Of a stretch of 64,000 nucleotides of DNA, positions 1 to 64,000 are shown piece by piece. The stretch is taken from the NCBI GenBank assembly GCA_028868855.1, contig JAGWTR010000004.1:62001-126000 (forward strand), written 5' to 3'. Made by a program: the position numbers and the translations under genes. The notes under the pieces are model-generated. The model searched no databases. It was not told the DNA's origin and saw nothing but the letters and a program-made list of their open reading frames with translations. The first letter of the stretch is position 1; each line of letters opens with the position of its first letter. The DNA comes from Burkholderiales bacterium (lineage in GTDB: Bacteria > Pseudomonadota > Gammaproteobacteria > Burkholderiales > Burkholderiaceae_C).

Positions 1-859
1 CTGTCAGGAATTCGTTGGCCGATTTACCAATGCGCTGGGTCAGCATGACCATCTGGTTCAGTGCGGTCAGCTCGGGTGCTGGCACCCCGCCTTTTTCGAT
101 CCGGGCCGTGGCAATGCCTTCGGCCAGATCCAGCAACTCCGATGACTGATTGTTCACCTCGCGCAGGGCTTGGCTCACCTGAGTCAGTGTTTGCTTTTGG
201 CCCAACACAAACTTGGCGTTCTTTTCAGCACGGTCCACCAAGGGCAGCAGAGGCAGCAAAGGCTCCTTGGCCGCCGCTGATACTTGAGACAGCCCCAAGG
301 TGCTGTCACCTTGGGCCAGGCCGCGCACATTGCTGGCGAGCACTTTCGCACTCTCAGACACTTCCTGGAAGGCCTGCGCCCGACCAATCAAGGCCTGTGA
401 CACAGATTTGGCAAGGCGTTGCGACTGCATCAGCGCCTGACCGGTCGCACCAGCCTGCGCCGCGCGACGGTCGGCGGAGTTGACCGACAGGAAAGCGCTA
501 AGCACCAGACCCAGGCCGCCGAGAATGACAGCGCCGAACAGCAAACGCTGCTGGCGCTCCAATGCCCAGCGCCCGATCAAGGGCAGCCCGGTATCAGTGT
601 CGGTCGACAGGGTTGCCTCCACCTCGGGCCGCTGTCGGTTGCCTTGGTAGTCAGGTGGAAACTCCGATGGCGTCGATTCCGAGATGATGGAGTCGGCCAG
701 ACCGGAAGCTCCCGGCTGAAGCGTCGACGATGCGCCCTGGGTGTCGGCAGCGTGGCCCGCAGACGTCGCTTGCGCGTCCTGGGAGGTCAACGCCTCTGGC
801 TGGACCTCGACTTCGTCTTGCGATTTACCCAGATCCTTGATTCGGCTCAGGAAACTCAT
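1..859 (-). CDS. pilJ: Type IV pilus methyl-accepting chemotaxis protein PilJ (N-terminal part, cut by window edge)
   Basis: The frame opens at an ATG (859, MSFLSRIKDLGK) and runs open to base 1, giving about 286 residues of a longer protein. The first ~100 residues are hydrophilic and Ser/Thr/Glu-rich. A membrane segment follows (LLFGAVILGGLGLVLSAFL), then a helical periplasmic domain with repeated short helices typical of the PilJ sensor module. The HAMP and signalling domains lie outside the window. It follows pilG, pilH and pilI in one orientation, which is the usual pil-chp order, so it should be the receptor that feeds the PilG/PilH system controlling twitching motility. Identity rests mainly on context and topology. 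Confidence 0.85.
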   Translation of the reverse strand, partial: MSFLSRIKDLGKSQDEVEVQPEALTSQDAQATSAGHAADTQGASSTLQPGASGLADSIISESTPSEFPPDYQGNRQRPEVEATLSTDTDTGLPLIGRWALERQQRLLFGAVILGGLGLVLSAFLSVNSADRRAAQAGATGQALMQSQRLAKSVSQALIGRAQAFQEVSESAKVLASNVRGLAQGDSTLGLSQVSAAAKEPLLPLLPLVDRAEKNAKFVLGQKQTLTQVSQALREVNNQSSELLDLAEGIATARIEKGGVPAPELTALNQMVMLTQRIGKSANEFLT

Positions 860-877
860 GCCTTGTACTCCAAACGG

Positions 878-1417
878 TCAAGCGTCGATCTTGAGGAAAG
901 CCTCGTCTGCGACCAGCGCAGCAAGGTCGAGTTCATACCAGGCCCGCCCCTTGTCATCGACCAGTTGCTGCCCAATGAAGTGCGGCGTGTCTGGTGATGT
1001 GGCGCCACTGGCGGCCATGTCGGCAGGTGTGCGCAGGCCCAACAGGCGATCAATGAGCAAGGCCACGTTCATCTGAAGTGAGGTATTCAAAGCCACCAGT
1101 CGCCCGGCATCGCGCGCACCCTGCTCTTGGGACCATCGCGCCACCGGGCGCTCCATTCCCAGAAATGTTGTCAGGTCGATGACGCCATGTAACTGCCCGC
1201 GCAAGTTGGCCACCCCGAGGAACCAGGGTTGGCTGTGCGGCACGGCCTGCAATATGGACATGGGGAAGATTTCGCCGGCCTGGTCCAGCGGCAGCAAAAA
1301 ACCATGTCCAGAGATTTCCACGGCCAGCCAATTACGGGTCGGCGCCTGCTCACGCGCCATTTGCAAGCGCGAGGCCAGGCGTTTTTGCAGATCTCGCAGG
1401 GCTTCTTTATTGGCCAT
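878..1417 (-). CDS. pilI: CheW-type coupling protein PilI
   Basis: 179 residues, ATG start. The CheW fold is recognisable from the hydrophobic strand pattern and the segment VANLRGQLHGVIDL, the usual CheW loop. The role inferred from the family is to couple the PilJ receptor to the type IV pilus kinase (ChpA/PilL, not in this window). It sits 18 bp upstream of pilJ and 68 bp downstream of pilH on the same strand, so all are likely cotranscribed. At ~180 residues the length fits PilI. The call of PilI over flagellar CheW comes from the neighbours pilG, pilH and pilJ. Confidence 0.9.
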   Translation of the reverse strand: MANKEALRDLQKRLASRLQMAREQAPTRNWLAVEISGHGFLLPLDQAGEIFPMSILQAVPHSQPWFLGVANLRGQLHGVIDLTTFLGMERPVARWSQEQGARDAGRLVALNTSLQMNVALLIDRLLGLRTPADMAASGATSPDTPHFIGQQLVDDKGRAWYELDLAALVADEAFLKIDA

Positions 1418-1485
1418 TGGTTGTCAGGTGGGCGATCGGATGAGCGGTCAGTGATGTTGTGTTGTGCCGGCGGCCGCTGGCCATT

Positions 1486-1851
1486 TCAGCCAAAGGCCTT
1501 GATCTTGGCCAGCAGCTCGTCCGGATTGACCGGCTTGACCACATAGTCGCGTGCGCCTTGCCGCATGCCCCAGACGCGATCGGTTTCCTGATTCTTGCTG
1601 GTGCAGATGATCACCGGCACGTCGGCAAACGCTGGATCACGGGTGATGGCCCGCGTGAGCTGGAATCCGTTCTGGCCGGGCATGACCACATCCATCAGGA
1701 TCAGGTCAGGCTTTTCTTCTTGCAGACGTCGCAGCGCTTCTTCACCGTTTTCGGCGGTGCGCACCTTGAAGCCACGCTTGGTCAGCAAGTCTGAGAGCAC
1801 ATGAAGTTCAGTCTTGGAGTCGTCTACCAGCAGAATTTTTTGAATCGGCAT
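1486..1851 (-). CDS. pilH: Response regulator PilH (stand-alone receiver)
   Basis: 121 residues, a single receiver domain without an output domain. Acidic pocket D10-D11, phosphoacceptor D54 (ILMDVVMPG) and K106 (VVKPVNP) are all present. In the pil-chp system PilH is the CheY-like partner that opposes or tunes PilG in controlling pilus retraction (known for the family). It lies 50 bp downstream of pilG in the same orientation. The PilG/PilH assignment is by gene order and by the longer N-terminus of the upstream regulator. Confidence 0.9.
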   Translation of the reverse strand: MPIQKILLVDDSKTELHVLSDLLTKRGFKVRTAENGEEALRRLQEEKPDLILMDVVMPGQNGFQLTRAITRDPAFADVPVIICTSKNQETDRVWGMRQGARDYVVKPVNPDELLAKIKAFG

Positions 1852-1901
1852 ATCAACCTCTTGGCGAAGCGGTGAGCAATGTGCAGTGAATAAAGGCGGA
1901 A

Positions 1902-2315
1902 TCAGGCACTGTACTGCGCCACCGCTTGAAGCAACTGATCCTTGGTGAAGGGTTTTGTCAAATAGTCCTGAGATCCCACCATTCGTCCACGCGCCTTGTC
2001 AAACAAACCGTCCTTGGACGAGAGCATGATCACTGGCGTACTGGCAAAACGTGGGTTGCGCTTGATGATGGCGCAGGTCTGATAGCCATCCAGGCGAGGC
2101 ATCAGGATGTCGCAAAAAATGATGTTCGGCTCGTGGTCATTGACCTTGGCCAGGGCGTCAAAGCCGTCCTCGGCAAGCACCACCTCGTAACCACCCTGCT
2201 TCAGAAAGATCTCGGCACTGCGCCGAATGGTGTTGCTATCGTCAATCACCAAGACCTTTTTAGGCGCCTTGATTTCTGGCGAGTCGTTTAGTTCAGGCAA
2301 ACCAAATTCAGACAC
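1902..2315 (-). CDS. pilG: Response regulator PilG
   Basis: 137 residues, GTG start (VSEFGLPELN), with a short N-terminal extension before a receiver domain. D25-D26, phosphoacceptor D69 (IFCDILMPR) and K121 (LTKPF) are intact. PilG is the CheY-like regulator thought to promote pilus extension. It sits 53 bp downstream of the rubredoxin gene and upstream of pilH, pilI and pilJ, an arrangement common in betaproteobacteria. No ATG gives a comparable start, because the conserved receiver begins only about 20 residues in. Confidence 0.9.
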   Translation of the reverse strand: MSEFGLPELNDSPEIKAPKKVLVIDDSNTIRRSAEIFLKQGGYEVVLAEDGFDALAKVNDHEPNIIFCDILMPRLDGYQTCAIIKRNPRFASTPVIMLSSKDGLFDKARGRMVGSQDYLTKPFTKDQLLQAVAQYSA

Positions 2316-2368
2316 AGGCCCGTTCCTTTACATAGGGTGATATGAGGGTGATATCGGAAGGCACCCCG

Positions 2369-2542
2369 TCAGACTTGAACCATTTCGAAATCTTCCTTGC
2401 GAGCACCACAGTCCGGGCAAACCCAATTCATGGGAATGTCCTCCCACCGAGTGCCGGGAGCGATCCCCTCTTCCGGCAGGCCAAGCGCTTCGTCATAAAT
2501 CCAGCCACAGATCAAACACATCCAGGTGCGAGAAGAGTTCAC
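2369..2542 (-). CDS. Rubredoxin
   Basis: 57 residues with a GTG start; an in-frame TGA three codons upstream rules out a longer form. The two rubredoxin knuckles are clear: CLICGWIYDE near residues 9-18 and CPDCGARKEDF near 42-52. All four Fe-binding Cys and the core aromatic residues are present. Rubredoxins carry one electron on a mononuclear Fe(Cys)4 site in the cytoplasm; the partner here is unknown. It is the first gene of the pilGHIJ run and diverges from thiD. Why a rubredoxin precedes the twitching genes is not known, but the arrangement is common in this group. Confidence 0.95.
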   Translation of the reverse strand: MNSSRTWMCLICGWIYDEALGLPEEGIAPGTRWEDIPMNWVCPDCGARKEDFEMVQV

Positions 2543-2575
2543 GTCAGTTCAAACCAGCTTGAATACAATGGACCG

Positions 2576-2581
2576 ATTGTA
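2576..2581 (-). promoter_or_regulatory. Possible -10 element of the rubredoxin-pil operon
   Basis: On the minus strand TACAAT lies 33 bp upstream of the rubredoxin GTG. The region 17 bp further upstream is T-rich and does not match a -35 consensus well. This is the only good -10 match between the divergent rubredoxin and thiD genes. The call is weak and rests on one hexamer. Confidence 0.3.
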
Positions 2582-2699
2582 GCCACCACCATCTTGTGAA
2601 AAACGAGGGTTTTCGGGCACCGTAGGCACTTGACGCTACGCGACCCGATGGGGACGAGCCCCGCCCACTGGTCCTGACCTCCATTGCCCGACGCATGCC

Positions 2700-3659
2700 A
2701 TGAACACTCCTACCGACGGCCCCAAGGTTGACCCCTCCGCTCCCGAAGCCACCGACACCGAGGACTCCGGCGCACCCGCGTGCGTGATGAGCTTCAATTG
2801 CAGTGACCCCAGCGGGGCCAGTGGCATTGCCGCCGACATCACGACCATCGCCTCCATGGGTGCCCACACCCTGCCCGTGATCACCAGTTTGCTGATTCGC
2901 GACACGGCCGAGGTGTTTGACATTCACGAGATTGACGCCGATGTGATTTCCGAACAGGCGCGCACCATTCTGGAAGACGCCACCATTACTGCCTGGAAGG
3001 TTGGCTTCCTGGGCAGCGCTGATGGGGTCAGTGTGGTGGCCGAAATCCTGTCTGACTACACCGACATCCCCCTGGTGTCTTTTTTACCCAACGTGTCGTG
3101 GATGGAAGAGGACGCGCAGATGTCCTATCTGGAGGCTTTTCGCGAGTTGATTCTGCCCGCCACCCTGGTGTTGGTGGGCAACCACAAGACCTTGACGGAC
3201 TTCCTGCTGCCCGACTGGGAGTCCGAACGCCCGCCGTCTGCCCGCGAGCTGGCCGTGGCCGCCAGCGAGGCTGGTTGCGGCTACGTGCTGGTAACGGGGA
3301 TTCAATTGCCCGACCAGTTCATCGACAACGTGCTGGCCTCCGCACAGGGCGCCATCGCGGGCGAGCGCTTCGAGCGCTTCGAAGCCAGCTTCGTTGGGGC
3401 CGGAGACACGCTGTCGGCCGCGCTGGCCGCCATTTTGTCGTCCGACACCGCGGTGGACATGGCCGTCTCGGAAGCTTTGAGCTTTCTGGACCAGGCCCTG
3501 GATTCGGGATTCCGCCCGGGCATGGGCGGGGTCGTTCCCGATCGTTTTTTCTGGGCCCTGCCGCCCGGCGAGGCTCCCGATGGGAAGACCGACGAAGCCG
3601 CTGACGAGATCACCTTGACCGACAACGAAATTTCTCCTTCATCCCGAAATGTCCACTAA
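2700..3659 (+). CDS. thiD: Hydroxymethylpyrimidine/phosphomethylpyrimidine kinase ThiD
   Basis: 319 residues. ThiD phosphorylates hydroxymethylpyrimidine and its phosphate for thiamine synthesis. The ribokinase-like fold shows in [16 protein letters not shown] near residues 33-48, the ThiD substrate loop, and in the C-terminal anion hole and catalytic base [13 protein letters not shown] near 230-242. The N-terminal ~28 residues are acidic and poorly conserved, as is the C-terminal tail after [11 protein letters not shown]. The tail overlaps the start of hemL by 11 bp, so the two are translationally linked. No thiamine-pyrophosphate riboswitch is visible in the 157 bp upstream. Confidence 0.9.
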
Positions 3660-4935
3660 CGCAGCCTTGTTCGAGCGCGCTCAGCGCAGCATCCCTGGTG
3701 GCGTGAACTCACCGGTGCGGGCATTCCGTGCCGTGGGCGGCACGCCCCGCTTCATCACCCGCGCCCAAGGTGCCTACATGTGGGACGCTGAGGGCCAGCG
3801 CTACATCGACTACATCGGCTCGTGGGGGCCCATGATCCTGGGCCACGGCCATCCAGAGGTGCTCGATGCCGTGCAAAAAGCGGTGGTGGACGGTTTGTCC
3901 TTTGGCGCCCCGACCGAGCGTGAAATTGAACTGGCCGAAGAGATCCTGAAACTGGTCCCGAGCGCCGAGCAAGTCCGACTGGTCAGTTCCGGCACGGAAG
4001 CCGGCATGAGCGCAATCCGACTGGCGCGCGGCTTCACCGGGCGCAGCCGCCTGATCAAGTTTGAAGGCTGCTATCACGGCCATGCCGATGCCCTGCTGGT
4101 CAAGGCCGGTTCGGGCCTGGCCACTTTCGGCCACCCCACCAGCGCTGGCGTGCCGCCCGAAGTGGTGCAACACACCATGGTGCTGGAATACAACAACGTC
4201 GAGCAGATCGAGCAGGCCTTTGCCGAAGTGGGCAATGAGATCGCCTGTGTGATGATCGAGCCGATCGCCGGCAACATGAACTTTGTACGGGCGTCCGTTC
4301 CCTTCATGAAGCGCTTGCGTGAGTTGTGCACACAGCACGGTGCGCTGCTGGTGTTCGACGAGGTGATGACGGGCTTTCGCGTGGCCCTGGGCAGCGCGCA
4401 GAGTCTGTATGCGCAGCAGATCGCGGGTTTCAAGCCCGACCTGAGCGTGTTTGGCAAGGTCATTGGCGGCGGCATGCCCCTGGCCGCGTTTGCCGGCCCG
4501 CGCGACATCATGGCCAAGCTGGCACCACTGGGCCCGGTCTACCAGGCGGGCACTTTATCGGGCAACCCGGTGGCCACGGCCTGCGGCTTGACGACCTTGA
4601 AAATCATCCAGCGACCGGGCTTTTACGAAGCGCTGGGGCAGCGCACGCAAAGCTTGATCCAGGGTTTGGCCGGGGCCGCGCAGCAGGCCGGCGTGCCCAT
4701 GGTGGGCGACAGCCAAGGGGGCTTGTTCGGCTTTTTCTTTGCCGATCACCTGCCGCAGAACTACCCGGCCGTCATGGCCCATGGGTCAGACAAGTTCAAC
4801 CACTTCTTCCATGCCATGTTGGCGCGCGGCATGTACTTTGCCCCGGCCATGTATGAAGCGGGTTTTGTGAGCGCCGCCCACACCGAACAGGACATTGCCG
4901 ACACGGTGGCGGCGGCCACCCAAGCACTCAGCTGA
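3649..4935 (+). CDS. hemL: Glutamate-1-semialdehyde 2,1-aminomutase HemL
   Basis: 428 residues, the usual length. This PLP enzyme converts glutamate-1-semialdehyde to 5-aminolevulinate in C5-pathway tetrapyrrole synthesis. Visible marks are [13 protein letters not shown] at the N-terminus, [16 protein letters not shown] (phosphate binding), FDEVMTGFR (PLP aspartate) and the Schiff-base lysine in [10 protein letters not shown]. The ATG overlaps the end of thiD. mpl follows 5 bp after its stop, so thiD-hemL-mpl look cotranscribed. Confidence 0.97.
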
Positions 4936-4940
4936 GCCTT

Positions 4941-6326
4941 ATGCACATTCACATTCTTGGCATTTGCGGCACCTTCATGGGCGGGGTCGCGGCCCTGGCT
5001 CGCGAAACGGGCCACCGCGTCACCGGCTGTGATGCTGGCGTCTACCCGCCGATGAGCGATCAACTCCGAGCGCTGGGCATTGACTTGATCGAAGGGTACA
5101 CACCCGATCAGATCGAATTGAAGCCGGACCTGTTCGTGATCGGCAACGTCGTATCGCGCGGTAACCCCCTGATGGAAGCCATTTTGGATGCCGGCCTGCC
5201 CTACACCAGCGGGCCGCAATGGTTGAGCGAAAACGTGCTGCACGGGCGCCATGTACTGGCCGTGGCCGGCACGCACGGCAAGACCACCACCACATCGATG
5301 CTGACCTGGATCCTCGAACACGCCGGCTTGAAACCAGGCTTTCTGGTGGGCGGCGTGCCACAGAACTTTGGCGTGTCGGCGCGCCTGGGTCGAACGGATG
5401 ACGCGCATCGACCGGCAACCGGTCATCCTTTCGTGATCGAGGCCGACGAATACGACACCGCATTTTTTGACAAGCGCAGCAAGTTCGTCCACTACCAGGC
5501 GCGCACCGCAGTGCTGAACAATCTGGAGTTTGACCACGCCGACATCTTTGCCGACCTGGCCGCGATCGAGACCCAGTTTCATCACCTGGTGCGTACCGTG
5601 CCTGGTTCAGGCCGACTGGTGGTCAATGCCCGTGAAGAGAGTTTGCAGCGCGTGCTGGACCGGGGCTGCTGGAGCGAAGTCGTCCGCTTTGGCGTGCGTG
5701 GCGATGTGCCGGGCTTTCGTGCCCGGGGTGAGCCACACGCGTTTGACGTGCTGAAAGCCGCCGTGCTGGTGGGCCGCGTCGAATGGCCACTGATGGGCGA
5801 ACACAACCAGATGAATGCCCTGGCCGCGATTGCCGCCGCCGAACATGTGGGCGTGCCCCTCCAGTTGGCCTGTGAGGCCTTGGGGCAGTTTGCCAACGTG
5901 AAGCGACGCCTGGAGTTGCGCGGCGAGGTCAACGGCGTCACCGTCTACGACGACTTTGCCCACCACCCCACCGCCATCCGCACCACGGTGGACGGTCTGC
6001 GCCGCCGCGTCGGCCCCGACCACCGCATTCTGGCCGTGTTCGAACCACGCTCCAACACCATGAAGCTGGGAGCCATGAAGGCCTTGCTGCCCTGGTCGCT
6101 TGAAGAGGTCGACATGGCGTTTTGCCACAGTGGCGGGCTGGGCTGGGACGCGGTCGAAGCGCTGAGTCCATTGGGTGACCGTGCCGTGGTGGCCGATGGC
6201 ATTGATGCGCTGGTGAGCAAGGTGGTCAATGCGGCCAAACCGGGCGATCAGATCCTGTGCATGAGCAACGGCGGGTTTGGCGGCATTCACGACAAGTTGC
6301 TCAAGAGATTGGCCAACCGGCCCTAG
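4941..6326 (+). CDS. mpl: UDP-N-acetylmuramate:L-alanyl-gamma-D-glutamyl-meso-diaminopimelate ligase Mpl
   Basis: 461 residues. Mpl recycles murein tripeptide by joining it to UDP-MurNAc in the cytoplasm. The N-terminal MHIHILGICGTFMGGVA is the Mpl/MurC nucleotide motif. AGTHGKTTTTSML near residue 110 is the Mur ligase ATP loop. EADEYDTAFFDKRSKF and NNLEFDHADIF are the central-domain motifs, and YDDFAHHPTAI and EPRSNTM mark the C-terminal domain. It follows hemL by 5 bp. The next gene starts 45 bp downstream, close enough that read-through into the pigment genes is possible. Confidence 0.96.
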   Translation: MHIHILGICGTFMGGVAALARETGHRVTGCDAGVYPPMSDQLRALGIDLIEGYTPDQIELKPDLFVIGNVVSRGNPLMEAILDAGLPYTSGPQWLSENVLHGRHVLAVAGTHGKTTTTSMLTWILEHAGLKPGFLVGGVPQNFGVSARLGRTDDAHRPATGHPFVIEADEYDTAFFDKRSKFVHYQARTAVLNNLEFDHADIFADLAAIETQFHHLVRTVPGSGRLVVNAREESLQRVLDRGCWSEVVRFGVRGDVPGFRARGEPHAFDVLKAAVLVGRVEWPLMGEHNQMNALAAIAAAEHVGVPLQLACEALGQFANVKRRLELRGEVNGVTVYDDFAHHPTAIRTTVDGLRRRVGPDHRILAVFEPRSNTMKLGAMKALLPWSLEEVDMAFCHSGGLGWDAVEALSPLGDRAVVADGIDALVSKVVNAAKPGDQILCMSNGGFGGIHDKLLKRLANRP

Positions 6327-6371
6327 CCCACGTCGGAATCATCAATCAGGCGACCATTCGAAAAATCGCAC

Positions 6372-7685
6372 ATGACACCCAATTCACCCTCCACGCCTTG
6401 TGACGTGTTGGTCATCGGCGGAGGACCCGCTGGTTCGACCATTGCCGCGCTATTGGCCCAACGCGGCATGGGCGTCGTGTTGCTTGAAAAAGCGCAGCAC
6501 CCGCGTTTCCACATCGGCGAGTCGCTCCTGCCGGCCAATGTGCCGCTTTTCGATCAACTGGGTGTGCGCGCAGAAATCGAAGCCATGGCCATGCCCAAAT
6601 ACGGCATCGAGTTCGTCTCAAAATGGCACCAGGAACACACGCTCCTGGAGTTTGGCCAAGCCTGGAACAGGTCCATGGACAAGGCCTATCAGGTGCGACG
6701 CTCCGACTTCGACCACATCCTGATCCGAAACGCGATGCGAAAAGGGGCCCAGGTGCTTGAGAACTGCCGTGTCACGGCGGTCGATTTTCTGCCCGACGAA
6801 ACGGGTGCGGTGGTGCATGCGCAGCATCAGGATGGGGCGAAAGTCGCATGGCAGGCGCGCATGGTGATTGATGCCTCGGGACGTGACACCTTCCTGGCCA
6901 ACAAGTTCAACACAAAGGTCAAGAACAAGAAGCACAACAGTGCCGCCCTCTTCGGCCATTTCACGGGTGCCGAGCGCCTGGCGGGCAAGCTGGAAGGCAA
7001 CATCAGCCTGTTCTGGTTCGAACATGGCTGGTTCTGGTTCATCCCGCTGGCCGACGGAACGACCAGTGTGGGGGCTGTGTGTTGGCCAAGCTATCTCAAA
7101 ACCCGCAAAAACAGCGTCGAACAATTCTTCAGGGACACCCTCGCGCTGTGCCCCGCCCTGAATGACCGACTGAAGAACGCACAACTGGTGTCGGAGGTCG
7201 AGGCCACCGGCAACTACTCCTACAGCTGCACGACGGCGCGGGGCCCCAACCACCTCCTGCTCGGCGATGCCTACTCCTTCATCGACCCGGTTTTTTCGTC
7301 TGGCGTCTTCCTGGCCATGAACAGCGCTTTCGTCGCCGCCGATGTCGTGCAGGCGACGCTGCGCGAGCCACGCAAACTGCCCGCTGCCGTCCGTCGGTTC
7401 GACCGGGTCATGCAACAGGGCCCGCGCGAGTTCTCGTGGTTCATCTACCGGGTGACCAACCCGAGCATGCGTGATTTATTCCTGGCACCCCGCAATATGT
7501 TTCGGGTCAAGGAGGCACTGCTGTCACTGTTCGCCGGGGACATCTTCGGCAAGACGCCGATCTGGCCATCTCTGTATGTATTCAAGGCCATCTATTACAT
7601 CGCCTCCTTGCTCAATTTTCGGAGAACCCTTGAGGCGGCACGCCGCCGCAAGGTCAACATCGGTGACACGGCTCAAGCCCGTTGA
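6372..7685 (+). CDS. FAD-dependent halogenase-fold oxidoreductase of the aryl polyene locus (first copy)
   Basis: 437 residues. VIGGGPAGSTIAALLA near residues 14-29 is the FAD-binding GxGxxG region. Three marks linked with flavin-dependent halogenases are visible: a lysine in a K-x-G context at K76 (MPKYGIEF), WFWFIP at 220-225 (the WxWxIP motif) and FIDPVFSSG at 303-311 (an FxxPxxSxG pattern). It opens the plus-strand pigment unit, followed by the chorismatase. Halogenation of the aryl head group, as in brominated xanthomonadins, is therefore plausible. Many proteins of this superfamily are hydroxylases or reductases, so the halogenase role is inference. Confidence 0.75.
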   Translation: MTPNSPSTPCDVLVIGGGPAGSTIAALLAQRGMGVVLLEKAQHPRFHIGESLLPANVPLFDQLGVRAEIEAMAMPKYGIEFVSKWHQEHTLLEFGQAWNRSMDKAYQVRRSDFDHILIRNAMRKGAQVLENCRVTAVDFLPDETGAVVHAQHQDGAKVAWQARMVIDASGRDTFLANKFNTKVKNKKHNSAALFGHFTGAERLAGKLEGNISLFWFEHGWFWFIPLADGTTSVGAVCWPSYLKTRKNSVEQFFRDTLALCPALNDRLKNAQLVSEVEATGNYSYSCTTARGPNHLLLGDAYSFIDPVFSSGVFLAMNSAFVAADVVQATLREPRKLPAAVRRFDRVMQQGPREFSWFIYRVTNPSMRDLFLAPRNMFRVKEALLSLFAGDIFGKTPIWPSLYVFKAIYYIASLLNFRRTLEAARRRKVNIGDTAQAR

Positions 7686-7708
7686 CGTGCGGCAAGGTCA
7701 AGGTAGTC

Positions 7709-8761
7709 ATGAGTCAGTTGCAGTTTGATTACATCCCGCTTGAAGAGTTGGACCTGTGGGTGAAGGCCATCAGGCAGGGCGATCGGCCTCGTCAAGTTCT
7801 CGGTTTGACCCTGTTTGACGGGTCTGAGTCATCCCGTCGCCATCCATCTGAAACACTGGAGACACGCGCATGGCCACAGGTCGCGCTGCCAACTCTGGGC
7901 GATGCGCGGACCACCTGGGTCGAGGTGTGGTCGGTTCCCGCCGATATCGGCCCCGTAGTCCACGGCGAGACTGCCGGCGTATCGCATGTGTCCAGCGCAG
8001 ACCTCGTCTTTGCGTGGCTCACAAAGCCCTTGATGGGGCCGGACGTCGCCCTGGAACTTGCGACCCAGCACGCCTACGATGCCGTGTTCCACGCATTGGC
8101 AGAACTGGGTTACCCGCATCCGCTGCGCTTCTGGAACTACCTGCCCGACATCCTCGGGGCCAACCAGGGCGAGGAGCGTTACCGCCTGTTCAACAAGGGT
8201 CGCCATGCGTCGTTCGCACAACATGCGCCCGCGATTCAGAACAGTCCGCCAGCGGCGTGCGCCCTGGGCCATCCGGAGGGCTTGGCCGGCCCGTTGACGG
8301 TCTATGTGATCGCGTCCCGCCAGCCGGTCCAGCCCATCGAAAATCCACGGCAAATCAGCGCTTACCGATACCCTCCTGACTATGGCCCGCGCAGCCCCAC
8401 GTTCTCACGGGCCGCCGTGGCGCAACTGGGCCAGGAAGACGCCTTGTTCATTTCGGGCACCGCCAGCATCGTGGGGCACGAAACCGTGCACGTCGGCAAC
8501 GTGCAGGCGCAGACTGAGGAAACGTTGAACAACATTGAGGCGGTGCTCAATCGCATGGCACTGGCCAGGCGGGGCAAACCATGGCGAACCACCGACTTGC
8601 GATTCAAGGCCTATGTGCGACATGCCGCTGACCTGCACGCGGTGCGCGAGGTGATCTTGCGCCGCCTGGGTCCATCGGTGTCCTGCCATTACCTGCATGC
8701 GGTGGTCTGCCGCCCAGACCTTCTGGTCGAAATCGAGGCGACTTGCGCCACAAGCCATTGA
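7709..8761 (+). CDS. Chorismatase / XanB2-FkbO family hydroxybenzoate synthase
   Basis: 350 residues from an ATG 24 bp after the previous stop (an upstream in-frame TTG is less likely). Family marks are HAYDAVFHALAELGYPHP (121-138), RFWNYLPDI (140-148), GEERYRLFNKGRHASF (154-169), FISGTASIVGHETVHVGN (247-264) and the C-terminal CRPDLLVEIEA (334-344) with the conserved acidic residues. XanB2 of Xanthomonas hydrolyses chorismate to 3- and 4-hydroxybenzoate, which feed xanthomonadin and ubiquinone. This gene would supply the aryl starter here. No tyrosine ammonia-lyase is present in the locus, which supports that role. Product position (3- or 4-hydroxy) cannot be read from the sequence. Confidence 0.9.
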   Translation: MSQLQFDYIPLEELDLWVKAIRQGDRPRQVLGLTLFDGSESSRRHPSETLETRAWPQVALPTLGDARTTWVEVWSVPADIGPVVHGETAGVSHVSSADLVFAWLTKPLMGPDVALELATQHAYDAVFHALAELGYPHPLRFWNYLPDILGANQGEERYRLFNKGRHASFAQHAPAIQNSPPAACALGHPEGLAGPLTVYVIASRQPVQPIENPRQISAYRYPPDYGPRSPTFSRAAVAQLGQEDALFISGTASIVGHETVHVGNVQAQTEETLNNIEAVLNRMALARRGKPWRTTDLRFKAYVRHAADLHAVREVILRRLGPSVSCHYLHAVVCRPDLLVEIEATCATSH

Positions 8762-9642
8762 TGATGAGCCATTCCTTTAGCGCCTTGTCGCGCCCCTTGA
8801 TCCTGACGGCCATGCTTTGCGCCTGGGCAGTACAGGCACGCGCCCAGACGGATGCCCCAGCAGGCCACGGCGCGTTGAAGCCCTTGTGGGAGGCGGGCAT
8901 GGGCGCTGCCGCCTTGTCGCTGCCGGACTACCGGGGGTCCGATCAAAGTCGGGAGTATGTGCTGCCGATGCCCTACCTGGTCTATCGGGGAGAGTTCATC
9001 AAAGCCGATCGGGACGGTGCCTATGCGCAGCTGTTCAACAACCGCCATGTCAAACTAGGCCTCGCCGCGAGCGCCAATCTGCCGGTGTCGGGCAACAAAA
9101 ACCGTGCACGCGAGGGCATGCCCAGCCTGTCTGGCTCCCTGGAGGTCGGCCCGGCTCTTGACCTGTCTTTGTACCAATCGCCCGACGGCCAGGTCCGGCT
9201 CAAATTCAGGCTGCCGATCAGTGGCGGCATCACGCTCGGCCACGAGTCCCTGTCGTCCACGGGCTGGCAGGCGGCCCCGCACCTGAACGTCGATATCGCG
9301 AACGTCGCCGGTTTGTCAGGCTGGAACCTGGGTGCGCTGATCGGCCCCATTTATGCAGACCAGCATCGCAACGCTTACTACTACGACGTGGCGCCGCAGT
9401 ATGCGCGGGCGGATCGACCTGCTTTCGAGAGCGCTGGAGGGTATGCGGGCAGTCAGTTCGCCACGGCCCTGAGCAAGCGCTTCGATCGATACTGGGTGGG
9501 CGCCTTTGTGCGCTACGACTCGCTGCGCGGGGCGGTGTTCGAAGACAGCGCCCTCGTCAAGAAGAAGAGCTATTTCGCAGCTGGCATCGGCATGGCCTGG
9601 ATCTTCGGCCAGTCGTCCACGCTGGTGCCCGTTGAGGACTGA
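8761..9642 (+). CDS. MipA/OmpV family outer membrane protein
   Basis: About 293 residues. The start ATG at 8761 overlaps the chorismatase stop (TGATG), with a second ATG directly after. The N-terminus carries a signal peptide ending near AWAVQARA-QT. The mature part has alternating beta-strand patterns (LPDYRGSDQSREYVLPMPY, then repeated aromatic strands) and a C-terminal strand typical of MipA/OmpV proteins. Members are outer membrane barrels, some acting as scaffolds or in stress responses. Position inside the pigment unit suggests a role in placing or tolerating the polyene in the outer membrane; this is inference. Confidence 0.85.
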   Translation: MMSHSFSALSRPLILTAMLCAWAVQARAQTDAPAGHGALKPLWEAGMGAAALSLPDYRGSDQSREYVLPMPYLVYRGEFIKADRDGAYAQLFNNRHVKLGLAASANLPVSGNKNRAREGMPSLSGSLEVGPALDLSLYQSPDGQVRLKFRLPISGGITLGHESLSSTGWQAAPHLNVDIANVAGLSGWNLGALIGPIYADQHRNAYYYDVAPQYARADRPAFESAGGYAGSQFATALSKRFDRYWVGAFVRYDSLRGAVFEDSALVKKKSYFAAGIGMAWIFGQSSTLVPVED

Positions 9643-9657
9643 CATGGGAATGACCGC

Positions 9658-10446
9658 ATGATGACCCTGCGCGCTTTGGTTCAGTACCCGCTGTTTTATC
9701 TCGGTCTGTTCGTGCTCGGCGTGATGTGCCTGGGTATTTGCATAGTCGCCTGGGCTTGGCGGCCGCTCCTGTCGATTGACAAGGGTCGGGAAATTGGCCG
9801 TGCGGCCATCAGCCACGGTTTCCGCAGCTACTTTGCCTTCACCAGTTGGCTGGGCATGACCCGCTTTGAACTGGATGAACTGGACGCCCTCAATGGCGAG
9901 CCATCGATGATCCTGGCGGCCAATCACCCCACTTTCCTGGATGCGGTTTTCCTGGTCTCGCGCCTGAAAAACGTGGGCTGCATCATGAAGTCCGATGTGC
10001 TGGACAACCCATTTCTGGGCGCCGGCGCACGTCTGGCGGGCTACATCCGCAATGACAGTCCGCGCAACATGGTCCGCCAGTCGATTGCCGATTTGCAGCA
10101 GGGGAGCCACCTGCTGGTGTTCCCTGAAGGCACTCGCACCATCAAGCCGCCTGTCACCGAGTTCAAGCCAGGCGTTGCGCTCATTGCCCGAGGAGCGCAG
10201 GTGCCGGTGCAAACCATCTTCATCGAAAACAGCTCGCCTTTCCTGTCCAAGGGCTGGCCCATCCATCACAGGCCTCCGAGCTTTCCAATGGTTTTCCGTG
10301 TCCGGCTGGGTCAGCGCTTCACCGTCTCAGACAATCCAAAGCTGTTCACGCACAAGCTACAACAGTATTTCGAGCGCGAACTGGCCACGGCAGAGCTGAC
10401 CATGATGCCTCGCTCATCCTCGTTGGAGCAAGCCGTTCATGAGTGA
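9658..10446 (+). CDS. PlsC-type 1-acylglycerol-3-phosphate acyltransferase family protein
   Basis: 262 residues. An N-terminal membrane segment (residues ~10-33) is followed by the acyltransferase motifs NHPTFLD (HX4D, H90/D95) and FPEGTRT (155-161). The family moves acyl groups from ACP or CoA to a hydroxyl of a lipid acceptor. Aryl polyene loci usually carry such enzymes next to a glycosyltransferase and use them to attach the polyene to a lipid-like anchor. The last 8 bp overlap the GT2 gene, so the two are probably made together. Confidence 0.88.
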   Translation: MMTLRALVQYPLFYLGLFVLGVMCLGICIVAWAWRPLLSIDKGREIGRAAISHGFRSYFAFTSWLGMTRFELDELDALNGEPSMILAANHPTFLDAVFLVSRLKNVGCIMKSDVLDNPFLGAGARLAGYIRNDSPRNMVRQSIADLQQGSHLLVFPEGTRTIKPPVTEFKPGVALIARGAQVPVQTIFIENSSPFLSKGWPIHHRPPSFPMVFRVRLGQRFTVSDNPKLFTHKLQQYFERELATAELTMMPRSSSLEQAVHE

Positions 10447-11233
10447 TTCAAGCCCACCGACATCCGCCTCACGGACCCACTTCGTGCTGATCCCCAGTTA
10501 CAACACGGGTCGGCAGGTGTACGAAACCGTCAAGGCCGCGCGCCGTCAATGGTGCCCCGTGTGGGTGGTGGTCGATGGCAGCACCGATGGCACCGATCAG
10601 GGCTTGCTGGAGATGGCTCGGAAAGACGCGGGACTGAAGGTGTTTGTGCTGCCAGGCAACCAGGGCAAGGGAGCAGCGGTGCTGCACGGCTTGCGCACAG
10701 CCCAGGCCGCTGGATTCACGCATGCCCTGACCATGGATTCGGACGGACAGCATCCAGCCGCCTTGATTCCAAACTTTATGCACGCCTCAACCCAAAAACC
10801 GGACACGATGATTCTGGGCCGGCCGGTGTTCGACGCCAGTGCGCCATTGCTGCGCGTGCGCGGCCGACGCGTGTCGAACTGGTGGACCGACCTGGAGACC
10901 CTGAACGCCGGGATTGGCGATTCGCTGTATGGGTTTCGCGTCTACCCGGTGGCCGAACTCGTTGCGACCATGGCCCACCAACCCTGGATGCGCCGCTTCG
11001 ACTTCGACACCGAGGCCGTCGTGCGCTTGGCCTGGCGTGGTGTCAAACCCATCAACCTTGATGCGCCCGTGAAGTACCTCAATGCCTCAGAAGGCGGCGT
11101 CTCGCACTTCCGGTATGGCCGAGACAACGTGTTGCTCACCTGGATGCACTTGCGGTTGATGCTGGAGTTTTTGTTGCGCCTGCCCGTGCTGGCGACGCAC
11201 CGTCTGATGCGCCGACCGCCGTTCCAGCGCTGA
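10439..11233 (+). CDS. Family 2 glycosyltransferase of the aryl polyene locus
   Basis: 264 residues. GT2 signatures are VVVDGSTDGTDQ (43-54) and MDSDGQHP (99-106, the metal-binding DxD type). Near the C-terminus is a hydrophobic stretch (LRLMLEFLLRLPVLATH) that could lie at the membrane. It is the last gene of the plus-strand unit and ends 9 bp before the stop of the convergent antiporter gene; no terminator is apparent between them. A role in building the sugar or lipid anchor of the pigment is inferred from context. Confidence 0.88.
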   Translation: MSDSSPPTSASRTHFVLIPSYNTGRQVYETVKAARRQWCPVWVVVDGSTDGTDQGLLEMARKDAGLKVFVLPGNQGKGAAVLHGLRTAQAAGFTHALTMDSDGQHPAALIPNFMHASTQKPDTMILGRPVFDASAPLLRVRGRRVSNWWTDLETLNAGIGDSLYGFRVYPVAELVATMAHQPWMRRFDFDTEAVVRLAWRGVKPINLDAPVKYLNASEGGVSHFRYGRDNVLLTWMHLRLMLEFLLRLPVLATHRLMRRPPFQR

Positions 11234-11242
11234 ACCGCTGAG

Positions 11243-12577
11243 TCAGGTCGGCACCTTCACCGCCTGATGGCCCGCAAGTTTTTTGGCGGGCCACAAACCC
11301 AACACTGGCAACCAGGCATTCAAGCCTGGCGCGGTGATGACGGTGCTGACGATGGCCATCAACACCAGCATGGTGAACATCTGCTGAGAGATCACTCCCA
11401 GGTCGAACCCCACATTCAGCACAATCAGCTCCATCAGTGCCCGCGTGTTCATCATGATCCCGAGCACCCTGCCCTCGGCGTGGCTCATGCCAGCCCAGCG
11501 AGCCGCCAGATAGCAGCCGCCGAACTTGCCGGCCGTTGCCAAGGCGATCAGCAACGCCGTCCACCCCCAGGCCGCCGCCGAGTCAAGACCGCCAATGTTG
11601 GTGCGCAAGCCGGTGTAGGTGAAGAAAATGGGCAAGAAAAACACCAACACGAAGGCCCCGACCTTTTCTTTCCAGGCCGCCACCAACGCGGTCTCGTCAT
11701 GCAGGATCACGCCGGCCATGAAGCCGCCGAAGATGGCGAAGATGCCCAGTTGATAGGTGGCGATGCCGCCCAGAAACATCACGGCGACCAGGATGCCCAT
11801 CAGTGTTGGCGGCAAGGCGTCAGTCCCGACCTTGAAGCGGTGCACCACGCGCTTGAGCAGGGGCCGCACCAAGAACCAACTGAGCATGAAGAACACCGAC
11901 ACCATCAGCACTTTCAGAGCAAAGGCCATGGGTTCGAAATGGGAAACCGTGATGGTGGTGACCAGGGCGAGCAACAGCCAGCCCACCACATCATTGATGG
12001 CGGCAGCCGAGATGGCAATGACGCCGATGGGCGTGCGCGTCAGATTGAACTCCATCATGATCCGGCCCAGAATGGGCAGCGCCGTGATGGAAAACGCGAT
12101 CGCCACAAACAGGCTGGACGCCAAAGGATCGGCATGAGGCGACAAAATGGGCGCGACCGCATAACCAAACGCCAGGCCCAGGCCGAAAGGCGCCGCCAGA
12201 CCAGCCAGCGCCACACCCCACACCGCCTTGCGATGGCGCTTCTCGGTCAGGTGCGAAAAATCAAACTCCAGGCCAATCTGGAACATCAGCATGATCAGAC
12301 CGATCTGCGAGAGGATGGTCAGCGGCGCGGCAGGCACTGATCGGAAAACGTAGTGAAAGACCTCGGGCATCACGAGCCCGAAGAGGGACGGCCCCAGCAG
12401 AATGCCGACCACGATCTCGCCCACGGCGGGTGACTGCCCCATGCGATTGGCCAGGTGGCCGCCAAGGCGCGCCGCCATGACGATCACGATCAACTGCAGC
12501 AGGACGAAATACAGCAGCATTTCGCTTTGGTGCACGGCACTGGCAGCGATGCCTTGCGCGACAGATTCGCCACTCAT
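11243..12577 (-). CDS. CPA2-family cation:proton antiporter, last gene of the aryl polyene operon
   Basis: 444 residues, about 12-13 membrane segments. Marks of the CPA2 (KefB/NapA-type) family are GHLANRMGQSPAVGEIVVG near residue 40, SQIGLIMLMFQIGLEFD and the ion-site AAINDVVGW in mid-protein. No C-terminal RCK/TrkA-N domain is present, so it is not a full KefB/KefC. Its ATG overlaps the ketoreductase stop (ATGA), which ties its expression to the pigment operon. The transported cation and its role in pigment formation are unknown; powering export or balancing pH is a guess. Confidence 0.9.
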   Translation of the reverse strand: MSGESVAQGIAASAVHQSEMLLYFVLLQLIVIVMAARLGGHLANRMGQSPAVGEIVVGILLGPSLFGLVMPEVFHYVFRSVPAAPLTILSQIGLIMLMFQIGLEFDFSHLTEKRHRKAVWGVALAGLAAPFGLGLAFGYAVAPILSPHADPLASSLFVAIAFSITALPILGRIMMEFNLTRTPIGVIAISAAAINDVVGWLLLALVTTITVSHFEPMAFALKVLMVSVFFMLSWFLVRPLLKRVVHRFKVGTDALPPTLMGILVAVMFLGGIATYQLGIFAIFGGFMAGVILHDETALVAAWKEKVGAFVLVFFLPIFFTYTGLRTNIGGLDSAAAWGWTALLIALATAGKFGGCYLAARWAGMSHAEGRVLGIMMNTRALMELIVLNVGFDLGVISQQMFTMLVLMAIVSTVITAPGLNAWLPVLGLWPAKKLAGHQAVKVPT

Positions 12578-13308
12578 GAAGGCATGCCTCCGTTGATGGA
12601 AATCACCTGGCCGCTGATATAGGCCGCGGCATCGGAGGCCAGGAAGGCCACCAGGTCGGCCACCTCGCGGGGCTGGCCGGCGCGCTTCATGGGCACCATC
12701 TGGGCGATGACGGCTGCATCAAAGGCTCCCTTGGCCATGCTGCCCTCGATGATGCCCGGCGCCACCACATTGACGGTGATGCCGCGGCTGGCGAGTTCCA
12801 GCGACAAGGATTTGGACGCGCCGTGCAGGGCCGCCTTGGCCGCTGCATAGTTAACCTGACCACGGTTACCCACCACGGCCGCGATGGACGACACGCTGAT
12901 GATGCGCCCCCAGCGGGTGCGGATCATGGGCATGCTCAAGGGCTGCGTGACGTTGAAGAAGCCGTGCAAGGAGACATCGATGACGCGGTGCCATTGCTCG
13001 GCGCTCATGCCGGGGAAGACCGCGTCGTCATGGATGCCGGCGTTATTGACCAACACCTGGATGGCCCCCTCGGCCAGCAAGGTGTCCAGACTGGCGGCGC
13101 TGGCCTGCGCATCACGCACATCAAAGGCGACGGCGCTGGCCTGACCGCCGGCATCGGTGATGTCGCGCACCACCTCTTGCGCCCGCTCCAGGTGCGAGTT
13201 GGCGTGAACGATCACGTGGTAGTGCTCGGCCAGCCGCTTGCAAATGGCCGACCCAATGTCGCCGCTGCCGCCGGTGACCAAGGCACGCTTGAGACTTTTG
13301 TCCGTCAT
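12574..13308 (-). CDS. 3-oxoacyl-ACP reductase (FabG-type) of the aryl polyene pathway
   Basis: 244 residues. A short-chain dehydrogenase with TGGSGDIG near residues 12-19 (NADPH loop), NNAG, catalytic Ser in SVSSIAAV and YAAAK. It ends in VISINGGMPS, as FabG proteins do. It would reduce the beta-keto group after each elongation by the pigment ketosynthases. It overlaps the upstream dehydratase and the downstream antiporter by ATGA, so all three are translationally coupled. It corresponds in role to the ketoreductase of known aryl polyene loci. Confidence 0.92.
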   Translation of the reverse strand: MTDKSLKRALVTGGSGDIGSAICKRLAEHYHVIVHANSHLERAQEVVRDITDAGGQASAVAFDVRDAQASAASLDTLLAEGAIQVLVNNAGIHDDAVFPGMSAEQWHRVIDVSLHGFFNVTQPLSMPMIRTRWGRIISVSSIAAVVGNRGQVNYAAAKAALHGASKSLSLELASRGITVNVVAPGIIEGSMAKGAFDAAVIAQMVPMKRAGQPREVADLVAFLASDAAAYISGQVISINGGMPS

Positions 13309-13775
13309 GGGCTTCCCTCTCCTGGCAGCAAAGCGCCGGCATCGAGCACCACTGTGGCCCGACCTTCAATCAATACACGATCGGCATCCCGAACGGCGAA
13401 CTCGTACATCACGCGGCTGTCGTCGCCGGACAGGCGGTGTACCTCGATCAACAGTTCAGATGGGCCATCGTCCAGACGGGCCACATGGGCGCAGACACCG
13501 CGCACACTGGCCAGGAAGCCGGCCTTGGGGCGCTGCCCGGCCTCTCCAGGCGGCGCCATGCGCAAGCCACCGTGCATGGCCATGGCCTGCGCGGCGTATT
13601 CGATGCCGCAAAGCACCCCGAGCCGCCCACCGGAGCGCAGCGGGTTGGCGGCGTCAAGGTGGCTGCGGGCCGTGCACAGGAGGTGGTCCGGACCCCAGTC
13701 GCTGACGGCATCGAGCAGGCACATGGCGCCCGCGTGCGGAATGCGCGCTGCGATCTGATCGCGGTTCAAACGCAT
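13305..13775 (-). CDS. Hotdog-fold 3-hydroxyacyl-ACP dehydratase (second aryl polyene dehydratase)
   Basis: 156 residues from ATG 13775; a GTG two codons earlier is possible. The PHAGAMCLLD motif near residues 13-22 supplies the likely catalytic His of the hotdog dehydratase. The central helix reads GVLCGIEYAAQAMAMHGGL, as in aryl polyene dehydratases. It would dehydrate beta-hydroxyacyl-ACP to build the conjugated polyene. The start lies within the preceding chain-length-factor gene (10-bp overlap) and the stop overlaps the ketoreductase ATG. Confidence 0.85.
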   Translation of the reverse strand: MRLNRDQIAARIPHAGAMCLLDAVSDWGPDHLLCTARSHLDAANPLRSGGRLGVLCGIEYAAQAMAMHGGLRMAPPGEAGQRPKAGFLASVRGVCAHVARLDDGPSELLIEVHRLSGDDSRVMYEFAVRDADRVLIEGRATVVLDAGALLPGEGSP

Positions 13776-14587
13776 GGCCACACCTCCACCGCCAGTTGGC
13801 GTTGGTTCAGGTAGTCAAGCACCACCCGTGTGTGGGCCGCAACCGGCCCCGCCGACAAGGCCCGCAGTAGCGCCAGCCCACGCCCTGCGGGGATCTCCTG
13901 GCGCCAGCGTTCCAGCTCAGGCCAGGGCAAGGTGTGTGAGGCGTCATCGCACAGGCTCACGTCGATAGCGGCCAGGGAACGTTCGCTGCGTTCGGGCGAC
14001 AGGACCAGCGCCAGGCCCAGCGCATCGGTCACAGGGCGAGCTTCGCGCAGCGGCGAGGGATATGGCGCGTCGTAGGCGACGAGCAGGACGCTGCGGCGAT
14101 CAACCTTGACCTGCGTGACCGCCTCCAGCAGGCCCGCGCCAAAGCTGGCATCGTAGGCGCACAAGGTGGTGGACGGCGCGACAGCGCGAGAGACGATGCC
14201 CCAATACCCAGAGGGTGCGTTATGAACCGAATTGGTGAAGCGCGTGGGCGAAATCAGTCGGTCCGTGGCCAGGGCCTCGCACAGCGCATGGCAGTTGTCC
14301 CCGTCGCCACTGGACGAGGCGAATACGGTGGACAAGGCCTCGGCCGACTGCCCGGATGCCTCGACGGCCTCGAACCCCACGGACAGGGCCAGCTTGACAA
14401 GCGTCCCCACCCGCCGCCGCTCTGCCGGGGCCAGGCCAATGGGCGCGACCACGGCCGTCGGCGCAGACACATACGGCGCCAGGCCCGACAGCACCGCACG
14501 TCCGGCGGGCCAGTTGGCCAGGCCGGGGCCGTTCAGACCGATGCCCTCGACGAACACACGCACGGATGAGTTTGACGAGGTGCTCAT
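13766..14587 (-). CDS. Ketosynthase-like chain length factor (second KS-CLF pair)
   Basis: 273 residues, ATG overlapping the stop of the ketosynthase just upstream (ATGA). Resembles the short ketoacyl-synthase N-terminal-like proteins of aryl polyene clusters: VFASSSGDGDNCHALCEAL, then SPTRFTNSVHNAPSGYWGI, then STTLCAYDASFGAGLLEA. The C-terminal half of a true ketosynthase, with its two catalytic His, is missing. It is therefore likely an inactive partner that forms a heterodimer with the adjacent ketosynthase and sets chain length. Evidence for heterodimers comes from studied aryl polyene systems; here it is inferred from gene pairing. Confidence 0.82.
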   Translation of the reverse strand: MSTSSNSSVRVFVEGIGLNGPGLANWPAGRAVLSGLAPYVSAPTAVVAPIGLAPAERRRVGTLVKLALSVGFEAVEASGQSAEALSTVFASSSGDGDNCHALCEALATDRLISPTRFTNSVHNAPSGYWGIVSRAVAPSTTLCAYDASFGAGLLEAVTQVKVDRRSVLLVAYDAPYPSPLREARPVTDALGLALVLSPERSERSLAAIDVSLCDDASHTLPWPELERWRQEIPAGRGLALLRALSAGPVAAHTRVVLDYLNQRQLAVEVWPCV

Positions 14588-15774
14588 GATCTGGCTCCCC
14601 GCCCAAAAACAAGGCTGGCATTGGCGCCACCAAAGCCGAACGAGTTGCTCAACACATGGTCGACACGGCCATGGCACGTTTTGATCAGGTAGTCAATGTG
14701 AATGGCAGGATCGCATCGGTCCACATTCAAGCCGGCGGGCATGAAGCCATCGCGAATGGACAGCAAGCTTATGACGGCCTCGATCGCACCGGCGGCGCCC
14801 AGGGTATGGCCGGTGGCGCCCTTGGTGGAACTGCAAGGCACCTGCGCGCCAAAGACGGCGCCAACGGCCTTGCCTTCGGCCGCATCGTTGCTGGGGGTGC
14901 CCGTGCCATGCAGGTTGATGTAGTCGATTTGAAAGGGCGTCAGGCCCGCCGCCGACAGCGCAGCGCGGATGGCCAGCTGCGCGCTGCGGCCTTCCGGGTG
15001 GGGTGTCGACATGTGGTGGGCGTCGCTCGATTCACCGACCCCCAGGAGACGTGGCGCTTCAGCCGGACCGTCGCGTTGCAGCAGCGCCAGTCCAACGGCT
15101 TCGCCGATGGAGATGCCGTCCCGGTCCGCGCCGTAAGGGCGACAGGGTTGGCTGGAGGTCAACTCCAGCGAGCGAAAGCCATACAGCGTGGTCAGACACA
15201 GCGAGTCGACACCGCCCACGATGGCGGCGTCGATCAGGCCCGCCTCGATCATGCGCGCTGCGTTGCCAAAGGCCTTGGCGCTCGACGCACAGGCGGCCGA
15301 CAAGGCCAGCGAAGGGCCTCGCAAGCCGAAGTAGTGCGACAGAAAGTCGGCCACCGAATAGGCGTTGTGGGTCTCTGCATAGTGGAAGCTGGGCGGCAAG
15401 CCCCCCGTGGCCGGATCACGCTGCCGATAGGCCAGTTCGGTTTGCAGGATGCCTGCGGTGCTGGTGCCCATGAAGACGCCCACGCGGTCGGCGCCGTAGC
15501 GGGCGATGGCCTCGCGAACGCCCTGCTCAAAGTCGTCGGTCTGCAATCCAAGCTGGGCCAGTCGGTTGTTGCGGCAATCGAAACGGGCCAGGTCATCGCG
15601 CAGGTGCACCTGGTCCACCCCGTCGACTTCGCCAATCCAGGTGTCGATGTCGACGGTTTCGAAGTCACAGGGTTTGAGCCCACTGCGCCCCGCCTGCAGC
15701 GCCAACGAGGTCGCCGCCAAGCCGCGGCCCAGGCAACTGGTCATGGTGAAGTGAGTGATCGGGAGTGGTCGCAC
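14584..15774 (-). CDS. Beta-ketoacyl-ACP synthase, aryl polyene type (second pair)
   Basis: 396 residues from a GTG start; the first internal ATG is residue 11 and would cut off the conserved first strand (RPLPITHFT). The catalytic triad is intact: C162 in SAACASSAKAF, H289 in NLHGTGTPSND and H323 in TKGATGHTLGA. It would extend the aryl polyene chain with malonyl-ACP. The start lies 39 bp after the methyltransferase stop, and the end overlaps the chain-length factor. It is about the length of FabF-type enzymes. Confidence 0.93.
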   Translation of the reverse strand: MRPLPITHFTMTSCLGRGLAATSLALQAGRSGLKPCDFETVDIDTWIGEVDGVDQVHLRDDLARFDCRNNRLAQLGLQTDDFEQGVREAIARYGADRVGVFMGTSTAGILQTELAYRQRDPATGGLPPSFHYAETHNAYSVADFLSHYFGLRGPSLALSAACASSAKAFGNAARMIEAGLIDAAIVGGVDSLCLTTLYGFRSLELTSSQPCRPYGADRDGISIGEAVGLALLQRDGPAEAPRLLGVGESSDAHHMSTPHPEGRSAQLAIRAALSAAGLTPFQIDYINLHGTGTPSNDAAEGKAVGAVFGAQVPCSSTKGATGHTLGAAGAIEAVISLLSIRDGFMPAGLNVDRCDPAIHIDYLIKTCHGRVDHVLSNSFGFGGANASLVFGRGARS

Positions 15775-15812
15775 GGGTCGTCAGCAGTCAAGGGCAGCAA
15801 GAACGCGCGACT

Positions 15813-16595
15813 TTAACCGAGCTGCGCCACCAGGAGGACGTTGGCAAATGGCGTGCCTGTGCTCATGGGCATGGGGCGCACCTGAAAGCCGAGTTGGCGC
15901 AAGACCGCCTGCCATTCGCTCAAGGAACGGCAATACAGTCGGGGCACGCGATGCCGCCGCACGAAGGTCACCACATGATCGACCCAGTTGCTGATCATGA
16001 AGGGCAGGCCGGCCGACGCATCCCCCACACGCAGCAGCAGGACGCCGTGGGGGGACAAGGCCTCGCGAACGCGGGTCAGCACGGCGTCCTGCGCGGCGAT
16101 GTCGATGTAGTGCAGAACATCCAGGATCACCACCGCGTCGCAGGGCTCGAAGGGCGTCTCACAGATGTCACCCTGGGTGATGCGCGCCGGCAGCTTCAAA
16201 GGCGCCAAGGCGGCGCTGGCACGCGCCACCTCACGCGGCATCAGCTCGATGCCGTGGAAATGCGCAATGTGAGGCGGCGCTGGCCACTGTGTCGGCCATG
16301 CGGACTCTTCTTGCTTCGCACCGCCCTTCTCGCCCTTCTGAGTGGCCTCATACAAAGCCCGCGCCGCCATCAACCACGACGCCAGCAGGCCTTGGCCGCA
16401 GCCCAGGTCGAGCACACGGGCCTGGTCGGGGATCAGGCCATGTCGCAGCAAGCCCTGAAAAGCCGGATCGCCGCCCAGCTTGCCACGTGCAAATCGCCAA
16501 GCGAACCGGCCCGCAGGTCGGTAGGGCGCACAGGCGCGGTCCAGAAGTGCGGCTGGCAAGGCGTTCAAGGCAAGGTACTCATGCAAAAGCGGCAT
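15813..16595 (-). CDS. Class I SAM-dependent methyltransferase of the aryl polyene locus
   Basis: 260 residues from ATG 16595 (MPLLHEYL); a start 13 codons upstream is also open. VLDLGCGQG (61-69) is SAM motif I, GIELMPREV is motif II and DAVVILDVLHYID is the motif IV region. The N-terminal ~55 residues are a lid-like helical part. Aryl polyene loci often contain a methyltransferase, and O- or C-methylation of the aryl head or the polyene is known in some. The true substrate cannot be told. It overlaps the deacetylase gene by 17 bp. Confidence 0.85.
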   Translation of the reverse strand: MPLLHEYLALNALPAALLDRACAPYRPAGRFAWRFARGKLGGDPAFQGLLRHGLIPDQARVLDLGCGQGLLASWLMAARALYEATQKGEKGGAKQEESAWPTQWPAPPHIAHFHGIELMPREVARASAALAPLKLPARITQGDICETPFEPCDAVVILDVLHYIDIAAQDAVLTRVREALSPHGVLLLRVGDASAGLPFMISNWVDHVVTFVRRHRVPRLYCRSLSEWQAVLRQLGFQVRPMPMSTGTPFANVLLVAQLG

Positions 16596-17415
16596 CGAGA
16601 GTGACGGGACGAAGTTGGTGAGCCCGACAGGCATCCAGCAAGCGCGGCAGCACCTCGATCACCACCGGCGTGCCCCGGGCGGTTCTCGCCGCGTTTCCGT
16701 CATGCAACAACAGCAGGTCACCGGCCGCCAGACCGTTCATTAAACGTGAGGCGACCTGATCGGCGTCATGTCGGGCGGTGTCGAAACCGCGGCGCGTCCA
16801 ACTGGCCAGTCGCAGGTCCAGCTTGTGCAGCACCGGGTCAAGAAAAACGTTGCGCAGTCCAGCTGGGGCACGAAAGAAGCGGGGAGCACGGCCCACGGCC
16901 TCCAAGATTGCGTCCTGCCCTTGTCGGATCTCATGCTCGATGCGCTTGAGGCCCGAGACGGAAAAGGTGTGCCGATGCGCGTGGCTGTGGTTTTCGATGC
17001 GGTGGCCACGCTGGACGATCTCCCGGGCCAGGTCCGGGTACTGGGTGACCCGCACGCCGATGCAAAAGAAGGTGGCCTTGACTTGATAGGCGTCCAACAG
17101 GTCCAGCACCTGGGGTGTGACGGCGGGGTCGGGGCCATCGTCGAAGGTCAGCGTGATTTCACGCCGCGCGATGGCAGCCTGGGGCAGGCGCAGGATGTTC
17201 GGGCCCAGCAGGCGGCTGGTGGGCCACAGCCCCACCGCAGTGATGACCGCATGGTTGGCCGCGACGCTGGCGAGTGCCTGAGGCCAGAACTCGGGCATGG
17301 CCAGAACTGCCGCGCCGGCCGCCGCGTGCAGGCCCACCGAAGCCTTCAGAACCCAGGGCATGCGCCAAGGCGTGGAGGTGCCGGACTGATCAACGGGAAC
17401 CGGTGGTACCGACAT
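16579..17415 (-). CDS. NodB-type polysaccharide deacetylase family protein
   Basis: 278 residues, ATG 5 bp after the flavoenzyme stop. The NodB domain shows TFDDGPDP (90-97, catalytic base and metal Asp), ENHSHAHRHTF (metal His pair), FFRAPAG and a late LLLLHDG. Hydrophobic helices at residues ~22-65 suggest a membrane anchor facing the periplasm. Members remove acetyl groups from sugars. It may trim the sugar part made by the GT2 enzyme, which is inference. No secretion signal other than the anchor is seen. Confidence 0.87.
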   Translation of the reverse strand: MSVPPVPVDQSGTSTPWRMPWVLKASVGLHAAAGAAVLAMPEFWPQALASVAANHAVITAVGLWPTSRLLGPNILRLPQAAIARREITLTFDDGPDPAVTPQVLDLLDAYQVKATFFCIGVRVTQYPDLAREIVQRGHRIENHSHAHRHTFSVSGLKRIEHEIRQGQDAILEAVGRAPRFFRAPAGLRNVFLDPVLHKLDLRLASWTRRGFDTARHDADQVASRLMNGLAAGDLLLLHDGNAARTARGTPVVIEVLPRLLDACRAHQLRPVTLDAAFA

Positions 17416-17419
17416 CAAC

Positions 17420-19072
17420 TCAAGCCGCCATTTGAAACAATAAGTCGGTGCTGTCGACCGGAGCGAGTCCGATCGGCAGCGCCGACAGGTCCAGGTCAGG
17501 CACATCCCGCAAGGCTTGCCCCACGATCTCCGAGGCCAATGCCTCCAGCTGCGCCACATTGGTCCGCATGCGCTGGCGGAACTCGGCGTCAGTGAGCTTG
17601 TCACGCAGGCCCGCATTGAGTTCGGCGAACCAGGGCAGACTTGCCTGGTCGAGCATGCGGGCCGGGTTGTCATCGCGGCTGCCGTCCTTGGCCAAGGCCA
17701 GGTCAGTGCACTCGCCCCACTGGCGCAACAAGGCCTGCATGGCCTCATTCAACTGCCGGGCACGCATCAATGGTTCGTGCAATTCAAGCAAGGCGGCACG
17801 GTCGGCCAGGCGGTCCTGAAAGAACAGCTGGCACAGCACACCCCAGTAATAGGTGTAGTCCCACAGGACCTTAGTGGGCATGACGCGCGGACTGCCGAAC
17901 AAGGCGTACTGGCCCTCGTACAGCGACAATGTGCTTTGGTAGAACGATTGCATGACCTCGCCATAGAACAGCGAAGGCATGCGCAGCGACTCGCCAGCCC
18001 GGTCATGCTGGACCAGCTTGGTGATGTAGGTGTTGGAGATCGCGATGAAGTCCGAGCCCGGCGAATAAAAGGGGTCGAGGAACATGCCTGCATCGCCCGT
18101 GATGGCCCAGCGCTCGGCCGAGAAGACCTGCTTGCAGCCATAGGAAAAATCGCGAAAAAACGCAAAGTCCATCAAGGTGTCACGCTGGCCGTCCAAGACC
18201 TCGTGCAGGCAAGGCTGGTGTTCGGCGATCCAGGCCATGGCCTTATCGAAGGTGTTCAACCCATCCAGGGGATGCATGTCGGCGTCCGCCACGATGCCGA
18301 CGGAGTGGGCTCCGCACGATAGCGGGATGAGCCACAACCAGTAGCCCGCGCCGCACAAGTGATTGGTCGACATCCAGCGCGCAGCGGGATCGCAACGCCC
18401 GCGCCATTGCGAATCGTCCACCCAGTTGTCCACGTCGAGGCGCGTGTTGAGTCGGAACCACACGGCATTGGCATGATGGCCGTTGTCCTGGGCCAGATCG
18501 AGCTTGCGTTTGAGCAGGCTGGCCCGGCCACTGGCATCAAGAACCCAGCGGGCACGGATGGTCTCGCGGCGCGGAGTTCCGTTCTCGCCCAGCCACTCGG
18601 CCTCGACCCGATGCCCCGGGCCATCAACTGGGTCCTGCGGGTTCAGGTCGATTCGCCGCACCACGGCCCCAGCGTCCACGCGCACGCCTTGCCGCGTGGC
18701 CTCGTCGGCCAAGTGGTTCTCAAAAATTCCGCGGTCGATTTGCCAGCTGGGCGTCGACAGATAACGGCTGGCGCCCAGTTCGGTCACGCTGGACAAATCG
18801 TGCCGCCCCTCGCTGAAGAAAAATCGGAAACCAAACTTGCGCAAGTGCGCGCTGTCCAGATGACCCCGGAGGCCCAGCGTCTCGGAAAAATAATGGGCGC
18901 CAATCTCGACGCTCGATTCACCGACCTTGTGTGCGGCCAGTGGCGCCGGTCCGCTGCGTCGCTCCAGCACACGAACATCCAGATCAGGCATGGTCTGCTT
19001 GAGTTGCAAGGCCAGGGTCAGACCTGACAAACCACCCCCCAGAATCAACACATCGTGCGCCGAGTCAAGCAT
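17420..19072 (-). CDS. FAD-dependent halogenase-fold oxidoreductase of the aryl polyene locus (second copy)
   Basis: 550 residues from ATG 19072, 2 bp after the chain-length-factor stop (a TTG two codons upstream is possible). LILGGGLSGLTLAL near residues 9-22 binds FAD. As in the first copy, a lysine sits in a K-x-G context (LRKFGFRFFF, K79), WLWLIP occurs at 245-250 and FLDPFYSPG at 331-339. The C-terminal ~170 residues are extra compared with the 437-residue copy and look helical. Proteins of this type are common in aryl polyene loci and are often labelled tryptophan halogenase-like. Actual chemistry is unproven; oxidation or halogenation of the ring are both possible. Confidence 0.75.
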   Translation of the reverse strand: MLDSAHDVLILGGGLSGLTLALQLKQTMPDLDVRVLERRSGPAPLAAHKVGESSVEIGAHYFSETLGLRGHLDSAHLRKFGFRFFFSEGRHDLSSVTELGASRYLSTPSWQIDRGIFENHLADEATRQGVRVDAGAVVRRIDLNPQDPVDGPGHRVEAEWLGENGTPRRETIRARWVLDASGRASLLKRKLDLAQDNGHHANAVWFRLNTRLDVDNWVDDSQWRGRCDPAARWMSTNHLCGAGYWLWLIPLSCGAHSVGIVADADMHPLDGLNTFDKAMAWIAEHQPCLHEVLDGQRDTLMDFAFFRDFSYGCKQVFSAERWAITGDAGMFLDPFYSPGSDFIAISNTYITKLVQHDRAGESLRMPSLFYGEVMQSFYQSTLSLYEGQYALFGSPRVMPTKVLWDYTYYWGVLCQLFFQDRLADRAALLELHEPLMRARQLNEAMQALLRQWGECTDLALAKDGSRDDNPARMLDQASLPWFAELNAGLRDKLTDAEFRQRMRTNVAQLEALASEIVGQALRDVPDLDLSALPIGLAPVDSTDLLFQMAA

Positions 19073-19074
19073 GC

Positions 19075-19959
19075 TCAATCCTCACCAGTTTTTGCACCGG
19101 GATGGGCGCGATTGACGTGCATGTTAACGCCCGCATCCAAGGTCAAACCCTGTGAAAACGCGAAGCGGACCGATCGAGATGCCGAGTCCTGGTCGATGTT
19201 GGCCAGGGACTCCAGCAGCGGCAAGCCGACGGCCATCGGATTGCGGCCCAGCAGGGCAGTCGTGGCTGCGGAGTGGCCTTTGAGATCGAGAGGCTCGCTT
19301 GTCGAGCTGGCGTCCAGACGCAAGGCGAGCGTCGGGGTGGCATGGCCAGCATCGGGTGGCGCCAGCACCAAGGCGATGCCCAGCAGCGCGGTGCTTTGCG
19401 TGATCGGCGCCAAGCGGCCCGGCGCCGGCATGTCATAGGCGACCAGCAGCACCGGAACCTGTTCGCTGATGGCCTGGATTGCCGCTTCGAGCAGGGCCTG
19501 GGCAAAGCTGTACGGCCCGGCGGACATGGCCGTGGACGCTTGGCGGTTGCCCACGCCGATGGTCCAGTAGCCCGAGGCCGCGTTGTGCACCGAGTGGTGG
19601 AATTTGGTCGGCGACAGGTGCTCGGGCGATTCGGCCAGGGTGGCGCACAGGTAGTCGGTGATCTCCAGATCGCCATGGGCGGAGCAGAAAACCGAACGCA
19701 TGCCTTGTGGCGACAGGCCTGATTGACGGCAGGCCTGTTCGGCCACGGCCAAGGCCAGCGAGACAGTGGCGGGTGCCCGGCGGCGCTCGGCTGGCGGCAG
19801 CAGCGTGGCTTGGGGTTTGGCGGTGAGCAACGCCGACTCGGTGTCCGACACCGTCTCACCACGCCATCGGGCGCGCACCTCAGACCAACTGGCGCCCAAC
19901 CCGTCGCCATGCAGGCCAACGCCCAAGACGGCCACTTCCAACGCCTGGGGTGCCGTCAT
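19075..19959 (-). CDS. Ketosynthase-like chain length factor (first KS-CLF pair)
   Basis: 294 residues, ATG overlapping the upstream ketosynthase stop (ATGA). Marks of the family are VFCSAHGDLEITDYL, SPTKFHHSVHNAASGYWTI and ASTAMSAGPYSFAQALLEA. At the place where active ketosynthases have the nucleophilic Cys this copy reads STAMSAGPYSF, so it seems inactive, and the C-terminal His-bearing half is absent. It probably pairs with the adjacent 419-residue ketosynthase. It is clearly related to the second factor at 13766-14587 but diverged. Confidence 0.82.
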   Translation of the reverse strand: MTAPQALEVAVLGVGLHGDGLGASWSEVRARWRGETVSDTESALLTAKPQATLLPPAERRRAPATVSLALAVAEQACRQSGLSPQGMRSVFCSAHGDLEITDYLCATLAESPEHLSPTKFHHSVHNAASGYWTIGVGNRQASTAMSAGPYSFAQALLEAAIQAISEQVPVLLVAYDMPAPGRLAPITQSTALLGIALVLAPPDAGHATPTLALRLDASSTSEPLDLKGHSAATTALLGRNPMAVGLPLLESLANIDQDSASRSVRFAFSQGLTLDAGVNMHVNRAHPGAKTGED

Positions 19960-21215
19960 GCATCCCTCCGGATGGCGCGCGCAAACACCAGGGAACAGTT
20001 GTTGCCGCCAAAGCCAAAGGAATTGCTCATGGCCACCCCGATGGAGGCCTGCATGGCCTCGCGCTGCAGCAGGCGCTTGAAGGCTTCCCCGGCGGCGGGG
20101 TCGGGCTGATCGCAATGCAAGGTGCCGGGGTTCCAGCCCTGCTGCAAAGCCAGCAAGGACACCACCGCCTCAAGGATGCCGGCAGAACCCAAGGGGTGGC
20201 CGGTCCATCCCTTGGTCGACCCCGCGCGCGTGGACGGTGGGAAAAGTTCGGCCACCACCGCCGCCTCGACCTCGTCGTTCTTGGGCGTGGCCGTGCCGTG
20301 CAGGTTGAGATAGTCGACCTGCGCCGGCGTCAGGCCGGCACGCGCCAAGGCCTCCAGCATGGCCTGACGCGCTCCCAGCCCCTGCGGATGAGGGGCAGAC
20401 ATGTGGTGCGCATCCGAGGACTCGCCATGGCCGATCAGGTACACCTCCGGCGCGGACTCTTGGGCTGGATGGGTCAGTGCCACGGCGCTGCTGGCGCGTT
20501 CCAGCAAGGCAAAACCGCCAGCCTCGGCCAGGTTGATGCCATCACGGTCGGCATCGAAAGGTCTGCATGGCTGGCTGGACAGCAGCCCCAGCGCCTTGAA
20601 TCCATGCAGGACGCTTTGGCACAAGCTGTCCACACCGCCCACCACGGCGGCATCCACCAGGCCGCACCGGATCAGCCGTTCAGCCTGGGCAAACACCTTG
20701 GCGCTCGACGAACAGGCGGTCGCCACCGTGACGCACGGACCGTGGGCTCCCAGTGCCTGCGCGACGAAGGCCCCCAGCGAATGGGGCGAGTGAACCTGCG
20801 GATGCGCCAGATCGGTCGGGAATTGCCCGTCGGCGGACAGCCGTGCATACGCCTCCTCGCTGGCACCAATGCTGGACGTACTCGTGCCCATCAGCACCGC
20901 GACGCGGGTGGCGCCATGCCGGGCGATGGCCGCTTGTGTTGCTTGCAGAAAACCATCCTGCTGGATGGCCAACCAGGCCAATCGGTTGTTGCGACAGTCC
21001 CAGGCGCGCCACTGGGTGGGCAAGGCTGCAGCTTCCAGCCCGTCGACTCGACCGATGTAGGTCGGCAAGGCGCCCGTGGTGAAGTCGTTGCGACGCAAAG
21101 GGCTGTGACGCCCGCGCAAGGCCGCACTCAATGCCGACTTGCCGCGTCCCGCCGCGCAAGTGGCCGTGAAAGCAGTCACGCGCAAAGGCTGCATGATCAT
21201 GGGCCTCGTTGCCAT
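19956..21215 (-). CDS. Beta-ketoacyl-ACP synthase, aryl polyene type (first pair)
   Basis: 419 residues from ATG 21215, which overlaps the hydrolase stop (TGATG). Catalytic residues are C168 in VATACSSSAKVF, H306 in NLHGTATPKND and H340 in TKGWTGHPLGS, so it should be active. The family supports iterative elongation to the polyene. An alternative start at residue 6 or 8 (MIMQPLRV) gives nearly the same protein. It is followed at once by its chain-length factor. Together with 14584-15774 it gives the locus two full KS-CLF pairs. Confidence 0.93.
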   Translation of the reverse strand: MATRPMIMQPLRVTAFTATCAAGRGKSALSAALRGRHSPLRRNDFTTGALPTYIGRVDGLEAAALPTQWRAWDCRNNRLAWLAIQQDGFLQATQAAIARHGATRVAVLMGTSTSSIGASEEAYARLSADGQFPTDLAHPQVHSPHSLGAFVAQALGAHGPCVTVATACSSSAKVFAQAERLIRCGLVDAAVVGGVDSLCQSVLHGFKALGLLSSQPCRPFDADRDGINLAEAGGFALLERASSAVALTHPAQESAPEVYLIGHGESSDAHHMSAPHPQGLGARQAMLEALARAGLTPAQVDYLNLHGTATPKNDEVEAAVVAELFPPSTRAGSTKGWTGHPLGSAGILEAVVSLLALQQGWNPGTLHCDQPDPAAGEAFKRLLQREAMQASIGVAMSNSFGFGGNNCSLVFARAIRRDA

Positions 21216-21937
21216 CACCGCTTGGGCCACGGCAGGTGGTCCAACACCTGTCGCCACAAGAGGATCCACGCCGGCCAGTCGTGCCCCCCCTCCACGCTGA
21301 ACACCCGGTCTGGCGCCAGCGCCTGAGCGACCACGCGGTGAGCCAAGGCAAAACGATCGTTCAGGCCAAAGCCCCAATACAGGAGCGGGGCAGTCGCCTT
21401 GGGCGCCTGTTCCGCATGCGATTTGAGCCAGAGCCACAAACGGCGATCCAGCTCGTCCTCAGGCAAGTCGCGCTCGTCACTGGGCCAATGACTCAACCCA
21501 CCGGCCCGCCCCACCTCGGCACCAATGTTGCGCGGACCCAGGTACGGCGCCAGGGCCACCACACCACTCACATCAGCCGGATGGGTTGCAGCGTAGAGGA
21601 GCGCGCCCATTCCACCAATCGAGATGCCCGCCAGCCAGATCTGGTCATAGCCTTGACGACGTGCCGGTTCAATCACGTCCTGGCGCAGCCGCTCCAGGAT
21701 GGTCTGTTCGGTGTAATAAGCCACGTGCGCATCCACCAACTGCACGTCCACGTCCAGTTGTCGCTCACGCACGGCGGCGAGAAAACCTTCCCGCAGGAAA
21801 TCCTGCGACGAGTCATAGGCGCCGGGCAACATCACCAGCAAGGTCGTGGCGCGCCTCGGGCCGGCAGCACCCCCGGCCACATCCGCGAGGTCCAGGACCG
21901 AATGCATGGACCCCTTCAAAATGGGCGGCCCCTTCAT
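21215..21937 (-). CDS. Alpha/beta hydrolase, putative esterase/thioesterase
   Basis: 240 residues. The nucleophile elbow is GISIGG (WLAGISIGGMGALLYA), the strand before it reads TTLLVMLPGAYDSSQDF, and the late GGHDWPAW gives the catalytic His. No signal peptide is seen, so it is probably cytoplasmic. It sits between the MMPL exporter and the first ketosynthase, 3 bp after the exporter stop. Release of the finished chain from the ACP or hydrolysis of a precursor are both possible; the substrate is unknown. Confidence 0.82.
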   Translation of the reverse strand: MKGPPILKGSMHSVLDLADVAGGAAGPRRATTLLVMLPGAYDSSQDFLREGFLAAVRERQLDVDVQLVDAHVAYYTEQTILERLRQDVIEPARRQGYDQIWLAGISIGGMGALLYAATHPADVSGVVALAPYLGPRNIGAEVGRAGGLSHWPSDERDLPEDELDRRLWLWLKSHAEQAPKATAPLLYWGFGLNDRFALAHRVVAQALAPDRVFSVEGGHDWPAWILLWRQVLDHLPWPKR

Positions 21938-21940
21938 GAG

Positions 21941-24319
21941 TCAAGCCCCCACAGGCCGCGCCGGACGGCTCAACACCGCCGACAAGACCAGGGCCAGGAT
22001 CGCACCGGGGCCCACCGTGGCACCCATGGCATGCAGCACCGGTACCTGCGACCAGGCCAGCATGCCAAAACCCGCCACCGTGGTCAGGTTGGCAAAGAGC
22101 ATGGACGACAGGATGGAGGCATTCGCCGCCCCCAGATGGGCGCGCTGGTCGAAGAACAAGGCGTAGTTCGAGCCAATGGCCACGATCAACAGCAGGCCGA
22201 CCAAGTGAAATAGCGTCAAGGGCGGGCCGGTGGCGACCAGCCCCGCCGCCACGATCAGCACCGTGGCCAGCAAAGGCGCCACCACCCGCAGCAAGCGACC
22301 AGGCGAGCGCAATACGAGGGCCAGCAGAATCACGATCGCCACACCGCCCAGGAGCGACAGCCGGATGACCTCGCTCAGGTAGTCCGAATACAGCGTCTCG
22401 GACTCGGCCTTGAGGTCAATGAAGTGGAGCTCGCCGCCACTCACCGCGGATCGCAACAGACCCCTGATGCGATCTGGGGAGGCGCCGGAGTCGGTCGGCA
22501 AACGCAAACCCACCAGCGCCGTCCATTGGCCAGACTGGCGCATCAGCAAGGAGTCGACCCCCAGCGCCAATGAACTGCCCTTCAGGTCCTCTCGGGTAAG
22601 GGGAGGCAGGCGTTTGGCCTCGGCCGCATCGGCGAAGAAGGCCTCGAATTTTTCCGGCTTGAGCGGCAAGCCGCGCGCGGCCTGTGCAAACCGGGCACGC
22701 AAGGCAACGGCCTCTGGCAAGGCCGCTTGACGCCGCTTCTGCATGGCCTGGCTGGGCAGATAGCGTGCCGGGCTGTCAATGCCCAGCAGTGCCCCTTCGT
22801 CAATCAGAGGCGTCAGCGCCAAGCCAGCCTGCTCGGCCCCCTGCAAGGCCGCTTCGATGTCAGGCGCACGCACCACCACCAGATAGCGCACATCGGGCGC
22901 ACCCAGATCGGCGCGCAAACGCATGTCCAGGTCTTGCGCCGCTGGGGAAATCGGGCTGAGCGAGCTCAACTCGCGGCTCCACAAGCGGTCCCGGTGCATG
23001 AGCAACACGGCCAGCGCACCGACCAGCACCAGCACCACGATCCAGCGCACCGACGCTGCGCCCGCCGCCCAGCGCGTCAGCCTGGCATCCAGGCCTGGCG
23101 TTGGCCTGATCCGAAAGCCGGCGGGAATCAAGCGGGGCAAGACCCAGCGGGTCACCAGGGCGGCCGACAGGATGCCGACAATGGAAAACAACCCCAGTTG
23201 CGCCAGCCCTGGAAAGCCCGAGGCCAACATGGCCGCAAAACCGATGATCGAGGTCAGCACACCCACACTCACCGTGGGCCAGAAACCCGACGCGCCATCG
23301 CTGCCATCACTGTCCTGCCCACCGCGCTGCACGAACAAGTAGATCGCATAGTCGACCGCCTCGCCAATCAAGGTGATTCCAAAGCCCAGCGTGATGCCAT
23401 GCACGACACCAAAGCCCCAGGCCACCGCCGCGATGCCCGCCAGCGCCCCGCTCGCCATAGGCAGCAAGCCCAGCAGCAAGGCACGTGGCGAACGGTAGAT
23501 ACTCAACAACAAAGCGATGATGATGCACGAGCCCATGAGGGACAAGCGCTTCGCTTCGGACTCGATGGTGTGCCGCGACTGCGTTGCAAAGACGGCGGGG
23601 CCCGAGATCAGCAAGCGCGCCTGGGTCAAGCCTTCGCGCTGACGGGCCTCATCGAACTGCTGCCGAATCGCATCAATGGCCCGCTGCTGCGCATCGAGGT
23701 CCGACCCATCGGCCTGGGTCTGGGCCACCAGCACCGCGCGTCGCTGGTCCTTGGACACCCACACCCCGTCCACGGTCGCGCGCTCGCCGCCCGAGTCCAT
23801 GGCCTCGACCAGATGGACCAGTTCTGCGGTCGGATCTCGCGTGAGCAAGGGCTGAAGCATGAGCCCGGCCGAGGAGCCCAGCAGGTCAAGGCTGTCCAGC
23901 AACGCTGCGTGCAAGCCCTCCGCCTCAAAGCGGGACGCGCTGACATCAGGGCTGAGCAAATAGCGGTAGCGCAGCAGCACGGCTTGATCGCTCTGCGCCG
24001 AAACCGGCTCACCATTGTTGACCGAGGTGAACCATGGTTGTTGACGCATGGCTCTGGCCAGTGCCTTGGACAAACGCGCCAGATGACGTGCCGCCTGCGG
24101 ATCGCGGTCATCGCTTTCCAGGCCAATGAGGATCAGGCGCGACGCCGGACCCTCCTTCAACTGATCGATCAGAACCGCCTGCGCCGGCGTCGGCCTGCTT
24201 GGCAGAAAAGCCGACAGGTCCGCCGTGTAGCGGGCCCGAATGACGGCCACGACGCACACGGCCAGCAAAGCCAGCCAGATGACGACCGCCAGCAGACCCT
24301 TGGAGCGGCGCTCGGTCAT
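21941..24319 (-). CDS. MMPL/RND-type exporter of the aryl polyene locus
   Basis: 792 residues from ATG 24319 (a TTG two codons earlier overlaps the LolA stop). The topology is that of an RND/MMPL protein: one N-terminal helix, a large periplasmic loop (residues ~30-240), five to six helices (SLMGSCIIIALLLSIYRSP to WVLPRLIPAG), and then the whole pattern repeated in the C-terminal half. The motif GFGITLIGEAVDYAIYL in the first half is typical for this family. It likely moves the polyene-lipid from the inner membrane, working with the LolA-like carrier encoded just upstream. Confidence 0.9.
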   Translation of the reverse strand: MTERRSKGLLAVVIWLALLAVCVVAVIRARYTADLSAFLPSRPTPAQAVLIDQLKEGPASRLILIGLESDDRDPQAARHLARLSKALARAMRQQPWFTSVNNGEPVSAQSDQAVLLRYRYLLSPDVSASRFEAEGLHAALLDSLDLLGSSAGLMLQPLLTRDPTAELVHLVEAMDSGGERATVDGVWVSKDQRRAVLVAQTQADGSDLDAQQRAIDAIRQQFDEARQREGLTQARLLISGPAVFATQSRHTIESEAKRLSLMGSCIIIALLLSIYRSPRALLLGLLPMASGALAGIAAVAWGFGVVHGITLGFGITLIGEAVDYAIYLFVQRGGQDSDGSDGASGFWPTVSVGVLTSIIGFAAMLASGFPGLAQLGLFSIVGILSAALVTRWVLPRLIPAGFRIRPTPGLDARLTRWAAGAASVRWIVVLVLVGALAVLLMHRDRLWSRELSSLSPISPAAQDLDMRLRADLGAPDVRYLVVVRAPDIEAALQGAEQAGLALTPLIDEGALLGIDSPARYLPSQAMQKRRQAALPEAVALRARFAQAARGLPLKPEKFEAFFADAAEAKRLPPLTREDLKGSSLALGVDSLLMRQSGQWTALVGLRLPTDSGASPDRIRGLLRSAVSGGELHFIDLKAESETLYSDYLSEVIRLSLLGGVAIVILLALVLRSPGRLLRVVAPLLATVLIVAAGLVATGPPLTLFHLVGLLLIVAIGSNYALFFDQRAHLGAANASILSSMLFANLTTVAGFGMLAWSQVPVLHAMGATVGPGAILALVLSAVLSRPARPVGA

Positions 24320-24321
24320 CG

Positions 24322-24990
24322 TCAATTGGGCGCCACGGCAACAGGTGACGAGGCCTCACCAACGACGGGCGCCGGACCACTTTGCGGCGTGACCTCCATG
24401 ACGGAGCGGTCGCCATTGCCTTGCAGGATCTCGATGACCTCGACATGGTCGCGCTGGCCACTCAGACGCACCTGGTTGACCAACTGCGCGGCTTTGGCGT
24501 CCAAGGGGTACAGCAGCAACTGCCAGCGTTCGCGCTTGCCTTGCAACTCGACCCGATAGTTGCGGTCCAAGGCCTTGCGGTCGCCCGCCAACGTGGCGCG
24601 GATGCTTTCAACAAAAGCACCCACTTGCGGATAGGACTGCAAGGCCAGACTGCGCTTGCGCCCTTGCCGCTCGAAGATCAGCACCTCCTTGTCCAACACC
24701 AGGGATTCAGGGCGGGGCTTGAGCGTGCGCTTTTCAAGGCGATCGGGCGCCAGGTACAACAACTCACCCGAGGACTCCAAGGGAACCTCAACCGCGCTCA
24801 GGTATTTTTGTTCGACGAAGCTGGCGCGGCTGGATTTGGTCTGCGCGAGCAACTGCATCAAGGTGTCGACGTTCCACACCTCGGCTTGCGCCATGCCCGC
24901 CATCAGCATGCCGACAGCACATAGCGCGGCAGCAATGACACGCCGCGCGGTCTTTGCCGGCTCAAGGGTTAGACGGTCTCTTGGCATCAT
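24322..24990 (-). CDS. LolA-related outer membrane carrier protein
   Basis: 222 residues from ATG 24990 (the next codon is also ATG). A signal peptide precedes AQAEVWNVD (cleavage likely after AGMAQA). The mature part shows the LolA-like start LMQLLAQTKSSRASFVEQKYL and alternating strands (GELLYLAPDRLEKRT, YRVELQGKRERWQLLLYP). The reading frame can be extended upstream, but those codons lie inside the acyltransferase gene and are not conserved-looking. LolA homologues in aryl polyene loci are thought to carry the lipid-linked pigment across the periplasm. It overlaps the acyltransferase gene by 29 bp. Confidence 0.87.
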   Translation of the reverse strand: MMPRDRLTLEPAKTARRVIAAALCAVGMLMAGMAQAEVWNVDTLMQLLAQTKSSRASFVEQKYLSAVEVPLESSGELLYLAPDRLEKRTLKPRPESLVLDKEVLIFERQGRKRSLALQSYPQVGAFVESIRATLAGDRKALDRNYRVELQGKRERWQLLLYPLDAKAAQLVNQVRLSGQRDHVEVIEILQGNGDRSVMEVTPQSGPAPVVGEASSPVAVAPN

Positions 24991-25876
24991 GCTGGCCAAA
25001 TTCTTCCCAGAAATCATAAAAGTTGAACCAGTTGTACGGGGCTCGCTTGCAAAAATACTCGAGGCGACTGACGTACAGATCGATGGTCTGCTCGACGCTG
25101 GGGCCACCTGGTTTGGAGAAATCGGCCAGCTGCTCAAAATGTATCTCATAGCGCTTATCCCCCAGGTACAGCCCCACGATCAACATCACGGGGCGCTTGA
25201 GCATGGCCGCCAGCCTGAACGGCCCGATCGGAAAACTGGCCGGACTGCCCAACATCTCGACGCGGCGCCCGGACTCGTCCCCGATCGTGCGGTCGCACAA
25301 CATGCCGACCAACTCACCACGATCCAGGCTGTGCTTGACGCGCAGCATCGAATCCACATGTCCCAAAGCGATGATGTTGGGTTGGAGTGCCGGGTTGATG
25401 GCCAACAAAATCTGGTTGAGCTTGACCGCGTTGTCCTCGTACATGACCATCGACACCGTCAGGTCGCCGACATCATGACCCGTGGCGCGCACGGCTTCGA
25501 AGCTGCCCAGATGGGCACCGACCATGACGACGCCGCGTCCTTCAGCCATGGCCTGGTGCACCGCTTCCTGGCCCACCACGCGGGTCTCGAACAGATCGAA
25601 TCGACCGTTGAGCAGGTAAAAGCGATCCAGGATGGTCGACGCAAAGCAGAACACATGGCGAAAACCATCGAGCCAGCCCGGCTCGCGACCCAGCACCCGG
25701 CGCAAGTAGGCCACGGAGGCGCGGCGGGCCTTGGGCACGGCCAGCACAAAATACCAAGTGATGGGGTAGAGCAGCCAACGCGCCACTCGCCGACCCAGAC
25801 GCTGCGCGACCCAGGTGATGATGCGCAGCGCCAGCAGGTTGCTGCGCTCGGTCTGTTGAGTCCAGTCGGTGGCCAT
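24962..25876 (-). CDS. LpxL/HtrB-type lysophospholipid acyltransferase
   Basis: 304 residues from ATG 25876 (MATDWTQQTERS), 1 bp after the dehydratase stop. It has an N-terminal membrane anchor (WLLYPITWYFVLAVP), the HX4E motif HLGSFE at 122-127, CDRTIGDESGRRVEML and a C-terminal aromatic-rich PYNWFNFYDFW. Such enzymes transfer acyl chains to lipid A-like or other lipid acceptors at the inner membrane. In aryl polyene loci one is thought to attach the polyene acyl chain to its anchor. The open frame upstream of 25876 is out of register with the gene and was not used. Confidence 0.9.
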   Translation of the reverse strand: MATDWTQQTERSNLLALRIITWVAQRLGRRVARWLLYPITWYFVLAVPKARRASVAYLRRVLGREPGWLDGFRHVFCFASTILDRFYLLNGRFDLFETRVVGQEAVHQAMAEGRGVVMVGAHLGSFEAVRATGHDVGDLTVSMVMYEDNAVKLNQILLAINPALQPNIIALGHVDSMLRVKHSLDRGELVGMLCDRTIGDESGRRVEMLGSPASFPIGPFRLAAMLKRPVMLIVGLYLGDKRYEIHFEQLADFSKPGGPSVEQTIDLYVSRLEYFCKRAPYNWFNFYDFWEEFGQHDAKRPSNP

Positions 25877-25877
25877 G

Positions 25878-26201
25878 TCAGCCAGCCCGGTGAACCGTGA
25901 TCGTGGCCGTGGCGGCCACACGCGCAGCCCCCTCGCCCACGCGGACCTCAATGGCATACCGGCCAGTGGCCGTGCACGCGTAGGCCAGTCCCAGCGCTTC
26001 GCCGGGGCGCACTGGCTGCAAAAACTTGGCGACCGAAACGTCAATCGCGGCAATGTCCAAGTGTTCGGCGGCCGCGAGGCATTGCAGCGCCTCATCGAGC
26101 AACACGACGCCCGGAACAATCGGATGCCCGGGAAAATGCCCCGCAAACGCCGGGTGGTCCGTCGCGATCAACAAGGGCAAAAAATGAGGCAATGAGGTCA
26201 T
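25878..26201 (-). CDS. FabZ-like 3-hydroxyacyl-ACP dehydratase (first aryl polyene dehydratase)
   Basis: 107 residues. The hotdog motif FAGHFPGHPIVPGVVLLDEAL (20-40) contains the FabZ-type catalytic His (H22) and the Pro-Gly turn. The ATG overlaps the AMP-ligase stop (ATGA). It would dehydrate the beta-hydroxyacyl-ACP intermediate. It differs strongly in sequence from the second dehydratase at 13305-13775; known aryl polyene loci also use two dehydratases, sometimes as a heterodimer. Confidence 0.9.
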   Translation of the reverse strand: MTSLPHFLPLLIATDHPAFAGHFPGHPIVPGVVLLDEALQCLAAAEHLDIAAIDVSVAKFLQPVRPGEALGLAYACTATGRYAIEVRVGEGAARVAATATITVHRAG

Positions 26202-27661
26202 ACTGACGACGCAGATGCATGCGTAGCCTGGGCCGTGCGCCGGGCCAGGTCGAGAAGGGCCGCGTGTGGCAACTTGCCGGTTGCATTGCGCGGCAATGCA
26301 TCGACCAGGTGCAAGGGGCGCGGCATGAAGGCCGGATCAATCCGTTGTCGCAAGGCCGCCTGCAATTGCGCCAGATCGAGGCCGGGCGCCACCACAAAGG
26401 CCATCAGGCGCACCACACCGTCGCCATGGCCCGCATCGTCGGACTCCGGCCAGAAAAAGGCCCCATCGAGCACGCCTGGAATGGCACCCAGTTGAAGATT
26501 GAGATAGGCCAATGAGGTGCGTTTGCCCGCCACATTCACCATGTCCGCCGATCGACCATGCAGGATGAAGTTCGTGCCAGGCGCGTTATCGGCCCCACCG
26601 ACGTGCGGCCTCGCCTGGGCGGCGTCGCACAACTCCAGCACATCGCTCAAAGCGATGGGGGCTTCCAGATGCCCTCCACTGAACCAAACGCGGCCATCGC
26701 GCTCAGTGAGTTGCAAGCCATTGAAGGACAACCATTGCGCAGACTCGGCGCTGCGGCGGGTGGCCAACTGGCCCGTCTCCGTGCTGCCATACACCTCAAT
26801 CAGTGGTGCACCGCAGCGGTGTTCGGCCTCGCGTGCCAAGCGCGATGCCAGCGGGGCGGTGGCCGACACCATGAGATCGACTCCCGGCAAGTCCGCGGAC
26901 TCGGCCAGCCAGGTGCGCAAATGGAAAGGCGTCGTGACCAAGACCTTGGGCGAGGGCAGGCCCGCCAACACGGCGGAAATATCGGCCGGGTAGAAAGGAC
27001 GCTCGGCCACCATGGCCGCCCCACTTTGCCAGGCCAGCAACACGGTGGACTCCAGCCCATACATGTGCTGAGGTGGGACGGTGCCGACCAGGCTGTGGCC
27101 CGAGTCGACCGACAGCCCCAGACGCTGCGCCTCCATGCGGACATTGCGCACCAGAGAGCCCCAGCGCTTGACATGCTCGGTAGGGCGCCCGGTCGAACCC
27201 GAGGTGAAGACACAGGCAATGACCTGATTGGCGTCGATCGCCGGGATCGTCTGCGCTTCATCCGGATCACTCGCCCCTTCGGATCCATGCGGCCGAGGCG
27301 GGTACAAGGTCTGCGGCATGTCCAGGTCCGGCAGTGACTGCTCACTCAGCCCATAGACGTCGGGATGGATGTCACAGACCTGTCGCACCATCTCCTGGTT
27401 GTAGGAAGGTGGCAGCAAGCTGATCTGGCCGCGGGTCATGGCGGCGGCCAGGCCCACGGCAAAGTGGTATCGGTCCGCGCAGGCGTTCAGGACATGGCGC
27501 CGATCCGGCAGGGCGGCGGCCACGCGCACCACGTCCTGCAGAAAGGTACGGACCGTGACGGCCTGGCCCTGCCTGTGCGCGAAGGTCGCGTCCAGCGACG
27601 CATGAACCAACAAGGGCAGCGCGCCGGGCGCCCCCCCGAACGCCACGTCAGCGCCGCTCAT
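26198..27661 (-). CDS. AMP-dependent aryl-ACP ligase of the aryl polyene pathway
   Basis: 487 residues from ATG 27661. It belongs to the ANL adenylating family: FTSGSTGRPTEHVKRW (152-167, P-loop), VPPQHMYGLES (A4 region), EVYGSTETGQLATR (A5) and ILHGRSADMVNVAGKRTS (A7-A8). The catalytic C-terminal Lys lies in PRNATGKLPHAAL. It probably activates hydroxybenzoate from the chorismatase and loads it on the ACP. It overlaps the COG4648-type gene by 14 bp. Ligases of this kind are the starter-loading enzymes of characterised aryl polyene loci. Confidence 0.9.
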   Translation of the reverse strand: MSGADVAFGGAPGALPLLVHASLDATFAHRQGQAVTVRTFLQDVVRVAAALPDRRHVLNACADRYHFAVGLAAAMTRGQISLLPPSYNQEMVRQVCDIHPDVYGLSEQSLPDLDMPQTLYPPRPHGSEGASDPDEAQTIPAIDANQVIACVFTSGSTGRPTEHVKRWGSLVRNVRMEAQRLGLSVDSGHSLVGTVPPQHMYGLESTVLLAWQSGAAMVAERPFYPADISAVLAGLPSPKVLVTTPFHLRTWLAESADLPGVDLMVSATAPLASRLAREAEHRCGAPLIEVYGSTETGQLATRRSAESAQWLSFNGLQLTERDGRVWFSGGHLEAPIALSDVLELCDAAQARPHVGGADNAPGTNFILHGRSADMVNVAGKRTSLAYLNLQLGAIPGVLDGAFFWPESDDAGHGDGVVRLMAFVVAPGLDLAQLQAALRQRIDPAFMPRPLHLVDALPRNATGKLPHAALLDLARRTAQATHASASSV

Positions 27662-28340
27662 GCGCTGGCGGCCCACTTGGCGAGGCCGACCGAAACTGGT
27701 GAAACGAGCGCATGCCGTCCAGGATGGAATGGTGCTGGATGCCGCGCAGCTTGTAGCGGCGAACCAGATACTCGCCCACGAACATCAGACCCACCAACGG
27801 ACTGCTCATCAGGTTTGAAAAAGTGGACCATGCCGCCACCGACGCCCCCAGATACAAGGCCGTTGACACGGTGGCGATGCCCGCGAAGAACAGGGTCCAG
27901 GCCAGCGTCGCGCCACGCGTGAAGGAAAGCACCTCAGGAGGCATGTCGCCGTCACGCAGGATGCGGGCAAAGCGGGTCACCAGAGGCTCGCGCCCACCGA
28001 GCAGCGTGTGCCCGAACATCCAGCCCAGGGCCAAGTTGGCGCCAACGTGCTCCAGGTAGTACAAGACACTCAACTCGCCATGCCAGCGCGGCAGCCCCCA
28101 CATCATCAGGGCCACGATCAGCACCCCCAGCACACCGGCCACCGCCCGCCCCCAGTGACTCGCCAGCGATGCGAGCACCATGGCCAGCAACGGCAAAAAA
28201 TACAACCATGGCGCCCAAGGCAAGCGCTGCGTCGTGCCAACGTGACAGGCGATCAGAAAGGCCGAGAGCACGGTCAGACCCACGCAAACCCCCGCAAGGG
28301 TGCGCCAAGTCACAGTCGATCGAGGCAGCGTGGATTTCAT
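27648..28340 (-). CDS. COG4648-type integral membrane protein of aryl polyene loci
   Basis: About 230 residues from ATG 28340 (MKSTLPRSTVTW); a GTG seven codons upstream lies inside a hairpin and is less likely. There are six or so membrane helices (ALAGVCVGLTVLSAFLIACH, WLYFLPLLAMVLASL, VAGVLGVLIVALMMWG, then GATLAWTLFFAGIATVS and more). Charged residues cluster near the C-terminus (VRRYKLRG). Homologues occur in nearly all aryl polyene loci between the ACP and ligase genes; the function is not established. It follows the ACP gene by 45 bp. Confidence 0.85.
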   Translation of the reverse strand: MKSTLPRSTVTWRTLAGVCVGLTVLSAFLIACHVGTTQRLPWAPWLYFLPLLAMVLASLASHWGRAVAGVLGVLIVALMMWGLPRWHGELSVLYYLEHVGANLALGWMFGHTLLGGREPLVTRFARILRDGDMPPEVLSFTRGATLAWTLFFAGIATVSTALYLGASVAAWSTFSNLMSSPLVGLMFVGEYLVRRYKLRGIQHHSILDGMRSFHQFRSASPSGPPAHERR

Positions 28341-28350
28341 GGCAGCGACA

Positions 28351-28373
28351 ACAACCCGCACCCATGCGGGGTT
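28351..28373 (-). other. Stem-loop between the ACP and COG4648-type genes
   Basis: The plus strand reads CAACCCGCA, a 4-nt loop, then TGCGGGGTTG, giving a 9-bp stem with one bulged base. It lies in the 45-bp gap after the ACP stop and before the membrane-protein ATG. No U-run follows on the minus strand. It may stabilise or process the ACP end of the mRNA, raising ACP levels over downstream genes; that role is a guess. Confidence 0.45.
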
Positions 28374-28385
28374 GCTCTGGTGGGT

Positions 28386-28691
28386 CTACTTGGTCCGATT
28401 CGCGGCCACATGTTGGGCCAGGCTTCGCAAGGAACCAAAGATCTCGTTGTTGCGCTCGTCATCGGAGCGCAACTGAAAGCCATATTTCTTGGACACGACC
28501 AGCGCAATTTCGAGGATGTCGATCGAATCGAGCCCCAGACCTTCTCCGTAAATCGGTGCCTGAGGGTCCACTTCGGAGGCCACAAGCTCCAGGTTCAAAG
28601 CCTGAATGATCAGTCCGGTCAACTCCAACTCCAGCACCGGATCAACGGGTGCTGCATCTTGGGTGGCGGGATTTTTCGCTGAGAACTGCAT
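28386..28691 (-). CDS. Acyl carrier protein of the aryl polyene operon
   Basis: 101 residues from ATG 28691 (MQFSAKNPAT); an in-frame start 13 codons upstream adds non-ACP-like residues. The phosphopantetheine site is GLDSIDILEIAL with S56. The acidic helix II and helix III pattern (VSKKYGFQLRSDDERNNEIFGSLRSL) fits an ACP. It is the first gene of the minus-strand pigment operon. Only one ACP gene is visible, whereas the studied E. coli-type aryl polyene loci have two. Confidence 0.9.
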   Translation of the reverse strand: MQFSAKNPATQDAAPVDPVLELELTGLIIQALNLELVASEVDPQAPIYGEGLGLDSIDILEIALVVSKKYGFQLRSDDERNNEIFGSLRSLAQHVAANRTK

Positions 28692-28715
28692 GGGGTGTCT
28701 GATAAAAACAAGGCA

Positions 28716-28731
28716 GATGACCCGAGTCATC
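28716..28731. promoter_or_regulatory. Perfect dyad upstream of the aryl polyene operon
   Basis: GATGAC, four bases, GTCATC: a 6-bp perfect inverted repeat centred about 32 bp upstream of the ACP ATG. The 137-bp gap between the ACP gene and the phosphodiesterase stop must hold the operon promoter, so an operator here is plausible. I cannot name a regulator, and a chance dyad of this size is possible. Confidence 0.3.
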
Positions 28732-28828
28732 CTTCAGAAATAGGGGAAAAGGCACTGCCCGCAACCATCGCCGGGCCAAACCCTCTAATGATAAGCGAGA
28801 TCAGCTTTTTGCCAGGTGACACGCTCCA

Positions 28829-29593
28829 CTAACCACGTCCTGGTATGAACTTGTCGACAGCATCCGTGATCAACCCATCCAGTCCCGCCGCCCACAAGGC
28901 ATCGGCCCGCGCCGGCTCATTGACCGTGTAGGTCAGCACCTTCAAACCAGCCGCGTGGGCCTGGGCGATGTTGGCGGCGTTCAATTGCGGATGATGGCCG
29001 ACCACCGCCACACAAGCCAGCGCCAAGGCGCCCTCCAGCCAGTCGGCGCGCAACTCTTCCAGCAGCAGGGCGCGCGGCAGGTTCGGCGCGACACGCCGGG
29101 CCGCTTGCAAGGCCTCCAGGCTGAACGAACTCAGCAAAGGCGGCACCGCCTGCCCGGACCACAGGCGCGCCGCCTCACGCGCCACCACCTCACCCGTCAG
29201 CACCTCTTGCCCGGGCGTGGGTTTGATTTCCAGATTCACCATCAAAGCCTGCTGATGCAACCAGTGAGCCAGCTCATCCAACCGCAGCAAAGGCTCACCG
29301 GCGTACACCGGGCTGTGCCACGCGCCAGCATCGAGTCGCGCCAACTCACCCCAACTCAATCCACTCGCCACCCCCCGCCCCGAGCTGGTGCGGTTCAGAT
29401 CCGTGTCGTGCAGCAAAAAAGGCACCTCGTCGGCGGACAACTTGACATCGCACTCGAACATCCGAAACCCATGGGATGCCCCCAGGCGAAACGCCGCCAG
29501 GGTGTTTTCAGGAGCCAATTTGCCCGCACCCCGATGGGCGATCCAGCGGGGATAGGGCCACGGCCAATCAGGGCTTGCGGCAGACGGCGTCAT
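28829..29593 (-). CDS. ugpQ: Glycerophosphodiester phosphodiesterase
   Basis: 254 residues from ATG 29593 (the preceding codon is TTG). The GDPD domain shows [18 protein letters not shown] (19-36, catalytic His), [24 protein letters not shown] (metal-binding Glu/Asp and second His) and NLEIKP. It hydrolyses glycerophosphodiesters to glycerol-3-phosphate and an alcohol. No signal peptide is visible, so it matches cytoplasmic UgpQ. It diverges from the large FAD oxidoreductase gene and reads toward the pigment operon. Confidence 0.9.
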
Positions 29594-29631
29594 CAAGCCA
29601 CAGCATAGCGCAGCGAGCCCTCAGCAAGACA

Positions 29632-29643
29632 AGGTCATGACCT
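29632..29643. promoter_or_regulatory. 12-bp palindrome in the ugpQ / FAD oxidoreductase divergent promoter region
   Basis: AGGTCATGACCT is a perfect 12-bp palindrome 39 bp upstream of the ugpQ-type gene and about 100 bp upstream of the oxidoreductase gene. It is placed where a regulator could act on both. The regulator is unknown. Confidence 0.3.
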
Positions 29644-29744
29644 GCTGCGTTAACATCCACGTTCAGGCGCAAAAACTGTCCGCACCCTGCTTTTCGCACC
29701 CATTGCCGCCGTTTTTAACCCCCGGCCGCGCCTGGCGCCTCGAC

Positions 29745-32700
29745 ATGAACGCACCGCTTCCGCTGAACCCATTGACCGCTCACGCTGCTGACGCGCACAC
29801 CGACAGCACGCCGCGCTTGCGCGAAATCCCGTACAACTACACCTCGTTCTCCGACCGCGAAATCGTCCAGCGCCTGCTGGGGCAACGTGCCTGGGACGTG
29901 CTCAGTCAATTGCGCACCGAGCGCCAGACCGGCCGCTCTGCCCGCATGCTCTACGAGGTGTTGGGTGATATCTGGGTGGTGCAGCGCAACCCCTATCTGC
30001 AAGACGACCTGCTCGACAACCCCAAGCGCCGAGGCCAGTTGATCGAGGCCCTGCACCACCGCCTGAGCGAAATCGACAAACGTCGCGCGCCCTCGGGCAC
30101 CAACCCGGTCGACGCCAGCCGCGACGCCCTGGTCGGCGAACTGCTGGAAGCCGCGCGCGCCTGCATCGACCGTTTTGGCCGCAACTTTGTCGATGTGCAC
30201 GAGCTGCGCCAACGCGCCCGCAAGGTGCTGGGCAAGGTCACCAAGTCCGACAACATCAAATTTGACGGCCTGTCGCGCGTCTCGCACGTCACCGACGCCA
30301 CCGACTGGCGCGTCGAATACCCCTTCGTCGTCCTGACCCCGGACACGGAAACCGAGATGGCCACCTTGGTCAAAGGTTGCTTCGAACTGGGCCTGACCAT
30401 CGTGCCGCGTGGGGGCGGCACCGGCTACACCGGCGGCGCCGTCCCACTGACCTGGAAGAGCGCGGTCATCAACACCGAAAAGCTCGAGGCCATGACCGAA
30501 GTGGAGCAGGTCAGCCTGCCCGGCGTCGACCACCCCGTGCCCACCATCTGGACCGAGGCCGGCGTGGTCACGCAACGCGTGGCCGATGCGGCCGAGCGCG
30601 GAGGCTTTGTGTTCGCCGTGGACCCGACCTCCGCCGAGGCCAGTTGCATTGGCGGCAACATCGCCATGAACGCCGGCGGCAAAAAGGCCGTGCTGTGGGG
30701 CACCGCACTGGACAATCTGGCCAGCTGGCGCATGGTCACCCCCGACGCCGAATGGCTGGAGGTGACGCGACTGAACCACAACCTGGGCAAGATCCACGAC
30801 GCGCCCATGGCCAGCTTTGAGCTGCGCTATTTCCAGGCCGATGGCAAGACGCCCATCCGCACCGAACGCCTGGACATCCCAGGCCGCACCTTCCGCAAGG
30901 AAGGCCTGGGCAAAGACGTCACCGACAAATTCCTCGCCGGCCTGCCCGGCATCCAGAAGGAAGGTTGCGACGGCCTGATCACCAGCGCCCGCTGGGTCGT
31001 GCACCGCATGCCCGACCACGTGCGCACCGTCTGCCTGGAGTTCTTTGGCAACCCCAAGGACGCCGTGCCTTCGATCGTCGAGATCAAGGACTTCATGTTC
31101 GCCGAAATGCGCGAGCCTGGCGGCGCCATCCTGGCCGGCCTGGAGCACCTGGACGACCGCTACCTGCGGGCCGTCGGTTACGCCACCAAGAGCAAGCGCG
31201 GCACCCTGCCCAAGATGGTCTTGATCGGCGACATCGTTGGCGACGACCAGGACCGCGTGGCCATGGCCGCCAGCCAGGTCATCCGCTTTGCCAACGCCCG
31301 CAGCGGCGAAGGTTTCGTGGCCGTGAGCAGTGACGCCCGCAAGAAGTTCTGGGCGGACCGCAAGCGCACCGCCGCCATCGCCAAGCACACCAACGCCTTC
31401 AAGGTCAACGAAGACGTCGTGATCCCGCTGCCGCGCATGGGTGAGTACACCCTGGGCATCGAGCGCATCAACATCGAGTTGAGCCTGCGCAACAAGCTGC
31501 AGCTGATCGATCGCCTCAAGGCCTTCTTTGCCGGAGGCAACCTGCCCCTGGGCAAAGCCGAAGACCCCAGCGAATTGCCCAGCCCCGAGCAGCTGGCCGA
31601 ACACGTGCAGGGCGCCGTGGCCGTCTTGGACCACGCCAAGGCCCGCTGGCAGTTCCTGATCCAGCACCTGGACACCCCCTTGTCCGAGGTCGGCGATCAA
31701 CTGGTCGCGCTGGGCTACGAACAGCACCGCAACGGCACCTACACACCGCAGGCGGGCGACACCGTCTTCAACTTGCTGCAGACCTGGTCCATCCGCGTCA
31801 GCTGGAAGCGCGAGTTGCGCGACGAGTTCGCCAAACTCTTCACCGGCGCGGCGCTGGGTGCCATCCTGGCGGAGACGAAACGCATCCACAAGGAAGTGCT
31901 GCGTGGACGCGTCTGGACCGCCCTGCACATGCACGCCGGCGACGGCAATGTGCACACCAACATCCCGGTCAACAGCGACAATTACGAGATGCTGCAGACG
32001 GCGCACGAAGCCGTGGCCCGCATCATGACGCTGGCTCGCGCATTGGACGGCGTGATCTCGGGCGAGCACGGCATCGGCATCACCAAGCTTGAGTTCCTGA
32101 GCGACGCCGAACTGGCCGACTTCACTGCCTACAAGGCCAAGGTCGACCCGCAAGGCCGCTTCAACAAAGGCAAGCTGCTGCGCGGCGTAGCCTTGCAGGC
32201 GCTGGGCGAGGACGTCCACAACGCCGACCTGAGCGAGGCCTACACACCCAGCTTTGGCCTGATGGGGCACGAGTCGCTGATCATGCAGCAGTCGGACATT
32301 GGCGACATCGCCGCCAGCGTCAAGGACTGCCTGCGTTGCGGCAAGTGCAAACCGGTGTGCTCCACCCACATCCCGCGCGCCAACTTGCTCTACAGCCCGC
32401 GCAACAAGATCCTGGCCACCTCGCTGCTGGTCGAGGCCTTCCTGTACGAAGAGCAGACGCGCCGTGGCGTGTCGCTCAAGCACTGGGAAGAGTTCGAGGA
32501 CGTGGCCGACCACTGCACGGTCTGCCACAAGTGCCTGTCGCCATGCCCGGTGAACATCGACTTTGGCGACGTGTCGATGAACATGCGCAATCTGCTCACC
32601 AAGCTGGGCAAGAAGAGCAAGCGCCCGGCCGCCATGGCGCAGGCCTTCTTCATCGGCACCGAGAGCCCACAGGCGATCCGCATCGCGCACACGTTGACCG

Positions 32701-33734
32701 ACCTGAGCTTCAAGGCCCAGCGCGCGGCGCATGACGTGATGAAGGTGGTGGCTCGCAAGCAGACCGACGCGCCGCCAGCCACGGTTGGCACCGCGCCGAT
32801 CAAGGCCCAAGTCATCCACTTCATCAACAAGAAGATGCCCGGCGGTCTGCCCAAGAAAACCGCTCGCGCCCTGCTGGACATCGAGGACAAGAACTACGTC
32901 CCCATCATCCGCAACCCCAAGAGCGCGGCCGACACCGAGGCGGTGTTTTATTTCCCCGGTTGTGGCTCTGAGCGCCTATTCTCGCAAGTGGGCCTGGCCA
33001 CGCAGGCCATGCTGTGGCATGCCGGCGTGCAGACCGTGCTGCCCCCGGGCTATCTGTGTTGCGGCTACCCGCAGCGCGGCGCCGGCCAGTTCGACAAGGC
33101 CGAGAAGATGATCACCGACAACCGGGTGCTCTTCCACCGCATGGCCAACACGCTGAACTACCTGGACATCAAGACCGTGGTCGTCTCCTGCGGCACCTGC
33201 TACGACCAATTGCAGGGCTACGAGTTCGACAAGATCTTCCCGGGCAGCCGCATCATCGACATCCACGAGTACCTGCTGGAAAAAGGCATCACCCTGAGCG
33301 GCGACGGCGGCTATCTTTTCCATGACCCTTGCCACAGCCCGATGAAGCAGCAAGAGCCCATGAAAACAGTGAAAGCGCTGCTGGGCGAGAACGTACTCAA
33401 GAGCGACCGCTGCTGCGGCGAGAGCGGCTCTCTGGCCGTGAGCCGTCCGGACATCTCGACGCAGATCCGCTTCCGCAAGGAAGAAGAAATCCGCAAGGGC
33501 GAGGCCGTGCTGCGCGACAAGGGCGCCGTGGGGGCCAAGGAGAACATCAAGATGCTGACCTCCTGCCCCAGCTGCCTGATGGGCCTGAGCCGCTATGAAG
33601 ACGACCTGCAGAACGGCCTGCTGGAAGCCGACTACATCGTGGTCGAGATGGCACGCAAGATCCTGGGCGAAGACTGGATGCCGGACTTCGTCAAGCGCGC
33701 CAACGACGGCGGCATCGAACGCGTGCTGGTCTGA
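29745..33734 (+). CDS. Large FAD-linked oxidoreductase with Fe-S and CCG domains (DUF3683 family)
   Basis: 1329 residues from ATG 29745 ([10 protein letters not shown]). Order of parts: a ~150-residue N-terminal domain seen in the betaproteobacterial DUF3683 group; a PCMH-type FAD domain with [15 protein letters not shown] near residue 220; the FAD-linked oxidase C domain with [16 protein letters not shown] and GEHGIGITK; two 4Fe-4S clusters in [11 protein letters not shown] (~862) and [14 protein letters not shown] (~924); then a heterodisulfide-reductase-like CCG pair with [10 protein letters not shown] and [10 protein letters not shown]. The whole resembles a fusion of the GlcD and GlcF subunits of glycolate or D-2-hydroxyacid dehydrogenase. 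A D-hydroxyacid is the likely substrate, but which one is unknown. Confidence 0.88.
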
Positions 33735-33735
33735 C

Positions 33736-34179
33736 ATGGGGCGCCTGGACAACAGCTGCATCCCCGGCTGCGAGCTGTGTGAACACGATGGGGGCGTCCT
33801 CATCGTACGCACGCCCAGGCTGCGGGTGATTCGGGTCGAGGATGCCGACTACCCCGGCTTCTACCGCGTGATCTGGAACGAGCACAAGGCTGAGTTCACC
33901 ACGCTGTCAGCGGGTGAGCGCGCCCATTTGATGGACGTCGTCGCCACGGTGGAGTCCCTGGTGATCCAGCACCTGCGCCCGATCAAGGTCAACCTGGCCA
34001 GCCTGGGCAATGTGGTGCCGCACCTGCACTGGCATGTCATCGCCCGCTTTGTGGACGACCGACATTTTCCGCAGCCCATCTGGGGCACTGCGCAGCGCGA
34101 GATAGCCAAGGAGCGCTGGGACGTGCTGCGCAGCCGTTTACCGGACCTGGACGCCGACATCAGCAGCACACTGGGCTGA
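33736..34179 (+). CDS. HIT family hydrolase
   Basis: 147 residues from ATG 33736, one base after the oxidoreductase stop. The HIT motif is HLHWHVIARF near residue 96, with a preceding VNLASLGNVVPH. The N-terminus holds CIPGCELCEHDGG, a Cys pattern often found in this subgroup. HIT proteins are nucleoside phosphoramidate or dinucleotide hydrolases. It is transcribed with the upstream gene and converges on the Cache-protein gene. Confidence 0.9.
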   Translation: MGRLDNSCIPGCELCEHDGGVLIVRTPRLRVIRVEDADYPGFYRVIWNEHKAEFTTLSAGERAHLMDVVATVESLVIQHLRPIKVNLASLGNVVPHLHWHVIARFVDDRHFPQPIWGTAQREIAKERWDVLRSRLPDLDADISSTLG

Positions 34180-34218
34180 CTCAGCGGCCCTGTTCACTGC
34201 CCAGGCCAGGCGCAGGCA

Positions 34219-34692
34219 TCACTTGTAGATGCCGCCACACACCACGGTGTCGTCGAGCTTTTCGCAGTACATGCTCTTGGGTTCGATCTTCTTGCTTTCG
34301 GGATTGGTGAACTTGTAGTCTTGCCAGAAGGTGGCGTGGGTCTTGCCCATGTCGACGCGCTCTTGCACGAAGGCTTTGCCATCCACGTCCTTCAGCTCGA
34401 TCAGGTTCTTGCCAATCATCTTGTTATTGGCGCCATGGGCGCGCACGGTGCCATCCAGGGCATACACGGTCAAATACAAATCCCTGTCATGGAAGGCGGC
34501 AGAGGCTTTGTCGCTGATGGTGGCATAGCCTTTGTCCTTGCCATTGGCCTTGATGTAGGCCACACCCTTTTTGACCATGGCCACGGCTTCGTCCTTGGTG
34601 GCACCACCCTCCGCAGCATGCACGCTGAACGCGCCCACGGAGAGGGTCAGCGACAGGATCAGTGCAAGTTTGGTTTTCACAATAGGTTCCAT
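34219..34692 (-). CDS. Secreted single-Cache-domain protein
   Basis: 157 residues. A signal peptide (KLALILSLTLSVGAFSVHA) is followed by a small Cache (sCache_2-like) domain: EAVAMVKKGVAYIKANGKDKGYATIS, FHDRDLYLTVYALDGTVRAHG and KMIGKNLIELKDVDGKAFVQERV. No membrane segment or signalling domain follows, so it should be a soluble periplasmic ligand binder. It lies 7 bp downstream of cheW in the chemosensory operon. It may bind a small organic acid and pass the signal to a receptor; this is inference. Confidence 0.85.
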   Translation of the reverse strand: MEPIVKTKLALILSLTLSVGAFSVHAAEGGATKDEAVAMVKKGVAYIKANGKDKGYATISDKASAAFHDRDLYLTVYALDGTVRAHGANNKMIGKNLIELKDVDGKAFVQERVDMGKTHATFWQDYKFTNPESKKIEPKSMYCEKLDDTVVCGGIYK

Positions 34693-34699
34693 GGTTGGA

Positions 34700-35176
34700 T
34701 TAGTCGACCAAGCCCATGTCCGGACTCATCAACAGGCTTTCAATGTCCAGCAGGATCACCATGCGCTCGCCGACTTGGGCCAGCCCCTTGATGAAACTGG
34801 CGTCGACGACCGAATTCATCTCAGGTGCGGCACGCACGGCCTCTGCGGGGATTTCCATCACATCGCTCACCGAATCGACCACCGTCCCAATGGTGCGGTG
34901 GCCCAGGTGCAGGACCACGGTGACCGTGAACTCGTTGTACTCGGCGCAAGCGCAAGCAAAGCGCAGACGCAGGTCAACGATCGGCACGATGGTGCCGCGC
35001 AGGTTGACCACGCCTTTGATGAAATTCGATGCATTGGCGATGCGGGTCGGGTTCTCGTAGCCGCGAATTTCCTGCACCTTCAGGATGTCGATCCCGTATT
35101 CCTCCTCGCCCAATCGGAAGGTAAGGTACTCACGGGCCAGGTCGGCCTGCACATCCATTTGTTCCATCATGCCCAT
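34700..35176 (-). CDS. cheW: Chemotaxis coupling protein CheW
   Basis: 158 residues from ATG 35176, with GGAGAA upstream as the ribosome site. It has the CheW fold: YLTFRLGEEEYGIDILKVQEIRGY, NFIKGVVNLRGTIVPIVDLRLRF and VDSVSDVMEIPAEAV. CheW links receptors to CheA. It lies 34 bp after cheA and just before the Cache gene. A short in-frame Cys-Ala stretch (FACACAEYNEFT) is unusual for CheW but falls in a variable loop. Confidence 0.95.
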   Translation of the reverse strand: MGMMEQMDVQADLAREYLTFRLGEEEYGIDILKVQEIRGYENPTRIANASNFIKGVVNLRGTIVPIVDLRLRFACACAEYNEFTVTVVLHLGHRTIGTVVDSVSDVMEIPAEAVRAAPEMNSVVDASFIKGLAQVGERMVILLDIESLLMSPDMGLVD

Positions 35177-35210
35177 GGCTTGTTCTCCAGGATAGTCAGT
35201 GCTGCGGGGC

Positions 35211-37349
35211 TCAGTGGCGCGAACGACGCACCAGACTGCCCACATCCAGAATCAAAGCGACGCGGCCGTCACCCATGATCGTGGCACCCGACACATCATT
35301 GACCTTTCGGTAGTTGCTTTCCAGATTCTTGACCACAACCTGCTGCTGGCCCAACAACTCGTCCACCAGCAGGGCCACGCGGCCGTTTTCGGCTTCCACC
35401 ACAACCATGATGGCACCACCCGGCTCGGAATTGAAGCGAGGCACCTGAAAGACCTGTTCCAGCTCAAGGACGGGCATGTACTCTTCGCGCACCTCGACCA
35501 CACGACCCGAGCCCCCGATGGTCTTGACCATCTCCTCGTTCACCTGGAAGCTCTCGACCACGGACGACAGCGGGACGATGTAGACCTCTTCGCCCACGCC
35601 CACGCTCATGCCATCCATGATGGCCAGCGTCAGCGGCAGGCGCACCGACACGCGCATGCCATAGCCTTCGGCAGAGTCGATCTCCACCGTGCCCCCCAGC
35701 GAGGTGATGTTGCGCTTGACCACGTCCATGCCGACACCCCGGCCCGACACGTCCGTCACCACGTCGGCGGTCGAAAAACCCGGCGCGAAGATCAGACCCC
35801 ACACCTCGGCATCGCTCATGGTGTCGGGGGCATCAATGCCCTTCTCGCGCGCCTTTGAAATCAACTTTTCGCGGTTCAGGCCTTTGCCATCGTCGCGCAC
35901 TTCAATGACGATCGAGCCGCCCTGGTGCGAGGCCGCCAGCGTGATGGTGCCCACTTCAGGCTTGCCTCGGGCCAGGCGGTCGGCCGGCAACTCAATGCCG
36001 TGGTCGCACGAGTTGCGGACCAGGTGGGTCAGCGGGTCGGTGATCTTTTCAACCAGGCCCTTGTCGAGTTCGGTGGCCTCGCCTTGCGTGACCAGCTCAA
36101 CCTTCTTACCCAGCTTGTTGGCCAGGTCGCGCAACATGCGAGGGAAACGGCTGAACACGGTCGACATCGGAATCATCCGAATCGACATCACCGCTTCTTG
36201 CAGGTCGCGAGTGTTGCGGTCCAGGTCGGTCAGGCCACTCATCAGTTGCTGGTACAGCACCGGGTCCACGCCGCGGCTGTTTTGCGCCAGCATGGCCTGG
36301 GTAATGACCAGCTCGCCCACCAGATTGATCAACTGGTCGACCTTCTCCACCGACACGCGCAGGGTGGAGGACTCCAGCCCCGCCGCCTGTTGCTTGTCCG
36401 CCTTGGCAACCGGCTTGGCGACAGCTGTCAAGGGGGCCTGGTTGTCTCCGCCAACGGACGCTGTGGCGACGCCGGACGTCGCAGGGGCACCAGGCGCGTT
36501 GTCAAAGAATCCGTAGCCCTTTTCATGGGGCCCGACGGTCGACGGAGGGTCATTGAAAAACCCATAGCCCGGATCCACATCCTCGACCGAATACCACGGC
36601 AGGAAATTGACCTGCTCGCGCGCCACATGGAAGGTGAACAAGTCGAGCAAATCGGATTCAGAGGTGGCCGTGTCGACTTTGAATCGACGCACCCTTGCCA
36701 GCTCCGGCAGATCAGGCAGGGCCTCAATGGCGCCCAGTCCGTCGATTTCCTTGAACAGGTCCAGCAAATTGTCGGCTTCCGCAGGGTGACCCAGCGGCCC
36801 CACCTGCAACTCAACGGTGCGCTGGCCTTCAGTGGGAGCCACTGTCAGCGCGGAATCAGTGACCACAGGGGCACTCGCAACCTCGGCGGGCTGGGCCACC
36901 ACCGGTGCAGCAGTGCCCGTCGCCGGGATTTCGCCCGCCACCAAGGCGCGAATCTTCACGAGCAGTTCCACGGTATCAATGGGGTCGCCACCGTTACCCT
37001 GGTGCCGCGCCAGTTGCGCCTTGAGGGCATCGCCCGAGGCCAGCAACACATCGACCATGCTGGCATCAGGCGCCAACTCATGCCGACGCAGTTTGTCCAG
37101 CAAGGTTTCCATCTGGTGGGTCAACTCGGCCACGTCACTGAAACCAAAGGTGGCCGCGCCACCCTTGATGGAGTGGGCACAACGAAAGATCGCATTGAGC
37201 TCTTCGTCGTCGGCCGCCGTGATGTCCAGCCCCAGCAGGAGCTGTTCCATGTTTTCCAGGTTCTCACCGGCCTCTTCAAAAAAGACCTGATAAAACTGGC
37301 TGAGATCGATCCCCGCCGATTGGCTGTTGTCGGTGTGCGTGTCTGCCAT
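35211..37349 (-). CDS. cheA: Chemotaxis histidine kinase CheA
   Basis: 712 residues. The N-terminal HPt domain carries the phosphorylated His in RCAHSIKGGAATFGF (H59). A variable, Ala/Pro-rich stretch (~145-340) replaces a clear CheY-binding domain and contains a repeated element (DPGYGFFNDPP and EKGYGFFDNAP). Next are the dimerisation domain (ESSTLRVSVEKVDQLINLVGELVITQAML), the ATP-binding boxes (LVRNSCDHGIE, DDGKGLN, FSTADVVTDVSGRGVGMD) and the C-terminal CheW-like domain. It phosphorylates the adjacent CheY. The cheY gene precedes it by 30 bp. Confidence 0.96.
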   Translation of the reverse strand: MADTHTDNSQSAGIDLSQFYQVFFEEAGENLENMEQLLLGLDITAADDEELNAIFRCAHSIKGGAATFGFSDVAELTHQMETLLDKLRRHELAPDASMVDVLLASGDALKAQLARHQGNGGDPIDTVELLVKIRALVAGEIPATGTAAPVVAQPAEVASAPVVTDSALTVAPTEGQRTVELQVGPLGHPAEADNLLDLFKEIDGLGAIEALPDLPELARVRRFKVDTATSESDLLDLFTFHVAREQVNFLPWYSVEDVDPGYGFFNDPPSTVGPHEKGYGFFDNAPGAPATSGVATASVGGDNQAPLTAVAKPVAKADKQQAAGLESSTLRVSVEKVDQLINLVGELVITQAMLAQNSRGVDPVLYQQLMSGLTDLDRNTRDLQEAVMSIRMIPMSTVFSRFPRMLRDLANKLGKKVELVTQGEATELDKGLVEKITDPLTHLVRNSCDHGIELPADRLARGKPEVGTITLAASHQGGSIVIEVRDDGKGLNREKLISKAREKGIDAPDTMSDAEVWGLIFAPGFSTADVVTDVSGRGVGMDVVKRNITSLGGTVEIDSAEGYGMRVSVRLPLTLAIMDGMSVGVGEEVYIVPLSSVVESFQVNEEMVKTIGGSGRVVEVREEYMPVLELEQVFQVPRFNSEPGGAIMVVVEAENGRVALLVDELLGQQQVVVKNLESNYRKVNDVSGATIMGDGRVALILDVGSLVRRSRH

Positions 37350-37379
37350 GTCCGGCTCCTGATGTTCGTTGTTGTGCGC

Positions 37380-37742
37380 TCAGCGAATCACCTTCTTGAT
37401 GACTTCAAGAAGCTTGTTGGGGTCGAAAGGCTTGACCAGCCAACCCGTGGCACCCGCAGCGCGGCCGGCCATCTTCATTTGGTCGCTGGACTCGGTGGTC
37501 AGAATCAGGATCGGCGTGACCTTGAACTGGGCGCTGTCGCGCAGCTTCTTGGTCAGGCTGATACCGTCCATGCGAGGCATGTTCTGGTCGGTCAGCACGA
37601 GGTCAAAACTGCATCCGTCGGCCTTTTCCCAGGCGTCCTGACCATCCACGGCTTCGACGACGTTGTAGCCGGCGCTCTTGAGCGTGAAAGAAACCATCTG
37701 GCGCATTGAAGCTGAATCGTCGACGGCAAGGATCGAATGCAT
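37380..37742 (-). CDS. cheY: Chemotaxis response regulator CheY
   Basis: 120 residues, receiver only. D8-D9 form the acidic pocket, D52 (VLTDQNMPRMDG) is the phosphoacceptor and K104 (VKPFDP) is conserved. It would be phosphorylated by the adjacent CheA. It lies between the CheZ-like gene and cheA. Confidence 0.95.
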   Translation of the reverse strand: MHSILAVDDSASMRQMVSFTLKSAGYNVVEAVDGQDAWEKADGCSFDLVLTDQNMPRMDGISLTKKLRDSAQFKVTPILILTTESSDQMKMAGRAAGATGWLVKPFDPNKLLEVIKKVIR

Positions 37743-37817
37743 GTCGCTCTCCGGTACTTAAAATTAAATTGACCCAATCAACGATTGGTCGGTATTTCGG
37801 CAGGTGAGAAAAAAGCT

Positions 37818-38276
37818 TTAGAACAACTCCACAGACCCCGCATCCATTTCGTCCTGAGTGACGGGATTGGGTCGCAAGGGGGCTTCGTCCACCACGGCTT
37901 CCCCCTCAGGGTCGTCCCCCATCGCATCCCGGGCGATCTGCTCGGCACAGCTTTTCAAGCGTCGATTGGTGTGCCCGATCAGCTGGGTGGCCATGTCCTG
38001 GAACTGCAAGGCGGTCACGGTCCGGTACAGCGTCTGCAAGGTATCGTGCAGGGCCGAAGGCGACTCATGCCCGCCTGCATCAATCGCAGCGCCCAGTTGG
38101 TGGGCCGCGCCATGGAATCCGTCAAGCAAGGCGCCACAGGCGTCATCCAACAGGCGCTGAAGTCGCTCCAGGTCGTTGGTCGCCGTCATCAGGTGATCTT
38201 GCAACTCGGCCGCCATCAGCAGCGGCATTTCTTGCGATGGCGGCCGAAAGGTCTCGGGCTCTTCGTTCGTCAACAT
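37818..38276 (-). CDS. CheZ-like protein (putative CheY-P phosphatase)
   Basis: 152 residues, mostly helical and acidic. The segment LQFQDMATQLIGHTNRRL near residues 90-107 matches the CheZ-type catalytic helix, with an Asp and a Gln four residues apart (D-M-A-T-Q), as in the D-x-x-x-Q pair of CheZ. The rest is too divergent to assign by eye. The C-terminal tail (DEMDAGSVELF) is acidic and ends in a hydrophobic stretch, reminiscent of the CheY-binding C-terminus of CheZ. As first gene of the cheY-cheA-cheW operon, a phosphatase role is reasonable but unproven. Confidence 0.6.
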   Translation of the reverse strand: MLTNEEPETFRPPSQEMPLLMAAELQDHLMTATNDLERLQRLLDDACGALLDGFHGAAHQLGAAIDAGGHESPSALHDTLQTLYRTVTALQFQDMATQLIGHTNRRLKSCAEQIARDAMGDDPEGEAVVDEAPLRPNPVTQDEMDAGSVELF

Positions 38277-38331
38277 CGTGACTCCGTTGGGAAGGCATAG
38301 CGGTGTGCTTCAAGCACCCAGGTCATTCCCT

Positions 38332-38339
38332 ATATCGGC
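38332..38339 (-). promoter_or_regulatory. Possible sigma-28 (FliA) -10 element for the chemosensory operon
   Basis: On the minus strand GCCGATAT matches the FliA -10 consensus GCCGATAA at 7 of 8 positions, 56 bp upstream of the CheZ-like ATG. The region 11 bp further upstream does not match the -35 TAAAGTTT well. FliA control of chemotaxis operons is common, so the site is worth noting, but the call is weak. Confidence 0.35.
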
Positions 38340-38451
38340 ACATCCAAGCAGAAAGTGTGCAGGGTTGATAGAATTTTTCACGTTTCCAGTGCGCAGGTAG
38401 TCACAATGACGCGGGAAAACTTGGCGCAAATCGAAGGATTGAAAACTGCAC

Positions 38452-39678
38452 GTGTCCGACTCCTCATCCATGCCCCTCATCGCGCCTTTCGGCGACCGTC
38501 CTGACTGCCAGGTGCCCATGCCGCCCACACGCCTGCGGGTGCTGCACCTGGAAGACAGTGAGCCCGACCACGACCTGGTGATGTTTTATCTGGCTCGCGG
38601 TGGGATTGAGGCCGATGTGCTGCGCGTCGAGGACGAAGCTGGCTTGAGCGAAGCCCTGGAGCAGGACTGGGACCTGATCCTGTCGGACTACAACCTGCCG
38701 GGCTATTCGGGCCTGTCGGCCCTGGCCAAAGTACGGGCCCTGGGCAAACTGGTGCCCTTCATCCTGGTGTCCGGTGAAATCGGCGAGGACATCGCCGTGC
38801 AGGCCATGCGCAATGGCGCCAACGACTACCTGCTCAAGAGCAATCTGGCGCGACTGGCCCCCGCCGCCCTGCTGGCCATCGAGGCCAACCGCACCCGCAT
38901 TGCCAAACAACATACCGACCTGGCTCTGAGCCGCTCGCGCCAGCAAATCCGCGAACTCGCCCAGCATTTGCAGACCTCGATCGAGCAGGAACGCGCGGCC
39001 ATCGCCCGCGAAATCCACGACGACGTGGGCGGCGCCCTGACCGCCGTCAAGTTCGACCTGGCCTGGATTGCCAGGCACGCCAACAGCCCCGACATTGCCG
39101 AGCACGTTCAGCAGGCCATGGAGGCCCTGACCATGGCCCATGAGGCCAGCCAGCGGATCATGCACAACCTGCGCCCAGCCATCCTGGAACAAGGCCTGGT
39201 GGCCGCGCTGCAATGGATGGCCGAGCGTTTTGCCAAGCGCACCGGCATCGCCACCGAATTTCGCACCAGCCAGGAACAGATGGTGCTGTCGGCGGGCGTG
39301 CCGCTGGTGGCCTACCGTTTTGCCCAGGAAGCCCTGACCAATGTATCCAAACACGCCCACGCCAGTCGCGTCAGCGTGGACCTGGCGCAAGCGGGCGGTG
39401 TGCTGTCCCTGGAAGTGAGCGACAACGGCCAGGGGCTCAATGACGACGACCTGGCCAAGGCCCGCTCTTTTGGCATTCGGGGTTTGCACGAGCGCGCCGA
39501 AACCGTGGGCGGCTGGGTGGACATCAGCAGTGGCGCCAATGGCACAACCTTGATCCTGTCAGTACCGCTGTCGGGCCCGGAAAACGGATTCCTGGATGCA
39601 TTTGCGCCAGAATTGACCATCGATGCCGTCGGCACCGAAGGCGACCCTGACGACCCCACCGCATGGGGCATCCAATGA
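38452..39678 (+). CDS. Cytoplasmic REC-histidine kinase (HisKA_3 type)
   Basis: 408 residues from a GTG start. An N-terminal receiver (residues ~28-150, phosphoacceptor D79 in LILSDYNLPGYSGL, K in YLLKSN) is followed by a coiled linker and a NarL-partner kinase core with H189 in AIAREIHDDVGGALTAVKFDL. The HATPase domain shows AYRFAQEALTNVSKHAHA and SDNGQGLNDDD. No membrane segment is present. The receiver placed before the kinase suggests it takes a phosphoryl or protein signal from another system, perhaps the CheA system encoded divergently. It overlaps its regulator gene by ATGA. Confidence 0.88.
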   Translation: MSDSSSMPLIAPFGDRPDCQVPMPPTRLRVLHLEDSEPDHDLVMFYLARGGIEADVLRVEDEAGLSEALEQDWDLILSDYNLPGYSGLSALAKVRALGKLVPFILVSGEIGEDIAVQAMRNGANDYLLKSNLARLAPAALLAIEANRTRIAKQHTDLALSRSRQQIRELAQHLQTSIEQERAAIAREIHDDVGGALTAVKFDLAWIARHANSPDIAEHVQQAMEALTMAHEASQRIMHNLRPAILEQGLVAALQWMAERFAKRTGIATEFRTSQEQMVLSAGVPLVAYRFAQEALTNVSKHAHASRVSVDLAQAGGVLSLEVSDNGQGLNDDDLAKARSFGIRGLHERAETVGGWVDISSGANGTTLILSVPLSGPENGFLDAFAPELTIDAVGTEGDPDDPTAWGIQ

Positions 39679-40304
39679 TCAAAGTCATTCTGTGTGACGA
39701 CCACGCGCTGATCCGTCGCGGCATTCGCGACACCCTCGCCGACGCGGACGACATCGACGTCGTCGGTGAAGCCTCCGACTATGGCGAGTTGCGTGGCCTG
39801 CTGCGCGAACGCACCTGCGACGTGTTGGTGCTGGACATCAACCTGCCGGGCCGCAGTGGCCTGGACGTATTGCACGTCCTGAAGGAAGAAGGCACCGCTT
39901 TGAAGGTGCTGGTGGTGTCCATGTACCCCGAAGACCAATACGCGATGCGGGCCCTCAAGGCCGGCGCCTCGGGCTACCTCAACAAGGGCAGCGATGCCGC
40001 GCAGATCGTCGCGGCTGTGCGCACGGTCGCTCAGGGCAAAAAGTATGTGACGCCCGAGATGGCGCAAATGCTGGTGGACAACCTGACCACCCCGGCGCCC
40101 GAAGATGCGCACCAGAAGCTGTCCGACCGCGAGTTGCAGACCCTGGTGATGATCGCCTCGGGCCGCAAGCTATCGGACATCGCCGAGCAACTGCTGCTCA
40201 GCCCCAAGACCGTGAGCGTGTACCGCGCGCGGGTGCTGGAAAAGCTCGGGCTGGACAACAACTCCGAGCTGACGGTCTACGCCATTCGCAACGGTTTGGT
40301 TTGA
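39675..40304 (+). CDS. NarL/FixJ-type response regulator
   Basis: 209 residues from ATG 39675 overlapping the kinase stop (ATGA). The receiver has D8-D9, D54 (LVLDINLPGRSG) and K in YLNKGSDA; note K is preceded by N rather than the usual T/V. The C-terminal LuxR-type HTH is LSDRELQTLVMIASG then SPKTVSVYRARVLEKLGL. It is the cognate regulator of the upstream kinase. Target genes are not evident. Confidence 0.92.
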   Translation: MIKVILCDDHALIRRGIRDTLADADDIDVVGEASDYGELRGLLRERTCDVLVLDINLPGRSGLDVLHVLKEEGTALKVLVVSMYPEDQYAMRALKAGASGYLNKGSDAAQIVAAVRTVAQGKKYVTPEMAQMLVDNLTTPAPEDAHQKLSDRELQTLVMIASGRKLSDIAEQLLLSPKTVSVYRARVLEKLGLDNNSELTVYAIRNGLV

Positions 40305-40313
40305 CAAGGCGGC

Positions 40314-40330
40314 CGCCAGCCGAGCTGGCG
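40314..40330. terminator. Hairpin between convergent regulator and uvrD genes
   Basis: CGCCAGC, three bases, GCTGGCG: a perfect 7-bp stem in the 27-bp gap between the two stop codons. It has no T-run on either side, so intrinsic termination is uncertain. Placement between convergent genes suggests it serves both. Confidence 0.4.
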
Positions 40331-40331
40331 A

Positions 40332-42812
<2,481 letters not shown>

Positions 42813-42814
42813 CT

Positions 42815-42840
42815 AAAAATTGTAGGCGGCAACCGCCCAC
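42815..42840 (-). terminator. Intrinsic terminator after the nitronate monooxygenase gene
   Basis: The minus-strand RNA reads GUGGGCGG, UUG, CCGCCUAC, an 8-bp stem with one G-U pair, then AAUUUUU. It lies 45 bp after the nitronate monooxygenase stop and ends only 2 bp before the uvrD ATG. This is the best intrinsic terminator I see in the window. The T-run overlaps the candidate uvrD -10. Confidence 0.6.
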
Positions 42841-42884
42841 ATTCTCAGAAAGCGCCTGTCAATCGGTGGGCCCAAGGCCGCGAT

Positions 42885-44135
42885 TCAGGCCACGGCGACG
42901 CTCTGCGGGCTCAACAGGCGGTCCAGCAGGTCGCGCACGCTGCGGATCTGATCACCAAAGGGCAAGGCCCCGACGCCCCGAAAGAACAGGCCCTTCTTGA
43001 CGTCGCCTCGCATGGCGGCAGAGAGTTGGTTGTCGATGCAGAATTGACCCCAGCCTTGCAGGCCATCGCGCAGACCGCACTGGGCCAGGCAGTCAAAGGC
43101 CTTGGTGCAGCGGCTCTTGGCATGGGCCACGGCTTGCAGACGGTGCTCGATCTTGAGGTAAGCCTTCAACCAGGGCGTGCCCACCGCGCGCGCCGGCAGG
43201 CCCGCCACGCTGGTGAATTCGACCATGTCCTCGTCGCGTGCCTCGGCCAGGATGCGTTTGAATTCGTCATGGGCATCGCATTCCTGCGTCACGGCAAAGG
43301 GCGTCCCCAATTGCACGCCGGCCGCGCCGAGGCCCTGCAGGCGCCGGATGTCGTCAAAGCTGCGAACACCGCCGGCTGCAATCAGGGGAATGCGTCCTTC
43401 AAGACCGGCGGCGCGCAGAAATGCCAAGGTCTCAGGGATGACACGTTCAAAGTCAAAACGGGGGTCGTTCAGATCGGCAATCTTGGCCGCGCCGAGGTGC
43501 CCCCCGGCCAGGCGCGGGTGCTCAATCACGATGGCATCGGGCAGGCGCTTCTTGCGCTCCCATTTCTTGACAATGAGCTGCACACCGCGCGAGTCGGACA
43601 GGATAGGCACCAGCAGCGCCTTGGGGTGGTCCTGCGCCAAATCGGGCAAGTCCAGGGGCAAGCCTGCCCCCACCACCACAGCGTCGATGCCCGCCTCCAG
43701 CGCGCGCTTGACATAGGCGGTGTAATCGCTCACGGCACGCATCACGTTCATGGCCAGCAGGCCGCGCCCTTGCGCATGCTCGCGGGCGGCTTGGACCTCA
43801 CGCGTGACAGCCTCCAGATTGGCCTCGTTGATGGCCACCTTGGTGGCTTCGTCCTGACCGACACGCGAGGCCAGGCCCTGCGTGCGCTCCATCAAGTCGG
43901 GGTGGTGCCGACGCAGATCGACCGCCGACAAGGTGCCCATGCCGCCTTGTGCTGCCACGGCGCCCGCCAATCGATGCGCCGACACGCCAATGCCCATGCC
44001 ACCCTGGACAATGGGCAGCAATTGACGCCCCCCCAGAGTCATGCCCTGGAGTCCGCTGGCCAGCAACTTGCGCGTCAGCCCCGGTTCGATGTGAGGGAAA
44101 TCGGCGGGGACATCAGCGGGTTCGTTCAGGTTCAT
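42885..44135 (-). CDS. Nitronate monooxygenase family flavoprotein
   Basis: 416 residues from ATG 44135 (MNLNEPADVPADFP). A TIM-barrel FMN enzyme of the NMO/2-nitropropane dioxygenase family: PIVQGGMGIGVSAHRLAGAVAAQGGMGTL at the N-terminus, DAVVVGAGLPLDLP, LIAAGGVRSFDDI and GAAGVQLGTPFAVTQEC (phosphate binding). A Cys-rich patch (SRCTKAFDCLAQCGLRD) near the C-terminus is unusual for classical NMO and resembles a subgroup related to PfaD-like proteins. The substrate is not certain. A palindrome TGTGCACA lies about 40 bp upstream of the start. Confidence 0.85.
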   Translation of the reverse strand: MNLNEPADVPADFPHIEPGLTRKLLASGLQGMTLGGRQLLPIVQGGMGIGVSAHRLAGAVAAQGGMGTLSAVDLRRHHPDLMERTQGLASRVGQDEATKVAINEANLEAVTREVQAAREHAQGRGLLAMNVMRAVSDYTAYVKRALEAGIDAVVVGAGLPLDLPDLAQDHPKALLVPILSDSRGVQLIVKKWERKKRLPDAIVIEHPRLAGGHLGAAKIADLNDPRFDFERVIPETLAFLRAAGLEGRIPLIAAGGVRSFDDIRRLQGLGAAGVQLGTPFAVTQECDAHDEFKRILAEARDEDMVEFTSVAGLPARAVGTPWLKAYLKIEHRLQAVAHAKSRCTKAFDCLAQCGLRDGLQGWGQFCIDNQLSAAMRGDVKKGLFFRGVGALPFGDQIRSVRDLLDRLLSPQSVAVA

Positions 44136-44198
44136 GGCGGCCTTCAAACTGGGCAAAACAATTAAAATACACTTGTGCACAGTTTGCGCGAACCCGAG

Positions 44199-44235
44199 GA
44201 TTTGGCTTGGACATAGATCAAATCCAAGCCAGATC
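44199..44235 (-). terminator. Long stem-loop just downstream of nrdJ
   Basis: Arms GATTTGGCTTGGA (44199-44211) and TCCAAGCCAGATC (44223-44235) pair with one mismatch in 13, with an 11-nt loop. It begins 7 bp after the nrdJ stop on the minus strand. No T-run follows, so it may act as a 3' mRNA-end stabiliser or a Rho-linked terminator rather than an intrinsic one. Confidence 0.5.
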
Positions 44236-44242
44236 ACAGACC

Positions 44243-47146
44243 TTATCCGCACTGCCCGACATAGCCACACGCCGTGCAGAAATCGCAGCCGTCTTTATGG
44301 ATGACCGTGCTGTTGCCACACTCCGGACAGGGCTTTCCGGGCATGGTGTGCACAGGCTCGCCAGCCGTGGGTCGTTCAAGGATGCCCATTTCCTGCACCG
44401 GGAAGCCTTCGTCATCGAGCACACCCAGCATGGCGTAGCGGTGAATGACCAGTCGCGCCAGGTAAGCCACGGTTGACGGCCACACCTGTTGACGGCGCTC
44501 GCCGGGCACGGGGGCCATGAAATGACCGAGCGGCTCGGCGTAGTTGAGCAATTTGCGCAATTTCATGCCGATCCAGGCCGGGTCCATCACCCGCATGTCG
44601 AGCGACAAGATGCGGGCCAGGCCGTCCATGGCGCGTGGGTAATTGCCCGACAGGCCCATGGCGCAAGGCCGCGTGGTGGGGGCACCGTCGGGACCGGGGA
44701 GGGTGATCTCCTTGAGGGTGAGCGTGAACGACTCGCCGCTGGCGGGGTTGTCCACGTCCACCGCCCAGGCCAGGGTGCCCCCGGTGGTGGTGCGGGGCTC
44801 ATCCCGACTGAACATGGCATCCATCACGGGCGTCGGGGCAGCACTGCCCTCACCATTGGCCGGCAAAGCACCCAGTTGCTCGCAGCGCCAGCGAATCACT
44901 GCCGCCGTGGCCGCCACGATGCCAGGGAAGCGGCGTCGCTCGCCATGGGGCGGGAATGCCATCTCAAAGTCGCGCTCTTCGGCCACCGTGGCCAGGGCGT
45001 CGAGCTTGAGGCGCAGCCAGGCCGCGTCATTGGTACGCATGTCCATGGACAAGGACTTGGCGACGGCGCCCAGACCACGCGGCTCATCCGTGCCGTTGAC
45101 CCAGACCTCAAAGGGCAAGGGGCGGTCCTTGGCCGGCACGCCAGCCTCGGGCGGCAACTCGCCCACGAACAAAGCGAACTCGCCATAGGGGTGCTGGATC
45201 ATGAAGGTCCAGGCCGGATTGCCCGCAGGCAGCTCGGGCCGCCCCGGCCAGCGCAGGGAGGCCAGCACCGGCGCAGGCAGGCGCTCCAGGGCCAGACGGC
45301 GGTTGGCTTGCGGCGCTTCCAGCGGCGCGGGCGTCGCGGTGGCACCCACGCTCAGGACGGCACCCAGCACGGCATTGGGCCGGTAGGTGGCCAGGCCTTT
45401 GAGGCCTGCTTTCCAGGCTCGCATGTACAGGCCCTGGAAGTCAACATAGGGGTAGTCGGCTGGCACATTGACGGTCTTGGAAATCGCCGTGTCAATGTAG
45501 GGCGCCACGGCAGCCACCATGTCGGCATGGGCCTCGGCGCTGATGTCCAGGGCCGTGACAAAGGCGGGCGTGAGCGCGGTGCCCTCGCCTTTAAGGTGCC
45601 GGTACAGGCGCCAAGCATGGTCTTCAACCGCGTACTCCTTGAAGGAGCCATCGGGCATGCGCTTCTTGCGGTTGTAGGCCCACGAGAAGGCCGGTTCGAT
45701 GCCATTGCTGGCGTTGTCAGCAAAGGCCAGGCTGATGGTGCCGGTGGGAGCGATCGACAGCAGGTGCGAGTTGCGCAGGCCATGCTGGCGGATGCGGTCC
45801 TTCAGCGCCTGTGGCAGGCGCGAAGCAAAGGTGCTGCGGCTCAAATAGAGGTCGGCGTTGAACAGCGGGAAAGCTCCGCGCTCAATGGCCAGCTCAAGCG
45901 AGGCCTCATAAGCGGCGTCACGCATGGTTTGCGCAATGTCGCGCGCCATGTGGCGGGCCGCCTCGGTGTCGTACGCCAGATTCAGCATGACCAAGGCATC
46001 GCCCAAGCCCGTAAAGCCCAGGCCGATACGGCGCTTGTTGCTGGCTTCTTCCTGCTGCTGAGGCAAGGGCCAGACGGTCACGTCCAGCACGTTGTCGAGC
46101 ATGCGCACCGCCACCTTGCACTCGGCCACGAAGGCTTCGGCGTCAAAGCGGGCCTTGGCCTCAAATGGCTCGCGCACAAAGCGGGTCAGGTCGATCGAGC
46201 CCAGACAGCAGCAGCCATAGGGCGGCAGGGGCTGCTCCGCGCACGGGTTGGTGCTGGCGATGGTTTCGCAATAGCTGAGGTTGTTGTCCTGGTTGATGCG
46301 GTCCAGGAACAGCACGCCGGGTTCGGCATGGTCGTAGGTGGAGCGCATGATCTGGTCCCACAGATCACGGGCAGGCACCTTGCGATAGACCCACAAGCCG
46401 TCGCCGCGCTCATGCGCGCCAGCGGCCTTCTGGTCGGCGCCGGGCTCGGCGCGGTGCACCAGTTCGACATCGGCGCCCGCTTCCACGGCCTGCATGAAGG
46501 CGTCGGTGATACCCACCGACATGTTGAAGTTGCGCAGATCGCCCTGATCCTTGGCATGGATGAAGGCTTCGATGTCAGGGTGGTCGCAGCGCAGCACGCC
46601 CATCTGGGCGCCACGGCGAGCACCAGCAGATTCAACCGTTTCGCAGGAGCGGTCAAACACGCGCATGTATGACAGCGGCCCACTGGCGCACGATTGGGTG
46701 CTGCCCACCCATGAACCTGAGGGACGGATGCGCGAGAAGTCATAGCCCACGCCGCCGCCGCGTCGCATGGTTTCGGCCGCTTCGGTCAGGGCGGTGTAGA
46801 TGCCGGGATGACCGTCTTCGGGCTGCGAGATCGAATCGCCCACCGGCTGCACAAAGCAGTTGATGAGCGTGGCTGACAGGGTGGTCCCCGCCGCTGAGTT
46901 GATCCGGCCCGCCGGGATGAAACCTTGTTGCAAGGCCTCGAGAAAACGCCCAGCCCACAGCGCGCGCTGCTCTGGCGCTTCAACTTCGGCCAGGGCCCGG
47001 GCCACGCGGCGGTACACATCCAGGCTGCTGCGCTCCTCACCCTTGGCGTATTTTTCCAGCAGCACCTCTTCGCTGATGGGTTGCGCCGGCAGTGATGCAA
47101 CGGTGGCGGGAGCCGTTTCAAGGTCGGGCCGCGTGCTCAAGGTCAT
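44243..47146 (-). CDS. nrdJ: Adenosylcobalamin-dependent (class II) ribonucleotide reductase NrdJ
   Basis: 967 residues. Class II marks: [12 protein letters not shown] near the N-terminus, [23 protein letters not shown] (catalytic Asn, Cys and Glu) in the middle, and a C-terminal zinc-ribbon-like tail [27 protein letters not shown]. It makes deoxynucleotides with or without oxygen. After the catalytic barrel there is a duplicated ~60-residue unit: [12 protein letters not shown] (from ~699) and [12 protein letters not shown] (from ~847), each followed by a GERR element, likely two TSCPD-type domains. No cobalamin riboswitch is visible in the 123 bp upstream. Confidence 0.95.
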
Positions 47147-47269
47147 GGTGGGAGCTCCTCTTGGGTGTTGCTGTCGTGATCGAACTGCACACCTTAGCCC
47201 CCTGCGACGAACAGGGTTTTGCGCAAGATCACATGCCAGCGATGGAGCTCTCGCCGCCCTTGCGGCACC

Positions 47270-48790
47270 CTATTTGGCGGTTTTCATCGACGGAGCGGCC
47301 ATTTCATCCTTGCTGGACGACCAGCCACCGCCCAGCGCCTTGTACAGCAGCACGGTATAGAGCGAGCGCGAGGTTTCGCTCTGGACGGCGTCATCGGCAC
47401 GCTGCAAGGCCGTGGCTTCAGCTTCCAGGGCCGGCTGCAGCAGGTCTTGCCCCGACACGAACAGCGAGTTCTTGTGATCGGCCACCCGCCGCGCCAATGT
47501 TGCCGCGCGCAGCACCAACTCATGGCGAACCTCAAAGGCACGCTGGGCCGTGTAGGCGTTCTCCACATCTTCCAGCGCGGTCAACACCGACTGTTCATAC
47601 TGCGCAGCCAACCCTTCCAGCTGGGCCTGATTGGCCGCGATGTTGGACCGGATGCGGCCCGCGTCAAAGATGGGCAGACGCACGCCAATGCCGAGCATTT
47701 GGGTGCTGAAGTTCGAGCCGTCCTGGTTGTCAGGATGGAAGCGCCCTGCCAAGCCGCCAAAACCGATATAGAACTTGGGCATCAGCTCCGCTTTGGCCGA
47801 GCCCAGCTTGGCCGCTTGCGAACGCAATTTGCGCGCTGCACCGCGCACATCAGGACGCCGCTCCAGCACATCGCTGGGCAACACCGAGGGCAAGCTGGGC
47901 GGCAGGCGAGCACTGGCGGGTTGCGCAGGCAAGGACTGCAAGCCCTGGGGCGGGCGCCCCATCAGGACCGCAATGCGCCGCACATGGCTGGCCAGCAAGG
48001 CCCGCAAGGGCTCCACTTGCGCCTGAGTGAAATCAACTTGCAGCAAGGCTCGATCAACCTCGCTGGCATTGGTCTGCCCTGCCTTGAAACGCCCTTCGGC
48101 GTACTTGTTCAGACGCTTGGCCACATCGACGCCGCGCTGCAGCACCTCCAGACGACGCTCGGCACCGCGCGCTTCGAAATAATGGGTCGCGATATCAGAC
48201 GCCACCAACAACTGGGCACCATGCTTTTGCTCCTGTGCGCCCAGCACCAGTTGATGCACCATCTCGGCATCGCTGTGGCGAGCCCCGAACACATCCACCT
48301 CCCAGGTTGCGTTCAAACCGGCTGCGGTGGTGTTTCCAAGTGGCATCCCGGTGTTGGGGTTCAGCGAACTCGAGGGCATGGGAACGGGCAACGGTGATGA
48401 AATGAGGCCCATGCTCTGTGGAGGCATCGTCCCCGTTTGTCGCGACCGGTCGGCTCCCATTTGAGCATCGACTGTCGGGTAATAGGCCGACTCCGCCACC
48501 CCCAGATACGCGCGCGCTTCCTTGATGCGCGCCAGCGCCACGCGCACATCGGTGTTGTTGCGCAAACCTTCCTCGATGAACTCACTGAGCACTGGGTCAT
48601 TCAAGGTTTGCCACCAGCGCGACGTATCTGCCTGGTCTCCATCCAACGGTCGTGGTGCGACGGAGTCAAATTGTTGCGGCAACTCAGCCTGCAAGGTTGG
48701 AATGTCGACGTTGACGGTGGTGCAGGCTTGCAGCCCCAGCAGCATGAGCAGCACGGAAAAACCGACAAGGTGTTTTGGATGGGCGTTCAA
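47270..48790 (-). CDS. NodT-family outer membrane efflux lipoprotein
   Basis: 506 residues from a TTG start, chosen because AGGAG lies 7 bases before it and the signal peptide begins there; the next ATG is 15 codons in. A lipobox LLGLQACTT marks Cys lipidation. The TolC-like repeats are clear: SRWWQTLNDPVLSEFIEEGL and ATWEVDVFGARHSD, then DVLERRPDVRGAARKLRSQ and VRLPIFDAGRIRSNI. It is the outer membrane duct of the tripartite ABC system encoded upstream (31 bp after the permease). Confidence 0.92.
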   Translation of the reverse strand: MNAHPKHLVGFSVLLMLLGLQACTTVNVDIPTLQAELPQQFDSVAPRPLDGDQADTSRWWQTLNDPVLSEFIEEGLRNNTDVRVALARIKEARAYLGVAESAYYPTVDAQMGADRSRQTGTMPPQSMGLISSPLPVPMPSSSLNPNTGMPLGNTTAAGLNATWEVDVFGARHSDAEMVHQLVLGAQEQKHGAQLLVASDIATHYFEARGAERRLEVLQRGVDVAKRLNKYAEGRFKAGQTNASEVDRALLQVDFTQAQVEPLRALLASHVRRIAVLMGRPPQGLQSLPAQPASARLPPSLPSVLPSDVLERRPDVRGAARKLRSQAAKLGSAKAELMPKFYIGFGGLAGRFHPDNQDGSNFSTQMLGIGVRLPIFDAGRIRSNIAANQAQLEGLAAQYEQSVLTALEDVENAYTAQRAFEVRHELVLRAATLARRVADHKNSLFVSGQDLLQPALEAEATALQRADDAVQSETSRSLYTVLLYKALGGGWSSSKDEMAAPSMKTAK

Positions 48791-48821
48791 TGGGTACTCC
48801 TGATCTCGTCGTGGGGGCGGC

Positions 48822-49946
48822 TCATCCTTGGCGGGCCAGCATGGAGCGAAAGCGCATCAAGGCCGCAGCCAGGAACACCGAACCAATGCCACCAACGGCC
48901 AACATCTGCGGCCAGACAATGCCCAGTCCGGCGGCTCGATACAAAATGCCTTGAGCCAACTTCACGTAGTGCGTTGAAGGCGACAGCAGCATGGCGTTCT
49001 GCAACCACATGGGCATGTTCTCGCTGGGCGTAGCCGACCCTGACAGCAGGTACATGACCACGAACACCGGCACCGCCAACAAACCGAACTGCGGCATCGA
49101 AGCGGCCACCGTGGCCAGCAAAATGCCCAGTGCGGTGAGTGAAAAAAGGTAGAGCGCCGTCCCCGTCAGGAACAAGCTCAGTGAGCCTTCGACGGGCACA
49201 TGCAAGAGCAGTTTCACGATCAGCAACACCGACAGCGCCACCGCCACCAGGATCACCAAGCCGTTGGCCACGATCTTGGCCACCGCGATTTCGCTGGGGC
49301 GCACCGGCATGACCAGCAGGTGCTCGATCGTGCCCCGCTCACGCTCACGGATCACGGCCGCCCCCACCAGCACCACCGACAACACGGTGATGTTGTTGAT
49401 CAACTGCATCACCGAGGTGAACCAGCTGGAGGTGCTGTTGGGGTTGAACAGCACATGCGTGACGGGACGGGTCGGGAGTTGAGATTCGAGGTCCTTCACG
49501 TGGAAACTCTCGAGCGTCTCGCGCACGATGATCTCGTTCAGGTAGGCCACCCCCAGTCGACCTTGCGACATCGCCGTGGCATCAACCATCACCTGGATGG
49601 TCGGCGAGCGCTGCGCCTGCACATCGGCCTCCAGGTGCGCTGGAATGTCGACGATGAACAGGTAACGACCTTCGTCCATCGCGGCTTGAGCCTCCTCACG
49701 GCTCAGATCGACCGGCGCCTGAAAAAGTGGCGGCTGAATCGCGTCGCGAATTCGTCGCGACAAGCCCGAATGATCGGCGTCAATGATGCCCACCGCGACG
49801 TGATTGACGTCCGTCTTGGCGCCAGTGGCCACCACATAAATGGCGATCGAGAAGGACACCACGATCGCCGTCATCATGGTGGTGTCGCGCAACACGCAGC
49901 GCAACTCCTTGATGCTGAGATGGAAAACATTGATCAGCCAGATCAT
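48822..49946 (-). CDS. ABC-2 type permease (YhhJ-like)
   Basis: 374 residues from ATG 49946, 1 bp after the upstream stop. One N-terminal helix (TAIVVSFSIAIYVVATG), a ~150-residue periplasmic domain, then five C-terminal helices with ABC-2 marks RERERGTIEHLLVMPVRPSEI and FVVMYLLSGSATPSENMPMWLQ. It forms the membrane part of an exporter with the adjacent double-ATPase protein. The order HlyD, ATPase-permease, permease, outer membrane factor matches YhiI-RbbA-YhhJ-type systems. Confidence 0.92.
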   Translation of the reverse strand: MIWLINVFHLSIKELRCVLRDTTMMTAIVVSFSIAIYVVATGAKTDVNHVAVGIIDADHSGLSRRIRDAIQPPLFQAPVDLSREEAQAAMDEGRYLFIVDIPAHLEADVQAQRSPTIQVMVDATAMSQGRLGVAYLNEIIVRETLESFHVKDLESQLPTRPVTHVLFNPNSTSSWFTSVMQLINNITVLSVVLVGAAVIRERERGTIEHLLVMPVRPSEIAVAKIVANGLVILVAVALSVLLIVKLLLHVPVEGSLSLFLTGTALYLFSLTALGILLATVAASMPQFGLLAVPVFVVMYLLSGSATPSENMPMWLQNAMLLSPSTHYVKLAQGILYRAAGLGIVWPQMLAVGGIGSVFLAAALMRFRSMLARQG

Positions 49947-49947
49947 C

Positions 49948-52722
49948 TCAGCGCTCCTGTTTGCTGACGAACAGCCGGGCCATGGTGAGGTAGAGTGCCG
50001 CAAAACCAAACATGGCCGCGCAAGCGGGGGCCCACTGCTGCGATTGCAGCACCCACCCCTTGGTGAAGACGCCCAGGCTCACGCTTTGAAACCACGAGGC
50101 CGGAAAACCCACGGCGATCCAGTAGCTGCCCCCGGTGAGGGTGGACACCGGACTGAGCATGCCCGCGAAATTGGTGGTCAGGACCACGCACAAAATCGCC
50201 GTGAGGAACTGGGCCGCCACCTGCGTTTGCACAAAGGCCGAGATCAGCAAGCCCAAGCCGGTGATGGCAAAGGCATAAGCCAGCGCCCCGGCGGTCAAGG
50301 CGATGATGCTGCCTTTGAGAGGAATCGCAAAAAACAGCACCAGAACCAGCACCAGCAAGGCATAGCTCAACATCGTCAGTGCCACATAGGGAAGTTGTTT
50401 TCCGATCAGAAACTCGCTGACCGAACCGGGAGAGCCATAGAGATTGACGATGGTGCCCATCTCCTTTTCACGCACCACCCCCAGGGCCGTGAGCATCGCC
50501 GGGACCAAGGTCAAACCCAGCATGAGCATGCTGGGTGCAAACGCGAAAATGCTTCGGTAGTCCTGGTTATAGGCCAGGCGCGGCTCCACGTTCACCGGCA
50601 TGGTTCCCAATTCCAGGCCCGGCGTGCTGCGGATGAAGTCAAGTGCATGCTCCAGCGACACCGCGCGAGCCACGTTGGAAATTTGCGCGGCACGCACCAG
50701 GCTGCCACCGTCCACAAAGAAGCCCACTTCGGGCTGACGTGCGCCAATCAGGTTGCGACCGAAACCCGGCGGAATGTCGATGACCAGCCATGACTTGGAG
50801 GCGCGCAATTGGGTTTCAATCTCGCTGGGATCGTGCAAAGGCGGCTGCTCGACAAAATAGGGCGACCCCCGAAAATGCTCAATCAATCGATGACTGTCCG
50901 TGCTCTGATCGCGATCCAGTACCGAGAACAGCACCTGGTCCACGTCAAAGCTCAGCCCCCAGGTCCCCACACACATCACGATCAAGGGGCCGAGCATGGC
51001 AAAGGTCAGGCGAATCGTGTCGTGGCGAAGCTCCATGGCTTCGCGCTGCGCAAACGCCCACATGCGACTGAACCACAGAACAACGAACGCGACAAAACCC
51101 TGCGCCGCCTCGTGCTCAGCCATCTTGCCGTGGCCCTGAACGACACCGGCAGGCACCACCGCATCATCCGGATCTGGTGTGTTCACCACGCGCGCCATGT
51201 GCTCGGTTTCGCTGTCGGCTTCCAGGTAGTCAATGAAGGCCTGCTCCAGTGTTTCGCAACCTTGCCGCTCGCACAACTCATCGGGTGAACCCACCGCCAA
51301 CACCCGTCCTCGGTGCATCAGCGAGATCCGGTCGCAGCGTTGCGCCTCGTTCATGAAGTGGGTGGACACGAACAGCGTCACGCCCTCCTCTCGGGACAGG
51401 CGGATCATGTGCCGCCAGAACATGTCCCGCGCAGCCGGGTCCACCCCCGAGGTGGGCTCATCCAGGATCAGCACCTGAGGCTTGTGCAGACAAGCCGCCG
51501 CCAGTTGCAGCCGCTGGCGAATGCCCAGCGACAGGCTCGACGGCAAGGTTTCAGCGTGCTCGCGCAACTCAAAGGTGTCCAGGGACGATTCAATGGCCTC
51601 GGCGGCCACACCCTTTTCCATGCGGTAGAGCTTGGCGTGCAGGTCCAGGTTCTGGCGCACCGTCAACTCGTCGTACAGCGAAAAAAGCTGCGACATGTAG
51701 CCAATGTGCAGGCGCGTCTTCAAATCGCTGGCATCCACGGGCTCACCCAACAGTTTGGCGGTCCCCTCGGTGATGTCCAGCAGACCGGTGAGCATCTTCA
51801 TGGTCGTGGTCTTGCCGCAGCCGTTAGACCCCAGGAAGCCGAAGATCTCACCGCGCTCAATGCGAAAGCTCACATCCCTGGCCGCCACAAAATCACCAAA
51901 GCGCCGGGTCAGACCCTCGGCCTCCATGGCGGGCGTGCCACTGCTGGGCGGTAAGGGAGGGATGAGCAGCGGCTCCACATCGCCACACTGGGACAACTTC
52001 ACATACGCTTCTTCGAGGTTGGGCGATCTGGTTTGCTCCAACACCTCAATGGTGGGCGCGCACACCAGCACACGGCCCGCGGCCATGGCCACCAGGTAAT
52101 CAAAACGCTCGGCTTCTTCCATGTAGGCCGTGGCTACCAGCACCGTCATCTGCGGGCGCTGCAGGCGCAGGCTTTCAACCAAGGCCCAGAACTGGCGACG
52201 CGAGAGCGGGTCCACCCCCGTGGTGGGCTCGTCCAGTATCAGCAAGTCCGGGTTGTGAACCAGCGCGCAGCACAGCGACACCTTCTGCTTCATGCCGCCC
52301 GAGAGCTTGCCGGCAGGTCGGTCCGGGAACGGGCCCAGGCCGGTGGCCTCCATCAGGCCACGAATGCGCGAATCCCGCTCGGCCGGAGGCACGCCAAACA
52401 GCCGCGCTGAAAAATCGATGTTGTCGTAGACCGACAAGGAACGGTAGAGATTGCGGCCCAAGCCCTGCGGCATATAGGCCACGCGCGGGGCCAACTCCTG
52501 GCGAAAGCGCCGATCCGCGATGTCGCCACCCAGCACCGTCATCCGCCCGGACTGGATCTTCTTGACGCCAGAAATCAGCGCCAGCAGTGTCGACTTACCC
52601 ACCCCATCGGGCCCAACCAGGCCGATGGTGCGGCCCATGGGCAGAGACAAGTTGATGCCGTCCAACGCGAGTTGCTTGTCATAGCGGTGCGAGACATTGT
52701 CAATAACAACAGCGGATTGCAT
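49948..52722 (-). CDS. Fused double ABC ATPase / ABC-2 permease (RbbA-like)
   Basis: 924 residues. First ATPase domain (1-~230): GPDGVGKSTLL, LSGGMKQKVSLCCALVHNPDLLILDEPT. Second ATPase domain (~270-500): GSNGCGKTTTM, then a degenerate signature SLSLGIRQRLQLAAACLHKPQVLILDEPT (LSLGI in place of LSGGQ). The C-terminal ~370 residues form an ABC-2 permease with EKEMGTIVNLYGSPGSVSEFLIGKQLP and five helices. In both Walker A loops the key Lys is present. It likely exports small molecules with the HlyD and NodT partners; the substrate is unknown. Confidence 0.92.
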   Translation of the reverse strand: MQSAVVIDNVSHRYDKQLALDGINLSLPMGRTIGLVGPDGVGKSTLLALISGVKKIQSGRMTVLGGDIADRRFRQELAPRVAYMPQGLGRNLYRSLSVYDNIDFSARLFGVPPAERDSRIRGLMEATGLGPFPDRPAGKLSGGMKQKVSLCCALVHNPDLLILDEPTTGVDPLSRRQFWALVESLRLQRPQMTVLVATAYMEEAERFDYLVAMAAGRVLVCAPTIEVLEQTRSPNLEEAYVKLSQCGDVEPLLIPPLPPSSGTPAMEAEGLTRRFGDFVAARDVSFRIERGEIFGFLGSNGCGKTTTMKMLTGLLDITEGTAKLLGEPVDASDLKTRLHIGYMSQLFSLYDELTVRQNLDLHAKLYRMEKGVAAEAIESSLDTFELREHAETLPSSLSLGIRQRLQLAAACLHKPQVLILDEPTSGVDPAARDMFWRHMIRLSREEGVTLFVSTHFMNEAQRCDRISLMHRGRVLAVGSPDELCERQGCETLEQAFIDYLEADSETEHMARVVNTPDPDDAVVPAGVVQGHGKMAEHEAAQGFVAFVVLWFSRMWAFAQREAMELRHDTIRLTFAMLGPLIVMCVGTWGLSFDVDQVLFSVLDRDQSTDSHRLIEHFRGSPYFVEQPPLHDPSEIETQLRASKSWLVIDIPPGFGRNLIGARQPEVGFFVDGGSLVRAAQISNVARAVSLEHALDFIRSTPGLELGTMPVNVEPRLAYNQDYRSIFAFAPSMLMLGLTLVPAMLTALGVVREKEMGTIVNLYGSPGSVSEFLIGKQLPYVALTMLSYALLVLVLVLFFAIPLKGSIIALTAGALAYAFAITGLGLLISAFVQTQVAAQFLTAILCVVLTTNFAGMLSPVSTLTGGSYWIAVGFPASWFQSVSLGVFTKGWVLQSQQWAPACAAMFGFAALYLTMARLFVSKQER

Positions 52723-52738
52723 CCGGACTCATCCGCCA

Positions 52739-53734
52739 TTAGTTCTTCGTGGGGGCGCTGGACTGATCTTGAGGCCAGCTCGTATCGGGCGCGCGAAGCC
52801 GCACAAACCCGTTGCCCGTCAGCCCCGCCTTGAGCAAGTTGGCATGGCGCAAAGCCACCTCGTCAGACAACGCCAGCTTGACACGGTAGGTCAGTTTTTC
52901 CCGTTCACTCGCCGTTTCAACGTGCTTGGGTGTGAACTGCGCATCGGCGGCCACAAACGACACGTGGGCTGGCAGCGGAGTCTTGGGCGCGGCATCCAAG
53001 ACGATGCGGGCCTCATCGCCCACCTGCAGTTGTCCGGCCGCTGCGGTCGACAAGTAGATGGTCATGTACGCATGCGCCGTGTCCAGCAAGGTGGCCACGC
53101 GCCCACCGGCCGGAATGACCGAACTGGGTTCGACCACGCGGTACTCAATGCGACCGTCCATCGGGGCGCGCAGCGTGTGGTCTTCAATCGCAATCTTCAA
53201 GCGCTTGATCCCTGCCTCGGCTTCTCCGCGCGCCGCCTTGGCTTCGCCAATCGCGGCGGTGGCGACCGACACCCCGGCACGCTCGCCGTCTCGTTGGGCC
53301 TGGCGACGCTTCACTTCGGAGTCCGACACCAGCACCTGCTTGCGCATCTCAAACGCGTTGTCGAGCTCCATCTGCGCGACATTGGCCTTGACTTGCTGCA
53401 CCTCGGTCTCACCCTGAGCACGCGCCATGGCCTGAGTGGCTCGTTGACGCGCAGCCTCGACGCCGGCCAACTGGGCTTCCAAGTCGGTGGTGTCCATCTG
53501 AGCGATCACATCCCCCGCCTTGACCAGATCGCCTTCCTGCACGGGCACGCTGAGCACGCGCCCGGGGAACTTGGTGGCGATCTCGACCCGCTGGACCTCA
53601 AGACGCCCATTGGCCTTGATGACCTCTTCAGCCTGTGTGCCGGTTTTCATCACCGACCAGGTGCCCCACGCAGCGGACACAGCCACTGCAGAGACCAGGG
53701 CCCCCAGGGCAACATTGCGATACATGATGTTCAT
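52739..53734 (-). CDS. HlyD-family periplasmic adaptor protein
   Basis: 331 residues from ATG 53734, which has GAGGAG 8 bases upstream. An N-terminal membrane anchor (NVALGALVSAVAVSAAWGTW) is followed by a lipoyl half-motif (VEIATKFPGRVLSVPVQEGDLVKAGDVIAQMDTTDLEAQL), a helical hairpin (~75-160) and the second half-motif (LRAPMDGRIEYRVVEPSSVIPAGGRVATLLDT). It bridges the ABC-2 permeases and the outer membrane duct. It is the first gene of the four-gene efflux operon; the ATPase starts 16 bp later. Confidence 0.93.
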   Translation of the reverse strand: MNIMYRNVALGALVSAVAVSAAWGTWSVMKTGTQAEEVIKANGRLEVQRVEIATKFPGRVLSVPVQEGDLVKAGDVIAQMDTTDLEAQLAGVEAARQRATQAMARAQGETEVQQVKANVAQMELDNAFEMRKQVLVSDSEVKRRQAQRDGERAGVSVATAAIGEAKAARGEAEAGIKRLKIAIEDHTLRAPMDGRIEYRVVEPSSVIPAGGRVATLLDTAHAYMTIYLSTAAAGQLQVGDEARIVLDAAPKTPLPAHVSFVAADAQFTPKHVETASEREKLTYRVKLALSDEVALRHANLLKAGLTGNGFVRLRAPDTSWPQDQSSAPTKN

Positions 53735-54083
53735 GGAATGACTCCTCAACTTTGCGCAGAACGAGTTGATGATCATTCGGGAGCGCCTCAGCCCACCTTG
53801 ACAGAGGTCAAGTTTTGTTGTGGGCACCCTTGCGCGGGGGGCGTTCATTCGACCCAAATGTCGCCTTGGATGCCCTGACCTTTGATCCTGTCAGTCGCCC
53901 AAGCACGGTGCCTTGCCCGCTCAACGCGGTGCAAAACCCCTTGCATCGCCCCATGTTGGTGAAAAACCATTCACGTTTTAGGGCTTCCCTTGAAATGGCC
54001 AACAAACACCTGATTTTTTATAGGGTTAAACCCCAGCAGGTCCGAATAATCTGAGTGCCGAACAACTCTAAGGGATCAATGCC
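53735..54083. other. 349-bp divergent intergenic region
   Basis: No gene is supported here. It separates the efflux operon (minus) from the PAS chemoreceptor (plus). It holds a 16-bp palindrome with a Crp/Fnr-like core (53798-53811) and a small GGGTT-A-AACCC dyad near 54024 in the chemoreceptor leader. The G+C content is visibly lower than in the flanking genes, as expected of a promoter region. Confidence 0.8.
53798..53811. promoter_or_regulatory. Crp/Fnr-type palindrome upstream of the efflux operon
   Basis: TTGAC, AGAG, GTCAA: a perfect palindrome (extending to CTTGAC/GTCAAG) with the five-four-five geometry of FNR/DNR boxes, centred 70 bp upstream of the HlyD ATG. The inner base pair (C/G) differs from the FNR consensus TTGAT/ATCAA but occurs in DNR/NNR-type sites. 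Regulation by a Crp/Fnr protein is inferred. Confidence 0.45.
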
Positions 54084-55637
54084 ATGCGGACCAATCTGCC
54101 CATCAGTCAGAAGGAATACGACTACCCGAGTGACGCGACGCTGATGTCGACCACCGACGTGCACAGCCACATCCAGTATGCAAACGCCGCCTTCATCCAT
54201 GTCAGCGGGTTTGATCGCGATGAAATCATGGGGCAGGCACACAATCTGCTGCGCCACCCCGACATGCCCACGGACGCCTTCGCCGACATGTGGAAGACCC
54301 TCAAGGCCGGCCTGTCCTGGACGGCCTTGGTCAAGAACCGGCGCAAGAATGGCGATCACTATTGGGTCCGAGCCAACGTCACGCCGGTGGTCCGCAACGG
54401 GCAAGTGACGGGGTACCTTTCGGTGCGCACCAAACCCACACGCGCCGAAATCCTGGGCGCCGAAAAGCTCTATGGCGACTTCCGCGAAAAGCGGGCCGGC
54501 AATAAGGCGTTTCACCAGGGCCTGATTGTTCGCACCGGCTTGTGGGGATGGACCTCTGCACTGCAAACCATGCCGGCTCGCTGGCGCATTCGCAGCGCCC
54601 TGCTCACCCTGCTGTCCATGACCGTGCTGGGCGCTTGTGCGCTCAACCTCTCAGGGGGTGCCTTGGCCGCTTATGCCGCCTTCGCCGCCGCCATCGCGGT
54701 GGCGACCTCCCTCTGGCTGGAGTCCCAACTGTCGCGCCCGCTCGAACTCGTGCTCAAGCAAGCGCTCAGCGTGTGCTCGGGGCAACCCGGCGAGAACGTC
54801 CATTTCAACCGTGTCGACGAGGTCGGCATGATCATGCGGGCCGTCAATCAGTCGGGGCTGAACCTGCGCTCGCTGGTGGATGACGTCGGCGAACAGATAT
54901 CGGGCATGCGGGTGGCCAGCAGCGAAATTTCCCAGGGCAGCAGCGACCTGAGTTCACGCACGGAACAGGCAGCGGCCAGTCTTGAACAGACCGCAGCGTC
55001 CATGGAACAGATGACCGCCACCGTCAAAAACAACGCCGACACCGCCCGTCAGGCGGCGCAACTGGCCAATGCCGCCAGCTCGTCCGCCACCCAGGGTGGG
55101 ACCGAGGTCGGCCAGGTCGTCGGCACGATGGAGGAGATCAGCGCCTCCAGCAAACGGATCAGCGACATCATCAGCGTGATCGATGGCATCGCCTTCCAGA
55201 CCAACATCCTGGCGCTCAATGCTGCCGTGGAAGCCGCGCGCGCCGGTGAACAGGGACGTGGGTTCGCCGTGGTGGCCAGCGAGGTGCGCAGCCTTGCTCA
55301 GCGCAGCGCCAACGCCGCCAAGGAAATCAAAATCCTGATCAACGACAGCGTTGAAAAAGTCGGGGCCGGCAGCAGGCTTGTTGACGCCGCCGGTCAAACC
55401 ATGACCTCCATCGTGACCCATGTCCAGCGCGTCTCCGACCTGATCTCCGAGATCAGCTCGGCCACCCACGAACAATCCAGCGGCATTGCTCAGGTGAATG
55501 TCGCAGTCGGACAGCTGGACCAGATGACGCAGCAAAACGCAGCGATGGTGGAACAGTCCGCAGCAGCCGCGGAGAACCTGAAAAATCAGACGTTCAGATT
55601 GGCCGAGGCCGTCGACGTGTTCAAACAAAGCCGCTGA
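54084..55637 (+). CDS. PAS-domain methyl-accepting chemotaxis protein (Aer-like)
   Basis: 517 residues. The N-terminal PAS domain (residues ~12-115) reads [19 protein letters not shown], then [14 protein letters not shown] and [24 protein letters not shown], as in Aer-type redox receptors. Two close hydrophobic segments ([17 protein letters not shown] and [19 protein letters not shown], ~170-210) anchor it without a periplasmic domain. The signalling tip [19 protein letters not shown] is intact. It has no cognate che genes next to it. Aer proteins sense redox state through FAD, consistent with the low-oxygen genes just downstream. Confidence 0.92.
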
Positions 55638-55684
55638 GGACCTCGCCGAAACCTGGCGGCCCTGACACGGGGTTCGCCCGCGGC

Positions 55685-55698
55685 TTGACTTTGATCAA
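55685..55698. promoter_or_regulatory. FNR-type box upstream of the DUF2249 gene
   Basis: TTGAC, TTTG, ATCAA matches the FNR consensus TTGAT-N4-ATCAA at 9 of 10 positions. Its centre (55691.5) is about 61 bp upstream of the start site predicted from the downstream -10 hexamer, the class I activation position. See the promoter and dyad entries that follow. Confidence 0.7.
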
Positions 55699-55716
55699 CC
55701 AGGCCTGAATCGACGA

Positions 55717-55745
55717 TTGCAGATCACGCAGTGCGGCGTTATTAT
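55717..55745 (+). promoter_or_regulatory. Sigma-70-like promoter of the DUF2249 operon
   Basis: -35 TTGCAG (55717-55722), a 17-bp spacer and -10 TATTAT (55740-55745, 5 of 6 consensus). The predicted start site is near 55752, giving a leader of about 45 nt. It sits between an FNR-type box and an overlapping inverted repeat, which suggests both activation and repression. Confidence 0.65.
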
Positions 55746-55766
55746 AGATACATACACAATGTATCT
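55746..55766. promoter_or_regulatory. NsrR-like operator overlapping the DUF2249 transcription start
   Basis: Perfect 8-bp inverted repeats AGATACAT and ATGTATCT separated by 5 bp. The geometry equals that of known NsrR sites (AGATGCAT-N5-ATGCATCT) with one symmetric base change. It covers the predicted start site, a position typical for repression. NsrR is an NO-sensing repressor; no nsrR gene is in the window, so the assignment is by motif only. Confidence 0.6.
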
Positions 55767-55796
55767 TATTGCCACGCACCCTTGAAAGGCCTGTTC

Positions 55797-56075
55797 ATGA
55801 CCACCACGCCCAACGCCACTGTCGATGTCCGCACCATTGTCCCGCGTGAACGTCACCCCTTGATCTTCTCGACGTTCAAGCAGCTTTCGGCAGGCCATTG
55901 GCTGGAACTGATCAATGACCACGACCCCAAGCCGCTGTACTATCAATTCCAGGCCGAGATGCCCGGCCAGTTTGACTGGGCCTACCTGCAAGAAGGCCCG
56001 GACGTCTGGCGCGTGAGCATCGCCAAACGCGCCGCCGCCACCCATTCCCCGTGCTGCGGTTCCTGCGGCGGCTGA
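55797..56075 (+). CDS. DUF2249 domain protein with Cys-rich tail
   Basis: 92 residues from ATG 55797. The DUF2249 pattern is VDVRTIVPRERHPLIFSTFKQLSAGHWLELINDHDPKPLYYQFQ near 9-52, followed by GQFDWAYLQEGPDVWRVSI. The tail ends in CCGSCGG, which could bind metal. DUF2249 proteins often occur with hemerythrin-like or nitrogen-oxide genes and may act in Fe-S repair or NO response, but the activity is unknown. It leads an operon with a DUF59 protein and a membrane protein. Confidence 0.85.
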   Translation: MTTTPNATVDVRTIVPRERHPLIFSTFKQLSAGHWLELINDHDPKPLYYQFQAEMPGQFDWAYLQEGPDVWRVSIAKRAAATHSPCCGSCGG

Positions 56076-56103
56076 AGACACTGAACCTCAAGCACGCCCG
56101 TTG

Positions 56104-56448
56104 ATGGACACCAAGGACACCACCCCACCGTTCCCTTACGAGGGCGACGAGTCACTGCACCAGCCCATCATTGAGGCCTTGCAGCGGGTGGTGGATCCGG
56201 AGGTGGCCATGTCCATCGTCGACGTCGGCCTGATCTACGGGGTCACGGTCGCCGACGGAAAAGTGCAGGTGCGCATGACGATGACCTCGGCTGCCTGCCC
56301 GGTGACCGATGTGATCATCGAAGACGCAGAAACCCAGCTGGACCGGGTCCTCCCCCCCGACTACAAGATTGCCGTCGAACTGTCCTGGGAACCCCCCTGG
56401 ACACCCGAGCGCATGAGCGAGCGCGCCAAGCTCTTCATGCGCTGGTAA
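56104..56448 (+). CDS. DUF59 / SufT-PaaD-like metal-sulfur cluster assembly factor
   Basis: 114 residues from ATG 56104, 28 bp after the DUF2249 gene. The MIP18/DUF59 fold is clear: IIEALQRVVDPEVAMSIVDVGLIYGV, then KVQVRMTMTSAACPVTDVII with the conserved Cys in a ACP context, and ELSWEPPWTPERMSERAK. Such proteins help assemble or deliver Fe-S clusters. Coexpression with a DUF2249 gene under FNR/NsrR-type control suggests cluster repair during NO or low-oxygen growth (inference). Confidence 0.9.
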   Translation: MDTKDTTPPFPYEGDESLHQPIIEALQRVVDPEVAMSIVDVGLIYGVTVADGKVQVRMTMTSAACPVTDVIIEDAETQLDRVLPPDYKIAVELSWEPPWTPERMSERAKLFMRW

Positions 56449-56452
56449 GTCC

Positions 56453-57577
56453 ATGGACGCAGGCAAGACTCCCAGCCGTGTGTTGAAAACAGTGTTCCTG
56501 TTGCTGGTGTCCATCTCGCTGCTGTGTGGCATGACCGGTGGCCTGCTACGCGCCGGCGTCAATGTGCCGCTGGCGGGCAGCGCCCTGCTGGGTCAAGCTG
56601 CGCTCATGCACGCCACCTTGATGATCTGCGGCTTTCTTGGCACGGTCATCTCGATCGAGCGCGCCGTGGCCATCAAGCAGAAATTCGCATTCCTGGCCCC
56701 ATTGTCCAGTGGCCTCGCAGGTGCTCTGATCCTGCACGGGCAAGCCCACATCGGGGCCTGGATGCTTGTTCTGTCGGCCAGCGTATTCGTGGGCGTCAAC
56801 ATCGTCGTTGTGAAGCGGCAGCCCGTGGCGCACACGGCCTTACTGCTAATCAGCGCGCTGGCCTGGTTGACGGGCAACATCGGCCTTGTGCTGAATCAAT
56901 CGAGCACCCAGGTCTTCGCATGGTGGTTTGCCTTTCTGGTGCTCACCATCGCCGCCGAACGACTGGAGATGACGCGCTTGATGCGGCATCGCCCTGGGGC
57001 TCAGGGCATGCTGTTCACCTTGGTGGCCGTCCTGCTCGCGGGCGCTGCCTTGTCCGGTGCGTGGCCCATCATGGGTGCTGCGCTGTTTGGCACGGCCCTG
57101 TGCCTGCTGGCTGTCTGGTTGGGCATCTTCGACATTGCCCGGCGCACCATCTCTGCCCATGGCTTGAGCCGCTACATGGCCGTGTGCCTATTGAGCGGCT
57201 ATGCATGGCTTGGCGTGGCCGGCATCGCGTGGACCGCCACGTCCATGGGGCTTCCCGCCGCGCGCGATACTGCCCTGCACGCGCTGGGTCTGGGTTTCAT
57301 CATCAGCATGGTGATGGGGCACGCACCGGTCATCCTGCCTGCGGTTGCCGGCATCAAGCTTCAGTTCGGCCCCCACTTTTATCTGCCCTTGGGCTTGCTG
57401 CACTCGTCCGTGGTGCTGCGACTGGTCTTTGGTTTTTTCGCGCCGCAGTGGCGCGCCCTGGCCGTCACATTCAATGCCGTGGCCATCGTGACGTTCGCTG
57501 CCACGGTCATCACCTCGGCGGTGATGTGGCATCGATCCACGGCCATGGCACCCTCACGGAGTCGTCGTCGTGGCTAA
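56453..57577 (+). CDS. Polytopic membrane protein, NnrS-like
   Basis: 374 residues with ten or more membrane helices and almost no soluble part. Features shared with NnrS-type proteins include the Met/His-rich helix LHALGLGFIISMVMGHAPVILPAV and the helix with ALMHATLMICGFLGTVISIERAVA. His residues within helices could bind heme or copper. It starts 4 bp after the DUF59 gene. The 3' end overlaps the convergent DGC-domain gene by 24 bp. No exact function can be given; a link to NO or respiratory metabolism is from context. Confidence 0.7.
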   Translation: MDAGKTPSRVLKTVFLLLVSISLLCGMTGGLLRAGVNVPLAGSALLGQAALMHATLMICGFLGTVISIERAVAIKQKFAFLAPLSSGLAGALILHGQAHIGAWMLVLSASVFVGVNIVVVKRQPVAHTALLLISALAWLTGNIGLVLNQSSTQVFAWWFAFLVLTIAAERLEMTRLMRHRPGAQGMLFTLVAVLLAGAALSGAWPIMGAALFGTALCLLAVWLGIFDIARRTISAHGLSRYMAVCLLSGYAWLGVAGIAWTATSMGLPAARDTALHALGLGFIISMVMGHAPVILPAVAGIKLQFGPHFYLPLGLLHSSVVLRLVFGFFAPQWRALAVTFNAVAIVTFAATVITSAVMWHRSTAMAPSRSRRRG

Positions 57578-58000
57578 GGCGGCTTCGGCCCCTTGGGCAT
57601 TATTGGCCGGGCTTTGGGCGTTCATCAGCTGCACGCGTTTCGTGATCTCGCCGAGGAGGTCAGACGCTTGTTCTTCGCTGAAATCGCCGTGGTAAACCTT
57701 GCGCACACCCAGGGCGCCCAGTTGAACGTGTTCAGTGGGCGTCACGCCATGCAAGGCCAGCGTGCTGCGCACACAGGCCAGCGCACACCCATCAATGGCC
57801 AGGATCGGACGCTTTTGCTCAGAGGCCTCGATCACCTTGCGGACCAGGCTCGGCACCTGCCCGCCTATACCCGCGATGCAGGACATCTCGGCATGCCCCA
57901 GACGGTCCAGTCGCACCGCCAGGTGGTTCGCCAACTGCGCGGCACTGGAACAGCCAGAGCAGGAATAGACAAGGGTCAAGTGATTGAGGGCCGTTGACAT
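57554..58000 (-). CDS. DGC-domain putative zinc-binding protein
   Basis: 148 residues from ATG 58000 (MSTALNHLTL); upstream in-frame codons fall in the promoter region. Cys residues: C14 and C17 (YSCSGCSSA), C41 (SCIAGIGG), C72 and C76 (IDGCALACV), the last giving the DGC motif. The family is named putative zinc-binding and has no proven activity. An FNR-consensus box lies 60-73 bp upstream of the ATG, with a suitable -10. Low-oxygen induction is therefore likely. Confidence 0.8.
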   Translation of the reverse strand: MSTALNHLTLVYSCSGCSSAAQLANHLAVRLDRLGHAEMSCIAGIGGQVPSLVRKVIEASEQKRPILAIDGCALACVRSTLALHGVTPTEHVQLGALGVRKVYHGDFSEEQASDLLGEITKRVQLMNAQSPANNAQGAEAALATTTTP

Positions 58001-58031
58001 GACAACAACGCTGCGCTTCGTACAGAAGCAC

Positions 58032-58037
58032 AGCATA
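58032..58037 (-). promoter_or_regulatory. -10 element of the DGC-domain gene
   Basis: TATGCT on the minus strand. If the start site is 58025, the FNR-consensus box at 58060-58073 is centred exactly at -41.5, the class II position where FNR replaces the -35 contact. No -35 hexamer is needed for such promoters. Confidence 0.55.
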
Positions 58038-58059
58038 GCCTGTGGCCCATTGACTGATC

Positions 58060-58073
58060 TTGATTTCCATCAA
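58060..58073. promoter_or_regulatory. Consensus FNR box between divergent genes
   Basis: TTGATTTCCATCAA is a perfect match to TTGAT-N4-ATCAA. It lies between the DGC-domain gene (minus) and the 137-residue protein gene (plus). Spacing to the minus-strand -10 fits class II activation; on the plus strand a TACACT at 58106-58111 would put the box near -51.5, which fits less well. Confidence 0.8.
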
Positions 58074-58141
58074 ACCCAAGTGTGTCCCAGCGCCATGGCC
58101 TGCCCTACACTGAACCAAAACCCCGTCAACCTGAACCCGTC

Positions 58142-58555
58142 ATGAACATCACCACTTTTGATGACCTCTTGCAAGCCGCCAGGCAGCAAGCTAACGCGCA
58201 ACGCCTCCTGCTGGTATTTGCCGTGGCCGGCATCCCCAACGACAGCACGCCCGAACAACGGGCCCGTTTCGCGGCCGGTGAAGGTGGCGAACTCACGCCG
58301 CTGATGTGCGTCGACAAAACACCCGATGAGTTGCAAAGCTTCGCCGCCTTGGCCGAGGAATCCCGTCAGTTCGGCCAGGCATGGACGCTCGTGTTTGCGG
58401 CAGCCATGTCGGGGCAGGGCGACCAAGCCCCAAGCACCGAACAAGCACAACCCCTGCTGGAAGGCATGGTCCAAGCCATCAAGGATGGCCGCCTGAGTTC
58501 ATTCATTCCCTTCGATCGCGAAGGCCAGGCCGTCTCTCTGCAAGCTGGTCGATAA
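58142..58555 (+). CDS. Small conserved protein of unknown function
   Basis: 137 residues from ATG 58142 (MNITTFDDLLQAA). I recognise it as a conserved Burkholderiales protein with the core LLLVFAVAGIPNDSTPEQRARFAAGEGGELTPLMCVDKTPDEL near 22-64 and FIPFDREGQ near the end. I recall homologues carrying a ribonucleotide-reductase label, but nothing in the sequence supports that. It has no signal peptide or membrane segment. A consensus FNR box lies ~70 bp upstream, so it may belong to the low-oxygen response. Function unknown. Confidence 0.8.
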   Translation: MNITTFDDLLQAARQQANAQRLLLVFAVAGIPNDSTPEQRARFAAGEGGELTPLMCVDKTPDELQSFAALAEESRQFGQAWTLVFAAAMSGQGDQAPSTEQAQPLLEGMVQAIKDGRLSSFIPFDREGQAVSLQAGR

Positions 58556-58577
58556 ACCCGGCTCAACCAGCCGCCGC

Positions 58578-59840
58578 TCAGCCACGCCGCCCATCCAGGC
58601 GCGGCCGACCAAACCAGCGTCCGTAGCGCACCGCCCAGCCGCTCACGGCAGCCGCCCACACCAACGCTGCCGCAGCCAGGCACAAGCCTGCATGGGCCAG
58701 CCACAAGGCGCCCAGCAAACGCATCACCACTGCGGCTTGCAACACCCAGAACAGGGTCCAGGCGATGTTGTCGGCGGCCAGCACCCGTCCACCGTGCCCG
58801 CAACTCACGCGGGTCGCCATGGCCAGCAACACGCTGCCCATGAAGCCCATGGTCAAGGCATGCAAGGGCGCCAGGCCGAGCGTGTAGCTTCCGGTCAGGA
58901 CGCCCAGCGTGGACACCGCGTCCAACAGCAACGCCACCCCCAGCCAGACAAAGCCGAGATGCAGCATGGCCAGTAAGCGGATGCGCAGGCTCTGCACCAA
59001 GCCCCAACGCACCGCCAGTGCCATCACCCCCACCCCCGCCATACCGGAGGCCAGCACATGGACCCATGACAGCGTCGGGCTCCAGACCACCCCCATGGGT
59101 TCAGCCACGGCCCAGCAGCCCTGCAAACCCAGCACGAACAACAGCGTCCACAGCAACCAGTTGGGTCGCCAGGCATCCAGAAACGGCACCGCAGCGGCCG
59201 TGAAGAAGGGAATCATGCGGTGCGCCACCACGGCATACACCGGCGCCACAAACCACCATAGCCCCAAGTAAACGGCCAACCGCACCCACCGGCCTTCGCC
59301 CATCGCCAGCCCAACGGCGGCGAGCGTCAGTGCCACGACCCCGATACCGCAAGCGACGGCGATCAAAGTGGCATGCAAACGGTCGTCGGCCTGGCTGGTG
59401 CGCACCAAGCGGGTAAATCGAGCGCTGATCACTGCCCAGGCGAGCGCCACCAGACCAACGCCACAGGCCGCCAAGCCGGCGTTCCAATGTGTTCCCAGCA
59501 ACAGCAAGGCCCAACCGACCAGCATCGCCAGCACCGGTTTGAACACGGTCTGGGCTGAACCCTCTGGCTGGCGCAACCATCGCGGGCCGGCCGTGAACAA
59601 AAAGCCGGTGAAGAACAGCGGCATGAAGCCAAAACCCATGATCAGCGAATGACTGAGCGTTGGGGGCGAGGCATAAGGCACGGTCCAGGGCACCACGCGA
59701 GCCATCAGCACAAAGGCCCACCACAGGGCTGCCAGGGCCATCACCGCGGCACCCGCCATGAAGCACAGGCGATGCGGTGCCTGCAGCAGCGCCCCCCAGC
59801 GCCAAGTCTGGTGTGGCACCACTCTTTGGGGACGGTTCAC
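58578..59840 (-). CDS. nnrS: NnrS family heme-copper membrane protein
   Basis: 420 residues from a GTG at 59840 that overlaps the ubiT stop (GTGA); the open frame further upstream is antisense-like and not used. About 12 helices. Typical NnrS marks: LLQAPHRLCFMAG, SHSLIMGFGFMPLFFTGFLFTAGPRWL (His and Met), VAHRMIPFFTAAAVP and PLHALTMGFMGSVLLAMATRVSCGHGGR. NnrS proteins protect against nitrosative stress and bind heme and copper. It is the last gene of ubiU-ubiV-ubiT-nnrS. Confidence 0.92.
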   Translation of the reverse strand: MNRPQRVVPHQTWRWGALLQAPHRLCFMAGAAVMALAALWWAFVLMARVVPWTVPYASPPTLSHSLIMGFGFMPLFFTGFLFTAGPRWLRQPEGSAQTVFKPVLAMLVGWALLLLGTHWNAGLAACGVGLVALAWAVISARFTRLVRTSQADDRLHATLIAVACGIGVVALTLAAVGLAMGEGRWVRLAVYLGLWWFVAPVYAVVAHRMIPFFTAAAVPFLDAWRPNWLLWTLLFVLGLQGCWAVAEPMGVVWSPTLSWVHVLASGMAGVGVMALAVRWGLVQSLRIRLLAMLHLGFVWLGVALLLDAVSTLGVLTGSYTLGLAPLHALTMGFMGSVLLAMATRVSCGHGGRVLAADNIAWTLFWVLQAAVVMRLLGALWLAHAGLCLAAAALVWAAAVSGWAVRYGRWFGRPRLDGRRG

Positions 59841-60295
59841 CGCGCCGCCCTGCGCCGCCAAAGCTCCACCGGCCCCACCGCGTCGAGTGTGTTCTTGAGG
59901 AAAAGGCCGAACTCGGTGTCCCCCTCCATCATCAGAGAACGCTCGAAGAACAAGGTATCCGGGTCTTCCACGGCCTTGAACAGCCGCCAGTAAATCACCG
60001 CCTGGGCACGCAAACGCACCGCCGTCGGTTGACTGGACTGTGCGGCGCGCAGACCACCCTGGTCGGCCACCAGGCGACACGTCAAGCCGACATCATCGAC
60101 CACAATTTCAACCACGCGCCCTATCAACCCTTGTCGAGCCGCGTCGTCCAGCATGGGCCACCAGACGCGATTGAGGGCCTTGGCCAGCACCATGGACGGC
60201 GGCATCACCGGCAAGCGTTCCACCACCTTGCGCAAGGCTTGCGGAAAGGGCGGCAGGGTGAACGAAGCCGGACGACGAGGAATGGTTGGACTCAT
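59837..60295 (-). CDS. ubiT: SCP2-domain protein UbiT (O2-independent ubiquinone synthesis)
   Basis: 152 residues from ATG 60295 overlapping the ubiV stop (ATGA). The SCP2 lipid-binding fold reads LVADQGGLRAAQ, AQAVIYWRLFKAVEDPDTLFFERSLMMEGDTEFGLFLKNTLDA. UbiT binds ubiquinone precursors in the anaerobic pathway together with UbiU and UbiV (known in E. coli and Pseudomonas). Identity is supported by the neighbours. Confidence 0.92.
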   Translation of the reverse strand: MSPTIPRRPASFTLPPFPQALRKVVERLPVMPPSMVLAKALNRVWWPMLDDAARQGLIGRVVEIVVDDVGLTCRLVADQGGLRAAQSSQPTAVRLRAQAVIYWRLFKAVEDPDTLFFERSLMMEGDTEFGLFLKNTLDAVGPVELWRRRAAR

Positions 60296-61206
60296 GGTGA
60301 TACCCACAACATGCCAGGACGCTGTGCCTGGACATAGCCATTGGACAAAGGCCCTGGCAAGGCCAGCGACTCCAGCGTTGACACGGCCTCGGAGGCGCTG
60401 CAGCCTTGGTTCATGACGCCATCGAACAGATCAAGCACGCGATCAAAATCTTGTGAACAGGGAGACAAACGCAGGCGCGTCACACCCGCATCCATCAACG
60501 CCTGTCGGTGCCCCAGCAAACACTGCACGGCGGCCGATTGGGTCTGGATGCCATTGAGGGTCAGAAACGCTTGCCCATCCCGCGTTTTCAACATCAAACC
60601 ATCGGGATCATCGAGGCAGCGAAACTCACAACTGTCTTTTTGCAAATGGTGGTGCCGAGCTGTGAAGCAGCGTGCCGACAAGGCCAGCGGCATGCGGCCA
60701 AAGGCGAACACTTCGCAAGCCACGGTTTGTGCATGCGGCCGATGGACTCGGGCAATGTCGTCAAGGCTCAACTCAACCGCCGGCACCCAGCGCACCGCGC
60801 CCAGTGCCACATACTCAGCCAGGGCCGGATCGCTGTACACATTGACATGCGCGCCGATGACCCACGGCGCCCCCCCCGCCAATTTCCGCACGGCGGCCAT
60901 GTCATTGGCCTCCATCATGAATTCGCCGCCTTCAACGCCACGGCGCAGAGTGCGCAACTCGGCCTCAGACTCGATCAGGGCCTGAGTACCCATCACGACC
61001 TCTTTACCCGCCTGCGCCAACTCGCGCCCCAAGGACAGCCAGTCTTCGGTCTTCATTTCATGGCGCCTGGAACACACCACCTCACCCAGGCAGACCGTGC
61101 TGGCCGGTGAGTCAGCCACCATGGCGTAAAAGTCGGTCAAGGTCTTGCGCGTCCAGTAATACTGAACCGGCCCCACACTGAGCGAAAACATCCGGGACTC
61201 CTTCAT
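60292..61206 (-). CDS. ubiV: O2-independent ubiquinone hydroxylase subunit UbiV (U32 family)
   Basis: 304 residues from ATG 61206, overlapping the ubiU stop. U32-peptidase-like protein with the Fe-S Cys set at C45 (GEVVCSRR), C180 (SARCFTAR), C193 and C197 (DSCEFRC). UbiV and UbiU form a 4Fe-4S heterodimer that hydroxylates ubiquinone precursors using prephenate (established for E. coli). An extra Cys at position 39 (TVCLGE) is seen. A shorter start at residue 6 is possible. Confidence 0.94.
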   Translation of the reverse strand: MKESRMFSLSVGPVQYYWTRKTLTDFYAMVADSPASTVCLGEVVCSRRHEMKTEDWLSLGRELAQAGKEVVMGTQALIESEAELRTLRRGVEGGEFMMEANDMAAVRKLAGGAPWVIGAHVNVYSDPALAEYVALGAVRWVPAVELSLDDIARVHRPHAQTVACEVFAFGRMPLALSARCFTARHHHLQKDSCEFRCLDDPDGLMLKTRDGQAFLTLNGIQTQSAAVQCLLGHRQALMDAGVTRLRLSPCSQDFDRVLDLFDGVMNQGCSASEAVSTLESLALPGPLSNGYVQAQRPGMLWVSP

Positions 61207-62216
61207 TGCCAGGGACGATTCAGCGCGCCCAAGGTGTGTTGCTGACCTTCGGACAGGCGGCCCAGCGCCGAGGTCCAGCCCGGCTGCACCGCAAAACGGG
61301 CCGGCTGGTTGGCGCAGGCATCAACGGCCTGACGCCACACGCGCGTCACTTGCTGCACATAGGCCGTGCCGCGTTGCCGACCTTCGATCTTGATGGCCGC
61401 CACGCCCGCCTGCATCAGGGTGGGCAACAATTCCAAGGTGTTCAAGCTGGTGGGCTCTTCAATGGCGTAGTCCACCGCCCCTTCCACCTCAAACCGCCCC
61501 TTGCACAAGGTTGGATAAGCACGATGCTCATTGGCCTCGTAACGGTCAATCAGGACCCCCCCCAGACGGGCATCCACCGCCCCGCCATGCTCCTCCCAGC
61601 GAACGGCTGAGGCCGGCGAGCAAACGCCGGTGTTGTTGGGCGAGTGCCCCGTGACATAGGACGACAAGGCGCAACGCCCTTCCACCATGACACACAGACT
61701 GCCAAAGCCAAAGACTTCGATCTCGACCGTGGTATTTCGGATCAAGTGAGCGATCTGGGACATCGTCAACACGCGCGGCAGCACGGCCCGCTGGATGCCA
61801 TAGCGCTCACGATAAAACTCGATGGCCTCGTAGTTTGTCGCCGAGGCTTGCACCGACAGATGCAGGCGCAGATCGGGATGGACGCGCCGGCTGTAAGCCA
61901 TGACCGCCGGGTCCGCCAGGATCAAGGCGTCGACCCCGATGTCAGCGGCCACATCCACGGCCTTGAACCAGCGCTCAGGGTGGTCGGCCTGGGCATAGGT
62001 GTTCAAGGCCATCAGGACCTTGCGACCACGGTCATGCGCATGGCGAACACCTTGACGCGCCTGTGCCGCGTCAAAGTTCAAACCCGCGAAGTTGCGCGCA
62101 TTGGTCGCATCCTTGAGTCCCATGTACACCGCATCGGCGCCGGCATCAATGGCCACCTCCAAAGCCCTCAAGGAGCCTGCGGGGCAGACCAGTTCCGGTT
62201 TCTTCAAGGCAGTCAT
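61203..62216 (-). CDS. ubiU: O2-independent ubiquinone hydroxylase subunit UbiU (U32 family)
   Basis: 337 residues from ATG 62216. U32 signature ELVCPAGSLRALEVAIDAGADAVYMGL at the N-terminus; four cluster ligands C175, C182 (LCVMVEGRC), C199 (GVCSPAS) and C238 (TLCKGRF). It pairs with UbiV for ring hydroxylation without oxygen. An FNR-like box is centred about 41 bp upstream of a predicted start. First gene of the four-gene operon ubiU-ubiV-ubiT-nnrS. Confidence 0.95.
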   Translation of the reverse strand: MTALKKPELVCPAGSLRALEVAIDAGADAVYMGLKDATNARNFAGLNFDAAQARQGVRHAHDRGRKVLMALNTYAQADHPERWFKAVDVAADIGVDALILADPAVMAYSRRVHPDLRLHLSVQASATNYEAIEFYRERYGIQRAVLPRVLTMSQIAHLIRNTTVEIEVFGFGSLCVMVEGRCALSSYVTGHSPNNTGVCSPASAVRWEEHGGAVDARLGGVLIDRYEANEHRAYPTLCKGRFEVEGAVDYAIEEPTSLNTLELLPTLMQAGVAAIKIEGRQRGTAYVQQVTRVWRQAVDACANQPARFAVQPGWTSALGRLSEGQQHTLGALNRPWQ

Positions 62217-62272
62217 GTCATCACCCGATTCACATCTGGCGGCCACTCTAAGAAATATCTAGCGGCATGGAT

Positions 62273-62286
62273 TTGCGCCTGATCAA
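62273..62286. promoter_or_regulatory. FNR-like box upstream of ubiU
   Basis: TTGCG, CCTG, ATCAA matches the FNR consensus at 8 of 10 positions; the right half-site is perfect. With a start near 62238 the centre is at -41.5 and a -10-like TAGAGT (62245-62250, minus strand) falls at the right place. It lies only 11 bp from the regulator gene stop. Confidence 0.5.
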
Positions 62287-62297
62287 ACGGACCGGAT

Positions 62298-62999
62298 TCA
62301 CCCAGGCATTGAGTACTTGGCCAGACCCTTGGGGTCCTTGATGTGAATGTTTCGCTTGTCCACGTCGATCAAGCCGCTGTCTTCCAGCTCGCGCAGCACG
62401 CGGGAAAAATATTCCGGGGTCAAATTGAGCAACGAGGCGACCGTGGCCTTGCTCACCACCAATGAAACGGTGGTGGTCTGCGCTGGCTCCTGCCCATCGA
62501 GGTCCAGATCGCGCAGCAAATAGCCAATCACGCGCTGCATGCCTGAATGCAAGGCGGCCGACTCGACGTCATGCACCAGGCCATGCAGACGCCGCGAAAT
62601 GCCCCCGAGCATGCGCAGCGCAAAGCGGGGATCGCGTTCGATCTCCTCAAGCACCGCCTGCTTTTTGACGGTCAAGACCAAGGCATCGTTCAAGGTCTGC
62701 GCATTGACGATATAGGGCTTGCCTGTGAACATCAGCGCCTCGGCGCAGGAGTGCCCGGCGCTGATGATTTCGATGACCTTCTCCTGGCCACTGGGCGACA
62801 GGGCATAGAGTTTCACCTGACCCGAGATGACCACATGGAACTCTTCGCAGGGCTGGCCCACGCTGAATACTTCTTCACCCCGAGCATATCGACGCACCTG
62901 ACTGCCTGCAGCCAGGCGCTCCAGCTCCGCTGGCCGCATTTCGTTGAACAGAGGCAGGCCCGAAAGATAGGCCGAAATGTCCAGGCGACGTGAACTCAT
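62298..62999 (-). CDS. Crp/Fnr family transcriptional regulator
   Basis: 233 residues from ATG 62999 overlapping the carbonic anhydrase stop (ATGA). The cNMP-like sensor domain (~10-120) is followed by a dimer helix and the HTH VSKATVASLLNLTPEYFSRVLREL (183-206). The recognition helix holds E196, S199 and R200, the E--SR pattern of FNR that reads TTGAT/ATCAA. The N-terminal Cys cluster of true FNR is absent; only C51 and C85 exist. It is thus more like DNR/NNR-type regulators (heme or NO sensing) than an Fe-S FNR. It may act on the FNR-type boxes nearby. Confidence 0.92.
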   Translation of the reverse strand: MSSRRLDISAYLSGLPLFNEMRPAELERLAAGSQVRRYARGEEVFSVGQPCEEFHVVISGQVKLYALSPSGQEKVIEIISAGHSCAEALMFTGKPYIVNAQTLNDALVLTVKKQAVLEEIERDPRFALRMLGGISRRLHGLVHDVESAALHSGMQRVIGYLLRDLDLDGQEPAQTTTVSLVVSKATVASLLNLTPEYFSRVLRELEDSGLIDVDKRNIHIKDPKGLAKYSMPG

Positions 63000-63721
63000 G
63001 ATGACTTCCCCTTCAGTACGCCTTCGGGGCAAGCCCAGGCTGAGTCAATTTCGTTGAAGATCGATCCGGTGTCAGGATCAACGTCATGATATGGGCCGGT
63101 CCCACTGTGCTCGGATTCGGAGGCACGCAGAAACCGGCCATCCTTGACATCAAAGACATGCACTTCGCCTTCTTCGATGACGTAGTGCCACCCATGCAGG
63201 GAAATGCGGCGTTGCTCGACGCGCGAACGCACCATCGGATAGTCCATCAGCCGCTCCAACTGCAAAACAATGGAGCGCTGCTCGGTGCGACGCAAAGCCT
63301 CAGGCGAGACTTGAACCGGCAAGACGGCCTCTCGCGCCAGGTCGAGCCAGGCCTCCAGATTCTTGGCTTCGGGTGAGATCTCTTCGTACAGGGCCTTCAC
63401 GGCGCCGCAATGCGAGTGCCCACACACCACGATGCGCTGAACATTGAGATTGAGCACCGCATACTCAATCGCTGCAGCCGTTCCGTGCAGACCATGCAAG
63501 CCGTTGTACGGCGGGACCAGAGCGCCGACATTGCGCACAATGAACAGTTCACCGGGAGCAGCCCCCGTCAGCAGATAGGGCACCAGCCGAGAATCTGAAC
63601 AGCCGATGAACAAGGTCGTTGGCTGCTGGCCATGGTCGACCAGACTGCGAAAACGGTCTTCATGCAGCGGGAAATAGTCGTCATGAAAACGACGCAAACG
63701 CTGCAAAAGATCGTCAGGCAT
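62996..63721 (-). CDS. Beta-class carbonic anhydrase
   Basis: 241 residues from ATG 63721. Zinc ligands and dyad: C41, D43 and R45 in GCSDSRL, and H102 and C105 in VVCGHSHCGAVKAL. It interconverts CO2 and bicarbonate in the cytoplasm. The C-terminal part (ISLHGWHYVIEEGEVHVFDVKDGRF) fits the family. It lies 32 bp after the isomerase gene and overlaps the regulator gene, so it is in the middle of an operon rather than alone. Confidence 0.95.
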   Translation of the reverse strand: MPDDLLQRLRRFHDDYFPLHEDRFRSLVDHGQQPTTLFIGCSDSRLVPYLLTGAAPGELFIVRNVGALVPPYNGLHGLHGTAAAIEYAVLNLNVQRIVVCGHSHCGAVKALYEEISPEAKNLEAWLDLAREAVLPVQVSPEALRRTEQRSIVLQLERLMDYPMVRSRVEQRRISLHGWHYVIEEGEVHVFDVKDGRFLRASESEHSGTGPYHDVDPDTGSIFNEIDSAWACPEGVLKGKSS

Positions 63722-63753
63722 TACGGCACCCAATACTGAACGTTCCGATCAAG

Positions 63754-64000
63754 CTATTGCACCAGCAAGGATTCGGCGGCACCCAGCTCACCCCCTTCGA
63801 TGCCCGCCTGGCCGGCCAACACCTTCAGGTACTGACGCAAGGCCATGCGACTGGCCTGCTGCGTCAAATCAGCGGCGACGGCGCCACGCACCTGTTCATA
63901 CGATTGCAGCTTGCCGGGCTCGCGCCCAAGCACCTCAACCACATGCAGTCCAAACCGGCTTTGCACCAGGCGAGGCAGCACACCCACCTCCGGTTGGCCA
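63754..64000 (-). CDS. Parvulin-type peptidyl-prolyl isomerase, C-terminal part (cut by window edge)
   Basis: About 82 residues to the edge. The end of a PpiC/SurA-like domain is recognisable: GQPEVGVLPRLVQSRFGLHVVEVLGREPGKLQSYEQV, followed by a helical tail (ADLTQQASRMALRQYLKVLAGQAGIEG). The start lies outside the window. From memory of related genomes, a NifM-like isomerase of this kind sits at the end of nitrate-reductase (nar) operons in Comamonadaceae; that is only a prediction about the flanking DNA. Confidence 0.8.
   Translation of the reverse strand, partial: GQPEVGVLPRLVQSRFGLHVVEVLGREPGKLQSYEQVRGAVAADLTQQASRMALRQYLKVLAGQAGIEGGELGAAESLLVQ

What the first reader, a model, noticed from the sequence alone, without database searches (positions are those of the whole stretch)
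6372..28691. Complete aryl polyene / xanthomonadin-type locus in two converging units
23 genes with no visible interruption: ACP, ligase, two KS-CLF pairs, two dehydratases, ketoreductase, exporter, LolA carrier, acyltransferases and tailoring enzymes. The set contains most functions of known aryl polyene loci, but the order and tailoring genes differ from the E. coli and Xanthomonas types, so the product may be a new variant. The minus unit is an 18-gene run without a gap over about 45 bp.
Basis: partly seen in the sequence, partly recalled or inferred. Interest (0 to 1): 0.7.

Follow-up and report, generated by a model that had tools for sequence, protein, structure and literature searches.

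The report
Yellow-pigment gene cluster, doubled chain-builder
This is an intact bacterial gene cluster for a yellow aryl polyene pigment of an already described type, made unusual by carrying two different sets of chain-building enzymes, one of them of the kind found in Xanthomonas relatives.

Summary
In detail: 23 packed genes, 5 on plus (6372-11233) and 18 on minus (28691-11243), stops 9 bp apart, largest gap in the 18-gene run 38 bp. It is an aryl polyene locus with a XanB2-type chorismatase, but the order is not new: 20 of 23 genes follow the arcuflavin genes of Azoarcus BH72, and the convergent layout recurs in other proteobacteria. No DarB gene was found, so the product should be a plain xanthomonadin-like polyene. 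Unusual are three genes added between arcN and arcO: a second ketosynthase, its chain-length factor and a halogenase-like flavoprotein. The KS tree puts this pair with Lysobacter, Rhodanobacter and Dyella, the resident pair with the arc type. In five relatives the resident pair is missing from the arc run and a xanthomonad-type pair lies elsewhere in the genome, so it can probably stand in. Here both are kept, apparently under purifying selection. The nearest named relative, Aquabacterium sp. CECT 9606, matches over the part seen; six genus relatives have an empty site between mpl and gdpD. New variant of a known kind; chemistry untested.

The parts
6372..7685 (+). arcA-like flavin-dependent halogenase-like protein (437 aa, WxWxIP motif)
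   Evidence: Trp_halogenase PF04820 2.5e-34; PDB halogenases ChlB4, CmlS, PltA; motif
7703..8761 (+). arcB-like chorismatase, XanB2/FkbO/Hyg5 family (starter 3-/4-hydroxybenzoate)
   Evidence: PF21168 3.2e-27; TIGR04444 216 bits, below its 325-bit cut-off; PDB 5ag3 1.5e-43
8761..9642 (+). arcC-like MipA/OmpV outer membrane protein
   Evidence: PF06629 1.6e-35
9658..10446 (+). arcD-like PlsC acyltransferase (31% to E. coli ApeD)
   Evidence: PF01553; blastp to ApeD 8e-26
10439..11233 (+). arcE-like GT2 glycosyltransferase (39% to part of E. coli ApeJ)
   Evidence: PF00535; blastp to ApeJ 2e-49
11243..12577 (-). arcG-like CPA2 cation/proton antiporter
   Evidence: PF00999 5.6e-47
12574..13308 (-). 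arcH-like ketoreductase (47% to ApeQ)
   Evidence: PF13561; blastp to ApeQ
13305..13781 (-). arcI-like dehydratase
   Evidence: no Pfam/NCBIfam match; profile A2 to 6qsr_B 1.3e-11
13766..14587 (-). CLF-b, arcJ-like chain-length factor, arc type
   Evidence: PF13723; CLF tree
14584..15774 (-). KS-b, arcK-like ketosynthase, arc type (48% to ApeO)
   Evidence: NF006618 540 bits over cut-off 407; PDB 6qsp_A 5.6e-75; KS tree
15813..16595 (-). arcM-like SAM methyltransferase
   Evidence: PF13649
16579..17424 (-). arcN-like polysaccharide deacetylase family protein
   Evidence: PF01522 4.3e-33
17420..19078 (-). X: added halogenase-like flavoprotein (552 aa, WxWxIP motif)
   Evidence: PF04820 2.8e-10; PDB 3nix, PltA, CmlS; homologues in xanthomonad loci L116 and L121
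19075..19971 (-). Y: CLF-a, xanthomonad-type chain-length factor
   Evidence: PF13723; PDB 6qsp_B 1.1e-8; CLF tree
19956..21218 (-). [not shown]
   Evidence: NF006618 499 bits; PDB 6qsp_A 5.7e-65; KS tree
21215..21937 (-). alpha/beta hydrolase (arcO by position only)
   Evidence: PF00756 1.6e-8
21941..24325 (-). arcP-like MMPL/RND exporter
   Evidence: PF03176; blastp to ApeM
24322..25017 (-). arcQ-like LolA-like carrier
   Evidence: PF19574; blastp to ApeL
24962..25882 (-). arcR-like LpxL-type acyltransferase (31% to part of ApeJ)
   Evidence: PF03279; blastp to ApeJ
25878..26201 (-). arcS-like FabA/ApeI dehydratase
   Evidence: PF07977 above cut-off, PF22818 ApeI-like below its cut-off
26198..27676 (-). 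arcT-like AMP ligase proposed to load the aryl starter
   Evidence: PF00501; blastp to ApeH 2e-21
27648..28361 (-). arcU/ApeG-like membrane protein (COG4648 type)
   Evidence: blastp to ApeG 2e-11 over 81 residues; no Pfam match above cut-off
28386..28691 (-). arcV-like acyl carrier protein, the only ACP recognised in the locus
   Evidence: PF00550; 46% to ApeE
4941..6326 (+). flank: mpl-like Mur ligase, left edge of the island
   Evidence: PF08245; empty-site comparison
28829..29596 (-). flank: glycerophosphodiester phosphodiesterase (gdpD), right edge of the island
   Evidence: PF03009; empty-site comparison

Best explanation
An intact arc-type (xanthomonadin-like) aryl polyene locus into which a xanthomonad-type cassette KS-CLF-flavoprotein has been added. 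Proposed working: the chorismatase turns chorismate into 3- (and/or 4-) hydroxybenzoate; the AMP ligase loads it on the single ACP; KS-CLF pairs add malonyl units; the ketoreductase and two dehydratases turn each into a conjugated double bond; the methyltransferase methylates the aryl hydroxyl; one or both flavoproteins may halogenate; acyltransferases and GT2 attach the chain to a lipid; MMPL, LolA-like and partner proteins bring it to the outer membrane, where it protects against light and oxidants. The two KS-CLF pairs are both elongating (ApeO-ApeC) types by sequence; the second pair most likely works on the same ACP and either changes chain length or raises throughput, and is not a relic. 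Shown here: gene content, order, kinship of the pairs, replacement pattern, conservation, empty site, no DarB match. Inferred: every enzymatic step, product, division of labour.
For: Order of 20 of 23 genes equals arcA-E, G-K, M-V (PMC3949708 Table 1; arcO by position only). Same convergent layout in other genomes. KS tree: KS-a in a 14-row clade at 100/100 with Lysobacter, Rhodanobacter and Dyella; KS-b outside it beside arc types. CLF tree agrees, with Rhodanobacter and Dyella (the Lysobacter CLF is not in that tree): 16 rows 96/99 and 28 rows 96/94. Of 10 named genomes searched at 1e-60, the 3 xanthomonads have a KS-a-like gene (62-65%) and no second match near 50% (Dyella has one further 43% match); Aquabacterium CECT 9606 has both types (77 and 49%); the other 6 (Variovorax, Noviherbaspirillum, Methylococcus, two Burkholderia, a Hydrogenophilales MAG) have matches of 49-53% only. 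In 5 of 5 arc-type genomes of the 200-genome sample without KS-b, the arc run goes from methyltransferase directly to dehydratase and the a-type pair is elsewhere. All 19 genes that could be compared with Aquabacterium CECT 9606 show NG86 dN/dS of at most 0.273. DarB: best 36 bits against a 550-bit cut-off.
Against: No pigment data. Whether both pairs act in one pathway or make two products is open. CLF-a has the second-highest dN/dS (0.257, after the chorismatase), so it may be under looser constraint; the second method tried, YN00, failed for 12 of 19 genes, both KS and both CLF among them. The flavoprotein is not tied strictly to the pair: 5 of 14 genomes with it lack a second, low-identity KS at the threshold used, and G142 has the a-type pair with only a 32% flavoprotein match nearby. 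The chorismatase is not constant in the group: 16 of 43 genomes with the ligase had no match at 1e-30. Azoarcus has a halogenase-like arcA but its pigment is not brominated (PMC3949708), so halogenation cannot be inferred from the gene. No Xanthomonas or Azoarcus sequence was compared directly.
Confidence: 0.72

Rival explanations
1. The second pair is a transitional redundancy: the xanthomonad-type pair is taking over from the arc-type pair, as seems to have happened in three other genera of the sample, and the two do the same job here.
For: Five genomes of three genera (G091, G197; G110, G212; G142) have the arc run without KS-b/CLF-b and an a-type pair elsewhere.
Against: Both pairs show low NG86 dN/dS between the window and Aquabacterium CECT 9606, and all three genomes with this layout (the window, G004, L117) keep both. 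The two window KS are 51% identical, enough to differ in specificity.
Confidence: 0.3
2. The two pairs make two separate pigments that share ACP, ligase and reducing enzymes: an arc-type aryl heptaene and a xanthomonadin-type, perhaps halogenated, polyene.
For: The triplet stands as KS-CLF-flavoprotein apart from the polyene run in 6 genomes (G025, G091, G110, G120, G197, G212), and the same gene types lie near each other in the xanthomonad loci L116 and L121.
Against: Only one ACP and one ligase were recognised in the locus; no independent release or export set accompanies the triplet in the window.
Confidence: 0.2
3. The locus makes an arcuflavin-like polyene-dialkylresorcinol ester.
For: Gene order equals the arc genes.
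Against: No DarB in a 99.67% complete genome; the two extra KAS III proteins match FabH-type models far better than DarB. DarA was not searched for.
Confidence: 0.04
4. It is an ordinary E. coli-type aryl polyene cluster, reordered.
For: 14 window proteins match Ape proteins at E of 2e-4 or better, with best matches ApeC, D, E, G, H, I, J, L, M, O and Q.
Against: No window protein has ApeR as best match (both KS match ApeO better, and ApeR second), and none has a significant blastp match to ApeN, ApeK, ApeF, ApeA, ApeB or ApeP (the ApeP-like dehydratase shows only by profile). Chorismatase and halogenase-like genes are extra.
Confidence: 0.03

Closest known systems
arc loci of Azoarcus sp. BH72 (arcuflavin), PMC3949708
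   Same: Same gene set and order (arcA-E, G-K, M-V) for 20 of 23 genes by annotation; XanB2-type chorismatase, AMP ligase, one ACP in the polyene loci
   Different: Azoarcus has two unlinked loci, one KS-CLF pair listed in them, arcF and arcL, two regulator genes, and a dialkylresorcinol cluster; the window has one fused locus, a second KS-CLF pair plus flavoprotein, and no DarB match
Aquabacterium sp. CECT 9606 locus (L117)
   Same: Identical order over the part held (LpxL-type acyltransferase to mpl), including the added triplet; 59-90% protein identity
   Different: About 660 bp between the converging units by matched positions (9 bp in the window); ACP-side end not held; not seen in the papers searched
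Xanthomonad loci (Lysobacter L121, Rhodanobacter L116, Dyella L118) and the published L. enzymogenes cluster (PMC3691225)
   Same: KS-a belongs to the clade of all three, CLF-a to that of Rhodanobacter and Dyella (Lysobacter CLF not in the tree); the flavoprotein is present in L116 and L121
   Different: No second KS near 50% in these three genomes; different gene order; L. enzymogenes has no halogenase gene according to the paper
E. coli CFT073 ape cluster (L243; PMC8253772)
   Same: Core KS, CLF, ligase, KR, DH, LolA-like, MMPL and acyltransferase functions; ApeJ matches GT2 and the LpxL-type acyltransferase in separate parts of one protein
   Different: Two ACPs, ApeR, thioesterase and LolB-like genes there; no chorismatase match; all genes in one direction

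Membership tests
arc-type xanthomonadin-like aryl polyene loci | chorismatase of the XanB2/FkbO/Hyg5 kind in the locus | tested here: met
   PF21168 above cut-off; TIGR04444 216 bits, under its cut-off of 325; reaction type cannot be told accurately from sequence (PMC3949708)
arc-type xanthomonadin-like aryl polyene loci | KS followed by a half-size CLF-like protein | tested here: met
   two such pairs
arc-type xanthomonadin-like aryl polyene loci | gene order arcA-E, G-K, M-V | tested here: met
   20 genes in that order by annotation (against Table 1); three genes inserted between N and O; arcO by position only
arc-type xanthomonadin-like aryl polyene loci | yellow polyene pigment | not testable with these tools
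   needs extraction and mass spectrometry
arcuflavin (polyene-dialkylresorcinol hybrid) | dialkylresorcinol synthase DarB in the genome | tested here: not met
   best match 36 bits, cut-off 550
E. coli / Acinetobacter ape type | second ACP (ApeF) and homodimeric KS ApeR | tested here: not met
   one ACP recognised; both window KS match ApeO better than ApeR
Xanthomonas pig cluster | KS-CLF of the xanthomonad clade | tested here: met
   KS-a and CLF-a only; Xanthomonas itself was not among the loci
Xanthomonas pig cluster | gene order of Xanthomonas | not tested
   no Xanthomonas locus was fetched; Lysobacter, Rhodanobacter and Dyella orders differ
flavin-dependent halogenases (A and X) | FAD fingerprint and WxWxIP motif (motifs recalled) | tested here: met
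   nearest solved structures include halogenases
flavin-dependent halogenases (A and X) | halogenating activity | not testable with these tools
   needs enzyme assay or isotope pattern of the pigment

The most novel reading that the evidence does not exclude
A natural hybrid polyene synthase: two elongating KS-CLF pairs from two lineages share one ACP and hand the chain between them, giving longer or differently halogenated polyenes than either parent system; KS-CLF(-flavoprotein) is an exchangeable cassette across aryl polyene loci.
Probability: 0.25. Interest if true: 0.55.

Novelty: new variant of a known kind. Interest (0 to 1): 0.4.

Why it matters
[quoted passage not shown] The pattern found here (one pair in most relatives with the ligase, the other pair alone in five, both together in the window and two Aquabacterium-like relatives) is a ready-made natural experiment on whether KS-CLF pairs are interchangeable and what each contributes.

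Tried and rejected
Reading the neighbourhood of the stand-alone triplet: stop-to-stop frames in GC-rich DNA were ambiguous, so the neighbours of the triplet outside arc loci were not identified. The flavoprotein tree is weak: 7 of 14 search loci were skipped because only plus frames were scanned, the outgroup branch is very long, and the deep order is unresolved, so I rest nothing on it. Conserved glutamine of the CLF (Q166 of L. enzymogenes, PMC3691225): a glutamine stands at the column I took for it in both window CLFs, in 14 of 16 a-type and 25 of 41 other rows; it does not separate the types. A dialkylresorcinol ester was rejected. dN/dS by YN00 failed for 12 of 19 genes. A promoter/terminator scan of 6200-6600 gave nothing useful. 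KS tree: 64 of 86 extracted rows plus 2 window rows were used; dropped were the rows of L123-L138 other than L124, L129 and L131, and rows over 470 aa, among them the a-type KS of G197 and G073, which are placed by the CLF tree instead. CLF tree: 54 of 56 extracted rows plus 2 window rows and ApeC; the Lysobacter L121 CLF is not in it.

Papers: PMC3949708 parts 1-3 of 5 and passages; PMC3691225 outline, part 1 of 2 of section 4, and section 8; PMC9542644, PMC8253772 and PMC8358021 passages; all others only as search listings, among them PMC10558695, the one paper holding both 'Aquabacterium' and 'arylpolyene', which I did not open. A doubled KS-CLF pair in print was looked for only; the supplementary tables of PMC3949708 (Variovorax, Dechloromonas, Sideroxydans) could not be read, so a doubled pair listed there would have been missed.


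Full report
What is there. The stretch 6372-28691 holds 23 genes: five on the plus strand (6372-11233) and eighteen on the minus strand (28691-11243), ending 9 bp apart. Within the minus run the largest gap is 38 bp and 14 of 17 neighbours overlap, so translational coupling is likely. Domain searches and comparison with the E. coli CFT073 ape genes give: halogenase-like flavoprotein, chorismatase, MipA/OmpV protein, PlsC acyltransferase and GT2 on plus; on minus from the ACP end: ACP, ApeG-like membrane protein, AMP ligase, FabA/ApeI-like dehydratase, LpxL-type acyltransferase, LolA-like carrier, MMPL exporter, alpha/beta hydrolase, KS-a, CLF-a, 552-aa flavoprotein, polysaccharide deacetylase, methyltransferase, KS-b, CLF-b, second dehydratase, ketoreductase, CPA2 antiporter. 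The second dehydratase has no Pfam match, but a profile of 29 relatives matches chain 6qsr_B, named a FabA/FabZ dehydratase (that 6qsr is the Xenorhabdus ApeI-ApeP pair is recalled). Both KS are closest to chain 6qsp_A and CLF-a to 6qsp_B; PMC8358021 names 6QSP as ApeO-ApeC from Xenorhabdus doucetiae. Against the E. coli genes, 14 window proteins match at 2e-4 or better; both KS match ApeO best and ApeR second; ApeN, K, F, A, B and P get no significant blastp match.

Known order. Table 1 of the arcuflavin paper (PMC3949708) lists arcA halogenase, B chorismatase, C MltA-interacting/outer membrane, D acyltransferase, E glycosyltransferase, F, G Na/H antiporter, H reductase, I dehydratase, J N-terminal KS domain, K ketosynthase, L, and in a second locus M methyltransferase, N deacetylase, O, P exporter, Q LolA, R acyltransferase, S dehydratase, T ligase, U, V ACP. 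The window reads A B C D E, then G H I J K, M N, three extra genes, O P Q R S T U V. Twenty of 23 genes thus sit in the published order by annotation (O by position only; I had no Azoarcus sequence). The paper shows by insertion mutants that arcK and arcT are needed for the pigment, supports 3-hydroxybenzoate as the starter by feeding a fluorinated analogue, and infers a nonbrominated aryl heptaene.

Breadth. In a sample of 200 genomes of the same family, 43 have a ligase match at 1e-55 or better, 44 a KS match at 1e-80 or better and 29 a chorismatase match at 1e-30 or better; 16 of the 43 with the ligase have no such chorismatase match, so the starter may come from elsewhere in them. Many held stretches end before the whole locus. 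Aquabacterium sp. CECT 9606 (L117) has the window's order over the part held, from the LpxL-type acyltransferase to mpl, including the extra triplet; proteins are 59-90% identical. The same-genus genome G004 has the whole order. Close matches to the 552-aa flavoprotein were found in 2 of 15 same-genus genomes, the window's own and G004.

The extra triplet. Between N and O lie KS-a, CLF-a and a 552-aa flavoprotein. In the KS tree (66 rows) KS-a belongs to a 14-row clade at 100/100 holding Lysobacter arseniciresistens, Rhodanobacter and Dyella and a-type genes of the window's family; KS-b lies outside it among arc-type genes. The CLF tree (57 rows) gives the same split (a: 16 rows, 96/99, with Rhodanobacter and Dyella; b: 28 rows, 96/94). 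One further member of both a-clades is a MAG labelled Candidatus Planktophila, an actinobacterial name; I suspect a binning error. Of ten named genomes searched with KS-a, the three xanthomonads have an a-type KS at 62-65% (Dyella also a 43% match), Aquabacterium CECT 9606 has both types (77 and 49%), and the remaining six have only matches of 49-53%. The flavoprotein holds an FAD fingerprint and WxWxIP; the 13 relatives looked at have WxWxIP too. It is nearest a flavoprotein/dehydrogenase (3nix), PltA and CmlS among solved structures. The legend of Figure 5 in PMC3691225 speaks of halogenase genes flanking the KS-CLF pair, absent in L. enzymogenes and Xylella.

Replacement pattern. In the 200-genome sample, of 43 genomes with the ligase, 32 have only KS matches of 56% or more to KS-b, 5 have both such a match and a lower one (the window, G025, G073, G120, G215) and 6 have only lower ones. 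One of the six, G218, has a run without deacetylase, methyltransferase and facing GT2 unit and a KS outside the a-clade, so it is another type. In the other five (G091, G197, G110, G212, G142; three genera) the arc run passes from the methyltransferase directly to the dehydratase, without KS-b and CLF-b, and an a-type pair lies elsewhere in the genome. KS-a membership rests on the KS tree for four and on the CLF tree for G197. So 5 of 5 arc runs found without their own pair are accompanied by the other type. This is correlation, but it is what interchangeability predicts. The flavoprotein is looser: of 14 genomes with it, 9 have a low-identity KS as well and 5 do not, and in G142 the pair has only a 32% flavoprotein match near it.

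Both pairs are kept. Between the window and Aquabacterium CECT 9606, 19 of the 23 genes could be compared; NG86 dN/dS is 0.067-0.273, with 0.096 for KS-b, 0.129 for KS-a, 0.128 for CLF-b and 0.257 for CLF-a. Synonymous distances are 0.75-1.62 and the second method, YN00, failed for 12 of the 19, so the values are rough. Both pairs look functional, CLF-a least constrained apart from the chorismatase.

An island at a clean site. Of 12 other same-genus genomes searched with mpl, six (G001, G002, G003, G005, G007, G008) have mpl followed at once by gdpD and the Fe-S/FAD oxidoreductase gene, with some 70-180 bp between the matched parts of mpl and gdpD. G004 carries the locus there; the other five gave no answer (no match, contig end, or other neighbours). 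Whether the locus was gained or lost is not settled; GC content does not stand out.

Product. No DarB match above 36 bits against a cut-off of 550, and the two extra KAS III proteins fit FabH-type models far better than DarB. The product should therefore be a xanthomonadin-like polyene, presumably on a lipid, without the resorcinol of arcuflavin. Halogenation is possible but not implied: Azoarcus has arcA and its pigment is nonbrominated.

Role of the second pair. In Acinetobacter, the second KS (ApeR, homodimeric) raises throughput beside ApeO-ApeC (PMC8358021). Here the second KS is closer to ApeO than to ApeR and comes with its own CLF, so it is a second ApeO-ApeC-type pair. I consider division of labour (length or throughput) most likely, simple redundancy next, two products after that; none was tested.

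Papers. Searches did not show, in the listings and passages I saw, a report of an aryl polyene locus with two KS-CLF pairs; supplementary tables could not be read and most subscription papers are not in the library, so this is weak evidence of absence.

Verdict. Real, intact, and of a known kind; the doubled, mixed-lineage KS-CLF set is a new variant worth a simple genetic test.

Noticed in passing
window 4941-6326 and 28829-29596: The locus sits between mpl and gdpD; in six of 12 other same-genus genomes these two genes are adjacent, some 70-180 bp between matched parts.
   Followed up: partly
L122 (MAG labelled Candidatus Planktophila lacus): An aryl polyene locus with xanthomonad-type KS, CLF and flavoprotein under an actinobacterial label; probably a binning error, otherwise a transfer into Actinomycetota.
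   Followed up: no
L231, L232, L235 (genome G120): One genome with two arc-type runs, each with its own KS-CLF, and a further a-type KS-CLF on another contig.
   Followed up: no
L075, L077, L079, L113: A further single KS (37-39% to KS-a) near the flavoprotein in G215, G089, G195 and Variovorax boronicumulans; the three of them that are in the KS tree (L075, L079, L113) form a clade of their own.
   Followed up: no
window 44243-47146: Ribonucleotide reductase barrel-domain protein of 967 aa beside a nitronate monooxygenase; ordinary as far as seen.
   Followed up: no
window 56453-57577: A 374-aa plus-strand frame without a Pfam match at 1e-10.
   Followed up: no
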